A stretch of 64,000 nt of DNA. Origin: Thiocapsa marina 5811 (lineage in GTDB: Bacteria > Pseudomonadota > Gammaproteobacteria > Chromatiales > Chromatiaceae). The notes beneath the pieces were generated by a model. It had not been told where the DNA came from, ran no database searches, and worked only from the letters and a program-made list of their open reading frames with translations. This document shows positions 1 through 64,000 of the stretch, piece by piece; positions within the stretch are counted from its first letter, which is position 1, and every line of letters begins with the position of its first letter. The position numbers and the translations under genes were made by a program. The stretch covers positions 124,001 to 188,000 of the forward strand of contig NZ_AFWV01000007.1 of assembly GCF_000223985.1 (NCBI RefSeq). The letters are read 5' to 3'.

Positions 1-1259
1 TCTATCCGCCGATGAGCACCCAGCTCGAGGCGGCCGGTATCGGCTTGATGGAAGACTATGATCCGAGCCACCTCGAGCCGGCGCCGGATGTGGTGGTCGT
101 CGGCAACGCCATGAAGCGGGGCATCCCTGCCGTCGAGGCCATGCTGGATCGCGGTCTGCGCTATTGCTCGGGCCCGGAGTGGCTGCGCGAGAATCTGTTG
201 ACCGATCGCTGGGTGCTGGCGGTGGCCGGTACGCACGGCAAGACCACCACCGCGAGCATGCTCGCCTGGGTCCTGGAGGACGCCGGTCTCGCGCCCGGCT
301 TCCTGATCGGCGGCGTGCCGCTGGATTTCGGGCTGTCCGCGCGGCTGGGCTCCGCACCCTTTTTCGTGGTCGAGGCGGACGAGTACGACACCGCCTTCTT
401 CGATAAGCGCTCCAAGTTCGTCCACTATCGCCCCAGTACCCTGATTCTCAACAACCTGGAGTTCGACCACGCCGACATCTTCGACGACCTCGGCCAGATC
501 CAGCGCCAGTTTCATCATCTGGTACGCACCGTCCCGGGTCGCGGTCTGATCCTCCATCCGGGCGCCGAGCCGGCGCTCGATCAGGTGCTGGCGATGGGCT
601 GTTGGACCCCGCGCGAGTCCTTCGGCGAAGCGGGGCGGTGGACCGCTCGGCTGCTCGTCCCGGACGGATCCCGCTTTGAGGTGATGCTCGATGAGCACCC
701 GCTGGGCGAGGTCGACTGGGGGCAAACCGGACTGCACAACGTGCACAACGCGCTCGCCGTCTTGGCCGCGGCCCGGCACGCGGGTGTCCCGGTCGCCGCC
801 GGGATCGCCGCTTTGGGTCGGTTCAAGGGGGTGAAGCGTCGCATGGAGCTGCGCGGCGAGATCGCGGGCGTGCGTGTCTATGACGACTTCGCCCATCACC
901 CGACGGCGATCGAGACCACGCTGGGAGGCTTGCGTCGTCGTGTCGGCGAGCAGCGCATCCTCGCGGTGCTCGAGCCACGCTCCAACACCATGCGTCTGGG
1001 TGTGCACAATCGCGAGCTCGCCGCCTCGCTCGATGCGGCCGATCGGGTGTTTGTCTTCGCGCCTGCCGATCTGGGGTGGGATGCCGAGGCCGTCTTCGCG
1101 GGGCTTGCGCAGCGTGCGGCGGTGCATGCGGATCTCGATGCGCTTGCCGCTGCTGTAGTGGCCGAGTGCCGTGAGGGCGATCAGGTCTTGGTCATGAGCA
1201 ACGGCGGCTTCGGCGGGATCCACCAGAAGCTCCTGGACGGTCTGGCGCAGGCGCGCTAG
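1..1259 (+). CDS. mpl: UDP-N-acetylmuramate:L-Ala-gamma-D-Glu-meso-DAP ligase (Mpl), 5' truncated
   Basis: Cytoplasmic ATP-dependent Mur-family ligase that reattaches the tripeptide L-Ala-D-Glu-mDAP, recovered from wall turnover, to UDP-MurNAc (peptidoglycan recycling). The frame is open from base 3 and reads YPPMSTQLEAAGIG, which matches the inside of Mpl proteins just after the N-terminal Rossmann part. The true start is therefore upstream of the window, and the ATG at 12 is internal. The Mur P-loop GTHGKTTTASML lies near base 231, followed by ILNNLEFDHADIFDD and the C-terminal YDDFAHHPTAI motif. The last codons (QKLLDGLAQAR) look native. ubiX starts 16 nt downstream on the same strand, an order common in gammaproteobacteria. 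Confidence 0.95.
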   Translation, partial: YPPMSTQLEAAGIGLMEDYDPSHLEPAPDVVVVGNAMKRGIPAVEAMLDRGLRYCSGPEWLRENLLTDRWVLAVAGTHGKTTTASMLAWVLEDAGLAPGFLIGGVPLDFGLSARLGSAPFFVVEADEYDTAFFDKRSKFVHYRPSTLILNNLEFDHADIFDDLGQIQRQFHHLVRTVPGRGLILHPGAEPALDQVLAMGCWTPRESFGEAGRWTARLLVPDGSRFEVMLDEHPLGEVDWGQTGLHNVHNALAVLAAARHAGVPVAAGIAALGRFKGVKRRMELRGEIAGVRVYDDFAHHPTAIETTLGGLRRRVGEQRILAVLEPRSNTMRLGVHNRELAASLDAADRVFVFAPADLGWDAEAVFAGLAQRAAVHADLDALAAAVVAECREGDQVLVMSNGGFGGIHQKLLDGLAQAR

Positions 1260-1275
1260 GGAAGAGGGATCGCGC

Positions 1276-1899
1276 ATGTCCGAGCCGCTTCGAGACTGGC
1301 CAAAGACGATCACGGTCGCCGTGACCGGGGCCTCCGGGTCCCAATACGGGCTGCGTCTGGTCGAGTGTCTGCTCGCCGCCGGGATGCGGGTCTATCTGCT
1401 GATCTCCCAAGCCGGGCAGGTCGTGCTGAAGATGGAAGCCGATCTGGAGGTGCCGGCCCGGCCCGCCGAGGCGGAGGCCTTCTTCCTGGATTACTTCAAG
1501 GCGCCACCGGGACAGCTGCGTGTCTTCGGTCGCCAGCAGTGGACGGCACCGGTCGCGAGCGGCAGCAACCCGCCCGACGCCATGGTCATCTGTCCCTGCA
1601 CCACGGGCACGCTCGCGAGCATCGCCGCGGGTGTCTCGACCTCGCTGATCGACCGCGCGGCGGATGTGACCATGAAGGAGTCGCGCAAGCTGATCCTGGT
1701 GATCCGCGAGACGCCCTTCACGGCCATCCATCTCGAAAACATGCTGCGTCTTGCGCGCGCCGGTGCGGTCATCATGCCGGCCAATCCGGGGTTCTACTTC
1801 AAGCCGACGCGCGTCGAGCAGATCGTCGATTTCATGGTCGCCCGGATTCTGGATCACCTGGGCGTTCCGCATCGTCTGATGGCCCGTTGGGGCGAGTAG
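1276..1899 (+). CDS. ubiX: Flavin prenyltransferase UbiX
   Basis: UbiX joins dimethylallyl phosphate to FMN to make prenylated FMN, the cofactor of UbiD-type decarboxylases; ubiD lies about 22 kb away at 23726-25243. The 207 residues carry the flavin-binding N-terminus VTGASGSQYGLRL, the conserved PCTTGTLASIAAG stretch and the C-terminal RETPFTAIHLENMLRLARAGA and MPANPGFY motifs, and the length is normal for the family. The ATG follows mpl by 16 nt with GAAGAGGG as a plausible ribosome-binding site, suggesting co-transcription. The stop codon is the first base triplet of a perfect hairpin (1897-1915). Confidence 0.96.
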   Translation: MSEPLRDWPKTITVAVTGASGSQYGLRLVECLLAAGMRVYLLISQAGQVVLKMEADLEVPARPAEAEAFFLDYFKAPPGQLRVFGRQQWTAPVASGSNPPDAMVICPCTTGTLASIAAGVSTSLIDRAADVTMKESRKLILVIRETPFTAIHLENMLRLARAGAVIMPANPGFYFKPTRVEQIVDFMVARILDHLGVPHRLMARWGE

Positions 1900-1915
1900 C
1901 GCCGCGTCGGCGCTA
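1897..1915. terminator. Hairpin at ubiX 3' end (weak terminator candidate)
   Basis: TAGCGCCG, loop CGT, CGGCGCTA: a perfect 8-bp stem beginning on the ubiX stop codon and lying between the convergent ubiX and sucB. It has no T-tract, so intrinsic termination is uncertain; it may only protect the 3' end. Confidence 0.35.
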
Positions 1916-1959
1916 CGAGCTTGCAGGGCGGCATAGCTCGGTCAGCAGGCTGTTTCGGT

Positions 1960-3212
<1,253 letters not shown>

Positions 3213-3216
<4 letters not shown>

Positions 3217-6071
3217 TGTGGCGGGATCCTTTTATTCATGCTGGGGTTGAAATGCCCGGTCAGTGCCTCGTCGATCAACCGCTCCTGCTGCTCGACATGC
3301 GCGGCACGGTGGCCGACGGCCGGTGCGGCGGAGGATGGGCGGCCGACATAATAAGGCCGTTTCCCGTCCTGCATCAGGTTATGGAAGCGGTGTTTGATCT
3401 GGTCCCAAGCGCCTTGGTTTTGAGGCTCCTCCTGGCACCAGACGATCTCCTCGGTCGCGGCGTAGGGCTCGAGCGCGCGGTCGAAGTAGTCCTTGGGAAA
3501 GGGATAAAGCTGTTCGATGCGGATGATGGCGACATTCGTCAGACCACGCGCACGCCGCGCCTCGAGCAGATCGAAGTAGACCTTGCCGCAGCAGAAGACC
3601 ACGCGCTCGGTCTGGGCGGGGTCGATCGGGTCGATCTCCGGGATGACCGTCTGGAAATGACCGCTGGTCAGCTCGTCGAGCGCCGAGACCGCGAGGCGAT
3701 GGCGCAGCAGGCTCTTCGGGGTCATGACGATGAGCGGTTTGCGGTAGTCGCGGACGATCTGACGGCGCAGGAGATGATACATCTGTGCCGGCGTGGTCGG
3801 CACGCAGACTTGGAGGTTGTGCTCGGCGCAGAGCTGCAGGAAGCGCTCCAGACGGGCGGAGGAATGCTCGGCGCCCTGGCCCTCGAGTCCGTGGGGAAGC
3901 AGCATCACGAGCCCGCAGCACAGCCCCCATTTGGTTCCCGCCGAGCTGATGAATTGATCGATCACCACCTGGGCACCGTTGGCGAAGTCCCCGAACTGAG
4001 CCTCCCAAAGCGTCAGCGCGTTCGGCTCCGCGGTCGCGAATCCGTATTCGTAGGCCAGTACCGCCTCTTCGGAGAGGAGCGAGTCGATCGCGATGAAGGC
4101 GCCCTGATGCTCGCCGATGTGCTGCAACGGCGTATAGGCGTTGCCGGTCACTTGGTCGTGGATCTTGGCATGACGATGGAAGAAGGTCCCGCGGCCGGCA
4201 TCCTGTCCGGACAGGCGCACCGGCGTACCCGCGTCGAGGAGGGTTGCGTAGGCCAGATTCTCGGCGAAGCCCCAGTTCAGGAGCTGATCGCCTTGAGCCA
4301 TCTTGCGCCGCTCCTCCCACAGCTTCTCGACCCGTGGATGGAGCTCGAAGCCATCGGGCACGCGCAGCATGGCATCGCTCAGCTCGCGGAGCTTCTCGAC
4401 AGGGACGCCCGTATCGACGCTTTGATCCCAGGCCGTGGAGCGGCAGAAGCCCCAGTCGACACGGTAGGCATGGTCGAGCCCGCACAGGACCGGGCGCGCG
4501 ACCACCACACCCTGCTCGATGGAGTCGCGATAATCCGCAACCATCGCGTCGGCCTCATCTTTGGAGACGAGACCGTCGGAGACGAGGCGATCGGCATAGA
4601 CGGCACGCGGGGTCGGATGCCGGCGGATCTTCTTGTACATCATCGGCTGGGTGACCGCGGGCTCGTCCGCCTCGTTGTGCCCGAGACGCCGATAGCAGAC
4701 CAGGTCGATGATGACGTCCTTGTGGAACTGGTTGCGGAAATCCAGCGCCATGCGGGTGACGAAGATGACGGACTCCGGGTCGTCGCCGTTCACGTGAAAG
4801 ACCGGCGCCTGCACCATCTTGGCGACATCGGTGCAGTAGAGCGTGGAGCGTGTGTCGAGCGGGTTGCTGGTCGTAAAGCCGATCTGGTTGTTGATGACGA
4901 TGTGGACCGTGCCGCCGGTGGCATAGCTGCGCGTCTGCGAGAGCTGGAGCGTCTCCATGACGACGCCTTGGCCGGCAAAGGCCGCATCGCCGTGGATGAG
5001 CACGGGCAGGACCTGATCGCCGCTGCGGTCGTGGCGGCGCCGCTGGCGTGCGCGCACCGAGCCCTCGATCACCGGATTGATGATCTCGAGATGCGACGGG
5101 TTAAAGCCCAGCACCAGATGGACGATGCCGCCGGGGGTGTCGATGTCGGTCGCGAAGCCCATGTGATACTTCACGTCGCCGGCCATCTGACGCCAATCCA
5201 TCTGGACCCGCCCCTCGAACTCGTCGAAGATATCCTGAGGCGGTTTTCCGAAGATGTTGGTCAGCACGCTGAGACGCCCGCGGTGGGCCATGCCGATGAC
5301 CAGCTCCTTCTGGCCCTTGCGGCCGGCGCGCTGGATCAGCTCGTCCAGCAGCGGGATGAGGGCGTCGCTGCCTTCGAGCGAGAAGCGCTTCTGACCGACA
5401 TAGCGTTGGTGAAGATACTTCTCGAAGCCCTCGGCGGCGGTCAGGAGCGTCAAGAGCCAGCGCCGGTCGGCGGTGTCGAGCTCGGGTATCGCGCGATAGC
5501 CCTCGAGGCGCTTTTGGATCCAGCGTTTCTCCTGCGTATCGGTGATGTGCATATACTCGGAGCCGACCGTGCCGCAATAGATCTGCTCCACCATCGTGAT
5601 GATGTCGCGCAGCGGCATGCGGTCGGGGGCGTACAAGGAGCCCGTATGGAAGACCTGGTCCATGTCCTCGGCGGCCAGATTGTGGAAGGCCGGATCCAGA
5701 TCTGCGATCTTGGGCGTGTCGCGAAGCTTGATCGGGTCGAGGTTGGCGACCTGATGTCCGCGATAGCGGTAGCCGTTGATGAGTGAGAGCACGGCGGCTT
5801 GCTTCTCCGCGGCGGCGGGCTCGAGCCGCTCGGTCGAGCGCGTGCGTGCGCGCGTACGACTCTCTTGAGCGAGCCGCAGGAAATTCTCGCGTACCGGTCC
5901 GTGCGCGACCTCGTTGGCCGCTTCCTGGTGCATGATGTGGAAGCGTTCTCGCCAAGCTAAATCGACGCTCTCCGGGTCCTTTAAATAGCGTTCATAGAGG
6001 TCTTCAATAAAGGCTGCATTGCCGCCGTAAAGGGCGCCGGAACTGCGAAACAGCTCGAGGATTGCGCTCAT
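3213..6071 (-). CDS. sucA: 2-oxoglutarate dehydrogenase E1 (thiamine-diphosphate dependent)
   Basis: E1 decarboxylates 2-oxoglutarate with thiamine diphosphate and succinylates the E2 lipoyl group. The 952 residues are close to the usual 930-950. An N-terminal E2-binding segment ([23 protein letters not shown]) is followed by AHRGRLSVL (262-270), the ThDP/Mg region [11 protein letters not shown] (360-370), and the transketolase-like C-terminal half with HRHAKIHDQ and SSAGTKWG. It is the first gene of a sucA-sucB pair and lies downstream of an AT-rich leader with possible -10 boxes (6095-6150). There is no sdh or sucCD next to it. Confidence 0.97.
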
Positions 6072-6118
6072 GCTCGTTGTTGTTTCTCTGAGTTGATTTT
6101 ATACATGGATAATCGATG

Positions 6119-6149
6119 TTTATAACACAAGTCCCGAAGCGCTTGGCAA
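6119..6149 (-). promoter_or_regulatory. sucA: Possible sigma70 promoter of sucA
   Basis: On the minus strand TTGCCA (6149-6144) and TATAAA (6124-6119) are separated by 19 bp, within an AT-rich island that is unusual for this G+C-rich DNA. A second TATAAA (about 6102-6097) lies closer to the gene. The spacing is longer than ideal, so this is only a candidate. Confidence 0.3.
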
Positions 6150-6257
6150 GCGGGTTCAGGGCGACCGTCGTCGCGTGGCAAGGATCGGGCAAGCATCATC
6201 GCCGATCTTGCGGTGTGTCGTCTCCCGGTCCTTAGCCGACGCGGTCGGGACTCAAAG

Positions 6258-6476
6258 ATGGAACCGCAATCTTCCGCGGCCGAGCTGAGCGAGCGCAAGC
6301 GTCGTCGGATCCGCCTGGCTCGGCTCGAGGCCGACGTCGCCTATTTTCAGGCGCGCTTGGAGATGATCGGCGAGCCGAGGAGCGCGAATCAACTGACCCA
6401 GCGCAAGGCGTTCGCGCTCTTGCTCAAGACAGTCTCGACCAAGGTCGCGAAGGTCCAGCGCGAGCGGCCGGGTTGA
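6258..6476 (+). CDS. Small hypothetical protein (72 aa, charged helix)
   Basis: I do not recognise this protein. It is an Arg/Lys/Glu/Leu-rich 72-residue chain (MEPQSSAAELSERKRRRIRL...) that should be mainly helical, possibly coiled coil around residues 8-60. An in-frame ATG 45 nt upstream is possible, but the chosen ATG gives a more natural composition without the Cys/Arg-rich extension. It is divergent from sucA and followed by a 205-nt gap before the NRDE gene. No membrane segment or signal peptide is visible. It may be a lineage-specific protein; it could also be spurious. Confidence 0.45.
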   Translation: MEPQSSAAELSERKRRRIRLARLEADVAYFQARLEMIGEPRSANQLTQRKAFALLLKTVSTKVAKVQRERPG

Positions 6477-6681
6477 GTCGCAACCGACGGAATCGACGCG
6501 CTGCGCATCATCGCATCTGAATCGCGTCCGCCGTCGCGGATCGAGCCGAATTCGAATGTAAGAATTTAATGATTTCTCTTCGATCCGAAGCGCGTCTCGC
6601 CCCGATCGTTTTCGATACGATCCCGATTGTGTATTACGACAGAGCAGTGCAGGGCGATCTCCTGCTCGAGGGGTTCAATTC

Positions 6682-7431
6682 ATGTGTACCTTCGTCATTC
6701 TGAGGCGTCCCGGTCATGCCTGGCCGGTGCTGATCGCGGCCAATCGTGACGAGATGCGTACCCGGCCGAGTCTTGCGCCGGGAAGGCACTGGCCGGACCG
6801 CGCGGAGGTGCGTGGCGGACTCGATCTGGAGTCCGGCGGGAGTTGGCTCGGGGTCAACGATCATGGCCTCGTCGCCGCGGTCATGAACCGTCAGGGTACG
6901 CTCGGACCTTTGCCCGGCAAGCGCAGTCGCGGCGAGCTGGTCTTGGAGGCACTCGACCATGCCGAAGCCTCCGAGGCGGCCGGGGCGTTGGCGGATCTCG
7001 ATCCGGCCGCCTATCGCCCCTTCAATCTGGTGGTGGCGGATCCGCGCTCGGCCTATTGGCTGCGTCACGGAGGCGACGGCGACATCCGCGTTCATCCGAT
7101 CGCCGCCGGTCTGCACATGTTGAGCGCGAGCGAGCTGGACGATCCCGGCCACCCGCGCATTGCAGCGTATCATCCGAGGTTCGCCGAGGCGCAGCCCCCG
7201 GATCCCGACGCCGACGAGTGGACGGCCTGGCGGGATCTGCTGGCATCGAATCGGTCCGGTCCCGACGTGGATCCCGAGGCCGCCATGACGTTCGAGCGCT
7301 CCGACGGGTTCGGCACGCGTTCCGCAGCGCTGATCGCCATCCCCCTCTATCCCGGTTACGGCCGCGGGCCGATCTGGCTGCATGCGCAGGGGAGGCCGGA
7401 TCAAACCCAGTTCCTCCGAGTCCTCCTTTAA
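6682..7431 (+). CDS. NRDE family protein (TANGO2-like)
   Basis: This 249-residue protein begins MCTFVILRRPGHAWPVLIAANRDE; Cys2 and the AANRDE motif define the NRDE/TANGO2 superfamily. Homologues occur in bacteria and eukaryotes, where they have been linked to haem handling and lipid metabolism; the biochemical activity is unsettled. Conserved SGGSWLGVNDHGLVAAVMNR is visible near residues 51-73. No signal peptide. The start is supported by GAGGGG about 8 nt upstream. The stop codon TAA is formed by the terminal repeat of the element at 7427-7513. hemC follows downstream on the same strand. Confidence 0.85.
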   Translation: MCTFVILRRPGHAWPVLIAANRDEMRTRPSLAPGRHWPDRAEVRGGLDLESGGSWLGVNDHGLVAAVMNRQGTLGPLPGKRSRGELVLEALDHAEASEAAGALADLDPAAYRPFNLVVADPRSAYWLRHGGDGDIRVHPIAAGLHMLSASELDDPGHPRIAAYHPRFAEAQPPDPDADEWTAWRDLLASNRSGPDVDPEAAMTFERSDGFGTRSAALIAIPLYPGYGRGPIWLHAQGRPDQTQFLRVLL

Positions 7432-7513
7432 CCGCGTCCGGAGCGGGGCGGGATGGCTCGGCTTGCGGCGGCGTCCTGCAGATCGCTCGGGTTCCGGCCT
7501 GGATGCGGTTTAG
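7427..7513. repeat. 87-bp TIR element, copy A1
   Basis: Arms TTTAACCGCGTCCGG and (reverse complement of the right end) CTAAACCGCATCCGG enclose a G+C-rich interior without an ORF. The left arm contains the stop codon of the NRDE gene. An 18-nt AT-rich spacer separates it from copy A2. Confidence 0.8.
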
Positions 7514-7531
7514 GATAATAGAAACAATTCG

Positions 7532-7618
7532 TTAAACTGCATCCGCTGCGTCGTTCGCTGGTGCCTGCGGCGTGAAAACGTCGCTTGAGTCGCCATGTCG
7601 CTGCGAGACGCAGTTTAG
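7532..7618. repeat. 87-bp TIR element, copy A2
   Basis: The left arm TTAAACTGCATCC pairs with a right end GACGCAGTTTAG. The C-to-T change in the left arm is matched by G-to-A in the right arm, so the arms stay complementary while differing from the family consensus. It lies in the leader region upstream of hemC; bases 7619-7760 between it and hemC show nothing else I can name. Confidence 0.78.
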
Positions 7619-7760
7619 CCGGTTCGAAACCCCGCGTCGGCTGTGCCACAATCTCACCCTTTCGCCGCCTACGTGGTCCAACGGTCTCGTCCGCGCGGGC
7701 GTGATCGTACGTCCCTGTCTCAGACCCTGGCTCCGAACCAGAGCCCCTTTAGGATCCACC

Positions 7761-8687
7761 ATGTCGAACATCATGCGTATCGCCACCCGTAAATCTCCCT
7801 TGGCCATGTGGCAGGCCGAGCATGTCTCCGCACTGTTGACCAAGCTCCATCCGGGGCTCGAGATCCAGATCGTCGGGATGACCACCAAGGGCGACAAGAT
7901 CCTCGATGCGCCCTTGGCGAAGGTCGGTGGAAAGGGGCTCTTCGTGAAGGAGCTGGAGCAGGGGATGTTGGAAGGCGTGGCGGACATTGCCGTGCACTCC
8001 ATGAAGGACGTCCCCGTGGAGTTTCCGGAGGGCCTTCATCTGGCCGTGATCATGGATCGCGAGGACCCGCGCGATGCCTTCGTGTCGAACCGCTACGAGG
8101 GCCTCGATGATCTTCCGCAAGGTGCCTGTGTCGGCACCTCTAGCCTGCGTCGCCAATGTCAGCTCGCCGACCGGCGTCCCGACCTGCGCATCGAGCCCCT
8201 GCGCGGCAACGTCAACACCCGTCTCGCCAAGCTCGACGCGGGTGAGTACGACGCCATCATCCTGGCCGCCGCCGGTCTGATGCGCCTGGGCTTCGAGTCG
8301 CGCATCCGCAGCCGGATCGCACCGCAGGACAGTCTGCCGGCGATCGGCCAAGGCGCCATCGGGATCGAGTGTCGCAGCGCGGACCCGCGCGTCAATGATC
8401 TGATCGCGCCGCTGCATCACCGCGACACCGCGGACCGGGTGCTCGCCGAGCGCGCGATGAACGCGCGTCTGCACGGTGGCTGTCAGGTCCCGATCGCCGG
8501 GCACGCTCTGATCGAGGGCGACCGACTCGTCCTTAAGGGGCTGGTCGGGACGCCGGACGGATCACGGATCCTCCGGGCCGAATCCACGGGCCCGCGCGAG
8601 GACTGGGAGGCGATCGGGACGCGGGTCGCCGACGATCTGCTCGCGCAGGGCGCCGGCGAGATCCTGAGTGCACTCCAGGAGCCGTAA
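7761..8687 (+). CDS. hemC: Porphobilinogen deaminase (hydroxymethylbilane synthase)
   Basis: HemC condenses four porphobilinogens to hydroxymethylbilane in tetrapyrrole synthesis (haem, sirohaem, and bacteriochlorophyll if the host is phototrophic). The start ATG at 7761 has AGGA 6 nt upstream and gives [22 protein letters not shown]; a longer reading frame to 7572 runs through a repeat element and is not credible. Key features are [17 protein letters not shown], the Arg-rich substrate site [11 protein letters not shown], and Cys241 in LHGGCQVP, which anchors the dipyrromethane cofactor. The 308 residues are normal length. The stop codon overlaps the hemD start by 1 nt. Confidence 0.97.
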
Positions 8688-9460
8688 TGGCAGCCCCCTG
8701 TGATCTCGGCGGGCGCGGCGTCCTGGTGACCCGGCCCGCAGCCCAGGCGGATGGGCTCTGCCGTCTGATCGAGGCGGCCCACGGCCGCCCGATCCGTCTG
8801 CCCACCATCGAGATCGCGCCGGTCGCCGATCCGGGCGAGGCGGCCGCACTGCTGGCGCAGTCATGGGACATGCTCTATTTCGTCAGCCCGAATGCGGTCG
8901 AGCAGGCGCTCGCCTTGGTGCCGGACGGTGCGTGGCCGGGGGTCGAGACCGTCGCTGCCGTCGGGCGAGCGACAGCACAGGCGTTGACCGACGCGGGGCG
9001 TGCGCCGGAGCTGGTCCCGGAGCAGCGCTTCGACAGCGAGACACTGCTCGCGATGCCCGAGCTGGCCGACATGCGCGGCCGCCGGGTGCTGATCGTCCGC
9101 GGCGAAGGCGGGCGTGCCTTGTTCGCCGATACGCTCCGCGCCCGCGGTGCCGAGGTGCTTTTTGCCGAGGTCTACCGTCGTCTGCGCCCGGCATTCGATC
9201 CCGCACCGCTGCTCTCGCGTTGGACCGACGACGTGGTCATGGTCACCGTGACCAGCGACGAGATCATGCTGAATCTGATGGAGATGCTCGGCCCCGCGGG
9301 CCGTGCTCCCTTGCTCGCCACGCCCTTGGTGGTCGTGGCGGAGCGCACCGCCGAGAAGGCCCGAGGGTTGGGGTTCGCCCGTGTGGAGGTCGCCGAGCGT
9401 GCCGAGGATGCGGCGATCGTCCGCGCCTTGTGCGCGCTCTGCCCGGCTGCCGCCGATTGA
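8687..9460 (+). CDS. hemD: Uroporphyrinogen-III synthase
   Basis: HemD cyclises hydroxymethylbilane with inversion of ring D to give uroporphyrinogen III. The 257-residue protein is a two-domain HemD with GRGVLVTRPAAQADGL at the N-terminus, FVSPNAVEQAL, VGRATAQAL, LIVRGEGGR and VTSDEIMLNL. Translation is coupled to hemC by TAATG. The hemX and hemY genes that often follow in gammaproteobacteria are absent; instead the gene converges with the histidine kinase gene 13 nt away. An orphan half-arm of the TIR element (CTAAACCGCG, 9463-9472) lies just after the stop. Confidence 0.94.
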   Translation: MAAPCDLGGRGVLVTRPAAQADGLCRLIEAAHGRPIRLPTIEIAPVADPGEAAALLAQSWDMLYFVSPNAVEQALALVPDGAWPGVETVAAVGRATAQALTDAGRAPELVPEQRFDSETLLAMPELADMRGRRVLIVRGEGGRALFADTLRARGAEVLFAEVYRRLRPAFDPAPLLSRWTDDVVMVTVTSDEIMLNLMEMLGPAGRAPLLATPLVVVAERTAEKARGLGFARVEVAERAEDAAIVRALCALCPAAAD

Positions 9461-9473
9461 GCCTAAACCGCGT

Positions 9474-12400
9474 TCAGTCGGAAGCCTGATCGGTTCTCCG
9501 CGCTCCGGTGCCTTGCGGTTCACCGTCGTCATGGCCGGGCAGCCAGAGTGCCAGGGTCCGGTAGAGCTCGACGGTGTCGATCGGCTTGGCCAGGTGCCCG
9601 TTCATGCCGGCCTCTCGCGCGCCGTTGCGATCGATTTCCATCACGGCAGCCGACAGGGCGATGATCGGTAGATCGGGACGCTGCGGACGAATCCGTCGGG
9701 TGGCCTCGAAGCCGTCCATCATCGGCATCTGCAGGTCCATGAGGACGAGATCGAAGTCTTGCGTCGTTGCCAGCGCGACCGCCTCGATGCCGTTTTCGGC
9801 CAGGGTCACGACAGCGCCGGTACGCTGAAGCATGCGTTTCGCGACCTCCTGGTTCAGTGCATTGTCTTCGACCAGCAGAATCGCCGCACCTGTAAACGAG
9901 GGTATCGGCGCACGGGCCGTCGGCGCGGTCCTGCCGGGATGCGGCTTTTCTCCATGGGCTTCGAGCAGGGTGTCGAGCAGGGCCGACGCGGTGACCGGTT
10001 TACCCAGGAAACCGCTGAGCCCCGAGCGTTCTTTCGGCAGATCGTCGCGGTTATAGCCGCTGACGATGATCGCCGGTGTTTCGGCGCCGGTCAGGCGGCC
10101 TTCTTTGCGCAATCTGAACAGCTGCCGGGTGGCCTCCAGACCGTCGAGATCACCGGGCATCTTCCAGTCCATGAGGATGAAGTCGAAGGGCCGGCCGGCC
10201 CGTTCGGCCTCGATGACGGCCTGCACCGCAGCGGCACCGCTCGCGGCCTCGTCCACTCGGCATCGCCAACTCTGAAGGATCTCGCGGAGCACGGTTCTGG
10301 AAACGGCGTGATCGTCGACGACCAGGACTCGAGCGCCGGCGATCTTTCGGAGATCGCGCGGTTCGCTGTCCTCGCGCGAGACGGGCAGCAGCAGATCGAA
10401 CGAAAAGACACTGCCTGCTTCGGGCGCGGAGGCGACCGTAAGGCGGCCGCCCATGCGCTCGACCAGTTTTCGGCTGATCACCAATCCCAACCCGGTGCCG
10501 CCGTACTTGCGTGTCGTGGAGCTGTCCGCCTGCGAGAAGGCTTGGAAGAGGCGATCGATCTGTTCGGTGTCCATGCCGATCCCGGTGTCCGCCACCTCGA
10601 AGCGCAGCTTGACCTGAGCGGTGTCTCCGCCCAGTCGGGCGATGCGAATCTCGACGGTCCCCTGTTCGGTGAATTTCAGTGCATTGGCGAGCAGGTTGGT
10701 CAAGACCTGGCCGAGGCGCAGCGCGTCGCCGAGCAGCGTTCGGGGGACATCGGGGGACACGCGGAAAACAAGCTCGAGGCCCTTCTCACCGGCGGCGGAG
10801 CCGAAGAGCGTCGCCATTTGGTCGAGGAGCTCGTCCATTCGAAACGGACGCGACTCCAGGTCCAGCTTGCCCGCCTCGATCTTGGAATAATCCAGGATGT
10901 CGTTGATGATCCCGAGCAGCAGGCGCGATGAGCCGTGAATCTTGCCTAGATAGTCGCGCTGCTCGTCGTTCAGATCGGTTCCCAACAGGATCTGGCTCAG
11001 CCCGATCACGGCGTTCATCGGCGTGCGGATCTCGTGACTCATATTGGCCAGGAACTCGCTCTTGGACCGGCTGGCGGCCTCCGCTTGCTCGCGACTGAGT
11101 CGCAGCGAGTCCTCCGTTTCGCGTCGTTTCTGAACGTTGACGAGCATCTGTGCAAACACCGTCAGCAGCCGCTGCTCGGTATCGGAATAACGATGATGCC
11201 TGCGCACCGAATCGAAACCGACGAACCCTCGGCAGCGCGGTCCGTCGATCATCGGCACGGCGATCGCGCTCTTTATCCCTTGAGGCTCGAGCACCTGTCT
11301 GACGCTGCTCTCGGGCGCGAGCGAGAGCACATCGGGGACGTAGACGGTGCCTCCTTCTCGATGGGTTGCGATCCAATCCGGGATCATCTCCATCGGAACG
11401 GCCTGCAGGGTATCGATCTGAGGCTCGATCCCGGAACCACACCACTCGTGTGTATTGGTGACGATCTGCCGCTCGAAAACGTAGTCGAAGATGTAGGCCC
11501 GATCCGCACCGACGAAGTCCCCAAGATGCCCCAGCGAGGTCTCGATCACCGAATCGACCCGGTCCAGCGGCAGGCTGATGTAGGTCGAGGAGATCTCCAT
11601 CAAGAGACCCTGCAGGCGGGTCTCTCTCTGCAGCGCCTTTTCGCTGTCCTGAAGATGGGCGAAGGTGTCCAGTCGCTTGATGGTGCTGCCGATCACCTGC
11701 ACGAGAAGCTGCAATAAGCCGATGTCGCTTTTTGCCCACGCATGCCGGGGGTGCAGGGCGTCGAAGCCGACGAAGCCGCCGAGCGTGCCGCCGCTGGCGA
11801 CCATCGGCAGGCAGAGGAGCGACCCGATGCCTCGGGTAAGAAACTCCGCCTTTTCGGCGCCCGCATCGTCCGGGAGGGCGGCTACGCCGGGGATCAGGAG
11901 CGGCTCTCCGGTTGCCATCCGAGCCTTCCACCAAGGCAACTGGTCGACCGGCTGGTCTTGCGAGCGTTCCATCCGAGACGGTGTGCCGGGGGCGCACCAT
12001 TCATGGGTATTGGTCATCCGCGAGCCGTCCTCCGAGACACGGAACAGGTAGGCCCTCTCGACCTCGAGGAGCTCGCCGAGCTTTTGGAGTGCCTGATCGA
12101 GAATGGCGTCGAAGTTGTCCGGGCGTGCCCTCGCGAAACGCGCGGAAATCGCGGCGGCGGCGCTTTCGAGCTCCAGCCGTCGTGCGGTCTCGGCCTGCGC
12201 ACGCTTGCGTTCGGTCACGTCGCGTGCAGCGGCATAGATCAGCTCCCCGCTGGGGAAGGAGCGCCACTCGATCCACCGATAGCTGCCGTCGCGACACCGA
12301 TAGCGATTCTCGAAATCCAGGATCGCACCGTGCGCGTCGAGGCGCCGGGTCGCCTCGCGCGTCGCCTCCCGATCCTGCGGATGCACGAAATCAATGAACG

Positions 12401-14639
12401 CTTGCCCTTCCAATTCCTCGGGCGGATAGCCGAGGGTACGCTCCCACTCCGGGTTTACGCGCAAGAACACGCCCTCGGCGTTCACGATGCAGAACATATC
12501 GAGTCCCGTCGTGAAGAACCGGTTGAGCTCCTCGGTTCGGGCGTTGACCAGACCGACCAATCCTGCGTGGCGACGCGCCAGCAGGGTCGCCACGAGCACG
12601 CACGCGACGGTCAAGGCAAACCCCGTGAGCGCCGTGATCCATCCTGCCCGCGCGGGATGCCGGCTCAGGAACTCCGGACCCGCGGAGGCGGTCACGGCAA
12701 AGACCTTGCCGAAGATCGGAAGGAGGCGGGTCAGAGACGGCCCGCCGGGCTGCTCGCCGTTCGGATTCCAATTCGATGCGAGCGGCTCGAAGTGCCCCGA
12801 AGGGTGCAGATAAGCGACCTGCAAGCGCGTGGCCTTGTCCGGCCCGTCGCCCAGCAGAAGGGTATCCATGCGCAGCGCGGCGGCGACGACGCCGCGTACA
12901 TCGCGCGAATCGCCCCGGACCGGTTGGACGACGCGGATACCCTTCGGACTCCCCGGTTCCAGCACGAAGGTGATGGGACCCGTCGCGGTGGGCAGGTCGC
13001 CGAGCGTCGCCGCATCGATGGCCGCACGGCGTTGTGGATCCGATGCAAGGTCGAAGCCCAATGCCTGTAAGTTGGCCCGCGTGGACGGCGCCGCGAAGAG
13101 GACCGGATAGTGACTCTCCCGCGCCGCCGCCGGCACCCGCCCGGTCCGTGCGTCCTCCTGCCAAATCTGCGCGTCCTCGATGCCGGCTGCCTTGGCCCGT
13201 GCGCCGAAGTCATCCAGGTCCGTTGCGTCGACCCTCGGCGCCCAACCCCATGCGCGCACGGCCGGATTGCGGGTCAGATAGGTCGTGTAGCGCTCGAAGT
13301 CCGCTGCGGTGATCTCCGCCGAGCTTTCCACGAAGCTCGCCAAACCCTGAAGCTCGGTATCGCGCAGGTTTTGGAGGGTTTCGGCGATTGCCTCGGTGCG
13401 CGCGCTCGCCAATTGGGCGAATGACCAATCGCGGGCATGACCCTCGCGCTGATGGGCCATCCAAGCGGCAAAGAGGGTTAAGGCGAGGCCCGCGGCCATG
13501 ACCAGCATCGGCTCGAGATGGCGCCACCGTTGGGCGGCATGCGGCTCGAGGCGGGTGCGTCTGACCAGCAAGGCCGTGCCCGCGAGAATGATCAGGAGCA
13601 GCACGCCCGTCAGGACGAGTGTCGGCACGGCGGTCTTCGCGAGTGCGACCTTCCAGGTGACCGCCTCCACGTCGATACCGAGTACGGCGACGACGCCCCC
13701 TTGGACGCGATAGGCGCCGGCGCAGACGATCATGTCGCCGACGCGCTGCACGAAGGTGGTCTTGGGTTCGACCCGGTCGTTGATCGGGTTCTCGTATTCA
13801 TAGGCTACCCAACCACTGCCCTGCGACAGGGCGATGCGTTGAATCTCCCTGCGGAACAGAGTGCCGCCGACACGGTCCGGCCTGTCGATCAAATTTTTCC
13901 CCACCAGATCGGGCTTCGCCGGGTGGGCCAGGAAGGTCATGTCCAGATCGTAGGCGAAGGCGTAGAGGTCGCCTCGATGGAAGGGGCCGTTCGGCTCGCG
14001 CAAGGCCTCCAGCAGAGCCTCTCGGCCATGCTGCTCCGCATAGGCCGCGGCGTTCTGCACCAGGGCGCGGGCCTCGGCCGGAAGTGCACTGCCTCCAACG
14101 GCCTTGCTCGGCTCGAAGATCGGGACCTGGGCCGAGACCCAGGTTCCCCAACGGTCGACGAGCGGTCCTTCCACATGCTCGTCGCCGGTGGCGAAGACAC
14201 GCCGCTCGCCCTCCGATGCCTCGTCGTAGGGATCGCCGGGCGGCGAGTAGTCATCGGAGTCGGGTGGCTCGTTGTCGACGAAGATGAACAACTGCCCGTC
14301 CGCGCGACGCCCCATCAGATAGACGAAGCGGTAGCGCGGATCGGTCTTCGCCACGATGGCAAGCTGGCTCTTGAGTCGCTCGTATTCCGGCTTCTCCAGG
14401 TCTGCCGGGCCGCCCGTCAGGGCCGCAACCCGCTCGACGTTGAGCGATTGTGCCAACAGCCGCGTGTCCAACAGCAGGCTGTCCTTCATCTCGCGATCCG
14501 CCAGCCCGACGGACCACCAGGCTCCGAGTGACCCGCCGATCAGCACCAGGACGGCCAAGGCGATCGCCGCGCGTATCAACAGGCGAGGCGACCCCGGGTC
14601 CGGGGCGGCGATCGCTTGACGGAGCATCCTGCGGGTCAA
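9474..14639 (-). CDS. Membrane hybrid histidine kinase: CHASE, PAS, two GAF, HisKA-HATPase, two REC
   Basis: A 1721-residue sensor and phosphorelay protein. A TM helix (about 24-44) and an extracytoplasmic segment (about 45-330) precede TM helices at 335-360 and 378-396. Then come a CHASE-type extracytoplasmic domain (about 400-640), a TM (about 667-689), PAS (705-815), GAF1 (845-995) and GAF2 (1010-1170). The GAFs look like an internal duplication: both carry TNTHEWC. HisKA has the phospho-accepting His1202 in SHEIRTP; the ATPase has DTGIGM and GGTGLGL. REC1 has Asp1491 (LMDWKMPG) and REC2 Asp1635 (LMDLQMPMMDG). No HPt domain is present, so the final acceptor is elsewhere. It is the last gene of the receptor-YfiR-cyclase cluster, 114 nt after the cyclase, and its ligand is unknown. 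Confidence 0.92.
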   Translation of the reverse strand: MTRRMLRQAIAAPDPGSPRLLIRAAIALAVLVLIGGSLGAWWSVGLADREMKDSLLLDTRLLAQSLNVERVAALTGGPADLEKPEYERLKSQLAIVAKTDPRYRFVYLMGRRADGQLFIFVDNEPPDSDDYSPPGDPYDEASEGERRVFATGDEHVEGPLVDRWGTWVSAQVPIFEPSKAVGGSALPAEARALVQNAAAYAEQHGREALLEALREPNGPFHRGDLYAFAYDLDMTFLAHPAKPDLVGKNLIDRPDRVGGTLFRREIQRIALSQGSGWVAYEYENPINDRVEPKTTFVQRVGDMIVCAGAYRVQGGVVAVLGIDVEAVTWKVALAKTAVPTLVLTGVLLLIILAGTALLVRRTRLEPHAAQRWRHLEPMLVMAAGLALTLFAAWMAHQREGHARDWSFAQLASARTEAIAETLQNLRDTELQGLASFVESSAEITAADFERYTTYLTRNPAVRAWGWAPRVDATDLDDFGARAKAAGIEDAQIWQEDARTGRVPAAARESHYPVLFAAPSTRANLQALGFDLASDPQRRAAIDAATLGDLPTATGPITFVLEPGSPKGIRVVQPVRGDSRDVRGVVAAALRMDTLLLGDGPDKATRLQVAYLHPSGHFEPLASNWNPNGEQPGGPSLTRLLPIFGKVFAVTASAGPEFLSRHPARAGWITALTGFALTVACVLVATLLARRHAGLVGLVNARTEELNRFFTTGLDMFCIVNAEGVFLRVNPEWERTLGYPPEELEGQAFIDFVHPQDREATREATRRLDAHGAILDFENRYRCRDGSYRWIEWRSFPSGELIYAAARDVTERKRAQAETARRLELESAAAAISARFARARPDNFDAILDQALQKLGELLEVERAYLFRVSEDGSRMTNTHEWCAPGTPSRMERSQDQPVDQLPWWKARMATGEPLLIPGVAALPDDAGAEKAEFLTRGIGSLLCLPMVASGGTLGGFVGFDALHPRHAWAKSDIGLLQLLVQVIGSTIKRLDTFAHLQDSEKALQRETRLQGLLMEISSTYISLPLDRVDSVIETSLGHLGDFVGADRAYIFDYVFERQIVTNTHEWCGSGIEPQIDTLQAVPMEMIPDWIATHREGGTVYVPDVLSLAPESSVRQVLEPQGIKSAIAVPMIDGPRCRGFVGFDSVRRHHRYSDTEQRLLTVFAQMLVNVQKRRETEDSLRLSREQAEAASRSKSEFLANMSHEIRTPMNAVIGLSQILLGTDLNDEQRDYLGKIHGSSRLLLGIINDILDYSKIEAGKLDLESRPFRMDELLDQMATLFGSAAGEKGLELVFRVSPDVPRTLLGDALRLGQVLTNLLANALKFTEQGTVEIRIARLGGDTAQVKLRFEVADTGIGMDTEQIDRLFQAFSQADSSTTRKYGGTGLGLVISRKLVERMGGRLTVASAPEAGSVFSFDLLLPVSREDSEPRDLRKIAGARVLVVDDHAVSRTVLREILQSWRCRVDEAASGAAAVQAVIEAERAGRPFDFILMDWKMPGDLDGLEATRQLFRLRKEGRLTGAETPAIIVSGYNRDDLPKERSGLSGFLGKPVTASALLDTLLEAHGEKPHPGRTAPTARAPIPSFTGAAILLVEDNALNQEVAKRMLQRTGAVVTLAENGIEAVALATTQDFDLVLMDLQMPMMDGFEATRRIRPQRPDLPIIALSAAVMEIDRNGAREAGMNGHLAKPIDTVELYRTLALWLPGHDDGEPQGTGARRTDQASD

Positions 14640-14753
14640 GAGGGTGTCGGTCCGGGGCAGGTCATGGGGCGGCGCGGCGTCTGGAAGGCGATCGCCGAGT
14701 CCGCGCGACGAGCCGGCGTGGGCACCATCGCCCGCCGCTCCGTGTTCTGCCGA

Positions 14754-16184
14754 TCAGGTTGGACCCACCACACGATCCCTGCCTCCTTCTTTGGCTTGAT
14801 AGAGCCGTTGATCCGCGATCTCGACAAGGTCGTCGACATCCATCCCCGCATATTCGCATACGCCGCCGCTGACCGTGACACGAAGCCCCTGCTGGGTCCA
14901 GGTCTGCGCCTTTACGGCGCTGCGGATGCGCTCGGCGACATCCATCGCCGAGGCGGCGCAGGTGTGCGGCAGGATGACGAGAAACTCTTCGCCCCCGTAA
15001 CGGCCGCTGATATCGATGTCGCGCGTGCATGTTCGCAATGTCGCGGCGACCTTGATCAGGACCTCGTCGCCCACGCGATGCCCGAAGGTATCGTTGATCG
15101 CCTTGAAGGAATCCAGGTCGAGCAGGATGACCGAGAGCTCGTCGCCGTAGCGTTTGGCGCGATCGATCTCCTCGCCGAGCTTCTGAAGGAGATAGCGTCG
15201 GTTGTAGGCCCCGGTCAGCCCGTCGGTCAAGGAGGCCAGCCGCAGGTCGTCCTGGATCGCCTTCAGCTCGGAGATGTCGACCAAGGAGACGAGGCGAGCC
15301 CAGACGCCTGAAAAACGAATCGGTATCGCCGAAACGACGGCCCAACGTCGACTGCGGTCACGGGTCAGGATCCGGGTTTCGCGTTGCTCGCCGATCCCGT
15401 CGGGGAGCCCATCGGCGGCTAGTGCCTGCCAGGCCGAGCTGTTCAGCCGCCCGGTGTTGTCGGGCTCCAAGGCGAGATACGACTTGGCCGCTTGGTTGGC
15501 TTGAGTCACCTCGCTCAGACCACGCTCGGCCAGGATCATGGGGAAGGGGGCCGCCTCGAACAGGGTGCGCAGGTTGGACTCGCTCTCGCCGAGCCTGTGC
15601 AGGACTCGGCTCGCCCCGAACCAAGCAAGACCGATGACCAGGAGCATGGCGCCGCCGACCCACACGAGCTTGCCGCGTACGCTGTCGATCAGATCGTTCA
15701 GGAACTGAGGACTGGAATAGAAGGTGACGATCCCGACCAGCAAATGATCGTCCGGATCGTAGAGTGGGATCTGCGTGATGAAGCAGTCCGCGCACTCGCT
15801 TGCCCCGCGGGTGATCGCCAGACTCTCGGCGGGAAGGTCGAGGAGATCCTCGTCCAGCGTCAGTGCGATGCGCCGGATGAACGGACTGCCGGTCGACTGA
15901 TCCTTCAGGAGCAGAACGCCGTCGAGCTGGGTTCGGATCGCTTCGGCGAGCTGCTCGGGTGGCTGTCCGTCGCGCAGAAGCGTCTCGATCCCGCTGGTCT
16001 GGGCTTGGGCGAACGCGCGCGAGCGGCTCTCGGCGTCGGCGCGCAGGGTCGGCTCGATGGCGATGACCCAGTGCAGCGCGATCAGGGTCGTGAGCAGGAT
16101 CCCGAGCAGGGCGAAGATCAACGCGAGGTTGCGCTCGAGGGTCAGCGAAAAGCGACGGCGGGTGGCGAAGGCCCTCTCGTTCAT
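14754..16184 (-). CDS. Membrane diguanylate cyclase (GGDEF) with periplasmic sensor
   Basis: Makes cyclic di-GMP. The 476 residues have TM1 (about 19-42), a periplasmic domain (about 43-170), TM2 (about 172-192), a PAS-like region (about 200-305) and a GGDEF domain (about 316-472). The active-site loop is GGEEF (397-401). The product-inhibition I-site RDID (388-391) stands exactly five residues before it, so the enzyme looks catalytically competent and feedback controlled. There is no EAL domain. The periplasmic part contains a CADC pair (C131, C134) just before ITQIPLYD, which could be redox- or metal-responsive. The gene follows the yfiR-like gene by 6 nt. By analogy with YfiN-YfiR, the neighbour may repress it across the membrane (inference). 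Confidence 0.93.
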   Translation of the reverse strand: MNERAFATRRRFSLTLERNLALIFALLGILLTTLIALHWVIAIEPTLRADAESRSRAFAQAQTSGIETLLRDGQPPEQLAEAIRTQLDGVLLLKDQSTGSPFIRRIALTLDEDLLDLPAESLAITRGASECADCFITQIPLYDPDDHLLVGIVTFYSSPQFLNDLIDSVRGKLVWVGGAMLLVIGLAWFGASRVLHRLGESESNLRTLFEAAPFPMILAERGLSEVTQANQAAKSYLALEPDNTGRLNSSAWQALAADGLPDGIGEQRETRILTRDRSRRWAVVSAIPIRFSGVWARLVSLVDISELKAIQDDLRLASLTDGLTGAYNRRYLLQKLGEEIDRAKRYGDELSVILLDLDSFKAINDTFGHRVGDEVLIKVAATLRTCTRDIDISGRYGGEEFLVILPHTCAASAMDVAERIRSAVKAQTWTQQGLRVTVSGGVCEYAGMDVDDLVEIADQRLYQAKEGGRDRVVGPT

Positions 16185-16190
16185 GTCGGG

Positions 16191-16766
16191 CTACTCATAG
16201 CGGCGTGCCACCTTGAGGAAAAATGGCTTGAACCGCAGCTCGGCGCGTTTCGCCCGGGACAGATTGACGAAGGGCAAGATTCGATCGGCAACGTGGATTC
16301 CCGCCACGGCGCCGGCCTCCACGTCGCCCGCGAAGGGCGAGAAGACCAGGGCGCGATGACGCTCCGACCAGAGGCGAAGCCGCTTGCCCCCGATGTCCAC
16401 GCTGGCGACGAAGATCCCGGCAAGCATCGAATCGTCCGCGTCCAATGCCTCCGCGCTCATTATCTGCACATTCAAGGGAATCTCGCGGATCCGCCCGATG
16501 CCGCGAAGCGCCGAGGCGGCCTCGCGAGCGACCCTGTCGGACCCTTCGTAGGCGACACGGATCTCCAGCTTTCCGCCGGTCCCGCGCTTCTCTTCGAGGT
16601 CCTCGACGGCGCCGAGAACGGCCGGGAAGAGCTTGAGTCCGACACGAAACCGCTGCTCTTCCTCCTGCCACAGGGTCTGCGCCCGGGCGCCTGTCGCGAC
16701 GAGCCCGAGACACAGCGCCAGCGTCGCGAGGAGGCACCGGCGGCTGATCCCTTCGATCGGCGGCAT
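16191..16766 (-). CDS. YfiR/HmsC-like periplasmic protein (DUF4154)
   Basis: A 191-residue exported protein. The chosen ATG gives MPPIEGISRRCLLATLALCLGLVATGARA, a signal peptide whose SRRCLL resembles a Tat motif. A longer frame to 16859 would overlap the receptor gene and bury the signal. The C-terminal half (GIFVAS..., LVFSPFAGDVEAGAVAGI, ILPFVNLSRAKRAELRFKPFFLKVARRYE) follows the DUF4154 pattern ending in LLKLARRV-like residues. In Pseudomonas and Yersinia such proteins bind the periplasmic domain of a diguanylate cyclase and inhibit it. Only 6 nt separate it from the cyclase gene, and 16 nt from the upstream receptor gene. Confidence 0.8.
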   Translation of the reverse strand: MPPIEGISRRCLLATLALCLGLVATGARAQTLWQEEEQRFRVGLKLFPAVLGAVEDLEEKRGTGGKLEIRVAYEGSDRVAREAASALRGIGRIREIPLNVQIMSAEALDADDSMLAGIFVASVDIGGKRLRLWSERHRALVFSPFAGDVEAGAVAGIHVADRILPFVNLSRAKRAELRFKPFFLKVARRYE

Positions 16767-16782
16767 GAGGTCTCGGTGCCCG

Positions 16783-18828
16783 TCAGAAGCGGTAGCCGAC
16801 GGACAGCCACCAGCGCCGCCCGGGACGCGGATAGCCTTCCGGGTAGGGCAGGTCGACACCGCCGAAACCGGTGGGCAGATCGGGATAGTGCACGGCCTCG
16901 TCGGTCAGATTCTTGACCCCGAGATGTGCGAAAAAGCCCGGTCCCGGTTGCTGATAGCTCAGAGTGAGGTCCGCCATGGCGTACCCCGAGACCGAATCGC
17001 GCGGATCGGATTCCGGGCGACTTCGATCCCCGACGTAGCGTAGCTGCAAGGCCGCGGTCCAGGCATCGAGAGGGCGCCAAAGGACGGCCAGATTGGCCAG
17101 GGTGTCGGTGCCGCCGGGCAGCGGTCGGTCGGTGTCGAGCGAGACCGCATCCACGTAGGAAAGATTCGCGTCGACCTTCACGCGGGATCCCAGGCGCACG
17201 GCGTATTCCAGCTCGATACCGCGCAGACGCGCATCGCCGCTGTTGATGAACCCGTCGTCGTCGTCCCCGAAGACGATCGGGTCGGCGAGGTCGGACTGAA
17301 ACAGGATCAGGCGCCCTTCCCAACGGGATTGCTTGAGGATATAGCCAAGCTCGTAGGTGGCGATCTCACCGGAGGAGATGGACTCTCTGCCCGGATACTC
17401 GCGCTCGTAGAAGGTCGGCGGTCGAAACGCTTGGGCGTATTGGAGCTTGAGGATGTTGGCCTCGTCGATACGCCAGACGGCGGCCAGGCGCGGGGTCAGG
17501 AAGGCGCCGAGGTCGCTGTAGTCGTCCAGGCGCAGGGCGGCGGTGACCGTGACGCGCTCGCTCGCGCGGATCTCGTCCTGGGCGATCAGGCTGAGGATGT
17601 GTCGGTCGAGCTCCGTATCCAGCCAGCTCTGCGGAACCTCGAACGGCAGGTTGGCCCAGCTCCAGCTCGCACGGTCGACCTGCACCTGACTTGCCTCCAC
17701 GCCCAGCAGGATGAGCTGCCGGTCCCAACCGCGCCAGTGCAGATCCGCGGCCCCGAGGTAGCGCGTCTCGCGGTAGTCCTGATCCATATAGACCGGCTGC
17801 GCGTCGAAATAGCTCGGCGGGAAGACGTATAGCCCATCGCGTGTGCGCTCGTACTGCAGCGATTCAAATCGGATGCGGGCATCCAGCGCATCCGACAGCA
17901 CCAGGTCTTGGCCGATCTGAGCCGAGAGATAGCGCTGCCCGGAGACGAGCCGGTCGTCCGATGGCGGCAGGAAGTGATTGATGCCGAAATGATCGCCGTA
18001 GTCGTCGTCCAGGATCTTGATCGCTACGAAGGTGTTGCGCCAGCGCAGATCGGCAAAGGCCCCGAGATAGCGGCTCGCCTCGTTCGACGGGCCGGGTGCG
18101 TTGGAGAGCTCGGCCTCGCCGATCGCGAAAAGGGCATCCTCGGAGACGGGTACGCCGCCGTTGCCGGAAAGGCCGGTCAGATTGATCGATCCGGTCAGAT
18201 CGCGTTGCGGGTCGCTCCAGTGCCAGATGCCGCCTGCGCCTGCAGCGGCGCGCTCGTCGGCCCGGGCATAAAGGGTCCGGTCATCTCGCCGGGTGATGAT
18301 GTTCACCACGCCGGCAAAGGCATACTCGCCGTGCACCGAGGAGCCGGGTCCGCGGATGACCTCGATGCGCTCGATCTGCTCGATGGGGATGTTCAGGACC
18401 GGGTTTGCGGTGGCGAAGAGTGTCGAGTTCATCGACACGCCGTCGAGCAGGAACTTGATGTTCCCCGAGGCATAGCCGAAACCGACCCCGCGGCTGAGGA
18501 CCTGACGCTCGCCCGTCATCTCGAGCCCCTGGCTGATGCCGGGAACCAGCGAGAGCGCCTCCCAGACGGTGCGCGCCCCGCGGGCGAGCATGTCGGATCC
18601 GGACAGGATCGTCGCCATGCCGGGGACAAAGTCCGCGTTCATTCCGCTGCGGGTCGCCAGCTCGGTTTCCTGGTCGAGGAGACTCAGCAGATCGCCGAGC
18701 GGGGCGTCCGGGGATTCAGACGTCGATCGGGCGCCGGCCGTGTCGGCGGCAGCAAGGATCATGACCAGCATCCAGGCGGCGCAGCCGTGCGGTGCGAGTG
18801 ATTGACGAGGCGTTCTCGAGGACAACAC
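16783..18828 (-). CDS. TonB-dependent outer-membrane receptor
   Basis: A 681-residue protein with a signal peptide (about 1-34), a plug domain (about 55-185, with ALSLVPGI, SRGVGFGY, FLLDGVSMN and IERIEVIRGPGSSVHGEYAFAGVVNIITR) and a 22-strand-type barrel ending in the terminal aromatic WWLSVGYRF. No separate TonB box is obvious and there is no long N-terminal signalling extension. The substrate cannot be read from sequence; I saw no cobalamin or other riboswitch upstream. It heads the operon receptor-YfiR-cyclase-hybrid kinase, so it may act as the sensory input or the uptake route for a signal controlling c-di-GMP. Confidence 0.92.
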   Translation of the reverse strand: MLSSRTPRQSLAPHGCAAWMLVMILAAADTAGARSTSESPDAPLGDLLSLLDQETELATRSGMNADFVPGMATILSGSDMLARGARTVWEALSLVPGISQGLEMTGERQVLSRGVGFGYASGNIKFLLDGVSMNSTLFATANPVLNIPIEQIERIEVIRGPGSSVHGEYAFAGVVNIITRRDDRTLYARADERAAAGAGGIWHWSDPQRDLTGSINLTGLSGNGGVPVSEDALFAIGEAELSNAPGPSNEASRYLGAFADLRWRNTFVAIKILDDDYGDHFGINHFLPPSDDRLVSGQRYLSAQIGQDLVLSDALDARIRFESLQYERTRDGLYVFPPSYFDAQPVYMDQDYRETRYLGAADLHWRGWDRQLILLGVEASQVQVDRASWSWANLPFEVPQSWLDTELDRHILSLIAQDEIRASERVTVTAALRLDDYSDLGAFLTPRLAAVWRIDEANILKLQYAQAFRPPTFYEREYPGRESISSGEIATYELGYILKQSRWEGRLILFQSDLADPIVFGDDDDGFINSGDARLRGIELEYAVRLGSRVKVDANLSYVDAVSLDTDRPLPGGTDTLANLAVLWRPLDAWTAALQLRYVGDRSRPESDPRDSVSGYAMADLTLSYQQPGPGFFAHLGVKNLTDEAVHYPDLPTGFGGVDLPYPEGYPRPGRRWWLSVGYRF

Positions 18829-18980
18829 AGCCGGGCCTCCCAGCCATTGGTGCGAGCGGCATCCTGTCGACGCAACCGATCCGTTCGATATCGGCGGTTC
18901 CGTCGCGGTACGGACCGCCTTGCTCCGGGCCTCGCATCCCGTGACGACGGGCGTGCTTGGTCGGGGCGGACGGCGCGGCG

Positions 18981-19601
18981 CTAGGACGTCGGCAGAAAAC
19001 CGTCGGCCTTGAGTTTTCCGATCATGGCGGCGATGACCTCGCTGATCATGGTCTGCTCGGAGCTCGGATCCAGGGGGTCGGAGCGACCGGACCAGACCAG
19101 GGTTGCGCGTCCCGCGTCGTAGAGATTGGTCTCCAGCCGAAGAGCGCGGTAATCGGCGTAATACCCCGGCGCGGTGACCTCGCTCAAGATGTGACCATAA
19201 TACGGGTAAAGGCGCCCGTAAAGACTCGGAACGACATGGGTGCGTCCGCCGCTCGATGCGGCATCCGGGTTCTCGCCGGCGAGGTAGGTGACGATGACGC
19301 CGTCGGCTCCGGAGCGTCCCACCGCCTCCTGCACCGCTCGCGAGCGGCCGACGTCGCGGTCGGACAGCAGGGTATGGGCCGCGCGTGCTTGGACGCCGGC
19401 GCCTTTGAGCACCTCGACGAAATTGTCCTCGTAGGCGCGACGTACGACCGGGTTGGTCGAGATGCCGAAGACGATCAGGTCGCGATACGGGGTCGGGGGT
19501 GTGCCGGGCGCGATCCAGGTCGTACTCAGGGGGCCCGGCGCACAGCCGAGCGTCAGAAGGGCGGCAAGGCCGATCGCGACGGCAAGCCGGAAAGAACGCA
19601 T
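18981..19601 (-). CDS. Predicted lipoprotein, uncharacterised
   Basis: The start at 19601 gives MRSFRLAVAIGLAALLTLGCAPG, a lipoprotein signal with lipobox LTLGC; a longer frame to 19799 would overlap the reductase gene and hide the signal. The 206 residues contain VSTNPVVRRAYEDNFVEVL-like alpha/beta sequence (VFGISTNPVVRRAYEDNF), a likely nucleotide-free Rossmann-like fold, and a C-terminal ETNLYDAGRATLVWSGRSD segment found in several bacterial lipoproteins of unknown role. After Cys18 comes Ala, so outer-membrane sorting is plausible. It lies 88 nt downstream of the flavin reductase and may share its transcript. Confidence 0.75.
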   Translation of the reverse strand: MRSFRLAVAIGLAALLTLGCAPGPLSTTWIAPGTPPTPYRDLIVFGISTNPVVRRAYEDNFVEVLKGAGVQARAAHTLLSDRDVGRSRAVQEAVGRSGADGVIVTYLAGENPDAASSGGRTHVVPSLYGRLYPYYGHILSEVTAPGYYADYRALRLETNLYDAGRATLVWSGRSDPLDPSSEQTMISEVIAAMIGKLKADGFLPTS

Positions 19602-19689
19602 AAACGGTAGCTCCGAGATCGCGAAAAGGTCCATCGGGCGCGGAAGTGTGCCCCGCTCGGGGCCGCAGGACAAGCTCGGCTCGTCCTGC

Positions 19690-20727
19690 TCAGATCCCCC
19701 CGCCATCGTTCGACTTGGTTGCCTTGGTGTCGGCGGCGTACTCGAAAGCGTCTGAAAACATGCGGTCTCGGTCCAGTCCCGCGTCCTCGAAGGCGACACG
19801 TCCGGCCTCGACCATGACGGGCGGTCCGCTCATGTAGAGATCGAACCCGCTCGGGTCCGGGTGATCCTCGAGGACGGCCATGTGAACGAATCCGGTGCGT
19901 CCCTGCCAGTGTGGGTCCGGCTCCGAGAGCACGGGGACGAAACGGAACCCGGGCAGCTGCCGTGCCCAGGTTGCCGGCAGATCGGTCAGGTAGAGGTCGC
20001 GCTGCGTGCGCACCCCCCAGTAGAGCGCGATCGGGCGGTCGAGCCCGATATGGATCGCATGCTCGATCATCCCTTTCAGCGGCGCGAACCCGGTTCCTCC
20101 ACCCATCATGATGATCGGGCGATCCGAGTCCTCGCGAAGGACGAATGTTCCCATCGGTCCCTGGATGCGAAGGATGCTCTTCTCGGGCATGCTGTCGAAG
20201 ACATAGGCGGTGAACTCGCCGCCCGGAACATGACGGACATGCAGCTCGATCTCGGCATCGTCGTGGGGCGCGTTGGCGATGGAGAAGGCGCGCCTGCGGC
20301 CGTCCCGGAGGATGAAGTCCAGATACTGGCCGGCGAGGAATCGCAGCCGTTGGTTCTCCGGCAGCTTCAGGAAGAGGCGCATGACGTCGTGATTGAGACG
20401 CTCCTTGCGCGAGACGCGGCACGGTAGCGTGCGGACTTCGATGTGCGCGACCGAGGGGACCTCGCGCACGCGCAACAGCAGATCCGAGGTCGGCACGGCC
20501 TGGCAGGTCAGGCAGCTGTCCGCGGGCTGGCCTTCGAGCGCTTCGGTCTGCCCGCTCGGGTAGTCGACCCTTCCCTCGAGCAGGTGGACCGCGCAGGATC
20601 CGCACTTGCCGTCGCGACATCCGTAAGGCAGACCGACGCCTTGGCGCATCGCGGCGGCGAGGATGTTTTCGCCCGGCTCGACATCGAAGCGATGCTCCGC
20701 GGGGAGGGTTCGAATCTTGAAGCTCAT
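19690..20727 (-). CDS. 2Fe-2S ferredoxin/FAD/NAD(P)H oxidoreductase (glucoseen-reductase-like)
   Basis: A 345-residue electron-transfer reductase. The N-terminal plant-type ferredoxin domain has C37, C42, C45 and C75 in the CX4CX2CX29C spacing. The FAD-binding domain has RRRAFSIANAP, and the NAD(P)H domain has MMGGGTGFAP and YMSGPPVMV. Such proteins are often annotated as CDP-6-deoxy-delta-3,4-glucoseen reductase, but no deoxysugar genes are near. They often occur near ubiD in gammaproteobacteria, and here ubiD is 3 kb away, so a role in quinone, flavin or oxygenase electron supply is equally possible. The start codon is 7 nt from the TIR element C1, which therefore occupies its promoter region. 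Confidence 0.88.
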   Translation of the reverse strand: MSFKIRTLPAEHRFDVEPGENILAAAMRQGVGLPYGCRDGKCGSCAVHLLEGRVDYPSGQTEALEGQPADSCLTCQAVPTSDLLLRVREVPSVAHIEVRTLPCRVSRKERLNHDVMRLFLKLPENQRLRFLAGQYLDFILRDGRRRAFSIANAPHDDAEIELHVRHVPGGEFTAYVFDSMPEKSILRIQGPMGTFVLREDSDRPIIMMGGGTGFAPLKGMIEHAIHIGLDRPIALYWGVRTQRDLYLTDLPATWARQLPGFRFVPVLSEPDPHWQGRTGFVHMAVLEDHPDPSGFDLYMSGPPVMVEAGRVAFEDAGLDRDRMFSDAFEYAADTKATKSNDGGGI

Positions 20728-20734
20728 CTCGTCA

Positions 20735-20821
20735 TTAAACCGCGTCCGGAGTGATTAGGCGATGGTTTTGGGTTTGCTGGGCCTCATCTACAACTGCGGC
20801 CGCAGTGGAGACGCGGTTTAA
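20735..20821. repeat. 87-bp TIR element, copy C1
   Basis: Perfect 12-bp arms TTAAACCGCGTC / GACGCGGTTTAA. It lies between the divergent reductase and SDR genes and is followed by a 19-nt AT-rich spacer (starting TAATAAAATTTT) and copy C2. Confidence 0.85.
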
Positions 20822-20840
20822 TAATAAAATTTTCAATGAT

Positions 20841-20927
20841 TTGAATCGCGTCTATCCCGGTGTGTCGGGTGTTTTCGATTCCGCGGTGCCAGGTCCGACA
20901 CGGATCCGCACCTCGGACGCGATCCAA
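20841..20927. repeat. 87-bp TIR element, copy C2
   Basis: A diverged copy: left arm TTGAATCGCGTC, right end GACGCGATCCAA, nearly complementary to each other and both different from the consensus. The position exactly 19 nt after C1 and the length of 87 bp identify it as a family member. Confidence 0.72.
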
Positions 20928-20975
20928 AGATCTTCGGGTATTTCACCCCGCTTTCGCAAATAGGAGGCAGGTCGG

Positions 20976-21842
20976 ATGATGAACGAGCAGATCGTCGTCG
21001 GGTGCGGATATGTGGGCACCCGGCTCGCGCGCCACTATCGGGAGCAGGGCGAGGCCGTCACCGGCATCGTGCGATCCGAGGCCGGGGTTGCTCGGTTGGA
21101 GCAGCTCGGCATCAAGGGCAGACGCTGCGATCTCGCGGCCGAGGATCTCGGTGATCTCGGTCTTGCCGAGGCGCGGGTCTTTCATTTCGCGCCGCCGCCG
21201 GGGAGCGGGGTTCAAGATCCCCATACCCGGCATCTCGTCGAGGTCTTCGAGCGCTACGGGCATCCGCGTCGTGTCGTCTATATCAGCACGACGGGCGTCT
21301 ACGGTGACTGCGCGGGCGCCTGGATCGACGAGACGCATCCTGTCGCACCTGTTGCCGCGCGCTCGCAACGTCGCCTGGATGCCGAGGAGACGCTGCGTAG
21401 CTGGAGCGCGGCGAGCGGCCGGGATCTGGTCATCCTGCGCGTGGCCGGGATCTACGGCCCCGACCGATTGCCGCTGGAGCGGATCCGGGCGGGTACGCCC
21501 ATGGTGAGGCCTCAGGATGCGCCCTACACCAACCGGATCCATGTCGACGATCTGGTCACGGCCTGTATCGCGGCGATGGAGCGGGCGCCGTCGGGTGGGC
21601 TCTACAACGCCTGCGACGGTCACCCGAGCACCATGACGGACTACTTTCTCGATGTTGCTGCGGCGACCGGCCTGCCGAGCCCGCCCTTGATCAGCCTCGA
21701 GGAGGCCGCCGATCGTCTCTCCGAGGGCATGCTCTCCTATTTGAGCGAGTCGCGTCGCCTGCGCAACGATCGACTCCGCGACGAATTGGGCCTGGTCTTC
21801 CGCTACCCGTCGCTGGCCGAGGGGCTGAGAGGGCTCTTCTGA
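20976..21842 (+). CDS. SDR-family NAD(P)-dependent epimerase/reductase (YeeZ-like)
   Basis: Extended short-chain dehydrogenase-like protein, 288 residues. The nucleotide-binding start is IVVGCGYVGTRLA (GxGxxG). YISTTGVYGDCAGAWIDE supplies the S/T-x-Y motif region (STTGVYG), and NRIHVDDLV is the usual extended-SDR motif. Substrate is unknown; relatives include E. coli YeeZ. AGGAGG stands about 8 nt before the first ATG, and a second Met follows directly, so either could start. It is divergent from the flavin reductase, with two TIR elements between them. Confidence 0.85.
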   Translation: MMNEQIVVGCGYVGTRLARHYREQGEAVTGIVRSEAGVARLEQLGIKGRRCDLAAEDLGDLGLAEARVFHFAPPPGSGVQDPHTRHLVEVFERYGHPRRVVYISTTGVYGDCAGAWIDETHPVAPVAARSQRRLDAEETLRSWSAASGRDLVILRVAGIYGPDRLPLERIRAGTPMVRPQDAPYTNRIHVDDLVTACIAAMERAPSGGLYNACDGHPSTMTDYFLDVAAATGLPSPPLISLEEAADRLSEGMLSYLSESRRLRNDRLRDELGLVFRYPSLAEGLRGLF

Positions 21843-22043
21843 GCGATCGGCGTGTGCGTATCCTCAAACGCCTTTGGCGGCTATGATTTGGCCCTGCATC
21901 GCACGCCGCCCTGGCGGCGGTGCATCCCGGTCGGGCGAGTCGCTCGGACGATCTTCGTTCGTGCCGCCCGCTCGGCTATCCGGTGCTCGGTTCGATCTCG
22001 AGCCCCGGCACGATCCGACCCGACAATCCATAAGGAGCCATCG

Positions 22044-22454
22044 ATGACGCGTTCAAATCGACAAGTGCCCGCAATGCTCGCCGCCCTGCTTGCAACCGCA
22101 GTCTTCGCATCCCCCGCCAGCGCCTTGCAGGAGGCGGACTTCAACTACGAGTCGACCGAGGACCTGTATCAGATCTGCTCGGTTGCAGCGGATGCCGACG
22201 GGTATGCGAGTGCTTCTTTGGCGTGCCGTGCCTTCCTCGAGGCAACCGTCCAGTATCACGACGGTGTGACGGCCCGCAACGGGTTGAAGCGCTTGATCTG
22301 TTATCCCCAAGGCGCCACGATCGCAGATGCCCGCGAGGCGTTCGTTGCCTGGGCGAAGGCCAATTCCGGGAACGCCGAGTTGATGGGCGAGCAGCCCGTG
22401 AAGGGCGTGGTCCGCGCGCTTGCAGCCAAGTATCCTTGCAAGGGTAAGAAGTAG
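22044..22454 (+). CDS. Secreted Rap1a/Tai-like protein
   Basis: A 136-residue exported protein. The ATG at 22044 has AAGGAG 6 nt upstream and yields a Sec signal (about 1-26, ending SPASA). The mature part has the pattern of Rap1a/Tai-type domains: YQICSVA..., LACRAFLEATVQYHD, LICYPQGATIADAREAFVAWAKAN and ALAAKYPC, with four Cys likely forming two disulfides. Some family members are immunity proteins for type VI peptidoglycan amidase effectors, but many are orphan envelope proteins. No effector is visible nearby, so an immunity role is not supported here. It is followed 63 nt later by a glycine-zipper lipoprotein gene. Confidence 0.75.
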   Translation: MTRSNRQVPAMLAALLATAVFASPASALQEADFNYESTEDLYQICSVAADADGYASASLACRAFLEATVQYHDGVTARNGLKRLICYPQGATIADAREAFVAWAKANSGNAELMGEQPVKGVVRALAAKYPCKGKK

Positions 22455-22517
22455 GTCTTCAATCGATCGGGCGTCGGCCGTCGGCTCGATGCCCCCGCAG
22501 TTTCGGAGAGTCCAACG

Positions 22518-22751
22518 ATGAAAATCACCACAGTTACGGCCGCGTTCGCCTGTGTTGTTCTGCTCGCCGGATGCGGCAGCACAACCACCTCCCGTGTCGC
22601 GACGGGGACCGGTATGGGCGCAGCCACAGGAGCGGCCATCGGATCCTTCAGCGGCAACGCCGGTCGCGGCGCGCTCATCGGTGCCGGCGTAGGCGCCTTG
22701 GGCGGGGTGCTGGTCGACGAGCATCAGCGCGGAAGTTTCAGCAACAATTGA
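22518..22751 (+). CDS. Small glycine-zipper lipoprotein
   Basis: A 77-residue protein. MKITTVTAAFACVVLLAGCG is a lipoprotein signal (lipobox LLAGC, Cys19). Residues about 33-65 form a glycine zipper (GTGMGAATGAAIG...GRGALIGAGVGALGGV), the pattern of SlyB/OsmB-like envelope proteins that insert in or against a membrane. GGAGAG precedes the ATG. It is probably an outer-membrane or periplasmic-facing stress protein, possibly co-expressed with the upstream secreted protein. Confidence 0.8.
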   Translation: MKITTVTAAFACVVLLAGCGSTTTSRVATGTGMGAATGAAIGSFSGNAGRGALIGAGVGALGGVLVDEHQRGSFSNN

Positions 22752-23381
22752 TCCGAAGACCCGATCGACCGAGCCGTTCGTCGGTTCGGTCGGCGTTCCG
22801 CCGGCTTCACCGTGCGTGTGCAGCCGGCTGAGAACCGGATGGTTCAACGCCCCGATACGGGCAACCCCGAAGGGTGATCGGGGGCATCAAGCGATCCGTG
22901 CTGGGTTCGTCGCCTGGATCGGCGCGCATCCGCAGCAATCGGCTTGCTGTTCCGGGGTTTGCCGCGACGATTGGCCAGGCCGGCTTTCCCGGTGGGTCAT
23001 CACCGGGCATCGGGTTCCCGCGCAACGGATCGTCACGATTTCGTCAAGCAAACGGAGTTGACGCTTCGCACACGATCCACTAGCTTTCATCAGGAATCAA
23101 CTGTGGCGCGTACGGGTTTTCGGTGCACGACCTGGAGCAGTCAGAAGGCGTAGGAGCTTGGCCCCACGCACGACGGTAGCGGCGTCGTCTCCTCGGGCCC
23201 GGCTCGGGTGTTCGCCGGGCTGCTTGCCGTGCCGGATCCGGGCTCACTGCATAGATCCCCTCTCCCGTGCCGTGGTGATCCGCGCGGGTTCGGGTTTGCG
23301 TTACCCGCTGTCGAGTCGGCTTGTGTGTTGGCAACTCGGCAGTCTTGGCTCGACCAACGCACACCAGCATGAGAGACAGCG
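22752..23381. other. 630-nt gene-free stretch before the RRM gene
   Basis: No ORF here has credible composition or a ribosome-binding site. The only suggestive signal is the possible promoter at 23058-23086. If real, it would give the RRM gene a leader of roughly 290 nt. No tRNA, riboswitch or TIR element was recognised. Confidence 0.5.
23058..23086 (+). promoter_or_regulatory. Possible sigma70 promoter upstream of the RRM gene
   Basis: TTGACG (23058-23063), a 17-bp spacer, then TAGCTT (23081-23086). The -35 is good and the -10 is weak. Its distance from the ATG would leave a long untranslated leader, a known feature of cold-shock and RNA-binding-protein genes. Confidence 0.3.
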
Positions 23382-23657
23382 ATGAGGATCTACGTAGGAA
23401 ACCTGACCTATAGCGTGACCGACGACGACCTTCGGGACGTCTTCGGACAGTACGGCGAGCTTGCGGCCGCGGAGGTGATCAAGGATAAGTTTTCCGGTCA
23501 GTCCAAAGGCTTCGGATTCGTCGATATGCCCAATAACTCGGAGGCGGACGCGGCCATCAAGGCGCTGAACGAAACCGACTTCAAAGGGCGCAAGCTCACC
23601 GTCAACGAGGCACGTCCGCGTGCCGAACGTCCACGCGGAGGCGGGGGTCGCTACTGA
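23382..23657 (+). CDS. RRM-domain RNA-binding protein
   Basis: A single RNA-recognition motif of 91 residues. RNP2 is IYVGNL (3-8) and RNP1 is KGFGFVDM (42-49), followed by a short Arg/Gly-rich tail (RPRAERPRGGGGRY). Bacterial proteins of this kind bind single-stranded RNA and are often cold- or stress-induced. GAGAGA lies about 5 nt before the ATG. It stands alone, ahead of the convergent ubiD. Confidence 0.95.
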   Translation: MRIYVGNLTYSVTDDDLRDVFGQYGELAAAEVIKDKFSGQSKGFGFVDMPNNSEADAAIKALNETDFKGRKLTVNEARPRAERPRGGGGRY

Positions 23658-23725
23658 GCCCGTCGCTCGACTGTTCTGCTGTAACCTATCGCCGTCGGGG
23701 CGCGCTGCGCCGCCGGCGTCGATTC

Positions 23726-25243
23726 CTACCCACGACGTCCCTTACCCGCCTCTCGGTCGGTGGTTGCGCCCCCGGGCCCCATGACTCCGAGGCTTTCCCA
23801 AATCGCATCGACCCGTTCTCGCACCGCCTCGTCCATTACGATGGGGCTACCCCACTCGCGCGTCGTCTCGCCCGGCCACTTGTTCGTCGCATCGAAACCG
23901 ATCTTCGACCCCAGTCCCGAGACCGGCGAGGCGAAATCGAGATAGTCGATCGGCGTGTTCTCGATCATCACCGTGTCGCGCGCCGGATCCATGCGGGTCG
24001 TCATCGCCCAGATCACATCGGTCCAGTCGCGCGTACAGACGTCGTCGTCCACGACAATCACGAACTTGGTGTACATGAACTGGCGCAGGAAGGACCAGAC
24101 GCCCATCATGACCCGCTTGGCGTGCCCCGGATATTGCTTCTTGATGCTGACGACCGCCAGGCGATACGAGCAGCCCTCGGGCGGCAGATAGAAGTCCTGG
24201 ATCTCGGGAAACTGCTTTTGCAGGATGGGGACGAAGACCTCGTTCAGGGCCACCCCCAGGATCGCCGGCTCGTCGGGCGGACGCCCCGTGTAGGTGCTGT
24301 GATAGATCGGTTCTCGGCGCTGGGTGATGCGCTCGATGGTAAAGACCGGAAACTCGCCGACCTCGTTGTAGTAGCCGGTGTGATCGCCGAAAGGCCCTTC
24401 AGGCGCCATGTCGTCCGGGTGAATATGGCCCTCGAGGACGATTTCGGCACTGGCCGGGACTTGCAGATCGGACTCCTTGCAGTCGGCCAGCTCGGTGCGG
24501 CTGCCGCGCAACAGTCCTGCGAAGGCATATTCGGACAGGGTATCCGGAACCGGCGTGACCGCGCCCAGGATGGTTGCCGGGTCGGCGCCGAGCGCGACCG
24601 TCACCGGGAATGGCTTGCCGGGGTGGGCGCGTTTCCAGTCACGGAAGTCGAGGGCGCCGCCACGGTGGGCGAGCCAGCGCATGATGACCCGGTTGCGGCC
24701 GAGCACCTGCATCCGATAGATGCCGAGGTTGTGGCGCGCCTTCTCCGGCCCCTTGGTGATGACCAGGCCCCAGGTGATCAGGCGCGCGGCATCGCCCGGC
24801 CAGCAATGCTGTATCGGCAGACGCGCCAGATCGACTTGATCCCCGCTGAATTCGATCTCCTGACAGGGTGCATTGCGCCGAACCTTCGGGGCCATGTCCA
24901 GCACCTTCTTGAAGATCGGCAGCGATTGCCACGCCTCCTTCATCCCCTTCGGCGGATCCGGTTCCTTGAGAAAGGCCAGCAGCTTGCCGACCTCGCGCAG
25001 CGCCTCGACCGATTCTTCACCCATGCCGAGCGCGACCCGTCGGGTCGTTCCGAACAGGTTGCCCAGCAGGGGAATTTTCGACCCCTTCGGTCGTTCGAAC
25101 AGCAGGGCAGGTCCACCGGCCCGAAGCGTCCGGTCACAGATCTCGGTCACCTCGAGATAAGGATCGACCTCCACCCGGATACGTTTCAGCTCGCCGCGCT
25201 GCTCGAGCTGATCGATAAAATCACGCAGGTCTCGATACTTCAT
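23726..25243 (-). CDS. ubiD: 4-hydroxy-3-polyprenylbenzoate decarboxylase UbiD
   Basis: Prenyl-FMN-dependent decarboxylase of ubiquinone synthesis, working with UbiX. The 505 residues begin [22 protein letters not shown], the canonical UbiD start. [12 protein letters not shown], the prFMN-site region [29 protein letters not shown] and [14 protein letters not shown] are visible. No clear Shine-Dalgarno precedes the ATG. Instead the right arm of a perfect 12-bp hairpin abuts it, and the TGA of a 14-codon upstream ORF overlaps it as ATGA, suggesting translational coupling. It converges with the RRM gene. Confidence 0.97.
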
Positions 25244-25284
25244 TTTTTATCCCGTATCCGGGATAAAAAAGACATTTTTTTCAT
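25240..25284 (-). CDS. Possible 14-codon leader peptide coupled to ubiD
   Basis: The minus strand reads [14 protein letters not shown] followed by TGA, which overlaps the ubiD ATG (ATGA). AAGGCG lies 8 nt before its ATG, while ubiD itself has only a poor site. The second half of the mini-ORF is the hairpin 25243-25270. It is too short for codon statistics; the evidence is position, overlap and ribosome-binding-site contrast. Confidence 0.45.
25243..25270. promoter_or_regulatory. ubiD: Perfect 12-bp palindrome covering the ubiD initiation region
   Basis: TTTTTTATCCCG, loop TATC, CGGGATAAAAAA. As RNA on the ubiD strand it forms a stem whose 3' arm ends at the ubiD start codon. With A/U runs at both sides it also looks like a bidirectional terminator. 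As DNA it could be an operator. The three readings cannot be separated from sequence alone. Confidence 0.6.
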
Positions 25285-25331
25285 GGGGTTCGCCTTATTT
25301 TTCGAATGGGGCCGTCGTCACCCGTAACCCG

Positions 25332-25345
25332 GGGCATCGATGCCC
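25332..25345. promoter_or_regulatory. 14-bp palindrome upstream of ubiD
   Basis: GGGCATCGATGCCC is a perfect dyad (or a 5-bp stem with TCGA loop) about 90 bp upstream of ubiD. It is a possible operator or chance in G+C-rich DNA. Confidence 0.25.
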
Positions 25346-25382
25346 GGCCACGTCGCCGATCGGATCCGCAGGGCGGGCAAAC

Positions 25383-25483
25383 GCCGTAGGGTGGACAAGC
25401 GCCGTAGGGTGGACAAGCGCAGCGCAGTCCACCAACGCCGGCGCAGTCTCGGTGGACTTCGATAAAGCTCGTCCACCCTACGG
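25383..25483. repeat. Palindromic GTAGGGTGGACAAGC repeat, copy K
   Basis: A tandem start GCCGTAGGGTGGACAAGC (25383-25400, again from 25401) is followed by GCAGCGCAGTCCACC, then GGTGGACTTCG and the closing arm CTCGTCCACCCTACGG. The arms are inverted. It is nearly the same as copy L (60678-60760). It lies between ubiD and the TIR element D. Confidence 0.8.
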
Positions 25484-25524
25484 GCCCGGATACCCGGCCT
25501 GCAGGGCCCGCTGAAAGTCCATAC

Positions 25525-25610
25525 TTAAACCGCCCTGCGCCATTGGTAATGGGGGCCTCGGCATGACGACACGCCCCGACATCGGCGTTCACGCTCCGAG
25601 CGCGGTTTAA
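25525..25610. repeat. prlC: 86-bp TIR element, copy D
   Basis: Left arm TTAAACCGC, right end GCGCGGTTTAA; the arms are shorter than in C1. The right arm contains the TAA stop of the oligopeptidase gene (25607-25609, minus strand). Confidence 0.75.
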
Positions 25611-27640
25611 GCCGCGATACCGGAATGCCGCAACAGCGCGTCCGTATTCGGCTCGCGCCCCCGGAACCGCACATAGAGGATCATGGCGTCTTCCGATCCA
25701 CCCTTCTCCAGGATGTTCTCGCGGAAGGACCGGCCCGTGTCCGCGTCGAAGACGCCTTTCTCTTCGAATAACGAGAAGGCATCCGCCGACAGGACCTCGG
25801 CCCACTTGTAGCTGTAATAGCCCGCGGCGTAGCCGCCCGCGAAGATGTGCGAGAAGGCGTGGGCGAAGCGGTTGAAGGCGGGCGGGCGAATCACGGCAAC
25901 CCGGTCACGCACCTCTTCGATGATCTCGTAGACGCGCCCGCCGCGCGCCGGGTCGTATTCCAGATGCAGGCGGAAATCAAACAGCGCGAACTCCAGTTGC
26001 CGCACCATCTGCATGGCCGACTGGAAGTTCTTCGCCGCAGTCATGCGCGCGTAGAGATCCTGCGGAATGGATGCGCCCGTCTCCCAATGGGCGGCGAAGA
26101 GATCGAGCGATTCGCGCTCCCAGCACCAGTTCTCCATGAATTGGCTGGGCAGCTCGACCGCGTCCCAGGGCACACCGTTGATGCCGGCAACCCCCGGATA
26201 GTCGACCTTGGTCAGCATGTGGTGCAGGCCGTGGCCGAACTCGTGGAAGAGCGTCTCGACCTCGTTGTGGGTCAGCAGCGAGGGCTTGTCGCCGACCGGC
26301 GGGGTGAAGTTGCACACCAGGTAGGCGACCGGGAGCTGGTCGCAGCGACTGGTGTGCATCCTGTTGGTACAGACATCCATCCAGGCCCCGCCGCGCTTGT
26401 TCTGGCGCGCGAAGGGGTCGAGATAGAACTGACCGCGCAGCGCCCCGGATACACCGTCGCGGATCTCGAAGAAGCGCACGTCCGGGTGATAGGTGTCGAA
26501 GGATTCGGCCTCCCGGATCTTGACCCCGAAGAGGCGCTCGACGACGCCGAACAGACCCGACAGAACCCGCGAGATCGGGAAGTAGGGCCGCAGCTCTTCC
26601 TGGCTGATTTGATACCGGTGCAGGCGCAGCTTCTCGGCGTAGTAACCGACGTCCCACGGCTCCAGTGTCTCCACGCCGTGCTGCTCGCGCGCGAAAGCTT
26701 CGAGCTCGGCAAGTTCTTTGCGCGCCTGAGTGACGGAGCGGTCGGCCAAGTCGTTCAGGAAGGCCAGCACGTCCTCCGGCGAGCGTGCCATCTTGGTCGC
26801 GAGCGAGCGCTCGGCATAGTTCGCGAAGCCGAGCAGCCCGGCCAGCTCGTGACGCAGCGCGAGGATGCGCTCCATGATCTCGCCGTTGTCCCACTGTCCG
26901 GCATGCGGCCCTTGATCGGAGGCGCGTGTACCGTAGGCCTGGTAGAGCTCGAAGCGCAGCTCGCGATTGTCCGCGTAGGTCATGACCGGCATGTAGGAGG
27001 GCAGGTCGAGCGTGAAGAGCCAGCCGGTCTGGCCGCGCTGCGCGGCGTTCTGGCGCGCCAGCCCGAGCGCGGATTCGGGCAGACCCGCAAGCTGCGTCTC
27101 GTCCTCGATCAGCGTGCTCCAGGCGTTGGTGGCGTCGAGCACGTTCTCCGAATATTTGGTGGTGAGCTGCGAGAGCTCCTGACTGATGGCTCTGTAGCGG
27201 GCCTTCTTTTCGGCCGGAAGATCGACACCCGAGAGATGGAAGTCGCGCAGCGCGTTCTCGAGCAGCTTGCGCTGTGCCGGGTTGAGATGCTCTTGCGCGG
27301 CCACCGCCTGGTAGCCGCGGAAGAGGTCCTCGTTCTGCCCGACCTCGGTCCCGTAATCGCTGAGCTTAGGCAGGCAGGCGTTGTAGGCGGCGCGCAGCGC
27401 ATCGCTGTTGAGCACGCCGTTGAGATGTCCGACCGGCGACCAGGCGCGACTCAAGCGGTCGTCGATCTCGTCCAGCGGCTCCACGAAGCTCTCCCAGGTC
27501 GGCACCGAGACCTCGCGGGTCAGGCGCTCGATCTCGGCGCGGCAGTCGGCGAGACAGACATCGATGGCGGGCTCGACGTGTTCGGGACGGATCCGGGAGA
27601 AAGCCGGGAGGCCGGTGGTCTCGAGCAAGGGGTTGGTCAT
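25607..27640 (-). CDS. prlC: Oligopeptidase A (M3 metallopeptidase)
   Basis: Cytoplasmic zinc peptidase that degrades short peptides, including cleaved signal peptides. The start at 27640 gives MTNPLLETTGLPAFSRIRPEHVEPAI, the family N-terminus, and 677 residues against about 680 in E. coli; the longer frame to 27766 adds a non-homologous extension. The zinc motif HEFGH (His466, Glu467, His470) is in LFHEFGHGLHHML. The substrate-loop tyrosines near the C-terminus (GGYAAGYYSYKWAEVLSADAF) are present. The TAA stop is donated by a TIR element. Confidence 0.96.
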   Translation of the reverse strand: MTNPLLETTGLPAFSRIRPEHVEPAIDVCLADCRAEIERLTREVSVPTWESFVEPLDEIDDRLSRAWSPVGHLNGVLNSDALRAAYNACLPKLSDYGTEVGQNEDLFRGYQAVAAQEHLNPAQRKLLENALRDFHLSGVDLPAEKKARYRAISQELSQLTTKYSENVLDATNAWSTLIEDETQLAGLPESALGLARQNAAQRGQTGWLFTLDLPSYMPVMTYADNRELRFELYQAYGTRASDQGPHAGQWDNGEIMERILALRHELAGLLGFANYAERSLATKMARSPEDVLAFLNDLADRSVTQARKELAELEAFAREQHGVETLEPWDVGYYAEKLRLHRYQISQEELRPYFPISRVLSGLFGVVERLFGVKIREAESFDTYHPDVRFFEIRDGVSGALRGQFYLDPFARQNKRGGAWMDVCTNRMHTSRCDQLPVAYLVCNFTPPVGDKPSLLTHNEVETLFHEFGHGLHHMLTKVDYPGVAGINGVPWDAVELPSQFMENWCWERESLDLFAAHWETGASIPQDLYARMTAAKNFQSAMQMVRQLEFALFDFRLHLEYDPARGGRVYEIIEEVRDRVAVIRPPAFNRFAHAFSHIFAGGYAAGYYSYKWAEVLSADAFSLFEEKGVFDADTGRSFRENILEKGGSEDAMILYVRFRGREPNTDALLRHSGIAA

Positions 27641-27832
27641 GGGTATGGCCTGATCGGGTTCGCGGGTCAAAGTGGTCGTAGGCTTGCGCTCGGCGGCCGC
27701 TCGCGCGAAGACGCCGGGATTCCCGGCGTCTCGGCGCATGCACGGCCTTGCCGCGCACGAGATCATGCGGGCTGCACGGCGGAGTTTCCAGTCGATCGGG
27801 TCGGGGTGGGCACACGGACGCGCCCACCCCGG

Positions 27833-28447
27833 TCAGTCCGGCAGAAAACCCATGTTCTGGCGCGGTGAGATCCGGCCCTCGAGCGAGCGGACCATATCGA
27901 TCTTCGGGCGCGGTGCGAAGGCCTGCGGGATACAGAAATGAAAGCTCCACAGGTCGTGCCGCCAGCGATCCCCGCCGTGGGCGGGGATCGGCAACCAGTC
28001 TTCCGACGCGATCGGAACGAACCGTTCGCCGGCCCCGTAGGCATAGGTCTTGTACGCACCCTTCGGCGTGCAGCGGATGCCCTCCACCGAAAGGTTGCGG
28101 GTCCCGTTGCGGCCCTCCGCCACGAGCGTGAAACGCACCACATCGTCCGAGCCGACCTGCAGGTTGCGGGTGTCGATGAAATACCGCAAGGCGCTATCCG
28201 GTCCATCCGGGGCCAGCTCGACCAGATCCGCGTCCTGGGGCCAAGGCGGGAGCCTGGTGTCCGCCTCCTTCCAGGGCGTGCCCGCCTGGACGCTCGAGGG
28301 TACGGGGGGCTCGGGGTCGTTCACGAACGCGTTCTCCGCGGCGGTTAAAGGCGTCGCGAGGCAAAGCAAAGGAATCCAAAAAAGGGCGTCCCGGGTAAAA
28401 CGAGGCCGGGGCGCGAGGACCGAGGGAAGCTGTCGGGGAGGTGTCAT
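27833..28447 (-). CDS. CNP1-like family protein, exported
   Basis: A 204-residue protein of the CNP1-like family (cryptic neisserial protein 1), function unknown. A hydrophobic segment (DALFWIPLLCLATPLTAA) ends in a likely signal-peptidase site. Family features include LPPWPQDADLVEL, FIDTRNLQVGSDDVVRFTLV, NLSVEGIRCTPKGAYKTYAYG and W...DLWSFHF. The ATG at 28447 with GGTGAT upstream is preferred; an in-frame GTG at 28459 is also possible. TIR element E lies just upstream, so any promoter must be in or beyond it. Confidence 0.85.
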   Translation of the reverse strand: MTPPRQLPSVLAPRPRFTRDALFWIPLLCLATPLTAAENAFVNDPEPPVPSSVQAGTPWKEADTRLPPWPQDADLVELAPDGPDSALRYFIDTRNLQVGSDDVVRFTLVAEGRNGTRNLSVEGIRCTPKGAYKTYAYGAGERFVPIASEDWLPIPAHGGDRWRHDLWSFHFCIPQAFAPRPKIDMVRSLEGRISPRQNMGFLPD

Positions 28448-28465
28448 GATGTCGATCACCGTGGA

Positions 28466-28552
28466 TTAAGCCGCGCCCAGCGCGGTATGTGAAGTTCTTG
28501 GATGGGATCGGCCCAAGCAGGCTTGATGACCGCTGGAGCTTGCGCGGCTTAA
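28466..28552 (+). repeat. 87-bp TIR element, copy E
   Basis: Arms TTAAGCCGCGC / GCGCGGCTTAA: both arms share the A-to-G change relative to the consensus, so complementarity is kept. The interior is clearly similar to copy F and to the reverse complement of G, sharing CGCGGTATG and GGGATCGGCC. It lies between the divergent CNP1-like gene and smc. Confidence 0.85.
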
Positions 28553-28707
28553 GCCGGACGGATGCGCTTGCCATGACGCCCGTCGTGCTCCGCGCTCGGG
28601 CGCATCGCCGCGTCGAGATCCTCAAGTCTACCAGCCCGAAAGCCCTGTGCCATGCCAGACGCTCGGTCCGCTTGTGCCGTTGATTCTCCTTCCGGTATGG
28701 TTCTTGG

Positions 28708-31700
28708 ATGCGTCTTGAAAAGATCCGACTTGCCGGCTTCAAATCCTTCGTGGATCCCACGACGGTGCTCTTTCCCGGCAATCTGGTCGGTGTCGTCGGT
28801 CCCAACGGCTGCGGCAAGTCCAACGTGATCGACGCGGTGCGTTGGGTCATGGGCGAGAGCTCGGCGAAGATGCTGCGCGGCGAGTCCATGGCGGACGTCA
28901 TCTTCAACGGCAGCACCGGCCGCAAGCCGGTCGGAACAGCCAGCATCGAGCTGGTGTTCGACAATGCCGACGGCGGTGCGGGCGGTGCTTACGCCGCCTT
29001 CAATCAGATCTCGGTCAAGCGCCAGGTCTCGCGCGACGGTCAGTCGGCCTACTTTCTGAACGGGACGCGCTGTCGACGGCGCGATATCCAGGATCTCTTC
29101 CTGGGGACGGGGCTCGGTCCGCGCTCCTACGCCATCATCGAGCAGGGGATGATCTCGCGCATCATCGAGGCGCGCCCGGAGGATCTGCGGCTCTTCCTCG
29201 AGGAGGCTGCGGGGATCTCCAAGTACAAGGAGCGTCGCCGCGAGACCGAGAGCCGGATGCGCCAGACCCGCGAGAACCTCGATCGGCTGGACGATCTGCG
29301 CGACGAGGTCAACAAACAGATCCAGCATCTGGAGCGCCAAGCGGCCTCCGCCGAGCGCTATACCCAGCTCAAGGCCGAGGAGCGGCGTCTGGATCTGGAG
29401 CTCAAGGCGCTGCGCTGGCAGGCGCTCGACGCGGAGATCCGCACCCGCGAGCAGCGTCTGGCCGAGACCGAGACCCGGACCGAAGCGGGCCTTGCGCAGC
29501 AGCGCCGGATCGAGGCGGATATCGAGGCGCGGCGTGCCGACTATCAGAGCGCTTCGGAGACCTTCAACGGGGTACAGGGCCGCTTTTACGCCGTCGGCTC
29601 GGAGATCGCGCGGGCAGAGCAGGCGATCCAATTCGCCAACGAGGCCCGCGGGCGACGCGAGGGCGAGCTGGTGCGGCTCGATCAGGAGATCGGCGAGGCC
29701 GAGGACCACTTGGAGCGCGACCGCGAACGGCTTGCCGAGATCGACCGGAATCTGGCCCGTGACGAGCCCGAGTTGACGCGCGCGGAGCACGCCTTGTCCG
29801 GGGTGCTCGAGGGGGTGACGCTCGCCGAGGATCGGCTCAAGCACTGGGAGCGTCTCTGGGACGACTTCAGTCGGGAGGCCGCCGGGCCTTCGGAGCAGGC
29901 GCAGGCCGAACGTGCGCGGATCAATGCCTTGGAGCAGCGTGGCGATCGCGATCGCGATCGACTGCGGCGCTTGGACGAGGATCTGGCGCGTCTGCAGGGT
30001 GTGGATCTGGAGGATCGATTCCTGCAGCTCGTCGAGCGAGAAACCCGCTTGGAGGTCGAGCTTGCCGAGATGGAGGAGCGGCAGGAGTCTCTGGGCGCCG
30101 ACCTGGCCGAGCGGGACGAGACGATCGGCGCGCTTGCCTCCGAGATCGATTCGGTCCGCACCCTGTTGCAGCAGTCTCGAGGCCGGTTGGCCTCGCTCGG
30201 TGCGCTGCAGGACGAGGCGCTGGCGGACACGGATGCCGACGGCGGACGCGCCGGTTGGCTTGCCGCCGCGGGACTTGCCGATGCCTCGCGCCTGATCGAT
30301 CGGCTCGAGGTCGACGCGCGCTGGCAGCGTGCGGTCGAGGTCCTGCTCGGTGATGCCGTCCGCGCGATCGGCACCCCGGCTCTCGAGCGTGCGCTGGCCG
30401 GCGGCGATCCGCCTCCGGGCTTGGTGCTTCTGGAGACGCGCGGCGATGCCGAGGGTCGGGCCGGTGCGCCGGTGTACGGGGACGGCGGACCGCAGGCTCG
30501 GTCGATTCTGGCCCACGTCCGCGCACCCTGGTTGCTCGACGGCCTGCTCGGTGGGGTCCGTACCGTCGATCGGCTCGACGACGCCGTCGCGATGCGGGAC
30601 GCATTGGGCCCGGCCGAGCAATGGGTGACGCCCGAGGGCGCGCGGGTCGGTCGCGATTGGTTGAGCACGCCGCCGGATCAGGCGCAGGGCGGCGTGATCG
30701 CGCGGGCGGAGGCAATCAAGGCGCTCGGCGTGGAGATCGCCGACCATCAGACCAAAGAGTCCGAGCTGTGCGCCGAGCAGGAGCGTGCGCGCGCCGCCAG
30801 CACGCAGGCTCGAGAGGAGCGGGCCGATGCAGGGCGACAGCTGACGGCGCTCGGTCGCGAGCTCTCGCTGCTCAAGGCCGAGCTTGCGACCCTTCGGGCC
30901 AAACGCGAGCATCGTCAGGATCGGCTCCAGGCGCTGGCCGCCGAGCGAGGCGAGCTGCAGGAGCAGATGGCGGATGCCTTGGAGGAGATGGAAGAGGCAC
31001 GCGAGCGTCTGCACGAGCACCTGTCGCTGGTCGAAACACTGGCGGAGCGACGCGAGGCGATGCTGGCCGAGCGCGAAGCGCTGCGTGCCGGCCTCGCCGC
31101 AGTGCGCGATGAGGAGCGCCGTTGCCGCGAGCGCATGCAGGGGTTGCGGGTCAGCGTCGAGTCGAACCGCGCCGCACGCGCGGCCACCCAGCAGAGCTTG
31201 GTGCGCCTTCAGGAACGCCGCGCGGTGCTGCACGAGCGCCGCTCCGAGCTGTTGGAGGCGCTCGAGGAGAGTGTCGAGCCCTTGGCCGAGCAGCGGGCGC
31301 GGCTCGACGAACAGCTGGTGCTCCGTGTCGAGGTCGAGCAGGCATTGGCTGCGGCACGCACCAGGCTCGAGGCGCTGGATGCGGAGGTGCGCGAGTTGGA
31401 GCAGGCGCGTCAGCGCTTGGAGCAGGAGGGGCGACTCGGTCGGGGCGACCTGGATCGCCAGCGTTTGGAGCACCAGGAGCGCCTGGTCCGTCGCCAGACC
31501 CTCGCCGAGCAGATTGCCGAGCCGATCGCCGGACAGGTGGACGGGCAGATGGACGGGGCCGCGCGGACCCCGGCCGAGGTGCTCGCAGCGCTGGACCCCG
31601 CAGCGAACGAGTCGCAGTGGCAGGAGGCGCTTGCCAAGACCGCGGCGCGTCTCCAGCGGCTCGGGCCGGTGAACCTGGCTGCCGTGGACGAATTCCGCCA

Positions 31701-32277
31701 ACAGGCCGAGCGCAAGGCCTATCTGGACGCACAGCACGAGGACATCAGCCGCTCGCTCGAGACCCTGGAGCAGGCGATCCGTAAGATCGACCGGGAAACA
31801 CGCAGCCGTTTCCGCGAGACTTACGATCAGGTCAATCAGGGGTTTCAGCTCCTGTTTCCGCGCCTCTTCGGAGGCGGTCATGCGAGCTTGGATCTCACCG
31901 ACGAGGACCTGCTCGAGACCGGTGTCAGCGTCATGGCACGCCCGCCGGGCAAGCGTAATTCGAGCATCCATCTGCTCTCGGGCGGGGAGAAGGCACTCAC
32001 GGCGGTGGCCTTGGTGTTTGCCATCTTCGAGCTCAACCCGGCGCCCTTCTGCATGCTCGACGAGGTCGACGCGCCGCTCGACGATGCCAATGTCGGGCGC
32101 TTCTGCGAGCTGGTGCGCTCCATGTCCGACCGGGTCCAGTTCGTCTTCATCAGCCACAACAAGGTCACGATGGAGATTGCCGATCACCTGCTCGGCGTGA
32201 CCATGCACGAGCCCGGCGTCTCGCGGCTCGTCTCGGTGGACGTCGACGAGGCGGTGCGGCTTGCCGCCGTATCCTGA
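28708..32277 (+). CDS. smc: Chromosome segregation ATPase SMC
   Basis: Structural maintenance of chromosomes protein (condensin core), 1189 residues. The Walker A is GPNGCGKSN (31-39). Two long coiled coils rich in Arg/Glu/Leu flank a hinge (about 515-680). The C-terminal head has the ABC signature LSGGEKA (about 1090-1096) and Walker B with DE at 1118-1119. Proteins of this type bind DNA with ScpA/ScpB. The gene starts the classical gammaproteobacterial block smc-zipA-ligA. The 156 nt between TIR element E and the start codon probably hold its promoter. Confidence 0.97.
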   Translation: MRLEKIRLAGFKSFVDPTTVLFPGNLVGVVGPNGCGKSNVIDAVRWVMGESSAKMLRGESMADVIFNGSTGRKPVGTASIELVFDNADGGAGGAYAAFNQISVKRQVSRDGQSAYFLNGTRCRRRDIQDLFLGTGLGPRSYAIIEQGMISRIIEARPEDLRLFLEEAAGISKYKERRRETESRMRQTRENLDRLDDLRDEVNKQIQHLERQAASAERYTQLKAEERRLDLELKALRWQALDAEIRTREQRLAETETRTEAGLAQQRRIEADIEARRADYQSASETFNGVQGRFYAVGSEIARAEQAIQFANEARGRREGELVRLDQEIGEAEDHLERDRERLAEIDRNLARDEPELTRAEHALSGVLEGVTLAEDRLKHWERLWDDFSREAAGPSEQAQAERARINALEQRGDRDRDRLRRLDEDLARLQGVDLEDRFLQLVERETRLEVELAEMEERQESLGADLAERDETIGALASEIDSVRTLLQQSRGRLASLGALQDEALADTDADGGRAGWLAAAGLADASRLIDRLEVDARWQRAVEVLLGDAVRAIGTPALERALAGGDPPPGLVLLETRGDAEGRAGAPVYGDGGPQARSILAHVRAPWLLDGLLGGVRTVDRLDDAVAMRDALGPAEQWVTPEGARVGRDWLSTPPDQAQGGVIARAEAIKALGVEIADHQTKESELCAEQERARAASTQAREERADAGRQLTALGRELSLLKAELATLRAKREHRQDRLQALAAERGELQEQMADALEEMEEARERLHEHLSLVETLAERREAMLAEREALRAGLAAVRDEERRCRERMQGLRVSVESNRAARAATQQSLVRLQERRAVLHERRSELLEALEESVEPLAEQRARLDEQLVLRVEVEQALAAARTRLEALDAEVRELEQARQRLEQEGRLGRGDLDRQRLEHQERLVRRQTLAEQIAEPIAGQVDGQMDGAARTPAEVLAALDPAANESQWQEALAKTAARLQRLGPVNLAAVDEFRQQAERKAYLDAQHEDISRSLETLEQAIRKIDRETRSRFRETYDQVNQGFQLLFPRLFGGGHASLDLTDEDLLETGVSVMARPPGKRNSSIHLLSGGEKALTAVALVFAIFELNPAPFCMLDEVDAPLDDANVGRFCELVRSMSDRVQFVFISHNKVTMEIADHLLGVTMHEPGVSRLVSVDVDEAVRLAAVS

Positions 32278-32424
32278 TTGCTCGTCGATCAGGGTGCGAT
32301 TCGCGGCGTGGCTATCGGGTTGCGCCGTCGGCGTGTCTTAAACCCGCCCGACCGGGGATACAGGTTGCTCGCGCATTGATATACTCCACCTAGTCCTGAA
32401 CGTCAGACCGACACGAACGCTTGA

Positions 32425-35453
<3,029 letters not shown>

Positions 35454-35592
35454 TCCGCGCGGTGCCGGATTCTTCCGGCGTCGTCCCCATATCGACGAGT
35501 CGGACAAGAGCAAGCGGTCTTCAGAGCCGCGTCGAACGCGGTCGCCTGCTTGCCGTGAGCGCACCGACTCCCCAGACCTTACGGATCCTGCA

Positions 35593-35865
35593 ATGCATGA
35601 ATTGAGCAAAGAACAACAGGTCTTGATCGCGATGCGCAAGACCCTGTCAGCGATCATTCGAGACGTGACCCCGCCGCCCGGGATGCGTCACCCCCTGTCG
35701 GAGCCGACCATCGAGGACGTGCGTCAGTGCTTGGGGTTGATCGCAGCACGCGAGAAGGAGCTGGCGGACGCGCAAGGTCGCGGAGGGGAGCGCCCCTACT
35801 ATGTCGACGAGCCACCGGATGCCCGGGTCGTACCGATTGCAGGCATCAAAAAGCGCACGGAGTGA
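35593..35865 (+). CDS. Small hypothetical protein (90 aa)
   Basis: I do not recognise a named family. The 90 residues are mostly helical and soluble (MHELSKEQQVLIAMRKTLSAIIRDVTPPPGMRHPLSEPTIEDVRQ split by a Pro-rich turn) with a C-terminal VVPIAGIKKRTE. No signal or membrane segment. It lies 139 nt after ligA and ends 4 nt before the carbonic-anhydrase-like gene, suggesting co-transcription with it. The tight packing and ordinary composition argue that it is real. Confidence 0.7.
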   Translation: MHELSKEQQVLIAMRKTLSAIIRDVTPPPGMRHPLSEPTIEDVRQCLGLIAAREKELADAQGRGGERPYYVDEPPDARVVPIAGIKKRTE

Positions 35866-35869
35866 CTTG

Positions 35870-36682
35870 ATGATAGATTCCCGCCTGATCCACCAGGGTG
35901 CTGCCCGACGGCGCCGTTATCTGCGTCTGACCCTCTGTCTGGCGGCGGCCGGTCTGTGCCGAGATGCGATTGCGCGGGATCCTGCGACGCCGCGGGAACC
36001 CGAGTGGTCTTACTCGGGCGTGGCGGGTCCGGATCAATGGGGCGATCTCGGCGGGGCCTTCGAGTCTTGTGCACGGGGCGAGCTGCAATCGCCGATCAAT
36101 ATCGTCGAGACCCAGCGCGTGACCTATACGCCCTTACTCTTTCGCTATCGCTCGCAGCTGCTCGAGGCCGAGAACACCGGGCGCGGGGTCCGTTTGATCT
36201 CGCCCCCCGGCAGCGCGCTCGTGGTCAGGGGGCAGGCCTACGATCTCGTCGAGTTCAGCTTCCACGTTCCGGGCCTCCATGCCTTCCAGGGGGTCGCCGC
36301 GGAGGCCGAGATTCACATGCTGCATCGTGACGGGCAGGGTGGCTATGCCATCGTCGCCGTGCCGTTGCGGGCCGGCGAGCGCGAGAATCGGATTCTCAAT
36401 CGGATCCTGGAGTATCTTCCGACACAACCGGGCGAGCGTGTACGACAACGTCAGGTGGGGATCAATCCGCTCTTCCTGCTGCCCGTCGATCGCAGCTACT
36501 ACAGGTATACCGGCTCGCTTGTCGCACCGCCCTGTACCGAGCCGGTACTCTGGTTTGTCTTTCGCGAGCCGCTCGAGGTGAGCGCCGAGCAGATCCAGCT
36601 CATCGCAAGGGCCACCGGTGCCAACGCCCGACCGATCCAACCGCTCAACGGCCGTCCCGTCTTCTCGCTGTTCCGCTATTGA
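35870..36682 (+). CDS. Alpha-carbonic-anhydrase-like exported protein lacking a zinc ligand
   Basis: A 270-residue alpha-CA fold protein with a basic N-terminus and a probable export signal. WSYSGVAGPDQWGDL, QSPINI, the NTGRG segment, SLVAPPCTEPVLWFVFREPLEVS and the C-terminal NGRPVF are alpha-CA landmarks. In active enzymes the first two zinc His occur as QFHFH; here the motif is EFSFH, so the first ligand is Ser130, with His132 and His149 (EIHMLH) kept. The catalytic Thr pair after SL is Val218-Ala219, and the proton-shuttle His position after NNG is not His. It is probably a non-catalytic carbonic-anhydrase-related protein. The TGA stop lies in TIR element F. Confidence 0.88.
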   Translation: MIDSRLIHQGAARRRRYLRLTLCLAAAGLCRDAIARDPATPREPEWSYSGVAGPDQWGDLGGAFESCARGELQSPINIVETQRVTYTPLLFRYRSQLLEAENTGRGVRLISPPGSALVVRGQAYDLVEFSFHVPGLHAFQGVAAEAEIHMLHRDGQGGYAIVAVPLRAGERENRILNRILEYLPTQPGERVRQRQVGINPLFLLPVDRSYYRYTGSLVAPPCTEPVLWFVFREPLEVSAEQIQLIARATGANARPIQPLNGRPVFSLFRY

Positions 36683-36765
36683 ACCGCGCCCCTCGCGGTA
36701 TGCGTTCTTTTTGGCTGGGATCGGCCTCGGCGGACCTCGCGGCCGTTGGAGCGCGCGCGATTTAA
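36679..36765 (+). repeat. 87-bp TIR element, copy F
   Basis: Left arm TTGAACCGCGC, right end GCGCGATTTAA. The left terminus provides the TGA stop of the carbonic-anhydrase-like gene (36680-36682). The interior resembles copy E. A 19-nt spacer with a T-run separates it from the inverted copy G. Confidence 0.8.
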
Positions 36766-36784
36766 GAGGTTGTTTTTTAGCACC

Positions 36785-36871
36785 TTAAACCGCGCCAGCT
36801 ACAACAATCATCGAGTCTGCCGGGGCCGACCCCATCCGAATACATCACATGCCGCGCCGGGCGTGGTTTAG
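36785..36871 (-). repeat. 87-bp TIR element, copy G (inverted relative to F)
   Basis: The reverse complement aligns with E and F along the interior (CGCGGCATG, GGGGTCGGCCC). Its right arm carries the TAA stop of the pentahaem cytochrome gene (36868-36870, minus strand). Confidence 0.8.
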
Positions 36872-38181
36872 GGTGCCACGATGGACTGCTCGACCTCGGC
36901 AACGAGGACCGGATCCGTCAACTCGGTCGGGAGCTGGCTGAATTTTTCAACCAACGACGGCCACATGAGGTTGTAGTACAGCTCGCCGCGCACGAGCACG
37001 ACACCTTCCGAGGGGATCTCGTAGGCAATCTCGCGCGTTTCGTGCGCCTTCAGCCGCGTGTCCTCGCCGGGCTGCGTGGCTGTCGGCGGGGGCGCGGGCA
37101 TCCCTTTGTCGTCCGCGAGGCCGTAGTACAGATACGCCTTCGGATCGTCCTTGGATGGATGGCCCTCGGCGTTCTGCCAGACCACCTCGCCCTGATCGTT
37201 GTAGGCGGTCAGCTTGAAGTACATGTTGCGGAAGGGTGCTCCGGTCGGTACGGAATGGGGTTGCGAGTTCTGCAACAGGACCTTCGTCTTGAGCACATCG
37301 CCGTCGAGAGCGCTTTGTACGTCGAAGACGACCGAGCGTTTGAGCATGCCGTGGTCGTGTCCACCGCCCATGGAGTGATCGACGAGCCCGCCCGAGATCG
37401 GCATGTGGCAGGATTGGCATGCGGCCTTGCTGCCGCTGGCGATGAACTCGTCGCCGGTTGCGCACAAGGCGACGTTGTTCGGGTTGTTGCGCCGGTCATG
37501 GCAGCCCATGCAGGCGTCCGAGGTCTTCATCAGGACGGGACTGGCATCCATGGGGAGCGCAGGGATTTCGATACCGTCCATCTCGACCGGCTCGCCGAGA
37601 TGCGGGTTCGGTTTCTGCGAGTCCTCCGCATCGTCGACCGCTCCGCCGAACAGGTCGTCACCGGCCGCGGCAAGTTTCTGTACGCCGCGCGGGAAGGCCG
37701 CGGGACCTTGGAGCTGGTCCGAGACCTCGTACGCCTTCAGCCCGAGACGCAGTTTCCCGTCCTCGCCCTGAATCCCCTTGTAACTCTTCAGCGTATGGCA
37801 GGCGACGCAGTTCACGCCTTCGCTGTAGGCGACGTTCGCATCGAGCTTGGTGGTCTTGTCGCGCGCGGCGTTCGGGGCATGACATTGCAGACAGACCGGG
37901 TAGGTGCCGGATTTCTTGTGTATCTGTCCTTCGGCCGTGGGGTCGCCGACCTCCATCCCGTAGAAGGCGCCGTGGATCGGATCCTTCAAGGCGGTGCTGT
38001 TGGCGTGCATGGAGCCTTTCCACTGCCGATAGATCTCCTCGTGGCAGGTTTGGCAGACCTCGGCGGAAATGAGATGCATCGGTTCGGATGCCTCGTCGCC
38101 AGCCGCAGCCGGGCCGGCGATGCCGGCGAGACCGAGTGCTAGACCGAGTGGAATCGAAAGTCCCGCAAACAAGCGTCGCAT
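36868..38181 (-). CDS. Pentahaem cytochrome c family protein
   Basis: A periplasmic c-type cytochrome of 437 residues. The start at 38181 (MRRLFAGLSIPLGLALGLAG...) has AGGAG about 10 nt upstream; the ATG at 38199 overlaps that site. Five CxxCH haem sites stand near residues 43, 97, 125, 224 and 255 (CQTCH, CLQCH, CVACH, CMGCH, CQSCH). The spacing resembles the cytochrome c554/multihaem-nitrite-reductase superfamily N-terminal part, followed by a haem-free beta-rich C-terminal domain (about 290-437). It is divergent from the octahaem/tetrahaem genes and probably belongs to the same respiratory module. Confidence 0.88.
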   Translation of the reverse strand: MRRLFAGLSIPLGLALGLAGIAGPAAAGDEASEPMHLISAEVCQTCHEEIYRQWKGSMHANSTALKDPIHGAFYGMEVGDPTAEGQIHKKSGTYPVCLQCHAPNAARDKTTKLDANVAYSEGVNCVACHTLKSYKGIQGEDGKLRLGLKAYEVSDQLQGPAAFPRGVQKLAAAGDDLFGGAVDDAEDSQKPNPHLGEPVEMDGIEIPALPMDASPVLMKTSDACMGCHDRRNNPNNVALCATGDEFIASGSKAACQSCHMPISGGLVDHSMGGGHDHGMLKRSVVFDVQSALDGDVLKTKVLLQNSQPHSVPTGAPFRNMYFKLTAYNDQGEVVWQNAEGHPSKDDPKAYLYYGLADDKGMPAPPPTATQPGEDTRLKAHETREIAYEIPSEGVVLVRGELYYNLMWPSLVEKFSQLPTELTDPVLVAEVEQSIVAP

Positions 38182-38353
38182 GATGATGTCGCTCCTCATC
38201 TATTGTGATACGGACGGTTTGATCCGAATGGTTGTCCAACCGCCGAGGATTGTTCGTCATTCGAGCGCATCATTAAAGTGCGCCCGATCAATGAAATGCC
38301 ACTCGCGTGGAGACAGAAAGGTAAGTAATAAAATAAGCATAAACTACTGAATT

Positions 38354-38383
38354 AGATTTGCGTCCGATTTGCGCTCTATAATT
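38354..38383 (+). promoter_or_regulatory. Promoter candidate of the octahaem cytochrome gene
   Basis: A perfect TATAAT (38378-38383) is preceded by a poor -35 (AGATTT or TAGATT, 17-18 bp away). It lies in a strikingly AT-rich divergent region (about 38270-38385) shared with the pentahaem gene. A good -10 with a weak -35 suggests an activator-dependent promoter. Confidence 0.45.
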
Positions 38384-38424
38384 CGGCCTGCTTTCCTCTT
38401 TCAGCAGGTCAAGAGGTCGTCGCG

Positions 38425-39876
38425 ATGCCACCTGTTTTGCTCTCCGCTTCATTCCGTCGTGTGCTTTTCCTTTCGATTTTCGTGCTTGCCTTTCCGGCCG
38501 CTGCCGAAAAGGTGAAGCTCGACGCGAGCCAGTGGGGACACGAAGCAGGCGATGCCTGTGTCAGTTGTCACACCAAGTCGTCGAGCGGTCTCGCGCAGCA
38601 ATGGCGCGACAGCGCTCATGCCGCTGCGGGCGTGAACTGCATGGATTGCCATCGGGCCGAACGCGAGGACGCGGACGCCATCGAGCACGAGGGTCAGGTG
38701 ATTGCAACGATCGTCTCGCCGAAGGATTGCGGGCGCTGTCACACGAAGGAATTCGAAGAGCAGCAGGGCTCGGTCCATGCCGAGGCCTACTCGATCATCG
38801 AAGACCGCCTTCCGGCGCTGGCCCAAAACGTCGGCGGCTCCGCCATGCAGGCCGCCTCCTGCGATCAGTGCCACGGCTCCAGGGTGAAGGTGCGCGGAGA
38901 CGGCACGCTGGATCCGGCGACCTGGCCCAATTCGGGCATCGGTCGGATCAATCCGGACGGATCCAAGGGGTCATGCTCCTCCTGTCACGGTCGGCACCGC
39001 TTCTCGAAGGCGCAGGCGCGCGAGCCCGAGGCGTGCGTGCGCTGTCACTCCGGCCCCGATTCGCCGGACAAGGAGATCTTCGAGGCGTCCAAACACGGGA
39101 TGGTCTATGCGGCCCATCGCGAGGAGATGAATCTGGATGCCGCCGAGTGGGTTGCCGGGCGCGACTACACGGCCGCGCCGACCTGCGTGAGCTGCCACAT
39201 GGGTGCCGCCGGGAAGCTGCCCTCGACACACGACGTCGGTCTACGCAACGTCTGGAGCCTCAACACGCCGGTGTCCAAGCGCCAGTTTCTCGTCATCTTC
39301 GAAGACGGTGCCAAGATGGAGCTGCCCGGGGACGAGGCCGCGCCGCGCCGCGGCACCGAGATGGCCCGTGCGGACGGTACGGTCGGGGTCGTCAAGGCGG
39401 TCGCCACACCCGAGCGGCGCCGCCAAGCCATGACCCTGGTCTGTGTCGAGTGCCACGGGAAAGGCTTCACCGAGGGTTTCATGCGCCAGTTCGACGCCGT
39501 CGTCGAGCTCTACAACACCAAGTTCGGCGAGCCGGCCCGCGCGATCATGGCCGGGCTCTACGAACGCGGCCTCCTCACCCCGACCGCGTTCGACGAGCCG
39601 ATCGAGTTCACCTACTGGGAGCTGTGGCACGACGAAGGCGCGCGCGGTCGTCACGGCGCCTCCATGATGAGTCCGAATCATGCCTGGTGGGAGGGCATGT
39701 ATCTGGTCGGCCGCAATTTCTACGCGCGTTTTCTGCCCGAGGCGCGCGCCGCGGCCGGCGGGCACGCGGACGAGGTGGTCGACGCCGTGCTGCGTGCAAA
39801 CGGGCAGCATGAGTGGCTGGATCAGCCCGGCCAGATGAGCGCCATTCTCGGCTTTCCCCCGCAGGAGGTCGAGTGA
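38425..39876 (+). CDS. Octahaem cytochrome c, hydroxylamine-oxidoreductase (HAO)-like
   Basis: A periplasmic 483-residue protein with a signal peptide (about 1-27) and eight CxxCH sites starting near residues 45, 72, 102, 146, 184, 204, 254 and 340. The haem count, spacing and the C-terminal YWELWHDEGARGRHGA...WWEGMYLVGRNF segment match octahaem HAO-family enzymes. Members oxidise hydroxylamine or hydrazine, or (epsilon-type, without the tyrosine-haem cross-link) reduce nitrite or hydroxylamine. The segment where I would expect the cross-linking Tyr reads SPNHAWWEG, favouring the non-cross-linked type, but this needs alignment. The stop overlaps the next gene, a NapC/NrfH-like quinol dehydrogenase, by 1 nt, as in haoA-cycX pairs. 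Confidence 0.85.
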   Translation: MPPVLLSASFRRVLFLSIFVLAFPAAAEKVKLDASQWGHEAGDACVSCHTKSSSGLAQQWRDSAHAAAGVNCMDCHRAEREDADAIEHEGQVIATIVSPKDCGRCHTKEFEEQQGSVHAEAYSIIEDRLPALAQNVGGSAMQAASCDQCHGSRVKVRGDGTLDPATWPNSGIGRINPDGSKGSCSSCHGRHRFSKAQAREPEACVRCHSGPDSPDKEIFEASKHGMVYAAHREEMNLDAAEWVAGRDYTAAPTCVSCHMGAAGKLPSTHDVGLRNVWSLNTPVSKRQFLVIFEDGAKMELPGDEAAPRRGTEMARADGTVGVVKAVATPERRRQAMTLVCVECHGKGFTEGFMRQFDAVVELYNTKFGEPARAIMAGLYERGLLTPTAFDEPIEFTYWELWHDEGARGRHGASMMSPNHAWWEGMYLVGRNFYARFLPEARAAAGGHADEVVDAVLRANGQHEWLDQPGQMSAILGFPPQEVE

Positions 39877-40505
39877 TGGGCGGGTTGCGCGCACCTTTGT
39901 TCATCACCCGCCATGTCCTGATCGCGCTGGTGGTCGGCGGTGTCGGCGGGGTGCTCTTTATGGCCTTTCTGATCGAGTTCGACCACTACACGAGCAGCGA
40001 TGCGTTCTGTACGACCTGCCACTCGATGACCTATGCCGATCAAGACTTTCGACAGACGGTCCACTACAACTCGGCCTCTGGGGTGCGCGCCTCCTGCGGT
40101 GACTGCCATGTCTCCGAAGGCGTCTTCGCGGCGACCTGGGACCATGCGGTCGGATCCAAGGATCTCTTCAAACAGCTGTTCGGGCCGGACTACGATGATC
40201 CGGTGATCAACGCCCTGCATCTACCCGAGGCCGCCTTCGCCGCACGCAGATGGTTTCGAGCGCGCGACTCGGCCACCTGCAAGCGTTGTCATACGTTGGA
40301 GGCGATCCAAGGCAAGCGCGCCGATACCGCGGCGATCCATCGCGAGGAGACGGACGGTAAGTCCTGTATCGACTGCCACTACAACCTGGTTCACCGCAAG
40401 GTACCGGACGAGAGCACCTTCAAGCGCGATGCCTGGAATCGAATGATCGAGGAGGAATTCGCTCTGGAGCCGGGAACGGCCGAGCGGCTGATGGGTGAGC
40501 ACTGA
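39876..40505 (+). CDS. NapC/NirT/NrfH-family tetrahaem quinol dehydrogenase
   Basis: A membrane-anchored cytochrome of 209 residues with one N-terminal TM helix (about 13-34, VLIALVVGGVGGVLFMAFLI) and four CxxCH sites near 45, 74, 135 and 164. The first haem is CTTCHSM, typical of NapC/NrfH where Met ligates haem 1. Such proteins pass electrons between the quinone pool and a periplasmic multihaem enzyme, here presumably the octahaem protein. The ATG overlaps the upstream TGA and has AGGAGG upstream. It is larger than NrfH mainly through the 80-135 insertion. Confidence 0.9.
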   Translation: MGGLRAPLFITRHVLIALVVGGVGGVLFMAFLIEFDHYTSSDAFCTTCHSMTYADQDFRQTVHYNSASGVRASCGDCHVSEGVFAATWDHAVGSKDLFKQLFGPDYDDPVINALHLPEAAFAARRWFRARDSATCKRCHTLEAIQGKRADTAAIHREETDGKSCIDCHYNLVHRKVPDESTFKRDAWNRMIEEEFALEPGTAERLMGEH

Positions 40506-40544
40506 GTCGGTGAGACAACTCCGTCGGTGCTCGCAGGTGTCGAA

Positions 40545-40766
40545 TCAGTGCTCGCAGTTGTCGAAATGGTGCCGTGACCAGGGTGAAACCGCGAGCGCAA
40601 AGCCGAGGCCCAGCGTCACGGCACCGCCGAGGACCGCGAGCAGTGCGAGGTGGGCGGTCGGCACCGGCAGCCCGGCGGTCTCCGCGATCACCAGCAGCAG
40701 GACGCCGGAGAGGAGTAGCCCGGCGGACACGACGACGGTAGAGCGCAACGTGGTGCAGGAGATCAT
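40545..40766 (-). CDS. Small two-helix membrane protein (73 aa)
   Basis: Unrecognised. Two TM helices (about 9-30 and 37-60; VVVSAGLLLSGVLLLVIAE and LALLAVLGGAVTLGLGFALAV) with a short tail HHFDNCEH. GGAGAG stands 5 nt before the ATG on the minus strand, and TTGTAT/TATGAA with 16-bp spacing precedes it, so it appears to be a genuine separately transcribed gene converging with the tetrahaem cytochrome gene. The His/Cys tail might bind metal. Its role is unknown. Confidence 0.6.
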   Translation of the reverse strand: MISCTTLRSTVVVSAGLLLSGVLLLVIAETAGLPVPTAHLALLAVLGGAVTLGLGFALAVSPWSRHHFDNCEH

Positions 40767-41027
40767 CGGATCTCTCCATCATTCATAACATAAGCAAATT
40801 CTAATACAAAAATCGCAGGATGCAACGCTGCGGGGGACGGCGAACCGTGATTCCGGTCGCATCCGAGGAATCTGCCGATTCGTCGAGGCGGGGAGGCGGT
40901 ATGTGCTCCGGCGGCGGAGCGAGGGGCGTTGGAGACTGCGCAGGGGCGCGTAGGGGCTGTCGGGGAGTGTAGGGCCGACTTCAGTCGCCCCTTAACCCCC
41001 CTTATGCGTCTTCAGTCTAAGGACGAT

Positions 41028-41048
41028 CCGGCCCGTTCGCCGGGCCGG
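41028..41048. terminator. Hairpin downstream of the PpiC-type isomerase gene
   Basis: CCGGCCCG, loop TTCGC, CGGGCCGG: a perfect 8-bp G+C-rich stem 8 nt past the isomerase stop (minus-strand transcription). No T-run follows. The rest of 40767-41055 shows no gene. Confidence 0.4.
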
Positions 41049-41055
41049 CAATGCG

Positions 41056-41925
41056 TTACTCGGACCCTTCCGCCGCGGCCTCGTCGGTCGGCTTGAGCTT
41101 CACGACATCTTCGTTGAGCTCGACCATGGCGCCGTCGCGCATCTCGGCGAGCTTCTCGGCGATCGTTTGGCGCTTGATCAAGAGGGCGAGCTGCGGCTCG
41201 GCATCTTCGAAGCTCGGGGGCTCGGCCTTGCGGGAGTCCTGCAGCTCGATCACATGCCATCCGAACTGGGTTTGAACCGGTGACTTGGTGAAGCTGCCGA
41301 CCTCCATCCCGGCGACCGCCTCGGAGAAGGGCGCAACCATCTGGTTGGCGTCGAACCAGTCAAGCTCGCCACCGTTCTTGCCGGTCGGTCCGAGCGAGTG
41401 CTCGCGCGCGAGATCGCCGAAGTCGGCGCCGCCCTCGAGCTCCTCGATGACCTTTTTGGCTTCTTCCTCGTCCTTCACGAGGATGTGGCGCGCCTTGTAC
41501 TCCGTCCGGGTGGCGTTCTTCTTTACATCCTCGTAGGCCTTCTTCAGATCCTCTTCGGTCGGCTCGATCTCCTCGGCCATCGCGGCCAGGGCGGCGTTGG
41601 AGAGGATCTTCATCCGCTGCAGATCGATGGCGACGGACACCTCGGGATCCTCCTCGAGCTTGCGTCGCGTGGCCTCCTGCGAGGCGACGACCAGACTCAT
41701 GAACTCGTTGAAGGCCTGCTCTTGCAGGGCCGGGGAATTCTCTCCCTGATTCTGTTGCAGGCGCTCCATGAAGAAGAGTCGAAACAGGTCCAGGTCGTAC
41801 GGGGTCCCGTTCACCGTTGCGATGATGACGTCCTCACCGGTTTCCGGCTCTTTGGCATCCTCGGCGAGGACTGTCCCGGCGGCCATCAGGGCGCAGAGCA
41901 TGAGCGTAAAGCGACTTGTTTTCAT
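41056..41925 (-). CDS. PpiC/parvulin-type peptidyl-prolyl isomerase, exported
   Basis: Periplasmic foldase of 289 residues with a Sec signal (about 1-21), a SurA-like helical N-terminal domain (about 30-140) and one parvulin domain (about 143-235; ARHILVKDEEEAKKVIEEL..., FGDLAREHSLGPTGKNGGELDWF, FGWHVIEL). The C-terminus is acidic (DEAAAEGSE). It lies in the order yciB-yciI-ppiC, an arrangement seen in other gammaproteobacteria, often together with bolA, which here is 3 kb away. It is one parvulin domain shorter than SurA. Confidence 0.93.
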   Translation of the reverse strand: MKTSRFTLMLCALMAAGTVLAEDAKEPETGEDVIIATVNGTPYDLDLFRLFFMERLQQNQGENSPALQEQAFNEFMSLVVASQEATRRKLEEDPEVSVAIDLQRMKILSNAALAAMAEEIEPTEEDLKKAYEDVKKNATRTEYKARHILVKDEEEAKKVIEELEGGADFGDLAREHSLGPTGKNGGELDWFDANQMVAPFSEAVAGMEVGSFTKSPVQTQFGWHVIELQDSRKAEPPSFEDAEPQLALLIKRQTIAEKLAEMRDGAMVELNEDVVKLKPTDEAAAEGSE

Positions 41926-42041
41926 GGTGATGATTTCCGTGTGTCAGATTCAGTGGCATCCGGGATTCCGGGGCGTACAAGGGGACGGGGCGCTCCAACG
42001 GGAGTCGTCCGTGGTTTTGCGACGATGGAAGCGCTCGGCCC

Positions 42042-42344
42042 TCAGGTTGGAAAGACCCGTTTAAAGGGCTTGACCTGCACCTCTCGGTAGACTCCGGCGT
42101 CCAGATAGGGGTCCGCGTCGGCCCATTGCTTGGCCGCGGACAGACTCGGGAATTCCGCCACGATGAGCGAACCGGAAAAGCCGGCCGTGCCGGGGTCCGG
42201 GCTGTCGATCGCGGGGTGAGGCCCTGCGAGGACCAGACGCCCTTCGTTCTGCAACGCCTCCAAGCGCGCGAGGTGGGCCGGTCTTGCACCGAGACGCGCC
42301 CCGAGACTGTCCGCTTTATCGACGGCGATGATGGCGTAAAGCAC
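42042..42344 (-). CDS. yciI: YciI family protein
   Basis: A 100-residue alpha/beta ferredoxin-fold protein: [31 protein letters not shown] and the His/Asp pair region AGPHPAIDS are YciI signatures, followed by [23 protein letters not shown]. The function is unsettled; a small hydrolase or dehydrochlorinase-like activity has been reported for some relatives. It follows yciB by 1 nt, so the two are co-transcribed. Confidence 0.92.
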
Positions 42345-42345
42345 G

Positions 42346-43020
42346 TCAGTCGGCCTCCAGGGTCGAGGGTTCGTCCTTCATGTGTCGGGACAGATAAATG
42401 GCCTGAGCGATCACGAACACGATCGTCATGCCCATCATACCGAAGAGCTTGAAATTGACCCAAACGTCTTCGCGCGCATGGGCGTTGTCGCAGAGCGCGA
42501 GAAGGTCTCCGCCGAAGCGCTCGGCGCAGGTCGAGAGGTCGATATCCTGAAGACCCGAGGCAAGGATCAAGGCTTCCCGGGCGCCGAAGAATCCGCTGCC
42601 GACATAGACGACGAAGAGATTGACGAGTCCGGTCACGAAGAAGAATCCGATCCACAGCATGTTCAGGCGTAGCCAGACGGCTGGAGGGATCTCGATGGCC
42701 TTGCCCATCATCCGCTCGATCAAGGGCCGCTCTCCGATGAATTGGCTGCCCAGAAAGACGGCCGCGAACAGCCAGTTCACGATCGTCGGTTTCCACATGA
42801 CGAAGATCGGATCCCGCAGGGCGAGCGTCAGCCCGCCGAACAGCACGAGCAGTCCGAGCGTGATCAGCGGCATGGTCTCGACCTGCCGCCGACGGATCCA
42901 CGACCAGCCCACCAGCACCGCGGAGGCGGCGATCGCGACCCCGGTCGCGACATAGATGCCCTCGAGCTTGTAGGCGGCAAAAAAGAGCAGGATGGGAAAG
43001 AAGTCGACGAGAAGTTTCAT
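42346..43020 (-). CDS. yciB: Inner-membrane septation protein YciB (IspZ), with insertion
   Basis: A polytopic inner-membrane protein linked to envelope integrity and septation. [51 protein letters not shown] and [24 protein letters not shown] are classical YciB segments. At 224 residues it is about 45 longer than E. coli YciB (179). The extra length is mainly a loop between VNLFVVYVG and WVNFKLFG (about 153-190) containing two Cys ([19 protein letters not shown]). The loop faces one side of the membrane and could be disulfide-bonded if periplasmic. Confidence 0.93.
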
Positions 43021-43505
43021 GAGGCTCGGGTCGCCGAATCGGCGGGTTCAACACTGTTGGGGAACCATGCTTGCGCCGCCGCCCGAGGCGGCTCCTCGCC
43101 ATTCAGGCATTCGCGACGGCGGCAAACCGTCCGGACTGAAGGCGATCGACGTGTGCAGGGAAATCAAACTCGGTAAACGGTCAAGCATACGGTGATCGAG
43201 CGGGTAGGGCAAAGCCGTTCGGCGCTCGGCATCCTTCCCGGACGGGCCCATTGTCCGCCGCCCGATCCAGGTGTCGAGCGCTGCTCGGCGGGATCGCCGG
43301 TCATCGCTCGTCCGGGTTCCGAGCCGCGGGCGCGCGCAGCGCGTGAGACAGCACCCGTGTAGCGATCGCAGACGCCGATATTCTCGAGCGAATCCATCCG
43401 GTTGACGTGTATAGTTGCATCGGGTTTCCGGATTCGACTCCCGTCGAACCGTCGGTTGTCCGGCGGCTCCGGCGGGCTCGCAACTGACTGTAGAGGAGGT
43501 TTCAG
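43021..43505. other. 485-nt divergent intergenic region yciB / AGCS symporter
   Basis: No convincing gene. It contains small G+C-rich dyads (CGCCGA-A-TCGGCG at 43032-43044; GCCGCC...GGCGGC at 43075-43092) and TTGACG (43402-43407) next to TATAGT (43410), which do not have standard promoter spacing. It presumably holds both promoters. Confidence 0.4.
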
Positions 43506-44858
43506 GTGGAGGTGATCGCGGATTGGGTCGGTACGATCAACGGGCTCGTGTGGGGCCCGCCCATGCTGGTTCTCATCCTGGGAACCGGGCTCTTCCTGAT
43601 GGTCGGCCTGCGCTTGATGCCGATCCTCAAGCTCGGATACGGCTTCAAGAGATTGTGGGCCGGACGGCATTCTCAAGGCGAAGGCAATATCACGCCCTTC
43701 AATGCATTGATGACGTCGCTCGCGGCCACGGTCGGAACGGGCAACATCGCGGGTGTGGCCACGGCGATTGCGATCGGCGGCCCCGGTGCCCTGTTTTGGA
43801 TGTGGTGCACGGCGCTCGTCGGCATGGCCACCAAGTATGCCGAGGGCGTCTTGGCAGTGAAATACCGCGAGGTGGACGAGAAGGGCAACTATGTCGGCGG
43901 CCCCATGTATTACATCAAGAACGGGCTGGGTCGCCGCTGGCTCTGGCTCGGCACCGCCTTCGCGATCTTCGGGGGGCTTGCCGGATTCGGGATCGGCAAC
44001 ATGGTCCAGGCCAATTCGGTATCGCACGCACTCAGCGGGAGCTTCGCAATCCCGGAGCTCTGGTCGGGGATTGCGATGGCCGTGGTGGTCGGCCTGGTCC
44101 TGATCGGCGGTATTCGTTGGATCGCCCGGGTCGCCGGCAAGCTGGTTCCCTTCATGGCAATCGCTTATGTCATCGGCGGTCTCGTGGTGTTGGCCTTCAA
44201 CATCGAGCAGATTCCGCAAGCCGTCTACCAGATCGTGCTGCATGCCTTCTCGCCGACGGCCGCGGCGGGCGGGTTCGCGGGCGCCACGCTGATGATGGGC
44301 ATCCAGATGGGCGTGGCGCGGGGCATCTTCTCCAACGAGGCGGGCCTGGGCAGCGCTCCGATCGCGCATGCAGCGGCGCAGAGCAACGATCCGATCCAGC
44401 AAGGCACGGTCGCCATGCTCGGCACCTTCATCGACACCATCATTATCTGCACCATTACCGGGTTGGTCATCATGGTCACGGGGGTTTGGACGAGCGGAGA
44501 GACGGGGGCGGGACTGTCGTCCGCGGCATTCAGCGCCGGGTTGCCGTCGGTCGGCGGTTATATCGTCACCTTCGGGCTCGCCCTCTTTGCCTTCACGACC
44601 ATTTTGGGGTGGAGCGTCTACGGTGAACGCTGTATGGAATACCTGTTCGGGATTCGTGCGATCGTTCCCTTCCGGCTGGTTTGGGTCGCGGTCATTCCGG
44701 TCGGGGCGACGCTCGAGCTCGATTTCATCTGGCTGGTTGCCGATACACTCAATGCCCTGATGGCGATTCCCAATCTGGTCGCATTGCTCTTGCTCAGCCC
44801 GATCGTCTTTCGGATGACGCGTGAGTATTTCGCGGATCCGATCAACCGCCGAGCCTAG
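43506..44858 (+). CDS. Alanine/glycine:cation symporter (AGCS family)
   Basis: Sodium- or proton-coupled uptake of alanine or glycine. The 450 residues make about 11 TM helices; the family signature TVGTGNIAGVATAIAIGGPGALFWMW is present (about 77-102), as are GGPMYYI and GIFSNEAGLGSAPIAHAAA. It starts at a GTG, with GAGGAGG 7 nt upstream; no ATG is better placed. The TAG stop is the first triplet inside TIR element H, which fills the space to the convergent bolA. Confidence 0.95.
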   Translation: MEVIADWVGTINGLVWGPPMLVLILGTGLFLMVGLRLMPILKLGYGFKRLWAGRHSQGEGNITPFNALMTSLAATVGTGNIAGVATAIAIGGPGALFWMWCTALVGMATKYAEGVLAVKYREVDEKGNYVGGPMYYIKNGLGRRWLWLGTAFAIFGGLAGFGIGNMVQANSVSHALSGSFAIPELWSGIAMAVVVGLVLIGGIRWIARVAGKLVPFMAIAYVIGGLVVLAFNIEQIPQAVYQIVLHAFSPTAAAGGFAGATLMMGIQMGVARGIFSNEAGLGSAPIAHAAAQSNDPIQQGTVAMLGTFIDTIIICTITGLVIMVTGVWTSGETGAGLSSAAFSAGLPSVGGYIVTFGLALFAFTTILGWSVYGERCMEYLFGIRAIVPFRLVWVAVIPVGATLELDFIWLVADTLNALMAIPNLVALLLLSPIVFRMTREYFADPINRRA

Positions 44859-44940
44859 ACCGCGTCCAGCGCGAGATGCTCGCTTACGCGTAAGCTCGCC
44901 GTTTGATGCAGCTATGGCATTTAGCGGGGACGCGGTTTAA
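44855..44940. repeat. 86-bp TIR element, copy H, filling a convergent gene gap
   Basis: Left arm CTAGACCGCGTCC, right end GGGACGCGGTTTAA. The left end holds the symporter TAG (44856-44858) and the right end the bolA TAA (44937-44939, minus strand). The element is therefore exactly the whole intergenic region, and it separates two convergent genes like a terminator. Confidence 0.8.
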
Positions 44941-45260
44941 TTCGACGCCGCCTTCGATCCGCCCTGACAGGGCGGTGACGCCGGGGCCGCCCCGCCTTTG
45001 GCGAACCATTCTTCCGGCGTCCAGGTGTGCAGGGCGATGGCGTGGAGTCCGCCCTCGAGCTCGCTGCTCAGGGCGCGATTCAGGAGACGATGCCGCGCGA
45101 CCAAGGTCTTCTCCGCGAAGACCTCGCTGACCACCAGGATCTTGAAGTGGGATTCGGCACCGGGCGGCACCGAGTGCATGTGGCTTTCGTCCACGACCTC
45201 GAGATGCATCGGCTCGAAGGTGTTCTTCAGGGTGTCCTCGATGCGGGTTTTTCGGTTCAT
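44937..45260 (-). CDS. bolA: BolA family protein
   Basis: A 107-residue BolA-type protein: IEDTLKNTFEPMHLEVVDESHMHSVPPGAESHFKILVVSEVF, then ARHRLLNRALSSEL and HAIALHTWTPEEW are the family's hallmark segments, including the invariant His in RH. BolA proteins work with monothiol glutaredoxins in Fe-S handling and influence morphology and biofilm formation. The C-terminal tail (AKGGAAPASPPCQGGSKAASN) runs into the TIR element, whose arm supplies the stop; the last residues may have been altered by that insertion. Confidence 0.95.
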   Translation of the reverse strand: MNRKTRIEDTLKNTFEPMHLEVVDESHMHSVPPGAESHFKILVVSEVFAEKTLVARHRLLNRALSSELEGGLHAIALHTWTPEEWFAKGGAAPASPPCQGGSKAASN

Positions 45261-45380
45261 CTGGGCTCCGGTTCGGATCGCCCGTTCGGGCGCGTCCTCG
45301 TGAACTATGGCCCGTTCCTCGCCGACACAAGCGTGGATGCCGCCGATGTGTCCGCAGGCGACTCGACCGCTTTCCGGAGG

Positions 45381-45950
45381 CTACCCTTGCTCTGCCGAGA
45401 GACGCGCGACGACGGGCGGGTGACCGGCCTCGCGTGCGTGGTCCGCCGCCGAGCGCCCCGCGAAGTCCTTTAATGTACGATCGGCGCCGTGGCGCAGCAG
45501 GACCTCGACCGTCTCGTCATGACCCTTGCCGGCGCTCCAGATCAAGGCCGTCCAGCCTTCGGTCTGCTCTTGATGATCGATCATGGCGCCGTTGCGCAAG
45601 AGCAGATCCACGATCGGTGCATAATTGTTCGAGGCCGCGAGCATCATGGCCGTGTAACCGCCCTTGTCTTGGGCATCGATCTCGGCACCGGCCTCGAGGA
45701 GCCGCTCGACGACATCGATGTGCCCGTACAGCGCGGCCTTCATGAGCGGTGTCCAGTCGCAGCTGTCGCGGACATCGACCGTCGTCGACGGCTTCAAGAG
45801 GGCGTTCAAGGCGGAGAGATCCCCTTGCTCGGCAAGGTCGAGCAAGGCCGAACCCTCCGCTTTCGGGGTCGAGTCGGATTGATGAAAGGCCGCAAAGGCG
45901 ACGAGGATCGCGATCGCCGCGAGGGCGAGAATACGGATGAGGATGTTCAT
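45381..45950 (-). CDS. Exported ankyrin-repeat protein
   Basis: A 189-residue protein with an N-terminal hydrophobic anchor or signal (about 5-24, ILALAAIAILVAFAAF) and about four ankyrin repeats (ALLDLAEQGDLSALNALL, DWTPLMKAALYGHIDVVERLLEAGAEID, GYTAMMLAASNNYAPIVDLLLRNGAMID, GWTALIWSAGKGHDETVEVLLRHGAD). These build a protein-binding surface, probably in the periplasm. The partner is unknown. It lies 120 nt downstream of bolA's start on the same strand but is probably a separate unit. Confidence 0.88.
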   Translation of the reverse strand: MNILIRILALAAIAILVAFAAFHQSDSTPKAEGSALLDLAEQGDLSALNALLKPSTTVDVRDSCDWTPLMKAALYGHIDVVERLLEAGAEIDAQDKGGYTAMMLAASNNYAPIVDLLLRNGAMIDHQEQTEGWTALIWSAGKGHDETVEVLLRHGADRTLKDFAGRSAADHAREAGHPPVVARLSAEQG

Positions 45951-46132
45951 GGCCGCCTATTCTCCGGACCCGGAACCGGTCGGCCAATGCGAATCGGCAA
46001 CCCGAGGCTCGGACTCGGAGACCCTGTCCTCGCCGCGGGTCGAGCTGCCGCGGCGATCGGCCGCCACGCGATGACGCTGCAAACGGATGTGCGTGCCGAA
46101 GTTTGCCGGGGCGGCAAGCCATCGGCATCGCC

Positions 46133-47506
46133 TCAGAGAAAGGTGACCCCGACCTGGAACAGACGCTCGACCTCCGGGATGCGCGCCTTGTCCTGAAGGA
46201 AGAGGATGACGTGGTCCTCCGGTGCGATCACGGTGTCGTGGTGCGCCATGAGCACCTCGTCGCCGCGGACGATGGCGCCGATACTGGTGCCCCGCGGGAG
46301 TTTGATGTTCTCGATGCTGCGCCCGATGACCTTGCTCGAGGTCTCGTCGCCGTGGGCGATGGCCTCGATCGCCTCCGCCGCGCCGCGCCGCAGAGAATGC
46401 ACGACGACGACGTCGCCGCGCCGGATATGCTTGAGCAGGCTTCCGATCGTCGCCTGCTGCGGCGAGATGGCGATGTCGATGGCCCCGGATTGCACCAGCT
46501 CGACATAGGAGGGGCGGTTGATCAGGGCCATGACCTTGCGGGCGCCGAGCCGCTTCGCGAGCATTGCCGAGAGGATATTCGCTTCGTCGTCGTCGGTGAC
46601 GGCGCAGAAGACGTCGGTGTTCTCGATGTTCTCTTCCAGGAGCAGCTCGCGATCCGCCGCGTCGCCGTGCAGCACGATGGTCTTTTCGAGACTCTCGGCA
46701 ATGCGTTTGCAGCGTTTCAGATCGCGTTCGATGACCTTGACCCGATAGTTGACCTCCAGCGCCCCGGCGAGCCGCGTACCGATATTGCCGCCGCCGGCGA
46801 TGATCAGGCGCTTGTAGGGACGATCCAGTCGGCGCAGCTCGCTCATGACCGAGCGGATGTGTCCGGGGGCGGCGACGAAGAAGATCTCGTCGTCGGCCTC
46901 GATGACCGTATCGCCCTGCGGCTCGATCGCCCGATCATGACGGTAGATCGCCGCGACCCTGGCATCGACCTTGGGCATGTGCTCATGCAGGGTGCGAAGC
47001 TCGTGACCGACTAAAGGCCCGCCGTAATACGCCTTGACCGCGACCAGACGGATGCGTCCTCCCGCGAAGTCGAGCACCTGCAGGGTCCCGGGGTTTTCGA
47101 CCAGGCGCAGGATGTATTCCGTGACCAATGCCTCCGGACTGATCGGGTAATCGATCGGCAGGGCATCGGTTCCGAACAGCTTGGGTTGATCGAGAAAGCT
47201 CTGTGCCCGCACCCGGGCGATCTTGGTCGGGGTGTGAAACAGCGTGTAGGCGACTTGACAGGCCACCATATTGGTCTCGTCGCTGTTGGTGACCGCGATG
47301 ATCATGTCGGCGTCTTCCGCGCCCGCGCGGCGCAGCACGTCCGGGTGGGCGCCGTGGCCCAGGATGGTGCGCAGATCGAAGCGGTCCTGCAGCTCCCTGA
47401 GCAACTCAGGATTGTGGTCGACGACCGTAATGTCGTTGGCCTCGCTGACCAGATTGGCCGCCACCGAGGTTCCGACTTGCCCGGCCCCGAGAATAATAAT
47501 CTTCAT
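46133..47506 (-). CDS. trkA: Trk potassium uptake NAD-binding subunit TrkA
   Basis: Cytoplasmic regulatory subunit of the Trk K+ channel TrkH/TrkG. The 457 residues hold two RCK_N/RCK_C repeats; the first Rossmann motif is [16 protein letters not shown] and the second [17 protein letters not shown] (about 233). The usual E. coli length is 458. Its position after ntrX is typical for the rsmB-ntrYX-trkA block, but TIR elements I and I2 lie between them. Element I begins 4 nt upstream of the ATG, so the translation initiation region is element sequence with no clear ribosome-binding site. Confidence 0.97.
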
Positions 47507-47509
47507 TGA

Positions 47510-47596
47510 TTAAACCGCGTCCGGAGTTTTCGTTTTTGTGGAGTGGGGGCTTGCGGTCTCGTCGCTCCACGGAGCGATTGGCGCGACGCGGTTTAA
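47510..47596. repeat. 87-bp TIR element, copy I
   Basis: Perfect 12-bp arms TTAAACCGCGTC / GACGCGGTTTAA. It directly abuts the trkA start codon region and is followed by a 19-nt A/T-only-rich spacer (AATAATAAAAATTAAATAC). Confidence 0.87.
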
Positions 47597-47615
47597 AATA
47601 ATAAAAATTAAATAC

Positions 47616-47703
47616 TTGAAGTGCGTCAGTGCCAAGCTCTGTAGGTACGCCGGACCTATGTTGCAGGTGCCGACCTGGACATGCCCCGCCTGACGCACTT
47701 CAA
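47616..47703. repeat. 88-bp TIR element, copy I2 (divergent arms)
   Basis: Arms TTGAAGTGCGTCAG / CTGACGCACTTCAA are perfectly complementary over 14 bp, yet differ from the family consensus at several positions on both sides. The right arm contains the TGA stop of ntrX (47700-47702, minus strand). Confidence 0.8.
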
Positions 47704-49070
47704 CGCCGCTCCTTGATCTCGATCCCCAGCGAGCGGAGCTTGCGGTAAAGGTGCGTGCGCTCCATCCCGGCCTCTTTCGCCATCTTGCTGACGTTGCCCG
47801 TATGTTTTTCGAGCTGATAGTCGAGGTAGGCCTTCTCGAACTGCTCGCGCGCCTGACGCAGCGGCTGATCGAAGGAGACCAGACCCTCCAGTGCCTGCCC
47901 TTGGGAGGGCGGCGGTGCGCCGAGTGCGGATTCGACCTCCTTCTGACTGATCTCGTCGCCGGCACCCAAGATCAGGACCCGCTGCACCAGGTTCTTGAGC
48001 TCGCGCACGTTGCCGGGCCAGCTGTAGTTGCGCAGATAGTTCTGCGCACCCACGCTAAAGCGGCGGTACGGCAGCTTCTCGTGGGTGGCGAAATAGTCGA
48101 GATAGAAATTCAGCAGATCAGGGACATCCTCTGCGTGATCGCGCAGCGGCGGGATGTTCAGCGGGACGACGTTCAGGTGATAGAAGAGATCCTCGCGGAA
48201 ACGCCCGGCACGCACCTCCTCTTCGAGATTGCGCTGGGTCGCGGCGATGATGCGCACGTCGATGCGCACCGGCTCGGCACCGCCGACGCGGATGAAGGAT
48301 CCGGTGTCGAGCGCCCCGAGCAGCTTGGCCTGTGCGTCCAGCTCCATGTCGGCCACCTCGTCGAGCAGCAGCGTCCCGCCGGCGGCCTTTTCCAGATTCC
48401 CGTAATGGGTGTGCTCGCCGTCCTCGGCCCCGAAGAGCTCGAGCGCGGCATTCCCCCCGGCGAGCGTGGAGACGCTCAGATCCACGAAGGGGCGTTCGCG
48501 GCGCGCGCTCTGTGAATGCAGATAACGCGCAAAGGTCTCCCGGCCGCTGCCCGCATCCCCGGTGATCAGCACCCAGGTGTCGTGTTGGGCGATCCGCTTC
48601 ACCTGCTCGCGCAGGCGTTGCAGGGTCGCGCTGCGTCCGACCGGCTCGTGCACCTGGGGTGCGCGCCGTTTGAGCCCGATGTTCTCCTTTTGAAGCTTGT
48701 CGGCCTCGAGCGCCCGCTCCACGGTGAGCAGCAGTTTGGCCATCGAGAGCGGCTTTTCGAGAAAGTCGTAGGCGCCGAGCCGGGTCGCCTCCACGGCGGT
48801 CTCCACGGTGCCGTGTCCGGACATCATGATGACCGGGCAGGGCAGGCCGTCTTCCTCCTCAGACCACTCGCGCAGCAGCGTGATGCCGTCCAGATCGGGC
48901 ATCCAGATGTCGAGCAGGATCAGATCCGGGCGGCGCTCGCGCAGCGCGTGCCGGGCGGACTCGCCGTTCTCCGCGCTGACCACGGCGTAGCCTTCGTCCT
49001 CCAGGATCTCTTGTACAAGACCCCGGATGTCGGGTTCGTCGTCGACCACCAAGACGTGCGTTGCACTCAT
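47700..49070 (-). CDS. ntrX: NtrX-type response regulator with atypical AAA+ domain
   Basis: Response regulator of the NtrYX two-component system, 456 residues. The receiver domain has phospho-acceptor Asp54 (LLDIWMPD). The sigma54-interaction-like AAA+ domain (about 142-365) has Walker B LLLDEVADM, but Walker A reads GDAGSGRE with Arg177 where Lys is expected. The GAFTGA loop that contacts sigma54 is missing: ELFGAEDGEHTHYGNLEKAAGG. A Fis-type HTH closes the protein (about 415-456, GNVSKMAKEAGMERTHLYRKLRSL). It may therefore act as a conventional DNA-binding regulator rather than a sigma54 activator. The start overlaps ntrY by 4 nt. Confidence 0.93.
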   Translation of the reverse strand: MSATHVLVVDDEPDIRGLVQEILEDEGYAVVSAENGESARHALRERRPDLILLDIWMPDLDGITLLREWSEEEDGLPCPVIMMSGHGTVETAVEATRLGAYDFLEKPLSMAKLLLTVERALEADKLQKENIGLKRRAPQVHEPVGRSATLQRLREQVKRIAQHDTWVLITGDAGSGRETFARYLHSQSARRERPFVDLSVSTLAGGNAALELFGAEDGEHTHYGNLEKAAGGTLLLDEVADMELDAQAKLLGALDTGSFIRVGGAEPVRIDVRIIAATQRNLEEEVRAGRFREDLFYHLNVVPLNIPPLRDHAEDVPDLLNFYLDYFATHEKLPYRRFSVGAQNYLRNYSWPGNVRELKNLVQRVLILGAGDEISQKEVESALGAPPPSQGQALEGLVSFDQPLRQAREQFEKAYLDYQLEKHTGNVSKMAKEAGMERTHLYRKLRSLGIEIKERR

Positions 49071-51277
49071 CGTTTTTCATCCTGTTCTCGGTCCTCGGGC
49101 ATGGACCTGGCCCCCTGCCGGATCGGCAGGCGGATCCGAATCATCGCGCCTTGACCGGTATTCTCGACCTTGATGATACCGCGGTGTTCCTCGACGATCT
49201 TCTTTACGATGGCTAAACCCAGACCGGTTCCTTTGGCCTTCGTGGTGACGTAGGGCTCGAACAAACGCTCGAAGAGGTGCTCTTCGAACCCCGGCCCGTT
49301 GTCGGCGACCTCGAGCTCGACGAGCGGCATGCCGTCCTCGCGCGCGACCCGCGTCGTCACGGCGATCCGCGCGTCGGCCCGTCCGTCCATCGCCTCCTGC
49401 GCGTTCTTGATCAGATTATGAACCACTTGACGCAAGCGCAACGGATCGCCGCGCACCTGCACCCCCGGTGCACCGAGATCGACCTCGAGCGCGCTCGTGC
49501 CGGCGCTGCGATACAGGTCCAGCACCTCTTGGACGATCCGGTCGAGCTCCAAGGGCTCGGCGCGGATGTGCGGCGTGCGGGCATAATCGGAGAAGTCGTT
49601 CACCATCGCCTTCATCGCCTCGACCTGTTGGACGATGGTCCGGGTCGAGCGATCGATGATCTTCGCGTCCGCCTCGTCGGCCTTGGCGAGCAGCTTGTGG
49701 CGCAGGCGCTCGGCGGAGAGCTGAATCGGCGTCAAGGGGTTTTTGATCTCGTGGGCCAGGCGCCGGGCCACCTCGCCCCAGGCCGCGTTGCGCTGTGCGG
49801 TAATCAGCGAGCTGATGTCGTCGAAGACCACGACGTGACCCCGTTGCTCGCTGTCCGGGAGCGGTAGCGGACTGCCGCGGCACATCAGTGTCTGCCGGTT
49901 CTCGCCGCGATCGAGCTCGATCTCGGCACGCCAATCCTCTCCGGCGAGGATATGGCTGCGCACCGTCTCGGTCCAGGGAGTGAGCCAGGGCAGCTCGCGC
50001 TCCACGCGCGAGAGCTCCGGTTGTGCATCGTCGGCGAAGGCAAGCGACAGGATCTGCCGCGCCGCCGGGTTGGCGGTCCGCAGCCGCTGATCGGCATCGA
50101 ACGCGATGACGCCGGACGACAGGCGCCCGAGGACCGTCTCGAGATAGTTGCGCTGGGTCTCGACGGCCTGCTGACTGCGGTTCGCGGCATCCCGTGCCCG
50201 GGCGATGCGCCGGGTCATCGCGTTGAACGACGCGACCAGGAAGGCGAGCTCGTCGTCGTGCTTGGGCAGCGGGAGCTGTTGCTCGTAGTCGCCTTCGGCG
50301 ATCGCGCGGGTGCCGCGGGCGATGTCCGCAACCGGCGCGACGAGGCGTCGTGCGATATGAAACGCGGCGATCACTGCAGCCATGACGCCGAACAGGAGCA
50401 CCAACGACAGGGTCAGAGAGAAGCTCAGCTTCAACGACTGACGCAGATACGCCAGCTCCGTGTAGCGGTTGTATGCGCCCTCGAGGCGCTCCGAGAGCTC
50501 GGTGATGCGTGCCGAGGTCGGGAAGATCGCCTGCATCTTCATGTCGCGCCCACGCGGGTCCTGCACCAACACCCGCACGATCAGCTCGCCGCCGAGATCG
50601 CTTTCCAGGCCGACATAGTTGTTGCCGGCGCGCACGCTCTGCTGGATCTCGCGCTCGGCCTGATTCGGAACCAACTGGGTCGGATCCTCGTTGGCGTTGC
50701 CCAGGACCTGACCGCCCGCGGTGTAGACGGTCAGCTCGATGGCCCCGGCCTGACGCCGCAGATTGTCCAGACTCAGCGCGATCGCGGTCGAGGAGCGATC
50801 CTCGATCCCCGCGATGAGCTGCTCGGTGTAGCGTGCGAGGACCCGCTGATTGAGATCGAGCGAGGCTTGATTCAAGACCAGCGCGTCCTGCATGGCTTGG
50901 CCGATCTCCACGTCGAACCAGCTGTCGATCCCGCGCAGCAGGAACCCGAGCGAGAAGTAGTAGACCACGCCGACCGGCAGCAGGGAGACGAGTACGAAGA
51001 GCACCAGGATCCGCCCGGTCAGGCGCGATCCTGCGGCCTGCTGCCGGTAGCGGCGCACCAGCTTCACGATGTTGACGATGACGAGAACGGCGAGCGCGCC
51101 CAGACCGCCCAACACCACCGAGAGCAGGGGCACAAAGGCCCGGCTCAGCGTCTCGGAGTTCTCGACCGCATCGCGCATCAGCACCAAGACGACGAAGAGC
51201 GCCAGGATCAATGCCGCGACCGGCAAGGCGCCGAGTCCGCGTAGGCGTGCTAAGGCGTTAAGGGCCACTTGCTCCAC
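49067..51277 (-). CDS. ntrY: NtrY-type sensor histidine kinase
   Basis: Membrane sensor kinase of NtrYX, 736 residues. TM helices lie at about 18-35, 49-72 and 89-108; a periplasmic region follows to a TM near 290-312. Then come HAMP (ARRLVAPVADIARGTRAIAEGDYEQ), PAS (about 378-480), HisKA with phospho-His in RRLAHEIKNPLTPIQLSAERL, and HATPase with DNGPGF and GTGLGLAIVKKI. The system is linked to nitrogen, redox or envelope responses in different bacteria. The start overlaps the DUF4390 gene's end by 28 nt, so the two are translated from one message. Confidence 0.95.
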   Translation of the reverse strand: MEQVALNALARLRGLGALPVAALILALFVVLVLMRDAVENSETLSRAFVPLLSVVLGGLGALAVLVIVNIVKLVRRYRQQAAGSRLTGRILVLFVLVSLLPVGVVYYFSLGFLLRGIDSWFDVEIGQAMQDALVLNQASLDLNQRVLARYTEQLIAGIEDRSSTAIALSLDNLRRQAGAIELTVYTAGGQVLGNANEDPTQLVPNQAEREIQQSVRAGNNYVGLESDLGGELIVRVLVQDPRGRDMKMQAIFPTSARITELSERLEGAYNRYTELAYLRQSLKLSFSLTLSLVLLFGVMAAVIAAFHIARRLVAPVADIARGTRAIAEGDYEQQLPLPKHDDELAFLVASFNAMTRRIARARDAANRSQQAVETQRNYLETVLGRLSSGVIAFDADQRLRTANPAARQILSLAFADDAQPELSRVERELPWLTPWTETVRSHILAGEDWRAEIELDRGENRQTLMCRGSPLPLPDSEQRGHVVVFDDISSLITAQRNAAWGEVARRLAHEIKNPLTPIQLSAERLRHKLLAKADEADAKIIDRSTRTIVQQVEAMKAMVNDFSDYARTPHIRAEPLELDRIVQEVLDLYRSAGTSALEVDLGAPGVQVRGDPLRLRQVVHNLIKNAQEAMDGRADARIAVTTRVAREDGMPLVELEVADNGPGFEEHLFERLFEPYVTTKAKGTGLGLAIVKKIVEEHRGIIKVENTGQGAMIRIRLPIRQGARSMPEDREQDEKR

Positions 51278-51840
51278 CCGCTGGAGAGTTTCCAGGACGG
51301 TTTCAGGTAAGCCATCGGACGCAGCGGAAGCGGCAGCTCTTCGATGTCGAGCGAGGCCCGGATATGGATCTCGTAGTCGGTGTCGGCGTCGAGACTCGAG
51401 GCCCCGATCAACGCCAGGTCGGCGATCTCGCCGAGCGCGCGCATGGCGGCATCGCGGCTGACGAAACTGCGGCCCTCGTCTCCGGGAAGGCGGTAGACCT
51501 CGTAGCGCTCGGAGAGCGGCTTGTAGCGAATCGCGTAGCGTAGCTGCAGATCCACGCGACTGTCCTCCCAGAGCCAGGCCCCGACACGACGGACCTGAAT
51601 CTGCACCAGGATGGTCAGCGGCACGCCGTTCTCGAGCGCGTCGAGCGCTTCGCTGCTGAAACGGTAGTCCAGCAAGGCGTCCATGAAGAAGGTGTCGTCG
51701 ACGAGCCGCGTCTCGACCTGCTCGACCCGCAGCCCGTCCTTCGCTGCTGCCGATGCGAAGCTCCCCAGCAAGAGCACGGGTACAAGCAGCAGCACCGCCG
51801 GCAGAATCCTCCGCGGATGGTATGGCGAGCGCTGGCTCAT
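51250..51840 (-). CDS. DUF4390 domain protein, exported
   Basis: A 196-residue protein with a signal peptide (about 10-33, ILPAVLLLVPVLLLGSFASAAA) and a beta-rich DUF4390 domain (VETRLVDDTFFMDALLDYRFSSEALDALENGVPLTI...WLWEDSRVDLQLRYAIRYKPLSERY). Function unknown. Homologues regularly sit between rsmB and ntrY in gamma- and betaproteobacteria, suggesting a role in periplasmic signal input to NtrY (inference). The ATG overlaps the rsmB stop (ATGA). The alternative reading frame extending upstream runs through rsmB and is not coding. Confidence 0.88.
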   Translation of the reverse strand: MSQRSPYHPRRILPAVLLLVPVLLLGSFASAAAKDGLRVEQVETRLVDDTFFMDALLDYRFSSEALDALENGVPLTILVQIQVRRVGAWLWEDSRVDLQLRYAIRYKPLSERYEVYRLPGDEGRSFVSRDAAMRALGEIADLALIGASSLDADTDYEIHIRASLDIEELPLPLRPMAYLKPSWKLSSGWSKWPLTP

Positions 51841-53219
51841 GACGCCGGACGCTCGATCAGCGCGAAATAAAAGCCGTCGTTCGCCCCGTCCCGCGGAAGC
51901 AATTGGATTCCGTGCGAGAGCGCACGGCTCCCGGGCACTGCGATCGGACATTCGCGTGCATCCGGATGGCGCTCCAGAAAGGCGGCGATACGGTGCTGGT
52001 TCTCGTCCGCGATCAATGAGCAGGTGGCGTACAGCAGTCGCCCGCCCGGGGCGAGCAGCGGCCAGGCCGCGTCGAGGATCCGATCCTGCAAGGCGCACAA
52101 CGCGGGAATATCCGAGTCGCGTCGCAGCCATTTGATGTCGGGATGACGGCGGATCACGCCGGTGGCCGAGCAGGGCACGTCGAGCAGGATGCGGTCGAAG
52201 GGTTTGGCGCTCCAGCTGCCTCTCGGCTCGGCCGCGTCCCCGAGTGCGACCTCGGCGCTCAGGCCGAGTCGCGCGAGCGTCTCGCGGATCGATTTCAGGC
52301 GTGCCGGCGCATTGTCGATGGCGAGCAGGTCGAGCCGGTTCTCGGCGCGCTCGAGGATGCCCGCGGTCTTTCCGCCGGGCGCGGCGCAGGCATCGAGGAC
52401 GCGCTGTCCGGGGCGCGCATCCAGCAGATCGGCCGCCAGTTGGGCGCCGCCGTCCTGCACCGAGACCAGCCCGGCCTCGAAGCCGGGCAGCTCGTGTGTC
52501 GCGCGCGGCTGGTCGAGCGTCAGACCCATCTCGCAGCCCGGGATGGGGCGCGCCGTGATGCCTGCGGCGGCGAGCGTGCCGAGATAGCTGCGCCGGTCGG
52601 TCCGGGTTCGGTTCACGCGCAGGCTCATGGGCGCGCGGGCGTTGCTGGTCCGCACGATCTGCTCCCACTCTTGTGGCCAGTTCTCGCGCAGGCGATCGAG
52701 CAGCCATTCCGGAAAGAGCCAGCGCACGGCGGGTTCTCGATCGACATCGGCCAGAAGTGTCTCGCGCTCGCGCAGAAACCGCCGCAGCAGTGCGTTCACC
52801 AAGGCCGCCTTGTCGGGCTTGCCGATGAGTCGACTCGCCTCCACGGTGGCGGCGACCGCGGCGTGGTCGGGCGTGTCCATCGCGACGAGCTGATACAGGC
52901 CGATCAGGATCAGTGATTCGAGATCCTTGTCCGCGGGCTTGACCGGGTGATTGAGCAGGCGTGCGACCAGCGCTTCCAGGCGCGGCAGGTTGCGCAGAGA
53001 CCCGTAGACCATCTCTTGCGTGAGTGCGCGCTCGGCGGGCGCCTGCGAGGCCAAGCGTTTCTGCTCGAGCACACGCGTGAGCGATTGGCCGCGACCGCGC
53101 ACGCCGAAGAGTGCCAGTGCAGCGGCTGCACGGGATTCGGCGCCGACGGGATGTCTTGCCGGGCTCGGCGCCCGCGGCCGGCGCTCAGCCAAGCCGAGCG
53201 CCGTCCAGTGAGCGGGCAT
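51837..53219 (-). CDS. rsmB: 16S rRNA m5C967 methyltransferase RsmB
   Basis: Methylates C967 of 16S rRNA with S-adenosylmethionine. The 460 residues contain a NusB-like N-terminal domain (about 35-165) and a Rossmann methyltransferase domain with [14 protein letters not shown] (SAM site), [18 protein letters not shown] (catalytic Cys in PC) and LLYATCSL (second conserved Cys in TC). The start at 53219 gives [20 protein letters not shown] and overlaps fmt by 35 nt; a frame to 53324 exists but adds non-homologous residues. It is part of def-fmt-rsmB. Confidence 0.95.
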
Positions 53220-54150
53220 TGAGGAAATCCACGGCCGCCATCGCACGCTTGCCGGGCGGCTGAAGGCGAACGATGCGCACGATCCCTCGGCCGGCGGCGA
53301 CCTCGATGCCCGATTTGCCGGCACCGATCACGGTCCCGGGCGCGGCCTGCGTCGCACGCTCGGCGTCGATCTCGGCGGACCAGATCCGCAGCGTCTCGGC
53401 GTCGAGACGTGTTTGAGCGACGGGCCAGGGGTTGTACGCGCGGATCATGCGACCGATGTGCTCGGCAGGCTGGTGCCAGTCGATGATGGCCTCGTCCTTT
53501 GTGAGTTTGTGTGCGTAGGTGACCCGATCCTCGGCTTGCGGCTCGGGCATCAGCGATCCGTCGGCGATGCCCGGCAAGGCATCGATCAATGCACCTGCAC
53601 CGAGCGCGGCGAGTCGGTCGTGCAGATCTGCGCCGGTGTCGCGCGGTCCGATCGGTGTCGCGACGCGATGATAGACGGGGCCGGTATCCAACCCGGCCTC
53701 CATCTGCATGATGCAGACGCCGGTCTCGGTGTCGCCGGCGAGCAATGCGCGTTGGATCGGCGCCGCGCCGCGCCAACGCGGCAGCAGCGAGGCATGGACG
53801 TTGACGCAGCCCAGACGCGGCGCGTCCAACACGGAGACCGGCAGAAGCAGCCCGTAGGCCACGACCACCATCAGGTCGGCCTCGAAGGCGGCAAGCCGCG
53901 CGACCGCGTCCGGATCCTTCTTGAGGCTCTCTGGCTGAACGACCGGCAGGCCGCGCGTCAGGGCGAGCGCCTTTACCGGGCTTGCCTGGAGCTGGCGGCC
54001 GCGCCCGGCCGGTCGGTCCGGTTGGGTGTAGACGGCGACGACCTCCAGCGGCGGCATTTGCGCGCGATCAGCCGGCGCATCCAGCAGTGCGGCAAGGCTC
54101 GGAACGGCGAAGTCGGGCGTTCCCGCGAAGATGATCCTCAGGGGTTTCAT
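53185..54150 (-). CDS. fmt: Methionyl-tRNA formyltransferase
   Basis: Formylates initiator Met-tRNA with 10-formyl-tetrahydrofolate. The 321 residues begin [53 protein letters not shown] contains the catalytic Asn/His and the SLLPRWRG loop. [14 protein letters not shown] starts the C-terminal tRNA-binding domain. The true start is ATG 54150; the frame extending to 54402 lies antisense to nothing coding and overlaps def, so it is rejected. It follows def by 34 nt. Confidence 0.96.
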
Positions 54151-54184
54151 CGCGTCGGATCGCCGTTCGGACCGGCGGCCTTCG

Positions 54185-54718
54185 TCACAAGACACCTCGA
54201 CGCTGCTCGGGCTCGCTCGCCGAATGGCGCTGCTCCTTCTCGAGCTTGCGCCGAATGCGCTGGCGCTTGAGCATCGAGATGTGGTCGACGAAGAGCTTGC
54301 CGTCGAGATGATCGATCTCGTGTTGGATACAGACCGCGAGCAGTCCGTCGGCATCGAGCGTGAAGGGCTTGCCTTCGCGATCGAGCGCCTGGACACGCAC
54401 ACGCTCCGCGCGCTTCACCGTCTCGAAGAAGCCGGGGACCGAGAGGCAGCCCTCGTCCATCTGCTCTTCGCCTTCGCGCGAGAGGATCTCCGGATTGATC
54501 AGGCACAAGGGTGCGTCGTGGCTCTCGGAGACGTCGATCACGACGACTCGGCGCGGCACGTTGACCTGAATGGCGGCCAAGCCGATACCGGGTGCGGCAT
54601 ACATCGTCTCGAGCATGTCGTCGACCAGCCGCACGGTGTCGGCATCGACACGCGCGACCGGGATCGCCTTGCGGCGGAGTCTTGGGTCCGGGAAGGTCAG
54701 GATATCGAGCTTTGCCAT
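54185..54718 (-). CDS. def: Peptide deformylase
   Basis: Removes the formyl group from nascent proteins. The 177 residues carry all three motifs: GIGLAAIQV (about 45-53), EGCLSV (metal Cys) and HEIDHLDG (metal His pair and catalytic Glu). The start ATG at 54718 gives [18 protein letters not shown]. The C-terminus has a basic helix ([20 protein letters not shown]) that may contact the ribosome. It heads the leftward def-fmt-rsmB-DUF4390-ntrYX block and is divergent from the LysM gene. Confidence 0.97.
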
Positions 54719-54874
54719 CGGGATGTCGTCTGGAAAATCTGTTCTCGGGGATCTCGTCTCTCGCGCGATCTCGTCTTGTGCCTGATCGAATCTCTCGGGG
54801 ATCTCGTCCCGCGAGCGACCCGCAGGAGAGACGTCGGGTCGGGAGTCGAGTAGAAGGGGTCGGGCCGCATGCGC

Positions 54875-54893
54875 TAGTATCCGCTTAATACTA
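54875..54893. promoter_or_regulatory. AT-rich dyad between def and the LysM gene
   Basis: TAGTAT, 7-nt spacer, ATACTA: a perfect 6-bp inverted repeat in the divergent region. It could provide -10-like boxes in both directions or an operator. A 16-nt direct repeat TCTCGGGGATCTCGTC (54743-54758 and 54793-54808) lies on the def side. Confidence 0.3.
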
Positions 54894-54943
54894 CACCCCG
54901 AAATGGGGCCGGGTGAATCCGTTTCGAGCATCCGGGAGGTCCG

Positions 54944-56164
54944 ATGCGTGTTTTGAACCTTCGTTTCACCCTCGCAGACGTCGTTCTCGGCGCCCTGATC
55001 GCGTCGATCGCGATAGCCCCGGCATCGACGGTGCGTGCGGTCGAGCTCGCCGAGGACGCACCCGAGGTCTACGAGGTGCGTCCCGGGGATACCCTCTGGT
55101 CGATCGCCGGGCGTTATCTGCGCGACCCCTGGCTCTGGCCCGAGATCTGGCAGGCCAACGACGATCCGGGCGATCCCGATCTCATCTATCCCGGAGAACG
55201 GTTGCGTCTGGTGCATGTGGAGGGTCGCCCGCGTGTCGTGCGCGACACCGCCCCCGGGGCGAGCGGCGATATGCGTGTCGTGCGCCTGAGTCCGCGGGTG
55301 CGGGTCAGCGCGCTCGAGGCGCCGGTGCCGATGATCCCCGTCGCCTCGATTGCGCCTTTCCTCACGCAGCCCTGGGTGGCGGACTCGGACGCGATCAAGC
55401 GAGCGCCTTACGTCGTGGGCTTCGGCGAGGATCGCACCATCGCGGGGCCGTCGGATGACGTCTTCGTGCGTCGCATCGATACGGCCGCGGTCGGCGCGTT
55501 CCAGATCCTGCGCCCCGGCGACGCGCTGCGCGACCCGGACACCAACCGCATCCTGGGCTACGAGGCCACCTTCGTCGCCAACGCCATGCTCGAGCGTGTC
55601 GGAGACCCCGCGATCCTGCGGGTCACCCGATCCGAGCGCGAGGTCGCCATCGGCGACCGCGTCATCCCGGCCTCGCTCGAGGCGCCTCTCGAGAATTTCT
55701 TCCCGCGAGCGGCGCCCGCCGGAATCCGCGGTCAGATCCTCTCGGTGATGAACGGGGTGTCTCAGATCGGTCAGTACGACATCGTGACCATCAATCGGGG
55801 TTCGGACGATCGGCTTCAGCCCGGTCACGTCTTCGAGATCTTTCGGGGCGGGGAGCAGGTTCGCGACAAGGTCCGCGCCGGCGACATGAATTGGAACTGG
55901 AAGAGCGAGAGCCCCCTGACCGGTTCCTTCTGGCTCGGCAACGAGTATTCGGTGAAGGGCTGGAGCGAGAGTCCGACGGACTCGAGCGCGCCCATCCCCC
56001 TGCATGCCGACATCGGTCGCGATCGCGGGACCTATATCCGACCGATGCAACGCACCGGCCTGCTGATGGTCTTTCGATGCTTCGATCACGTGAGCTTCGC
56101 GCTCGTGCTCAATGCCGACCGGGCCATGAGTGTCGGCGACCGGGTCGTCCCGCCCGCTCGGTGA
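54944..56164 (+). CDS. LysM-domain envelope protein upstream of dprA
   Basis: A 406-residue exported protein with a signal peptide (about 1-31) and one LysM module (about 42-90; [31 protein letters not shown] and IYPGERLRL) that binds peptidoglycan. The remaining 300 residues are beta-rich and repeat short RPGD-type turns, without catalytic motifs. Homologues lie immediately before dprA in many gammaproteobacteria; their function is unknown. Its 3' end overlaps the annotated dprA start by 35 nt. Confidence 0.9.
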
Positions 56165-57323
56165 TGGGCTCGATCGTCTCTTGAGCGTCGCCTCGGACTC
56201 GATCGCGGACTGGATCGTCCTGATCTCCGCTCCCGGCATCGGGTCGCGCACGGCGACCCGATTGATCGAGCGCTTCGGCACCCCGCGCGCGGTCGCGGAT
56301 GCCCCGCGACAGGATCTCGCCGCGGCGGGGATCTCGCCCGAGGCGATCGCCGCGCTCAAGCAGCCGGATACCGCGGCGCTCGAGCGCATCCTTGCGTGGT
56401 CGGACCAGCCCGATGCGTTCGTGCTGACCCGCGCCGATGCGCGCTATCCGCCGCTGCTCGCCGAGATCCCCGACGCCCCGCTGTTGCTGTACGTGCGCGG
56501 CGACCCGGAGCTGCTCGCCGAACCGCAGCTCGCCGTGGTCGGCAGCCGCAATCCAACCCCGTCGGGCCTCGAGATCACCCGCGACTTTGCGCGACGGCTT
56601 GCCGCGGACGGTCTGTCGATCACCAGCGGCTTGGCGCTCGGCGTCGACGGAGCCGCTCACGCGGGCGCGCTCGAGACGGGGCGAACCATCGCCGTTCTCG
56701 GTACGGGTCCGGATCTGGTGTATCCCGCGACCCACCGCGATCTGGCCCGGCGGGTCGCGGAGCGCGGTGCGTTGGTCAGCGAATTTCCACCCGGCCAGGG
56801 GCCGTCTGCGCGGAATTTCCCGCGGCGTAATCGGATCATCAGCGGGCTGTCCGTCGGTGTTCTGGTGACCGAGGCAGCCCTGAAGAGCGGCTCCTTGATC
56901 ACCGCACGCTTCGCGCTCGAGCAGGGGCGCGACGTCTTCGCCGTCCCCGGCTCCATCCGCAATCCCCTTGCGCGCGGCAGCCACGCACTCATTCGCGACG
57001 GTGCCAAGCTGGTCGAGGACCCCGCGGAGATCCTCCTCGAGCTGGCCCCGATGCTGCGCAATCTGCTCGCGGCCTGCCCCGGCGAGGCGTCCGTGGCGCC
57101 CGGTGAGGAGCGCGCCGCGGCCGGTCGAGGCGCGACCACGACACTCGATGCAGACTATCGCGCCTTGCTCGATGCGATGGGATTCGATCCGGTGGCGCCC
57201 GACGAGCTGATCGCCAGCAGCGGCCGCTCGGCCCGGGAGGTCTCGTCCATGTTGTTGGTCCTGGAGCTGGAGGGTCATGTATCATCGGCCCCTGGAGGCC
57301 GCTTTTGCCGGCTCGGTTCTTGA
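56130..57323 (+). CDS. dprA: DNA-processing protein DprA (Smf)
   Basis: Binds incoming single-stranded DNA and loads RecA during transformation. The 397 residues comprise a SAM-like N-terminal part ([20 protein letters not shown]), the Rossmann-like core ([82 protein letters not shown]) and a C-terminal winged helix (about 330-390). The start is uncertain: ATG 56130 lies inside the LysM gene, and TTG 56181 is an alternative just after it. The gene is conserved even in non-competent bacteria, so it does not prove competence. Confidence 0.94.
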
Positions 57324-57385
57324 GCGGAAACGTCCCGGTTGACCACGATGGAACGCCTGAGTGGAATACCGGTGCAGTTCGCTCC

Positions 57386-57405
57386 CGTCAGCCTTCGGGC
57401 TGACG
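57386..57405 (+). terminator. UUCG-capped hairpin between dprA and smg
   Basis: CGTCAGCC, TTCG, GGCTGACG: a perfect 8-bp stem closed by a very stable tetraloop, 20 nt before the smg start. There is no T-run. It may be a weak terminator, an RNA-processing site or an mRNA stabiliser. Confidence 0.5.
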
Positions 57406-57424
57406 CCGCCCACGAGGTTGGCTG

Positions 57425-57901
57425 ATGTACGAAAATATGGTCGATGTGCTGATCTATCTCTACGAGAACTACATGGACGGCGAGGGTCAGCCCCCGGCCG
57501 ATCAAGTTGCGCTGGAGGACGAGCTCGCTCAGGCGGGCTTTACCCCGACCGAGATCCAGAAGGCACTGCTTTGGCTCGACGAGCTGGCCGAAGGTGTCGA
57601 TGTTCCGCAGTATCACGACCACACCCTCGGCTCCATCCGCATCTACAACGCGACGGAGTCAACCAAGCTGGAGGTGGAGGCGCGCGGTCTGCTGCTGTTC
57701 TTGGAGCAGAACGGGATTCTCGACCCTGTCAGCCGCGAGCTGGTGATCGACCGCCTGCTCGCGATCGATCAAGCAACGGTGGGTCTCGACGAGGTCAAAT
57801 GGGTCGTCTTGCTGGTCTTGATGAATCGTCCCGGTCGGGAGGATGCCTTCTCCCAGATGGAGGATCTGGTCTACAACGACGAGCCGGTCTACCTCCACTG
57901 A
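57425..57901 (+). CDS. smg: Smg protein (DUF494)
   Basis: A 158-residue helical protein of the Smg/DUF494 family: MYENMVDVLIYLYENYMD..., ELAQAGFTPTEIQKALLWLDEL and LEQNGILDPVSRELVIDRLLAID are diagnostic. The function is unknown; it sits between dprA and topA in many gammaproteobacteria. The ATG follows GAGG about 7 nt upstream. The TGA stop is followed by ACCGCAT and then element J, a partial arm duplication. Confidence 0.95.
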   Translation: MYENMVDVLIYLYENYMDGEGQPPADQVALEDELAQAGFTPTEIQKALLWLDELAEGVDVPQYHDHTLGSIRIYNATESTKLEVEARGLLLFLEQNGILDPVSRELVIDRLLAIDQATVGLDEVKWVVLLVLMNRPGREDAFSQMEDLVYNDEPVYLH

Positions 57902-57907
57902 ACCGCA

Positions 57908-57994
57908 TTGAACCGCGTCAGGCATGACCTGCTGCGTTGTCGAGTCGGCCCGGCGCCTCACGCTCAAGCAGGCGTTGGAGTCGACGCGGTTCAA
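57908..57994. repeat. 87-bp TIR element, copy J
   Basis: Perfect 12-bp arms TTGAACCGCGTC / GACGCGGTTCAA; both arms share the A-to-G / T-to-C change versus copies C1 and I. It lies directly after smg. The upstream TGAACCGCA at the smg stop looks like a fragment of another arm. Confidence 0.85.
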
Positions 57995-58056
57995 GGTTTT
58001 ATAAGACGATGATTTCTCGGTAACCTGTCAGAAACGAAGTCGAGCGCCGAATCCAA

Positions 58057-58099
<43 letters not shown>

Positions 58100-58294
58100 C
58101 GACAACCGCGGCAAAAATATTATCGTCGAGTTGCTTTGCTTGTCTTCGAACGGTCCCGTAGCGGAGGCGCGTCGTCGGAGCCGCCGATTCGCCAGGCATT
58201 TCGTCCCGCGTTTGCCGATCTCAGACTCAGCTCTCCGGGACCTGAATTTCCGTCCGACCGGCCCTTTCGCCGCCGATCATCGCTTCGACTCCCC

Positions 58295-58325
58295 TTGACG
58301 CGCCGATGCGAACCGGGTTTACCCT
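58295..58325 (+). promoter_or_regulatory. topA: Possible topA promoter
   Basis: TTGACG (58295-58300) is followed by TTTACC with 17-bp spacing or TACCCT with 19-bp spacing. The -35 is good and the -10 weak, 40-70 bp before the ATG. A supercoiling-sensitive promoter would be expected for topA, but nothing in the sequence proves it. Confidence 0.3.
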
Positions 58326-58366
58326 AGAGGTCCCGATTCGTTCGCTTCCGTTCGCTCGCAGCCATC

Positions 58367-60682
58367 ATGAATCTCGTCATCGTCGAATCTCCGGCTAAGG
58401 CCAAGACCATCAAGAAGTACCTCGGACCCGATTTCGAGGTGATCGCCTCCTATGGTCATGTCCGTGACCTGGTGCCCAAGGAGGGCGCGGTCGATACCGA
58501 GAACGGCTTCGCGATGAAATACCAGATCATCGATCGCAACGAGAAGCACGTTCAGGCGATTGCCAAGAAGCTCAAGGAGGCCGATGCGCTCTATCTCGCG
58601 ACCGACCCGGACCGCGAAGGCGAGGCCATCTCCTGGCATCTCTACGAGCTGCTGAAGAGCCGCCGTCAGCTCGGCAAGCGCCCGGTGTTCCGGGTGGTCT
58701 TCAACGAGATCACCAAGCGGGCGGTGCAGGATGCGGTCGCCAATCCGCGCGAGCTGTCCTACGATCTGGTCAATGCCCAGCAGGCGCGTCGTGCGCTGGA
58801 CTATCTGGTCGGCTTCAATCTCTCGCCGCTGCTGTGGAAGAAGATTCGGCGTGGTCTCTCGGCAGGCCGCGTGCAGAGCCCGGCGCTGCGCCTGATCTGC
58901 GAGCGCGAGGACGAGATCGAGGCCTTCGCCAGCCGAGAATACTGGTCGATCGAGGCCGATGCGGCCAAGGAGGCGCGGCGCTTCACCGCCAAGCTGGTCG
59001 AGTTCGAAGGCGAGAAGGTCGAGCAGTTCAGCATCGTCGACGGGGAACGTGCCGCGACCGTCCACCAGACCCTCGAGCAGGCCGCCGGCGGCAAGCTCAA
59101 GGTCGACGAGGTCGAGCGCAAGCAGCGCAAGCGCAACCCGGCACCGCCCTTCATCACCTCCACGCTCCAGCAGGAGGCCGCGCGCAAGCTCGGTTTCACG
59201 GCCCAGCGCACCATGCGCGTGGCCCAACAGCTCTACGAGGGTGTGGATGTCGGCGGCGGGCCGATCGGCCTCATCACCTACATGCGCACCGACTCGGTGA
59301 ATCTCGCCCAAGAGGCCTTGGACGAGATCCGCGCCTATGTCACGGAACGCTTCGGTGCGAATCATCTGCCCGAGCAACCGAGGTTCTACAAGACCAAGGC
59401 CAAGAACGCCCAGGAGGCCCACGAGGCGATTCGCCCCACCTCGGCCTATCAGGTCCCCAAAGAGATCCGCGCCCATCTCAGCGCGGATCAGTTCAAGCTC
59501 TACGAGCTGATCTGGAAGCGCACCCTGGCCTGTCAGATGGCCCACGCGCTCATCAACCAGGTCGCGATCACCCTGAGCGCCGGGGAGGGCAACCTCTTTC
59601 GCGCCACCGGCTCGACCGTCGCCGAGCCCGGCTTCATGAGTGTTTATCTGGAAGGTCGCGACGATGCCAAGGGCGCGGACGACGACGAGGAGCGCATGCT
59701 CCCCGAGATGAAGGCCGGGGACCTGGTCGACCTATTGGCCATCCGCCCCGAGCAGCATTTCACCGAGCCGCCGCCGCGCTACTCCGAGGCATCGCTGGTG
59801 AAGGCGCTGGAGGAGTACGGCATCGGCCGCCCCTCGACCTACGCCTCCATCATCTCCACGCTTCAGGATCGCGAGTACGTCGTCCTGGACGCCAAGCGCT
59901 TCCTGCCGACCGATGTCGGGCGGGTGGTGAATCGGTTCCTGACCGAGTATTTCACCTCCTACGTGGATTACGATTTCACCGCACGTCTGGAGGACGACCT
60001 GGATGCGGTCTCGCGCGGGGAGGGCGAATGGGTCCCCTTGCTCGAGCAGTTCTGGAAACCCTTCAAGGAGCGTGTCGACCACACCGAGGCGTCGGTCAAG
60101 CGCAGCGACGTCACCCAGGAGCGCATCGACGAGACCTGCCCCAAATGCGGCGGCCAGTTGTCGATCCGGCTCGGACGCAACGGGCGCTTCATCGGCTGCA
60201 CCAACTATCCCGACTGCGACTACACGCGCGACCTCAACCCCGACAAGGCCGAGGCGGATGCCCCCGAGCTGATCGAGGGCCGCACCTGCCCGCTCTGCAA
60301 CTCCGCGCTCGAGATCAAACGCGGGCGTTACGGCAAGTTCATCGGCTGCAGCGCCTACCCGACCTGCAAGCACATCGAGCCCTTGGAGAAACCCGAGGAT
60401 ACGGGCGTCACCTGCCCCAAGTGCACCAAGGGGACGCTGCAGAAGAAGAAGTCCCGCAAGGGCAAGATCTTCTATTCCTGCTCCACCTATCCCAAGTGCG
60501 ACTACGCCGTCTGGGACGAGCCCATCGCCGAGCCCTGCCCCAGGTGCGGATGGGCGGTCTTGACGATCAAGACCACCAAGACCAAAGGTTCGTCGAAGGT
60601 CTGTCCGCAAAAGGAATGCGGTTTCCGCGAGGCGATCGCGGAGGAGCCGGCAGAAGACGCGGCCGAGTCCGAGTCCGCGTAG
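58367..60682 (+). CDS. topA: DNA topoisomerase I
   Basis: Type IA topoisomerase that relaxes negative supercoils, 771 residues. The TOPRIM domain starts MNLVIVESPAKAKTIKKYLG with DPDREGEAISWHL. SAGRVQSPALRL and the catalytic Tyr305 in GLITYMRTDSVNLA follow. The C-terminus carries tetracysteine zinc ribbons: CPKCGGQLSIRLG...C...C, CPLCNSALEIKRG..., CPKCTKGTLQKKKS... and CPRCGWAVL.... The length is shorter than the 865 of E. coli, mainly in the C-terminal region. The TAG stop is part of the palindromic repeat L, so the last residues (ESESA) may reflect its insertion. Confidence 0.97.
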   Translation: MNLVIVESPAKAKTIKKYLGPDFEVIASYGHVRDLVPKEGAVDTENGFAMKYQIIDRNEKHVQAIAKKLKEADALYLATDPDREGEAISWHLYELLKSRRQLGKRPVFRVVFNEITKRAVQDAVANPRELSYDLVNAQQARRALDYLVGFNLSPLLWKKIRRGLSAGRVQSPALRLICEREDEIEAFASREYWSIEADAAKEARRFTAKLVEFEGEKVEQFSIVDGERAATVHQTLEQAAGGKLKVDEVERKQRKRNPAPPFITSTLQQEAARKLGFTAQRTMRVAQQLYEGVDVGGGPIGLITYMRTDSVNLAQEALDEIRAYVTERFGANHLPEQPRFYKTKAKNAQEAHEAIRPTSAYQVPKEIRAHLSADQFKLYELIWKRTLACQMAHALINQVAITLSAGEGNLFRATGSTVAEPGFMSVYLEGRDDAKGADDDEERMLPEMKAGDLVDLLAIRPEQHFTEPPPRYSEASLVKALEEYGIGRPSTYASIISTLQDREYVVLDAKRFLPTDVGRVVNRFLTEYFTSYVDYDFTARLEDDLDAVSRGEGEWVPLLEQFWKPFKERVDHTEASVKRSDVTQERIDETCPKCGGQLSIRLGRNGRFIGCTNYPDCDYTRDLNPDKAEADAPELIEGRTCPLCNSALEIKRGRYGKFIGCSAYPTCKHIEPLEKPEDTGVTCPKCTKGTLQKKKSRKGKIFYSCSTYPKCDYAVWDEPIAEPCPRCGWAVLTIKTTKTKGSSKVCPQKECGFREAIAEEPAEDAAESESA

Positions 60683-60760
60683 GGTGGACAAGCGCAGCGC
60701 AGTCCACCATCGCCGGCGCGGGATTCGGTGGACTTCGCTCGCGCTCGTCCACCCTACGGC
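60678..60760. repeat. Palindromic GTAGGGTGGACAAGC repeat, copy L
   Basis: CGTAGGGTGGACAAGCGCAG..AGTCCACC, then GGTGGACTTCGC and the closing arm GCTCGTCCACCCTACGG. It is nearly the same as copy K except the tandem start, and provides the topA stop codon (TAG 60680-60682). Confidence 0.85.
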
Positions 60761-60782
60761 TAGCCACTAGCTACGGCTCAGC

Positions 60783-61769
60783 TCAGCCGCCGGTCGCGGA
60801 CATGAACCGGATAATCTTCTCAGGGCGCTCTTTGAACTCGTGCCGCTCGGGCTTCAACGCGATGGCGCTTCGCAGGTGCGCAACCAGATCCGCCTCCCCG
60901 ATCCCGTCGCGCAGCAGGGGCCGCAGCGCGTAGCTGTTCTCTTGGCCTAGGCACAGATAGAGTGTGCCGTCGACTGTCAGGCGCACCCGGTTGCAGGTCT
61001 CGCAGAAGTGCTGCGAGATCGGGGTGATGAAACCGATCCGTGTCTCGGTCGCGCCGACACGGTAATAGCGTGCGGGACCGCCGCCCGGCAGGATGTCGGG
61101 GATCAGCTCGAAGCGCTGCTCGAGACGCCGCCGCACGCTCTGCAGATCCAGGTATTGATCCTGAGCCCCGCGGCCGGTCGCGCCCATCGGCATGGTCTCG
61201 ATCAGACGCAGCGTGAAGCCGTTTTCCGCGCAGTAGGCGAGGATGTCCTCGATCTCCTCGTCGTTCACCCCCCGCATCACGACCGTGTTCACGCGGATCG
61301 GCGCGAAGCCGACCGCGCGGGCCGCTTTGATCCCCCGCAGCACCTTGTCGAGATCCCCGCCCGTGACCTCCTTGAAGACCTGCGGACGCAGGCTGTCCAA
61401 GCTGACGTTGAGACGGCGCACGCCGGCGCGATACAGCGGCTCCGCCAGCACATCCATGCGGGTGCAGTTGCTCGAGATGGAGAGGTCGTCCAGGCCGGGC
61501 AGGGCGGAGAGCCGTTCGGCGAGGTTCGGCAGATCCTTCCGCACCAAGGGCTCGCCGCCGGTGATCCGGACATGTCGGACCCCGAGCGCCGTAAAGGCCC
61601 CGACCACGCGTGCGATCTCCTCGAAGGTGAGCCAGTGCGCCGGCTCCTCGAATCCCTTGAATCCCTTCGGCAGACAGTAGCCGCAGCGCAGGTCGCAGCG
61701 GTCCGTGACGGAAAGCCGCAGATAGGCAATGCGTCGGCCGAACGGGTCGGTCAGGGTCTGCTCGTTCAT
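60783..61769 (-). CDS. moaA: GTP 3',8-cyclase MoaA
   Basis: Radical-SAM enzyme that starts molybdenum-cofactor synthesis by rearranging GTP. The 328 residues begin MNEQTLTDPFGRRIAYLRLSVTDRC. The SAM cluster uses C25, C29 and C32 (CDLRCGYC), the second cluster the C-terminal FCETC...C set. RITGGEPLVRKD is typical, and the essential C-terminal Gly-Gly (SATGG) is intact. The start ATG 61769 is preferred; a frame to 61916 adds unrelated residues. No other moa gene is adjacent. Confidence 0.97.
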   Translation of the reverse strand: MNEQTLTDPFGRRIAYLRLSVTDRCDLRCGYCLPKGFKGFEEPAHWLTFEEIARVVGAFTALGVRHVRITGGEPLVRKDLPNLAERLSALPGLDDLSISSNCTRMDVLAEPLYRAGVRRLNVSLDSLRPQVFKEVTGGDLDKVLRGIKAARAVGFAPIRVNTVVMRGVNDEEIEDILAYCAENGFTLRLIETMPMGATGRGAQDQYLDLQSVRRRLEQRFELIPDILPGGGPARYYRVGATETRIGFITPISQHFCETCNRVRLTVDGTLYLCLGQENSYALRPLLRDGIGEADLVAHLRSAIALKPERHEFKERPEKIIRFMSATGG

Positions 61770-61824
61770 GCGGTGTGATCCGGTGGATGCGGAAGAAGGC
61801 CCTGTCCAACTGCCGGCTCCAGGG

Positions 61825-62334
61825 TCATCGGGCCTGCGACTCGGCATAGCTTCGAAGTAGCGCCAGGACGCCCGCACCGAGACAGAGGGCAAAGCCGACA
61901 AAGGCCCAGTTCGCAAGCGACAGTCCTAGAATCAGGGCGCCTTCGTCCTCGCAAAAGCCCGTCGCCATGAAAAGCGTCGGCGCCTGTTGGCCGAGCCACT
62001 CGACCCAACGCTCGATCACTCCGGGCGTGCCGGCCACACAGGACACACTCCCCGGGGGCTGTAGCTGCAGCCAGCTCTGATAGGCCGCGACACCGACTCC
62101 CGAGGCCGAGACCGGCAGCGTCACGATGCCGAGCAGGCGCCCGAGGCCCCCTGCTCCCGCGAGCCCGGCTCCGAGCGCGAGCACCGTCAGCATCATGAAG
62201 AGCAGGCGTTGGAAGATGCACAGATGACAGGGATTCAGCGCGAGCCAGTCGGTCAAGACGAAGCTCGACGCGACCGCCAGGGCGCAGCCGCCGGCCATTA
62301 GGCCCCAAAGCAGTCGAGGCGACGGTCTCGTCAT
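61825..62334 (-). CDS. dsbB: DsbB family disulfide oxidoreductase
   Basis: Inner-membrane protein that reoxidises DsbA using quinone. The 169 residues have four TM helices, the first periplasmic pair C36-H-L-C39 (LNPCHLCIFQR) and the second pair C99 and C128 (SVSCVAG, GFCEDEGA). The start at ATG 62334 gives MTRPSPRLLWGLMAGG; a longer frame to 62421 is not family-like. It lies 55 nt upstream of moaA and 34 nt downstream of a CxxC thioredoxin-like gene on the same strand. Confidence 0.92.
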   Translation of the reverse strand: MTRPSPRLLWGLMAGGCALAVASSFVLTDWLALNPCHLCIFQRLLFMMLTVLALGAGLAGAGGLGRLLGIVTLPVSASGVGVAAYQSWLQLQPPGSVSCVAGTPGVIERWVEWLGQQAPTLFMATGFCEDEGALILGLSLANWAFVGFALCLGAGVLALLRSYAESQAR

Positions 62335-62368
62335 TCCGAGGCGTCCCCGGCGAGGCAAGGGCATGACG

Positions 62369-62605
62369 TCATCGGCTGAACCATCCCTCGACCGTCTTGC
62401 GATCCGGAACCCCGCCGGCATGCACCACCTGACCGTCGATCACGACGCCCGGTGTCGACATGACCCCGTAGCCCATGATTCGGCCGAGATCCTCGACCTT
62501 CTCCAGTGCGATCTCGGCGCCCTGCGCCTTTGCGGCCTCTTCGACGACCTTGTAGGTGGCTTTGCAGTTGGCGCAGCCCGATCCCAAGATCTTGACTTCT
62601 TTCAT
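62369..62605 (-). CDS. Small thioredoxin-like redox protein (CxxC)
   Basis: A 78-residue thioredoxin/glutaredoxin-fold protein with active site GSGCANCKAT (C11, C14), the cis-Pro in MSTPGVVIDG and the C-terminal VEGWF. It belongs to the group often annotated redox-active disulfide protein 2. These genes are regularly found beside ArsP/YraQ-type permeases, as here (63 nt downstream of it), suggesting thiol delivery or metalloid handling (inference). No signal peptide, so cytoplasmic. Confidence 0.92.
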   Translation of the reverse strand: MKEVKILGSGCANCKATYKVVEEAAKAQGAEIALEKVEDLGRIMGYGVMSTPGVVIDGQVVHAGGVPDRKTVEGWFSR

Positions 62606-62668
62606 ATCGGCTCTCGTGTCGGTTGGTCCCGATACCGGGAATAGCCCAAGGGTAATAGGGGCTCCATT

Positions 62669-63625
62669 CTACGCCAGCAGGTTGAATCCGTAGCCGACCA
62701 GGATGAAGGCGGTCGCCAAGACACCCGCATAGAGCGCCAGCCCGGGCCAGCGGATGACCTTGCGCAGGATGATCATCTCCGGCAGCGAAAGTGCGGCGAT
62801 GCTCATCATAAAGGCGAGCGTGGTGCCGATCGCCACCCCTTTGCCCAGCATGGCTTCGGCCACGGGGATCGCGCCCGTTGCGTTGGAATAGAGCGGGATC
62901 CCGAGCAGGACGGCCCCCGGGACCGCCAGCCAGTTCTCGGTACCGCCCAGGTGCTCGACCACCCACTCCTCCGGGACATAGCCGTGGAAGAGTGCGCCGA
63001 CGCCGATGCCGAGCAGGACCCATTTCCAAAGTCGCCGCAGGATCTCGCGGACCTCGCCCACGGCGTAGCGATGCCGCCCGGCCAGCGAGGTGTCCGGCTC
63101 GGGCATCTTCAGCTCGCCCATGTGGATCTGCCAGACATAGGGCTCGACCCACCGCTCGGGCCGGAAGCGCTCCATGACCACGCCGCCGACATAGGCGACC
63201 GTCAAGCCGGCGGCGACATACATGAGTGTCAGCTCCCAGCCGAGGATCCCGAGCAGGATGACCACCGCGACCTCGTTGATCATGGGGCTGGCGATCAAGA
63301 AGGAGAAGGTCACCCCGAGTGGGATGCCGGCCTCGACGAAGCCGATGAAGAGCGGCACCGACGAGCAGGAGCAGAAGGGCGTGACCGCACCCAGCCCGAC
63401 CGCGGTCGAGCGCGCCGCCCATTTGGGTTTGCCGCGCACATAGGCGCGGACCCGCTCGGGCGAGAGGAGCGCCCGAAAGAGCCCCATGAGATAGATGATG
63501 ATGACCAGCATGAAGAAGATCTTCGCCGTGTCCATGACGAAGAAATGCAGCGCTGCTCCGAGATGGCTCGCCGGGTCGATGCCCAGCAGACGGTAGACGA
63601 CGAGATCGCCGAGTATATCGAACAC
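62669..63625 (-). CDS. Permease of the ArsP/YraQ (DUF318) family
   Basis: A 318-residue membrane protein with about eight to nine TM helices. The hallmark TPFCSCSSVPLFIGFVEAGIPLGVTFSFLIASPMINE contains the CSCS thiol motif; a second GIPLYSNATGAIPVAEAML segment mirrors it. ArsP relatives export organoarsenicals; other members have unknown substrates. The start is GTG (63625) with AGAGGCG upstream. A 20-bp dyad at 63665-63684 lies about 40 bp upstream and may be an ArsR-type operator. The downstream thioredoxin-like, dsbB and moaA genes are co-oriented. Confidence 0.9.
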   Translation of the reverse strand: MFDILGDLVVYRLLGIDPASHLGAALHFFVMDTAKIFFMLVIIIYLMGLFRALLSPERVRAYVRGKPKWAARSTAVGLGAVTPFCSCSSVPLFIGFVEAGIPLGVTFSFLIASPMINEVAVVILLGILGWELTLMYVAAGLTVAYVGGVVMERFRPERWVEPYVWQIHMGELKMPEPDTSLAGRHRYAVGEVREILRRLWKWVLLGIGVGALFHGYVPEEWVVEHLGGTENWLAVPGAVLLGIPLYSNATGAIPVAEAMLGKGVAIGTTLAFMMSIAALSLPEMIILRKVIRWPGLALYAGVLATAFILVGYGFNLLA

Positions 63626-63664
63626 CTTTGCGCGCCTCTGCGGCGTTGATCATTGGCGTCTACT

Positions 63665-63684
63665 ATATACGATCTTCCGTATAT
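63665..63684. promoter_or_regulatory. ArsR-type dyad upstream of the permease
   Basis: ATATACG, ATCTTC, CGTATAT: perfect 7-bp arms with a 6-bp centre in an AT-rich island (starting TACTATATACG), between DUF302 and the permease. It overlaps where a -10 box for the permease would lie. ArsR/SmtB-family operators often have ATA...TAT dyads of this size. No regulator gene lies in the window. Confidence 0.55.
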
Positions 63685-63711
63685 CCGGATTGCGCGATGT
63701 CACGAGCAGCC

Positions 63712-63771
63712 GGATCACGGCGCTCGGGATCACGGCGCTCGGGATCACGGCGCTCGGGATCACGGCTTGCG
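63712..63771. repeat. 15-bp tandem repeat, four units
   Basis: GGATCACGGCGCTCG occurs three times without error (63712-63756), plus a fourth diverged unit GGATCACGGCTTGCG (63757-63771). It stops 3 nt before the DUF302 stop codon (minus strand), in the short space to the permease operator. Confidence 0.92.
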
Positions 63772-63773
63772 GG

Positions 63774-64000
63774 TCACAACTCTCCGGCCGCGCCGCCTTC
63801 CATGATCGCCCGGATGGTGTCGCGGACCTTCAGGGAGGACGCCTTGAGCTCTTCGGGAAGCTCCCGACCGCCGTGGATCATCATGTCCAGGTTCATGCTG
63901 TAGAGCGTCAGGCGCCCCTCCTTGTCTTCGACCAAGGCGATGCGGCAGGGCATGAAGCCGCTGTACTCGTTGCGATATTCGAGCATCTGTCGACCGACCC
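63774..64000 (-). CDS. DUF302 family protein, 5' part outside the window
   Basis: The minus-strand frame is open to the window edge (VGRQ before MLEYRNEY), so the Met at 63986 is internal. The visible 75 residues, YSGFMPCRIALVEDKEGRL, LYSMNLDMMIHGG and ELPEELKASSLKVRDTIRAIMEGGAAGEL, match the C-terminal half of DUF302 proteins, with the conserved MPCRI Cys. The family is small and soluble or exported, often near sulfur-oxidation or metal genes; its function is unknown. It is the gene upstream of the permease group on the same strand. Confidence 0.82.
   Translation of the reverse strand, partial: VGRQMLEYRNEYSGFMPCRIALVEDKEGRLTLYSMNLDMMIHGGRELPEELKASSLKVRDTIRAIMEGGAAGEL

Follow-up and report, generated by a model that had tools for sequence, protein, structure and literature searches.

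The window analyzed here, a 64,000-nucleotide stretch of the Thiocapsa marina 5811 genome, carries twelve short inverted-repeat units (A to L). All twelve copies listed in the initial annotation were present, with lengths of 86-88 bp, and within all four pairs of the window (AB, CD, GH and JK) there is an AT-rich gap of 18-19 bp that the annotation had not mentioned; it had likewise passed over the stop codons situated in the arms. In pair AB, the left half, unit A (7427-7513), holds in its left arm the stop codon of a TANGO2-like gene (6682-7431), one base out of the usual register; the 18-bp AT-rich center (7514-7531) is followed by the right half, unit B (7532-7618), the upstream neighbor of a hemC-like gene. 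Pair CD (left half C, 20735-20821; 19-bp AT-rich center, 20822-20840; right half D, 20841-20927) has divergent genes on either side. In pair GH, the TGA stop of a carbonic anhydrase gene lies in the left arm of the left half, unit G (36679-36765, plus strand), while the stop codon of a cytochrome gene lies in the right arm of the right half, unit H (36785-36871, minus strand, F-type), with a 19-bp AT-rich center between them (36766-36784); other subfamilies occupy the place of unit G in genomes G003 and G010. Pair JK (left half J, 47510-47596; 19-bp AT-rich center, 47597-47615; right half K, 47616-47703) is flanked by codirectional TrkA-like and sigma-54 activator genes, the latter with its TGA stop in the right arm of unit K.

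The remaining units are lone. Unit E (25525-25610) contains in its right arm the stop codon of an M3 peptidase gene on the minus strand, and unit F (28466-28552, plus strand), the F-type copy, has a full pair at its place in G004. Unit I (44855-44940, plus strand, type I) lies between convergent genes whose stop codons are both in its arms; at this place G004 has a different inverted-repeat insertion, at a CTAG. Unit L (57908-57994) follows a DUF494 gene and is present, with its flanks held, in six other genomes. Moreover, the window contains two empty targets on the plus strand: a CTAG (1256-1259) that includes the stop codon of gene 12-1259, where G010 has a 182-bp pair, and a CTAA (51250-51253), where G004 has a full 195-bp pair.

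The polymorphic form of the element consists of two 86-88-bp units flanking an AT-rich center, about 195 bp overall. The 87-bp unit is half of this element and not a complete element. The center usually measures 18-21 bp, the canonical form having a conserved center of 21 bp; among 119 pairs found, 55 had a 21-bp center of strong consensus. The element has terminal inverted repeats with the outer ends TTAAACCGCGTCCAGAGCG / TTAAACCGCGCCCAGCGCG, a consensus of 68 pairs with a 21-bp center from which centers matching the center consensus at fewer than 14 positions were excluded. Lone units look like derivatives of pairs and would come from deletion between repeated arms. Alignment folding of 120 exact-arm copies recovered the arm stem alone in the full set, as did two of three overlapping subsets of the same family, the third (31 copies) adding short weak helices.

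The family is abundant. The genome from which the window comes has 35 occurrences of the exact-arm pattern and none of the reversed one, the end motif reached up to 230 occurrences per genome, and 463 units were counted in 2.25 Mb, after units less than 40 bp from a sequence end and duplicates with identical flanks had been dropped. Scanning 895 kb with relaxed arms (the window plus 112 loci, a set enriched for units because the loci were picked by exact arms) gave 299 matches, compared to 3, 6, 9 and 4 for four permuted arms. The near-constant length proposed initially was borne out, with 264 of these 299 matches measuring 86-88 bp, and so was the absence of open reading frames, since an overlap of more than 30 bp with a predicted gene was found in just 1 of 339 and 5 of 463 units in two sets. 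The units are thus short, non-coding and dispersed in many copies.

Empty sites were sought in relatives and found, and comparison of filled and empty orthologous sites showed insertion at TA with duplication of the TA, mostly in YTAR targets. The G004 pair corresponds to an empty GTG-CTAA-GGCG in the window, G001, G002, G010 and G007, and to CTAG-GGCG in G008; the pair of locus L057 sits within the CTAA of L028; and the G010 pair is matched by an empty CTAG in six sequences. An empty orthologue was available for seven loci, six of them occupied by a pair and one by a lone unit. The junctions were base-perfect at two of these loci, clean with a diverged right flank at one and in rough agreement at three; at the single lone-unit locus the junction was not clean. 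TA was present at both outer ends in 117 of 155 pairs (YTA...TAR in 112 of the 117) and missing from this arrangement in 38. Target duplications outside the arms, searched for at 2-10 bp, did not exceed expectation except for those of 5 bp (3 observed versus 0.23). IS630-type elements prefer YTAR or CTAG-like targets.

Gene contexts were counted on units with a called gene on both sides. Of 448 unit edges that face a stop codon, 145 had this codon at arm positions 2-4. The TA target and the first A of the element together give TAA again, which accounts for the frequency with which arms supply a neighbor's stop codon. Insertions would survive mostly between genes and, with TAA rebuilt in this manner, in stop codons, and restoration of the stop by the element's own first base offers a simple route to a harmless landing in genes.

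A transposase gene between matching ends, which the annotation had suggested looking for, was found in G006, where an intact 317-aa ORF, detected with PF13358 and assigned to the IS630 family by model NF033545 (155 bits, cut-off 100), is bounded by such ends. Relatives of this transposase at E<=1e-40 occurred in 12 of 194 family genomes, and their ends, stray internal matches set aside, have the (C/T)TAAACC form. In seven IS630-type elements (G006, G160, G073, G129, G171, G175 and G096, the last two shortened or broken), all 14 ends scored 18.0-33.5 against the half-1 consensus, whereas shuffles had means of 7.5-8.6 and standard deviations of 1.6-2.0. Half 1 fitted the far-side end in all seven; at the ends beside the transposase stop codon, half 2 fitted better in two, half 1 in four, and one was a tie. 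This transposase clade was found at E<=1e-40 in none of 10 of the 11 genus genomes, the window's own among them, and a search for an autonomous partner in the genus, through 30 loci covering 48 PF13358 places, identified arms with at most two mismatches on both sides and in the right orientation at L152 only.

As its outer ends match those of the ~1.3-kb IS630-family insertion sequences of Chromatiaceae, the family is very probably a non-autonomous mini-transposon (MITE) of IS630 type. An IS630-type transposase would act in trans, recognizing the outer ends and moving the pair. The initial proposal of a MITE- or REP-like element moved in trans is therefore upheld for the MITE by TA duplication, empty sites and IS630 ends, but not for a REP-like element, while movement in trans is what we infer. 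A structured RNA or protein site of strict length, the other reading put forward, is superfluous for the family as a whole and may apply only to old copies with covarying arms at conserved loci.

Covariation between the arms of the twelve copies, claimed in the initial annotation, was largely confirmed: 93.0% of cells were paired compared to 86.9% in shuffles (0 of 500 as high), 11 cells were changed on both sides versus 2.9 (0 of 500), and 5 pairs showed both-side change versus 2.5 (21 of 500), while further pair types did not differ from shuffles (10 versus 9.9; 331 of 500). Alignments with one arm slid gave 27-39% paired. The interiors of F, G and the reverse of H (28466, 36679 and 36785) aligned with identities of 0.68-0.76 (shuffles: mean 0.53, maximum 0.66), but E (25525), which had been grouped with them, gave no such match. 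The copies are thus not few, the arms are not missing from relatives, and covariation is not at the shuffled level.

Four blocks (AB, CD, JK and L) are present in six other genomes of 85-90% identity, where the scan recovered 40 of 42 units. When the window was excluded from the comparisons, identity at these blocks was 0.923 for arms and 0.767 for interiors. Compensatory change occurred in 6 of 84 base pairs, and unit K shows such changes in G007 and G002; no shuffle of 2000 reached 6, a significance overstated by the relatedness of the species, and slid controls gave 0-2. Eleven or 12 of the 12 pairs were retained in 32 of 42 orthologous units. These flank-defined orthologues were used instead of all scanned cells, where both arms were changed in 207 and one arm in 128, because the scan demands 9 of 12 pairs and so biases these counts. 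The arm pairing of old copies is not what ordinary decay would lead one to expect; their arms would remain complementary either through selection on the stem or through recopying of one arm.

It is a possible reading, though less likely than not, that the old fixed copies are functional transcript stem-loops acting in mRNA stability or processing, with selection on pairing keeping the arms complementary. The retention of the four blocks, the greater likeness of the arms, the compensatory pairs and the well-paired units all favor it, and the still-paired stems of the oldest copies hint that some may have gained a function. However, mispairs read in the direction of transcription comprised 36 G.U and 26 A.C (p 0.25, orthologues included), and therefore give no clear sign of the strand preference that RNA selection would predict. 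One-per-group means (8.5 G.U and 8.9 A.C in 101 flank groups), which likewise show no strand preference, were set aside because flank-homology grouping over-merged loci, the partner unit falling within the flank. Furthermore, interior structure is not conserved in the full set, CD sits between divergent genes, and in the distant G006 there is no unit at CD. Rfam gave no match in the window at the gathering score. With marginally less confidence still, we consider the possibility that a mini-transposon, each of whose two ends forms a stem-loop of its own, inserted at stop codons and between genes and was repeatedly retained there, with compensatory mutation preserving a stem-loop of fixed length. 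Remnants of the transposon would then have become RNA or cruciform elements next to housekeeping genes in a group of species.

Alternatively, replication may sometimes recopy one arm from the other by quasi-palindrome template switching, with no function needed, which we regard as only slightly less likely than functional transcript stem-loops. Recopying predicts covariation without strand preference, in line with the G.U and A.C counts, and tandem arm duplications of 17-18 bp (A in G004 and G001, K in G004; one copy was used in the orthologue alignment) suggest error-prone arm replication. Yet recopying might spread inwards, while arm pairing ends abruptly after 12 pairs, dropping from 0.88 at pair 12 to 0.28 at pair 13, and it does not predict that four blocks are kept in all six closer genomes.

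That the units are bidirectional transcription terminators is very improbable. They are stem-loops with a T run close by and lie in convergent context in 100 of 406 cases, versus 112 of 645 intergenic intervals longer than 90 bp, but the T run points along transcription in 35 and against it in 32 codirectional pairs, the observation on which intrinsic termination was rejected; 58 of the 406 units lie between divergent genes, and the empty sites are plain insertions. Integron attC sites have an AAC/GTT core in their arms, and REP/RAYT elements are short palindromes with a Y1 transposase and no target duplication. Structure-conserved arms with variable loops recall attC and paired units recall BIMEs, but there is next to no chance of either identity, as TA duplication and IS630 ends do not fit REP/RAYT and speak against attC, of which no AAC/GTT triplet was found in the unit K arms (TTGAAGTGCGTC/GACGCACTTCAA) of several species.

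With the IS630-type MITE as the preferred reading, a repeat that is common between the genes of Thiocapsa and related bacteria can be assigned a unit, a rule for its targets and a parental group of insertion sequences, and the evidence for it speaks against calling these copies terminators. Shared and polymorphic loci within one family provide a test of when transposon hairpins turn functional, and of whether recopying alone can yield arm covariation, often read as a sign of structured RNA.

Among the matches listed, titles and abstract openings of open-licence papers held no account of the Thiocapsa element. It resembles the Chromatiaceae IS630-family insertion sequences in the shared (C/T)TA-AACC.CG.C..AG ends. 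Unlike it, these measure about 1.3 kb if complete and carry a transposase gene; within the ends tested, their tip is also not repeated in inverted form (7-8 of 12 at best), as it is in the element's units. As summarized in the sources, the repeat unit of pneumococcus (RUP) is short and intergenic, with about 110 copies, a TA target and IS630-like ends, and IS630-Spn1 has been proposed as its mover (PMC2229807, PMC3049150). By description, the Thiocapsa element shares the small size, intergenic location, TA target and ends resembling an IS630-family insertion sequence, but RUP is one 107-bp unit and not two stem-loop units with an AT-rich center. Correia/NEMIS repeats of Neisseria have TA termini, and known examples form RNA stems that RNase III cleaves (PMC2229807, PMC10969869). 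They too are small mobile repeats with inverted ends and TA at the termini; compared by description, they come in 155- and 107-bp forms, with no internal inverted tip copy described in the excerpts of these accounts. Thiohalocapsa, like Thiocapsa, is a purple sulfur bacterium. In the portions of the report on its strain PB-PSB1, MITE-like tandem repeats, which differ from the Thiocapsa element in being described at retroelement loci, form stem-loops matching the ends of remote insertion sequences (IS_223, IS411 and IS_238; PMC10907252), and by description they are like the Thiocapsa element in being stem-loops that match insertion-sequence ends.

All twelve inverted repeats of the initial annotation, each 86-88 bp long, are present in the window at 7427-7513 and 7532-7618 (units A and B), 20735-20821 and 20841-20927 (C and D), 25525-25610 (E), 28466-28552 (F), 36679-36765 and 36785-36871 (G and H), 44855-44940 (I), 47510-47596 and 47616-47703 (J and K) and 57908-57994 (L). 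The annotation had weighed against a family the case of only a few copies with no arms in relatives; instead, the window's genome contains the exact-arm pattern 35 times, and of ten further genomes of the genus seven contain it 19-73 times each and three not at all (reversed control, 0). A relaxed arm scan was run over 895 kb, made up of the window and 112 loci that had been retrieved with this pattern. It gave 299 matches, of which 264 had a length of 86-88 bp, and 3-9 matches with four permutations of the arms. Carriers among the matches listed were Thiocapsa, Thiobaca, Thiocystis, Lamprocystis and one Chromatiaceae MAG, and the exact 23-base end occurred in 21 of 194 genomes of a family sample, up to 230 times per genome.

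Among 339 unique units, lengths of 87 bp (192), 86 bp (77) and 88 bp (51) were recorded, and 119 neighbouring pairs lay 13-25 bp apart, 55 at exactly 21 bp, a centre with the consensus AATTTTATATTTTTTAATATC. Half 1 starts with TTAAACCGCGTCCAGAGCGAGATGCGTAATTTTCA and half 2, read from the outer end inwards, with TTAAACCGCGCCCAGCGCGGTATGCGATGTTTTTGG; of the 68 pairs whose 21-bp centre could be recognised, 66 had each half closer to its own consensus. Because two unlike units and this centre form a pair, the canonical element is about 195 bp long with terminal inverted repeats, and an inverted copy of each end tip lies inside its own unit. An enlarged set of 463 units comprised 153 two-unit, 148 one-unit and three three-unit blocks, some one-unit blocks adjoining a partner or centre below the scan threshold.

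Empty sites were sought in relatives. Across the 304 blocks, limited to those with 300-bp flanks, seven (six pairs and one lone unit) had at least one orthologous empty site in the sequence analysed, two of them base-perfect at the junction. In genome G004 a pair reads GTG-CTAAACCGCG...CGCGGTTTAA-GGCG, and the same locus is empty as GTG-CTAA-GGCG in the window (51250-51253), G001, G002, G010 and G007, and as CTAG-GGCG in G008; in the second case, the pair of locus L057 sits in the CTAA of locus L028. A 182-bp pair of G010, a genome whose regions were fetched partly because known copies lie there, is within CTAG with a slightly diverged right flank, the empty site being window 1256-1259, where CTAG contains the stop codon of gene 12-1259. 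All three loci read N-TA-AACCGCG...CGCGGTT-TA-N. Three further pair loci agreed only roughly with their empty sites, and the lone-unit case was not clean. TA is kept on both outer edges in 117 of 155 pairs, 112 of which fit YTA...TAR; IS630 elements prefer CTAG-like targets.

With genes called by a simple codon-usage finder, 448 gene-stop ends face a unit. In 145 cases the gene ends exactly four bases into the unit, the stop being arm positions 2-4; three more end 2, 3 or 5 bases in. Window units with the four-base offset are E, G, H, I (both sides) and K, with A one base off. An element that inserts at the TA of a TAA or TAG codon would leave TA followed by A, again a stop. The genes on either side of the units ran ++ in 125 cases, -- in 123, +- in 100 and -+ in 58.

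A transposase gene between matching ends was located. The window's genome has six PF13358 places; among 30 loci examined of 48 such places in the genus, matching ends were found only at locus L152 of G006, where an intact 317-aa ORF is flanked by CTAAACCGAGCCTAGCCCGAG and CTAAACCCCGCCCAGAGCGGGATACGTAATTTTCATG. An NCBIfam model assigns this transposase to the IS630 family, and its relatives at E<=1e-40, in 12 of 194 family genomes, have ends of the same kind. In seven of these IS630-type elements with both ends recognised, all 14 ends scored 18.0-33.5 against the half-1 consensus (shuffles, 7.5-8.6). At the seven ends distal to the transposase stop codon, half 1 always fitted better than half 2; at the seven beside it, half 2 was better in two, half 1 in four and one was tied, a mixed result as to the origin of half 2. 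Over 200 bp from each of the 14 insertion-sequence ends, no clear inner inverted copy of the tip was seen, the best reaching 7-8 of 12.

Blocks AB, CD, JK and L recur in the six further genomes with 85-90% identity, where the scan passes 40 of their 42 units; in the distant G006 there is no unit at CD, and the flanks are missing in other distant genomes. In comparisons excluding the window, identity within these blocks was 0.923 for arms and 0.767 for interiors; short flanking gene pieces gave 0.870 at A and 0.919 at L. Arm covariation in these blocks exceeded that of shuffled alignments: six of 84 arm pairs (A6, A7, J5, K5, K11 and L3) changed on both sides yet still pair, a number reached in none of 2000 shuffles, with 0-2 for slid partners. 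A further 25 vary without a double pairing-preserving change and 53 are invariant; pairing stops after pair 12. A strand test for RNA selection, orthologues included, gave 36 G.U and 26 A.C (p 0.25), and T-run orientation had no link to gene direction; we therefore claim that the stem is under constraint or recopied, and do not claim an RNA function.

Other loci show high turnover: several species lack E, F, H and I or have them rebuilt. A pair faces an interval the size of a lone unit in a relative at two loci, among them F (lone in the window, paired in G004), from which we infer that lone units look like deletion products. In both G003 and G010 the left unit of GH is from another subfamily, with a different subtype in G010. 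Units of another subfamily lie exactly between the same flank and next segment at the places of 36679-36765 (G003, G010) and 25525-25610 (G003), which suggests half exchange between copies or repeated insertion. At the place of 44855-44940, G004 has an unlike inverted-repeat insertion of about 270 bp at CTAG, with TACCTCGTTCCACC... on both ends, so two dissimilar elements seem to have inserted here. In G008 a type I unit at the place of 36785-36871 is interrupted by another inverted-repeat insertion with ends AACCTAGATCCGG and CCGGATCTAGGTT.

Tandem duplications of a single arm tip, 17-18 bp long, were seen in unit A of G004 and G001, the latter with three copies, and in unit K of G004. A second inverted-repeat family of about 82 bp, CGTAGGGTGGACAAGCGCAGCGCAGTCCACC...GTCCACCCTACGG, occupies window 25385-25484 and 60677-60759, with similar sequence near L in G004; intergenic GTTGTC hexamer repeats lie near the F or L loci in G002, G008 and G010.

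A literature search over titles and opening lines found no description of the ~195-bp element. In Thiohalocapsa, MITE-like stem-loop repeats are reported (PMC10907252) that are alike by description. Among the systems considered, the Correia/NEMIS elements (PMC2229807, PMC10969869) are a second precedent, and the nearest is the pneumococcal RUP with IS630-Spn1 (PMC2229807, PMC3049150).
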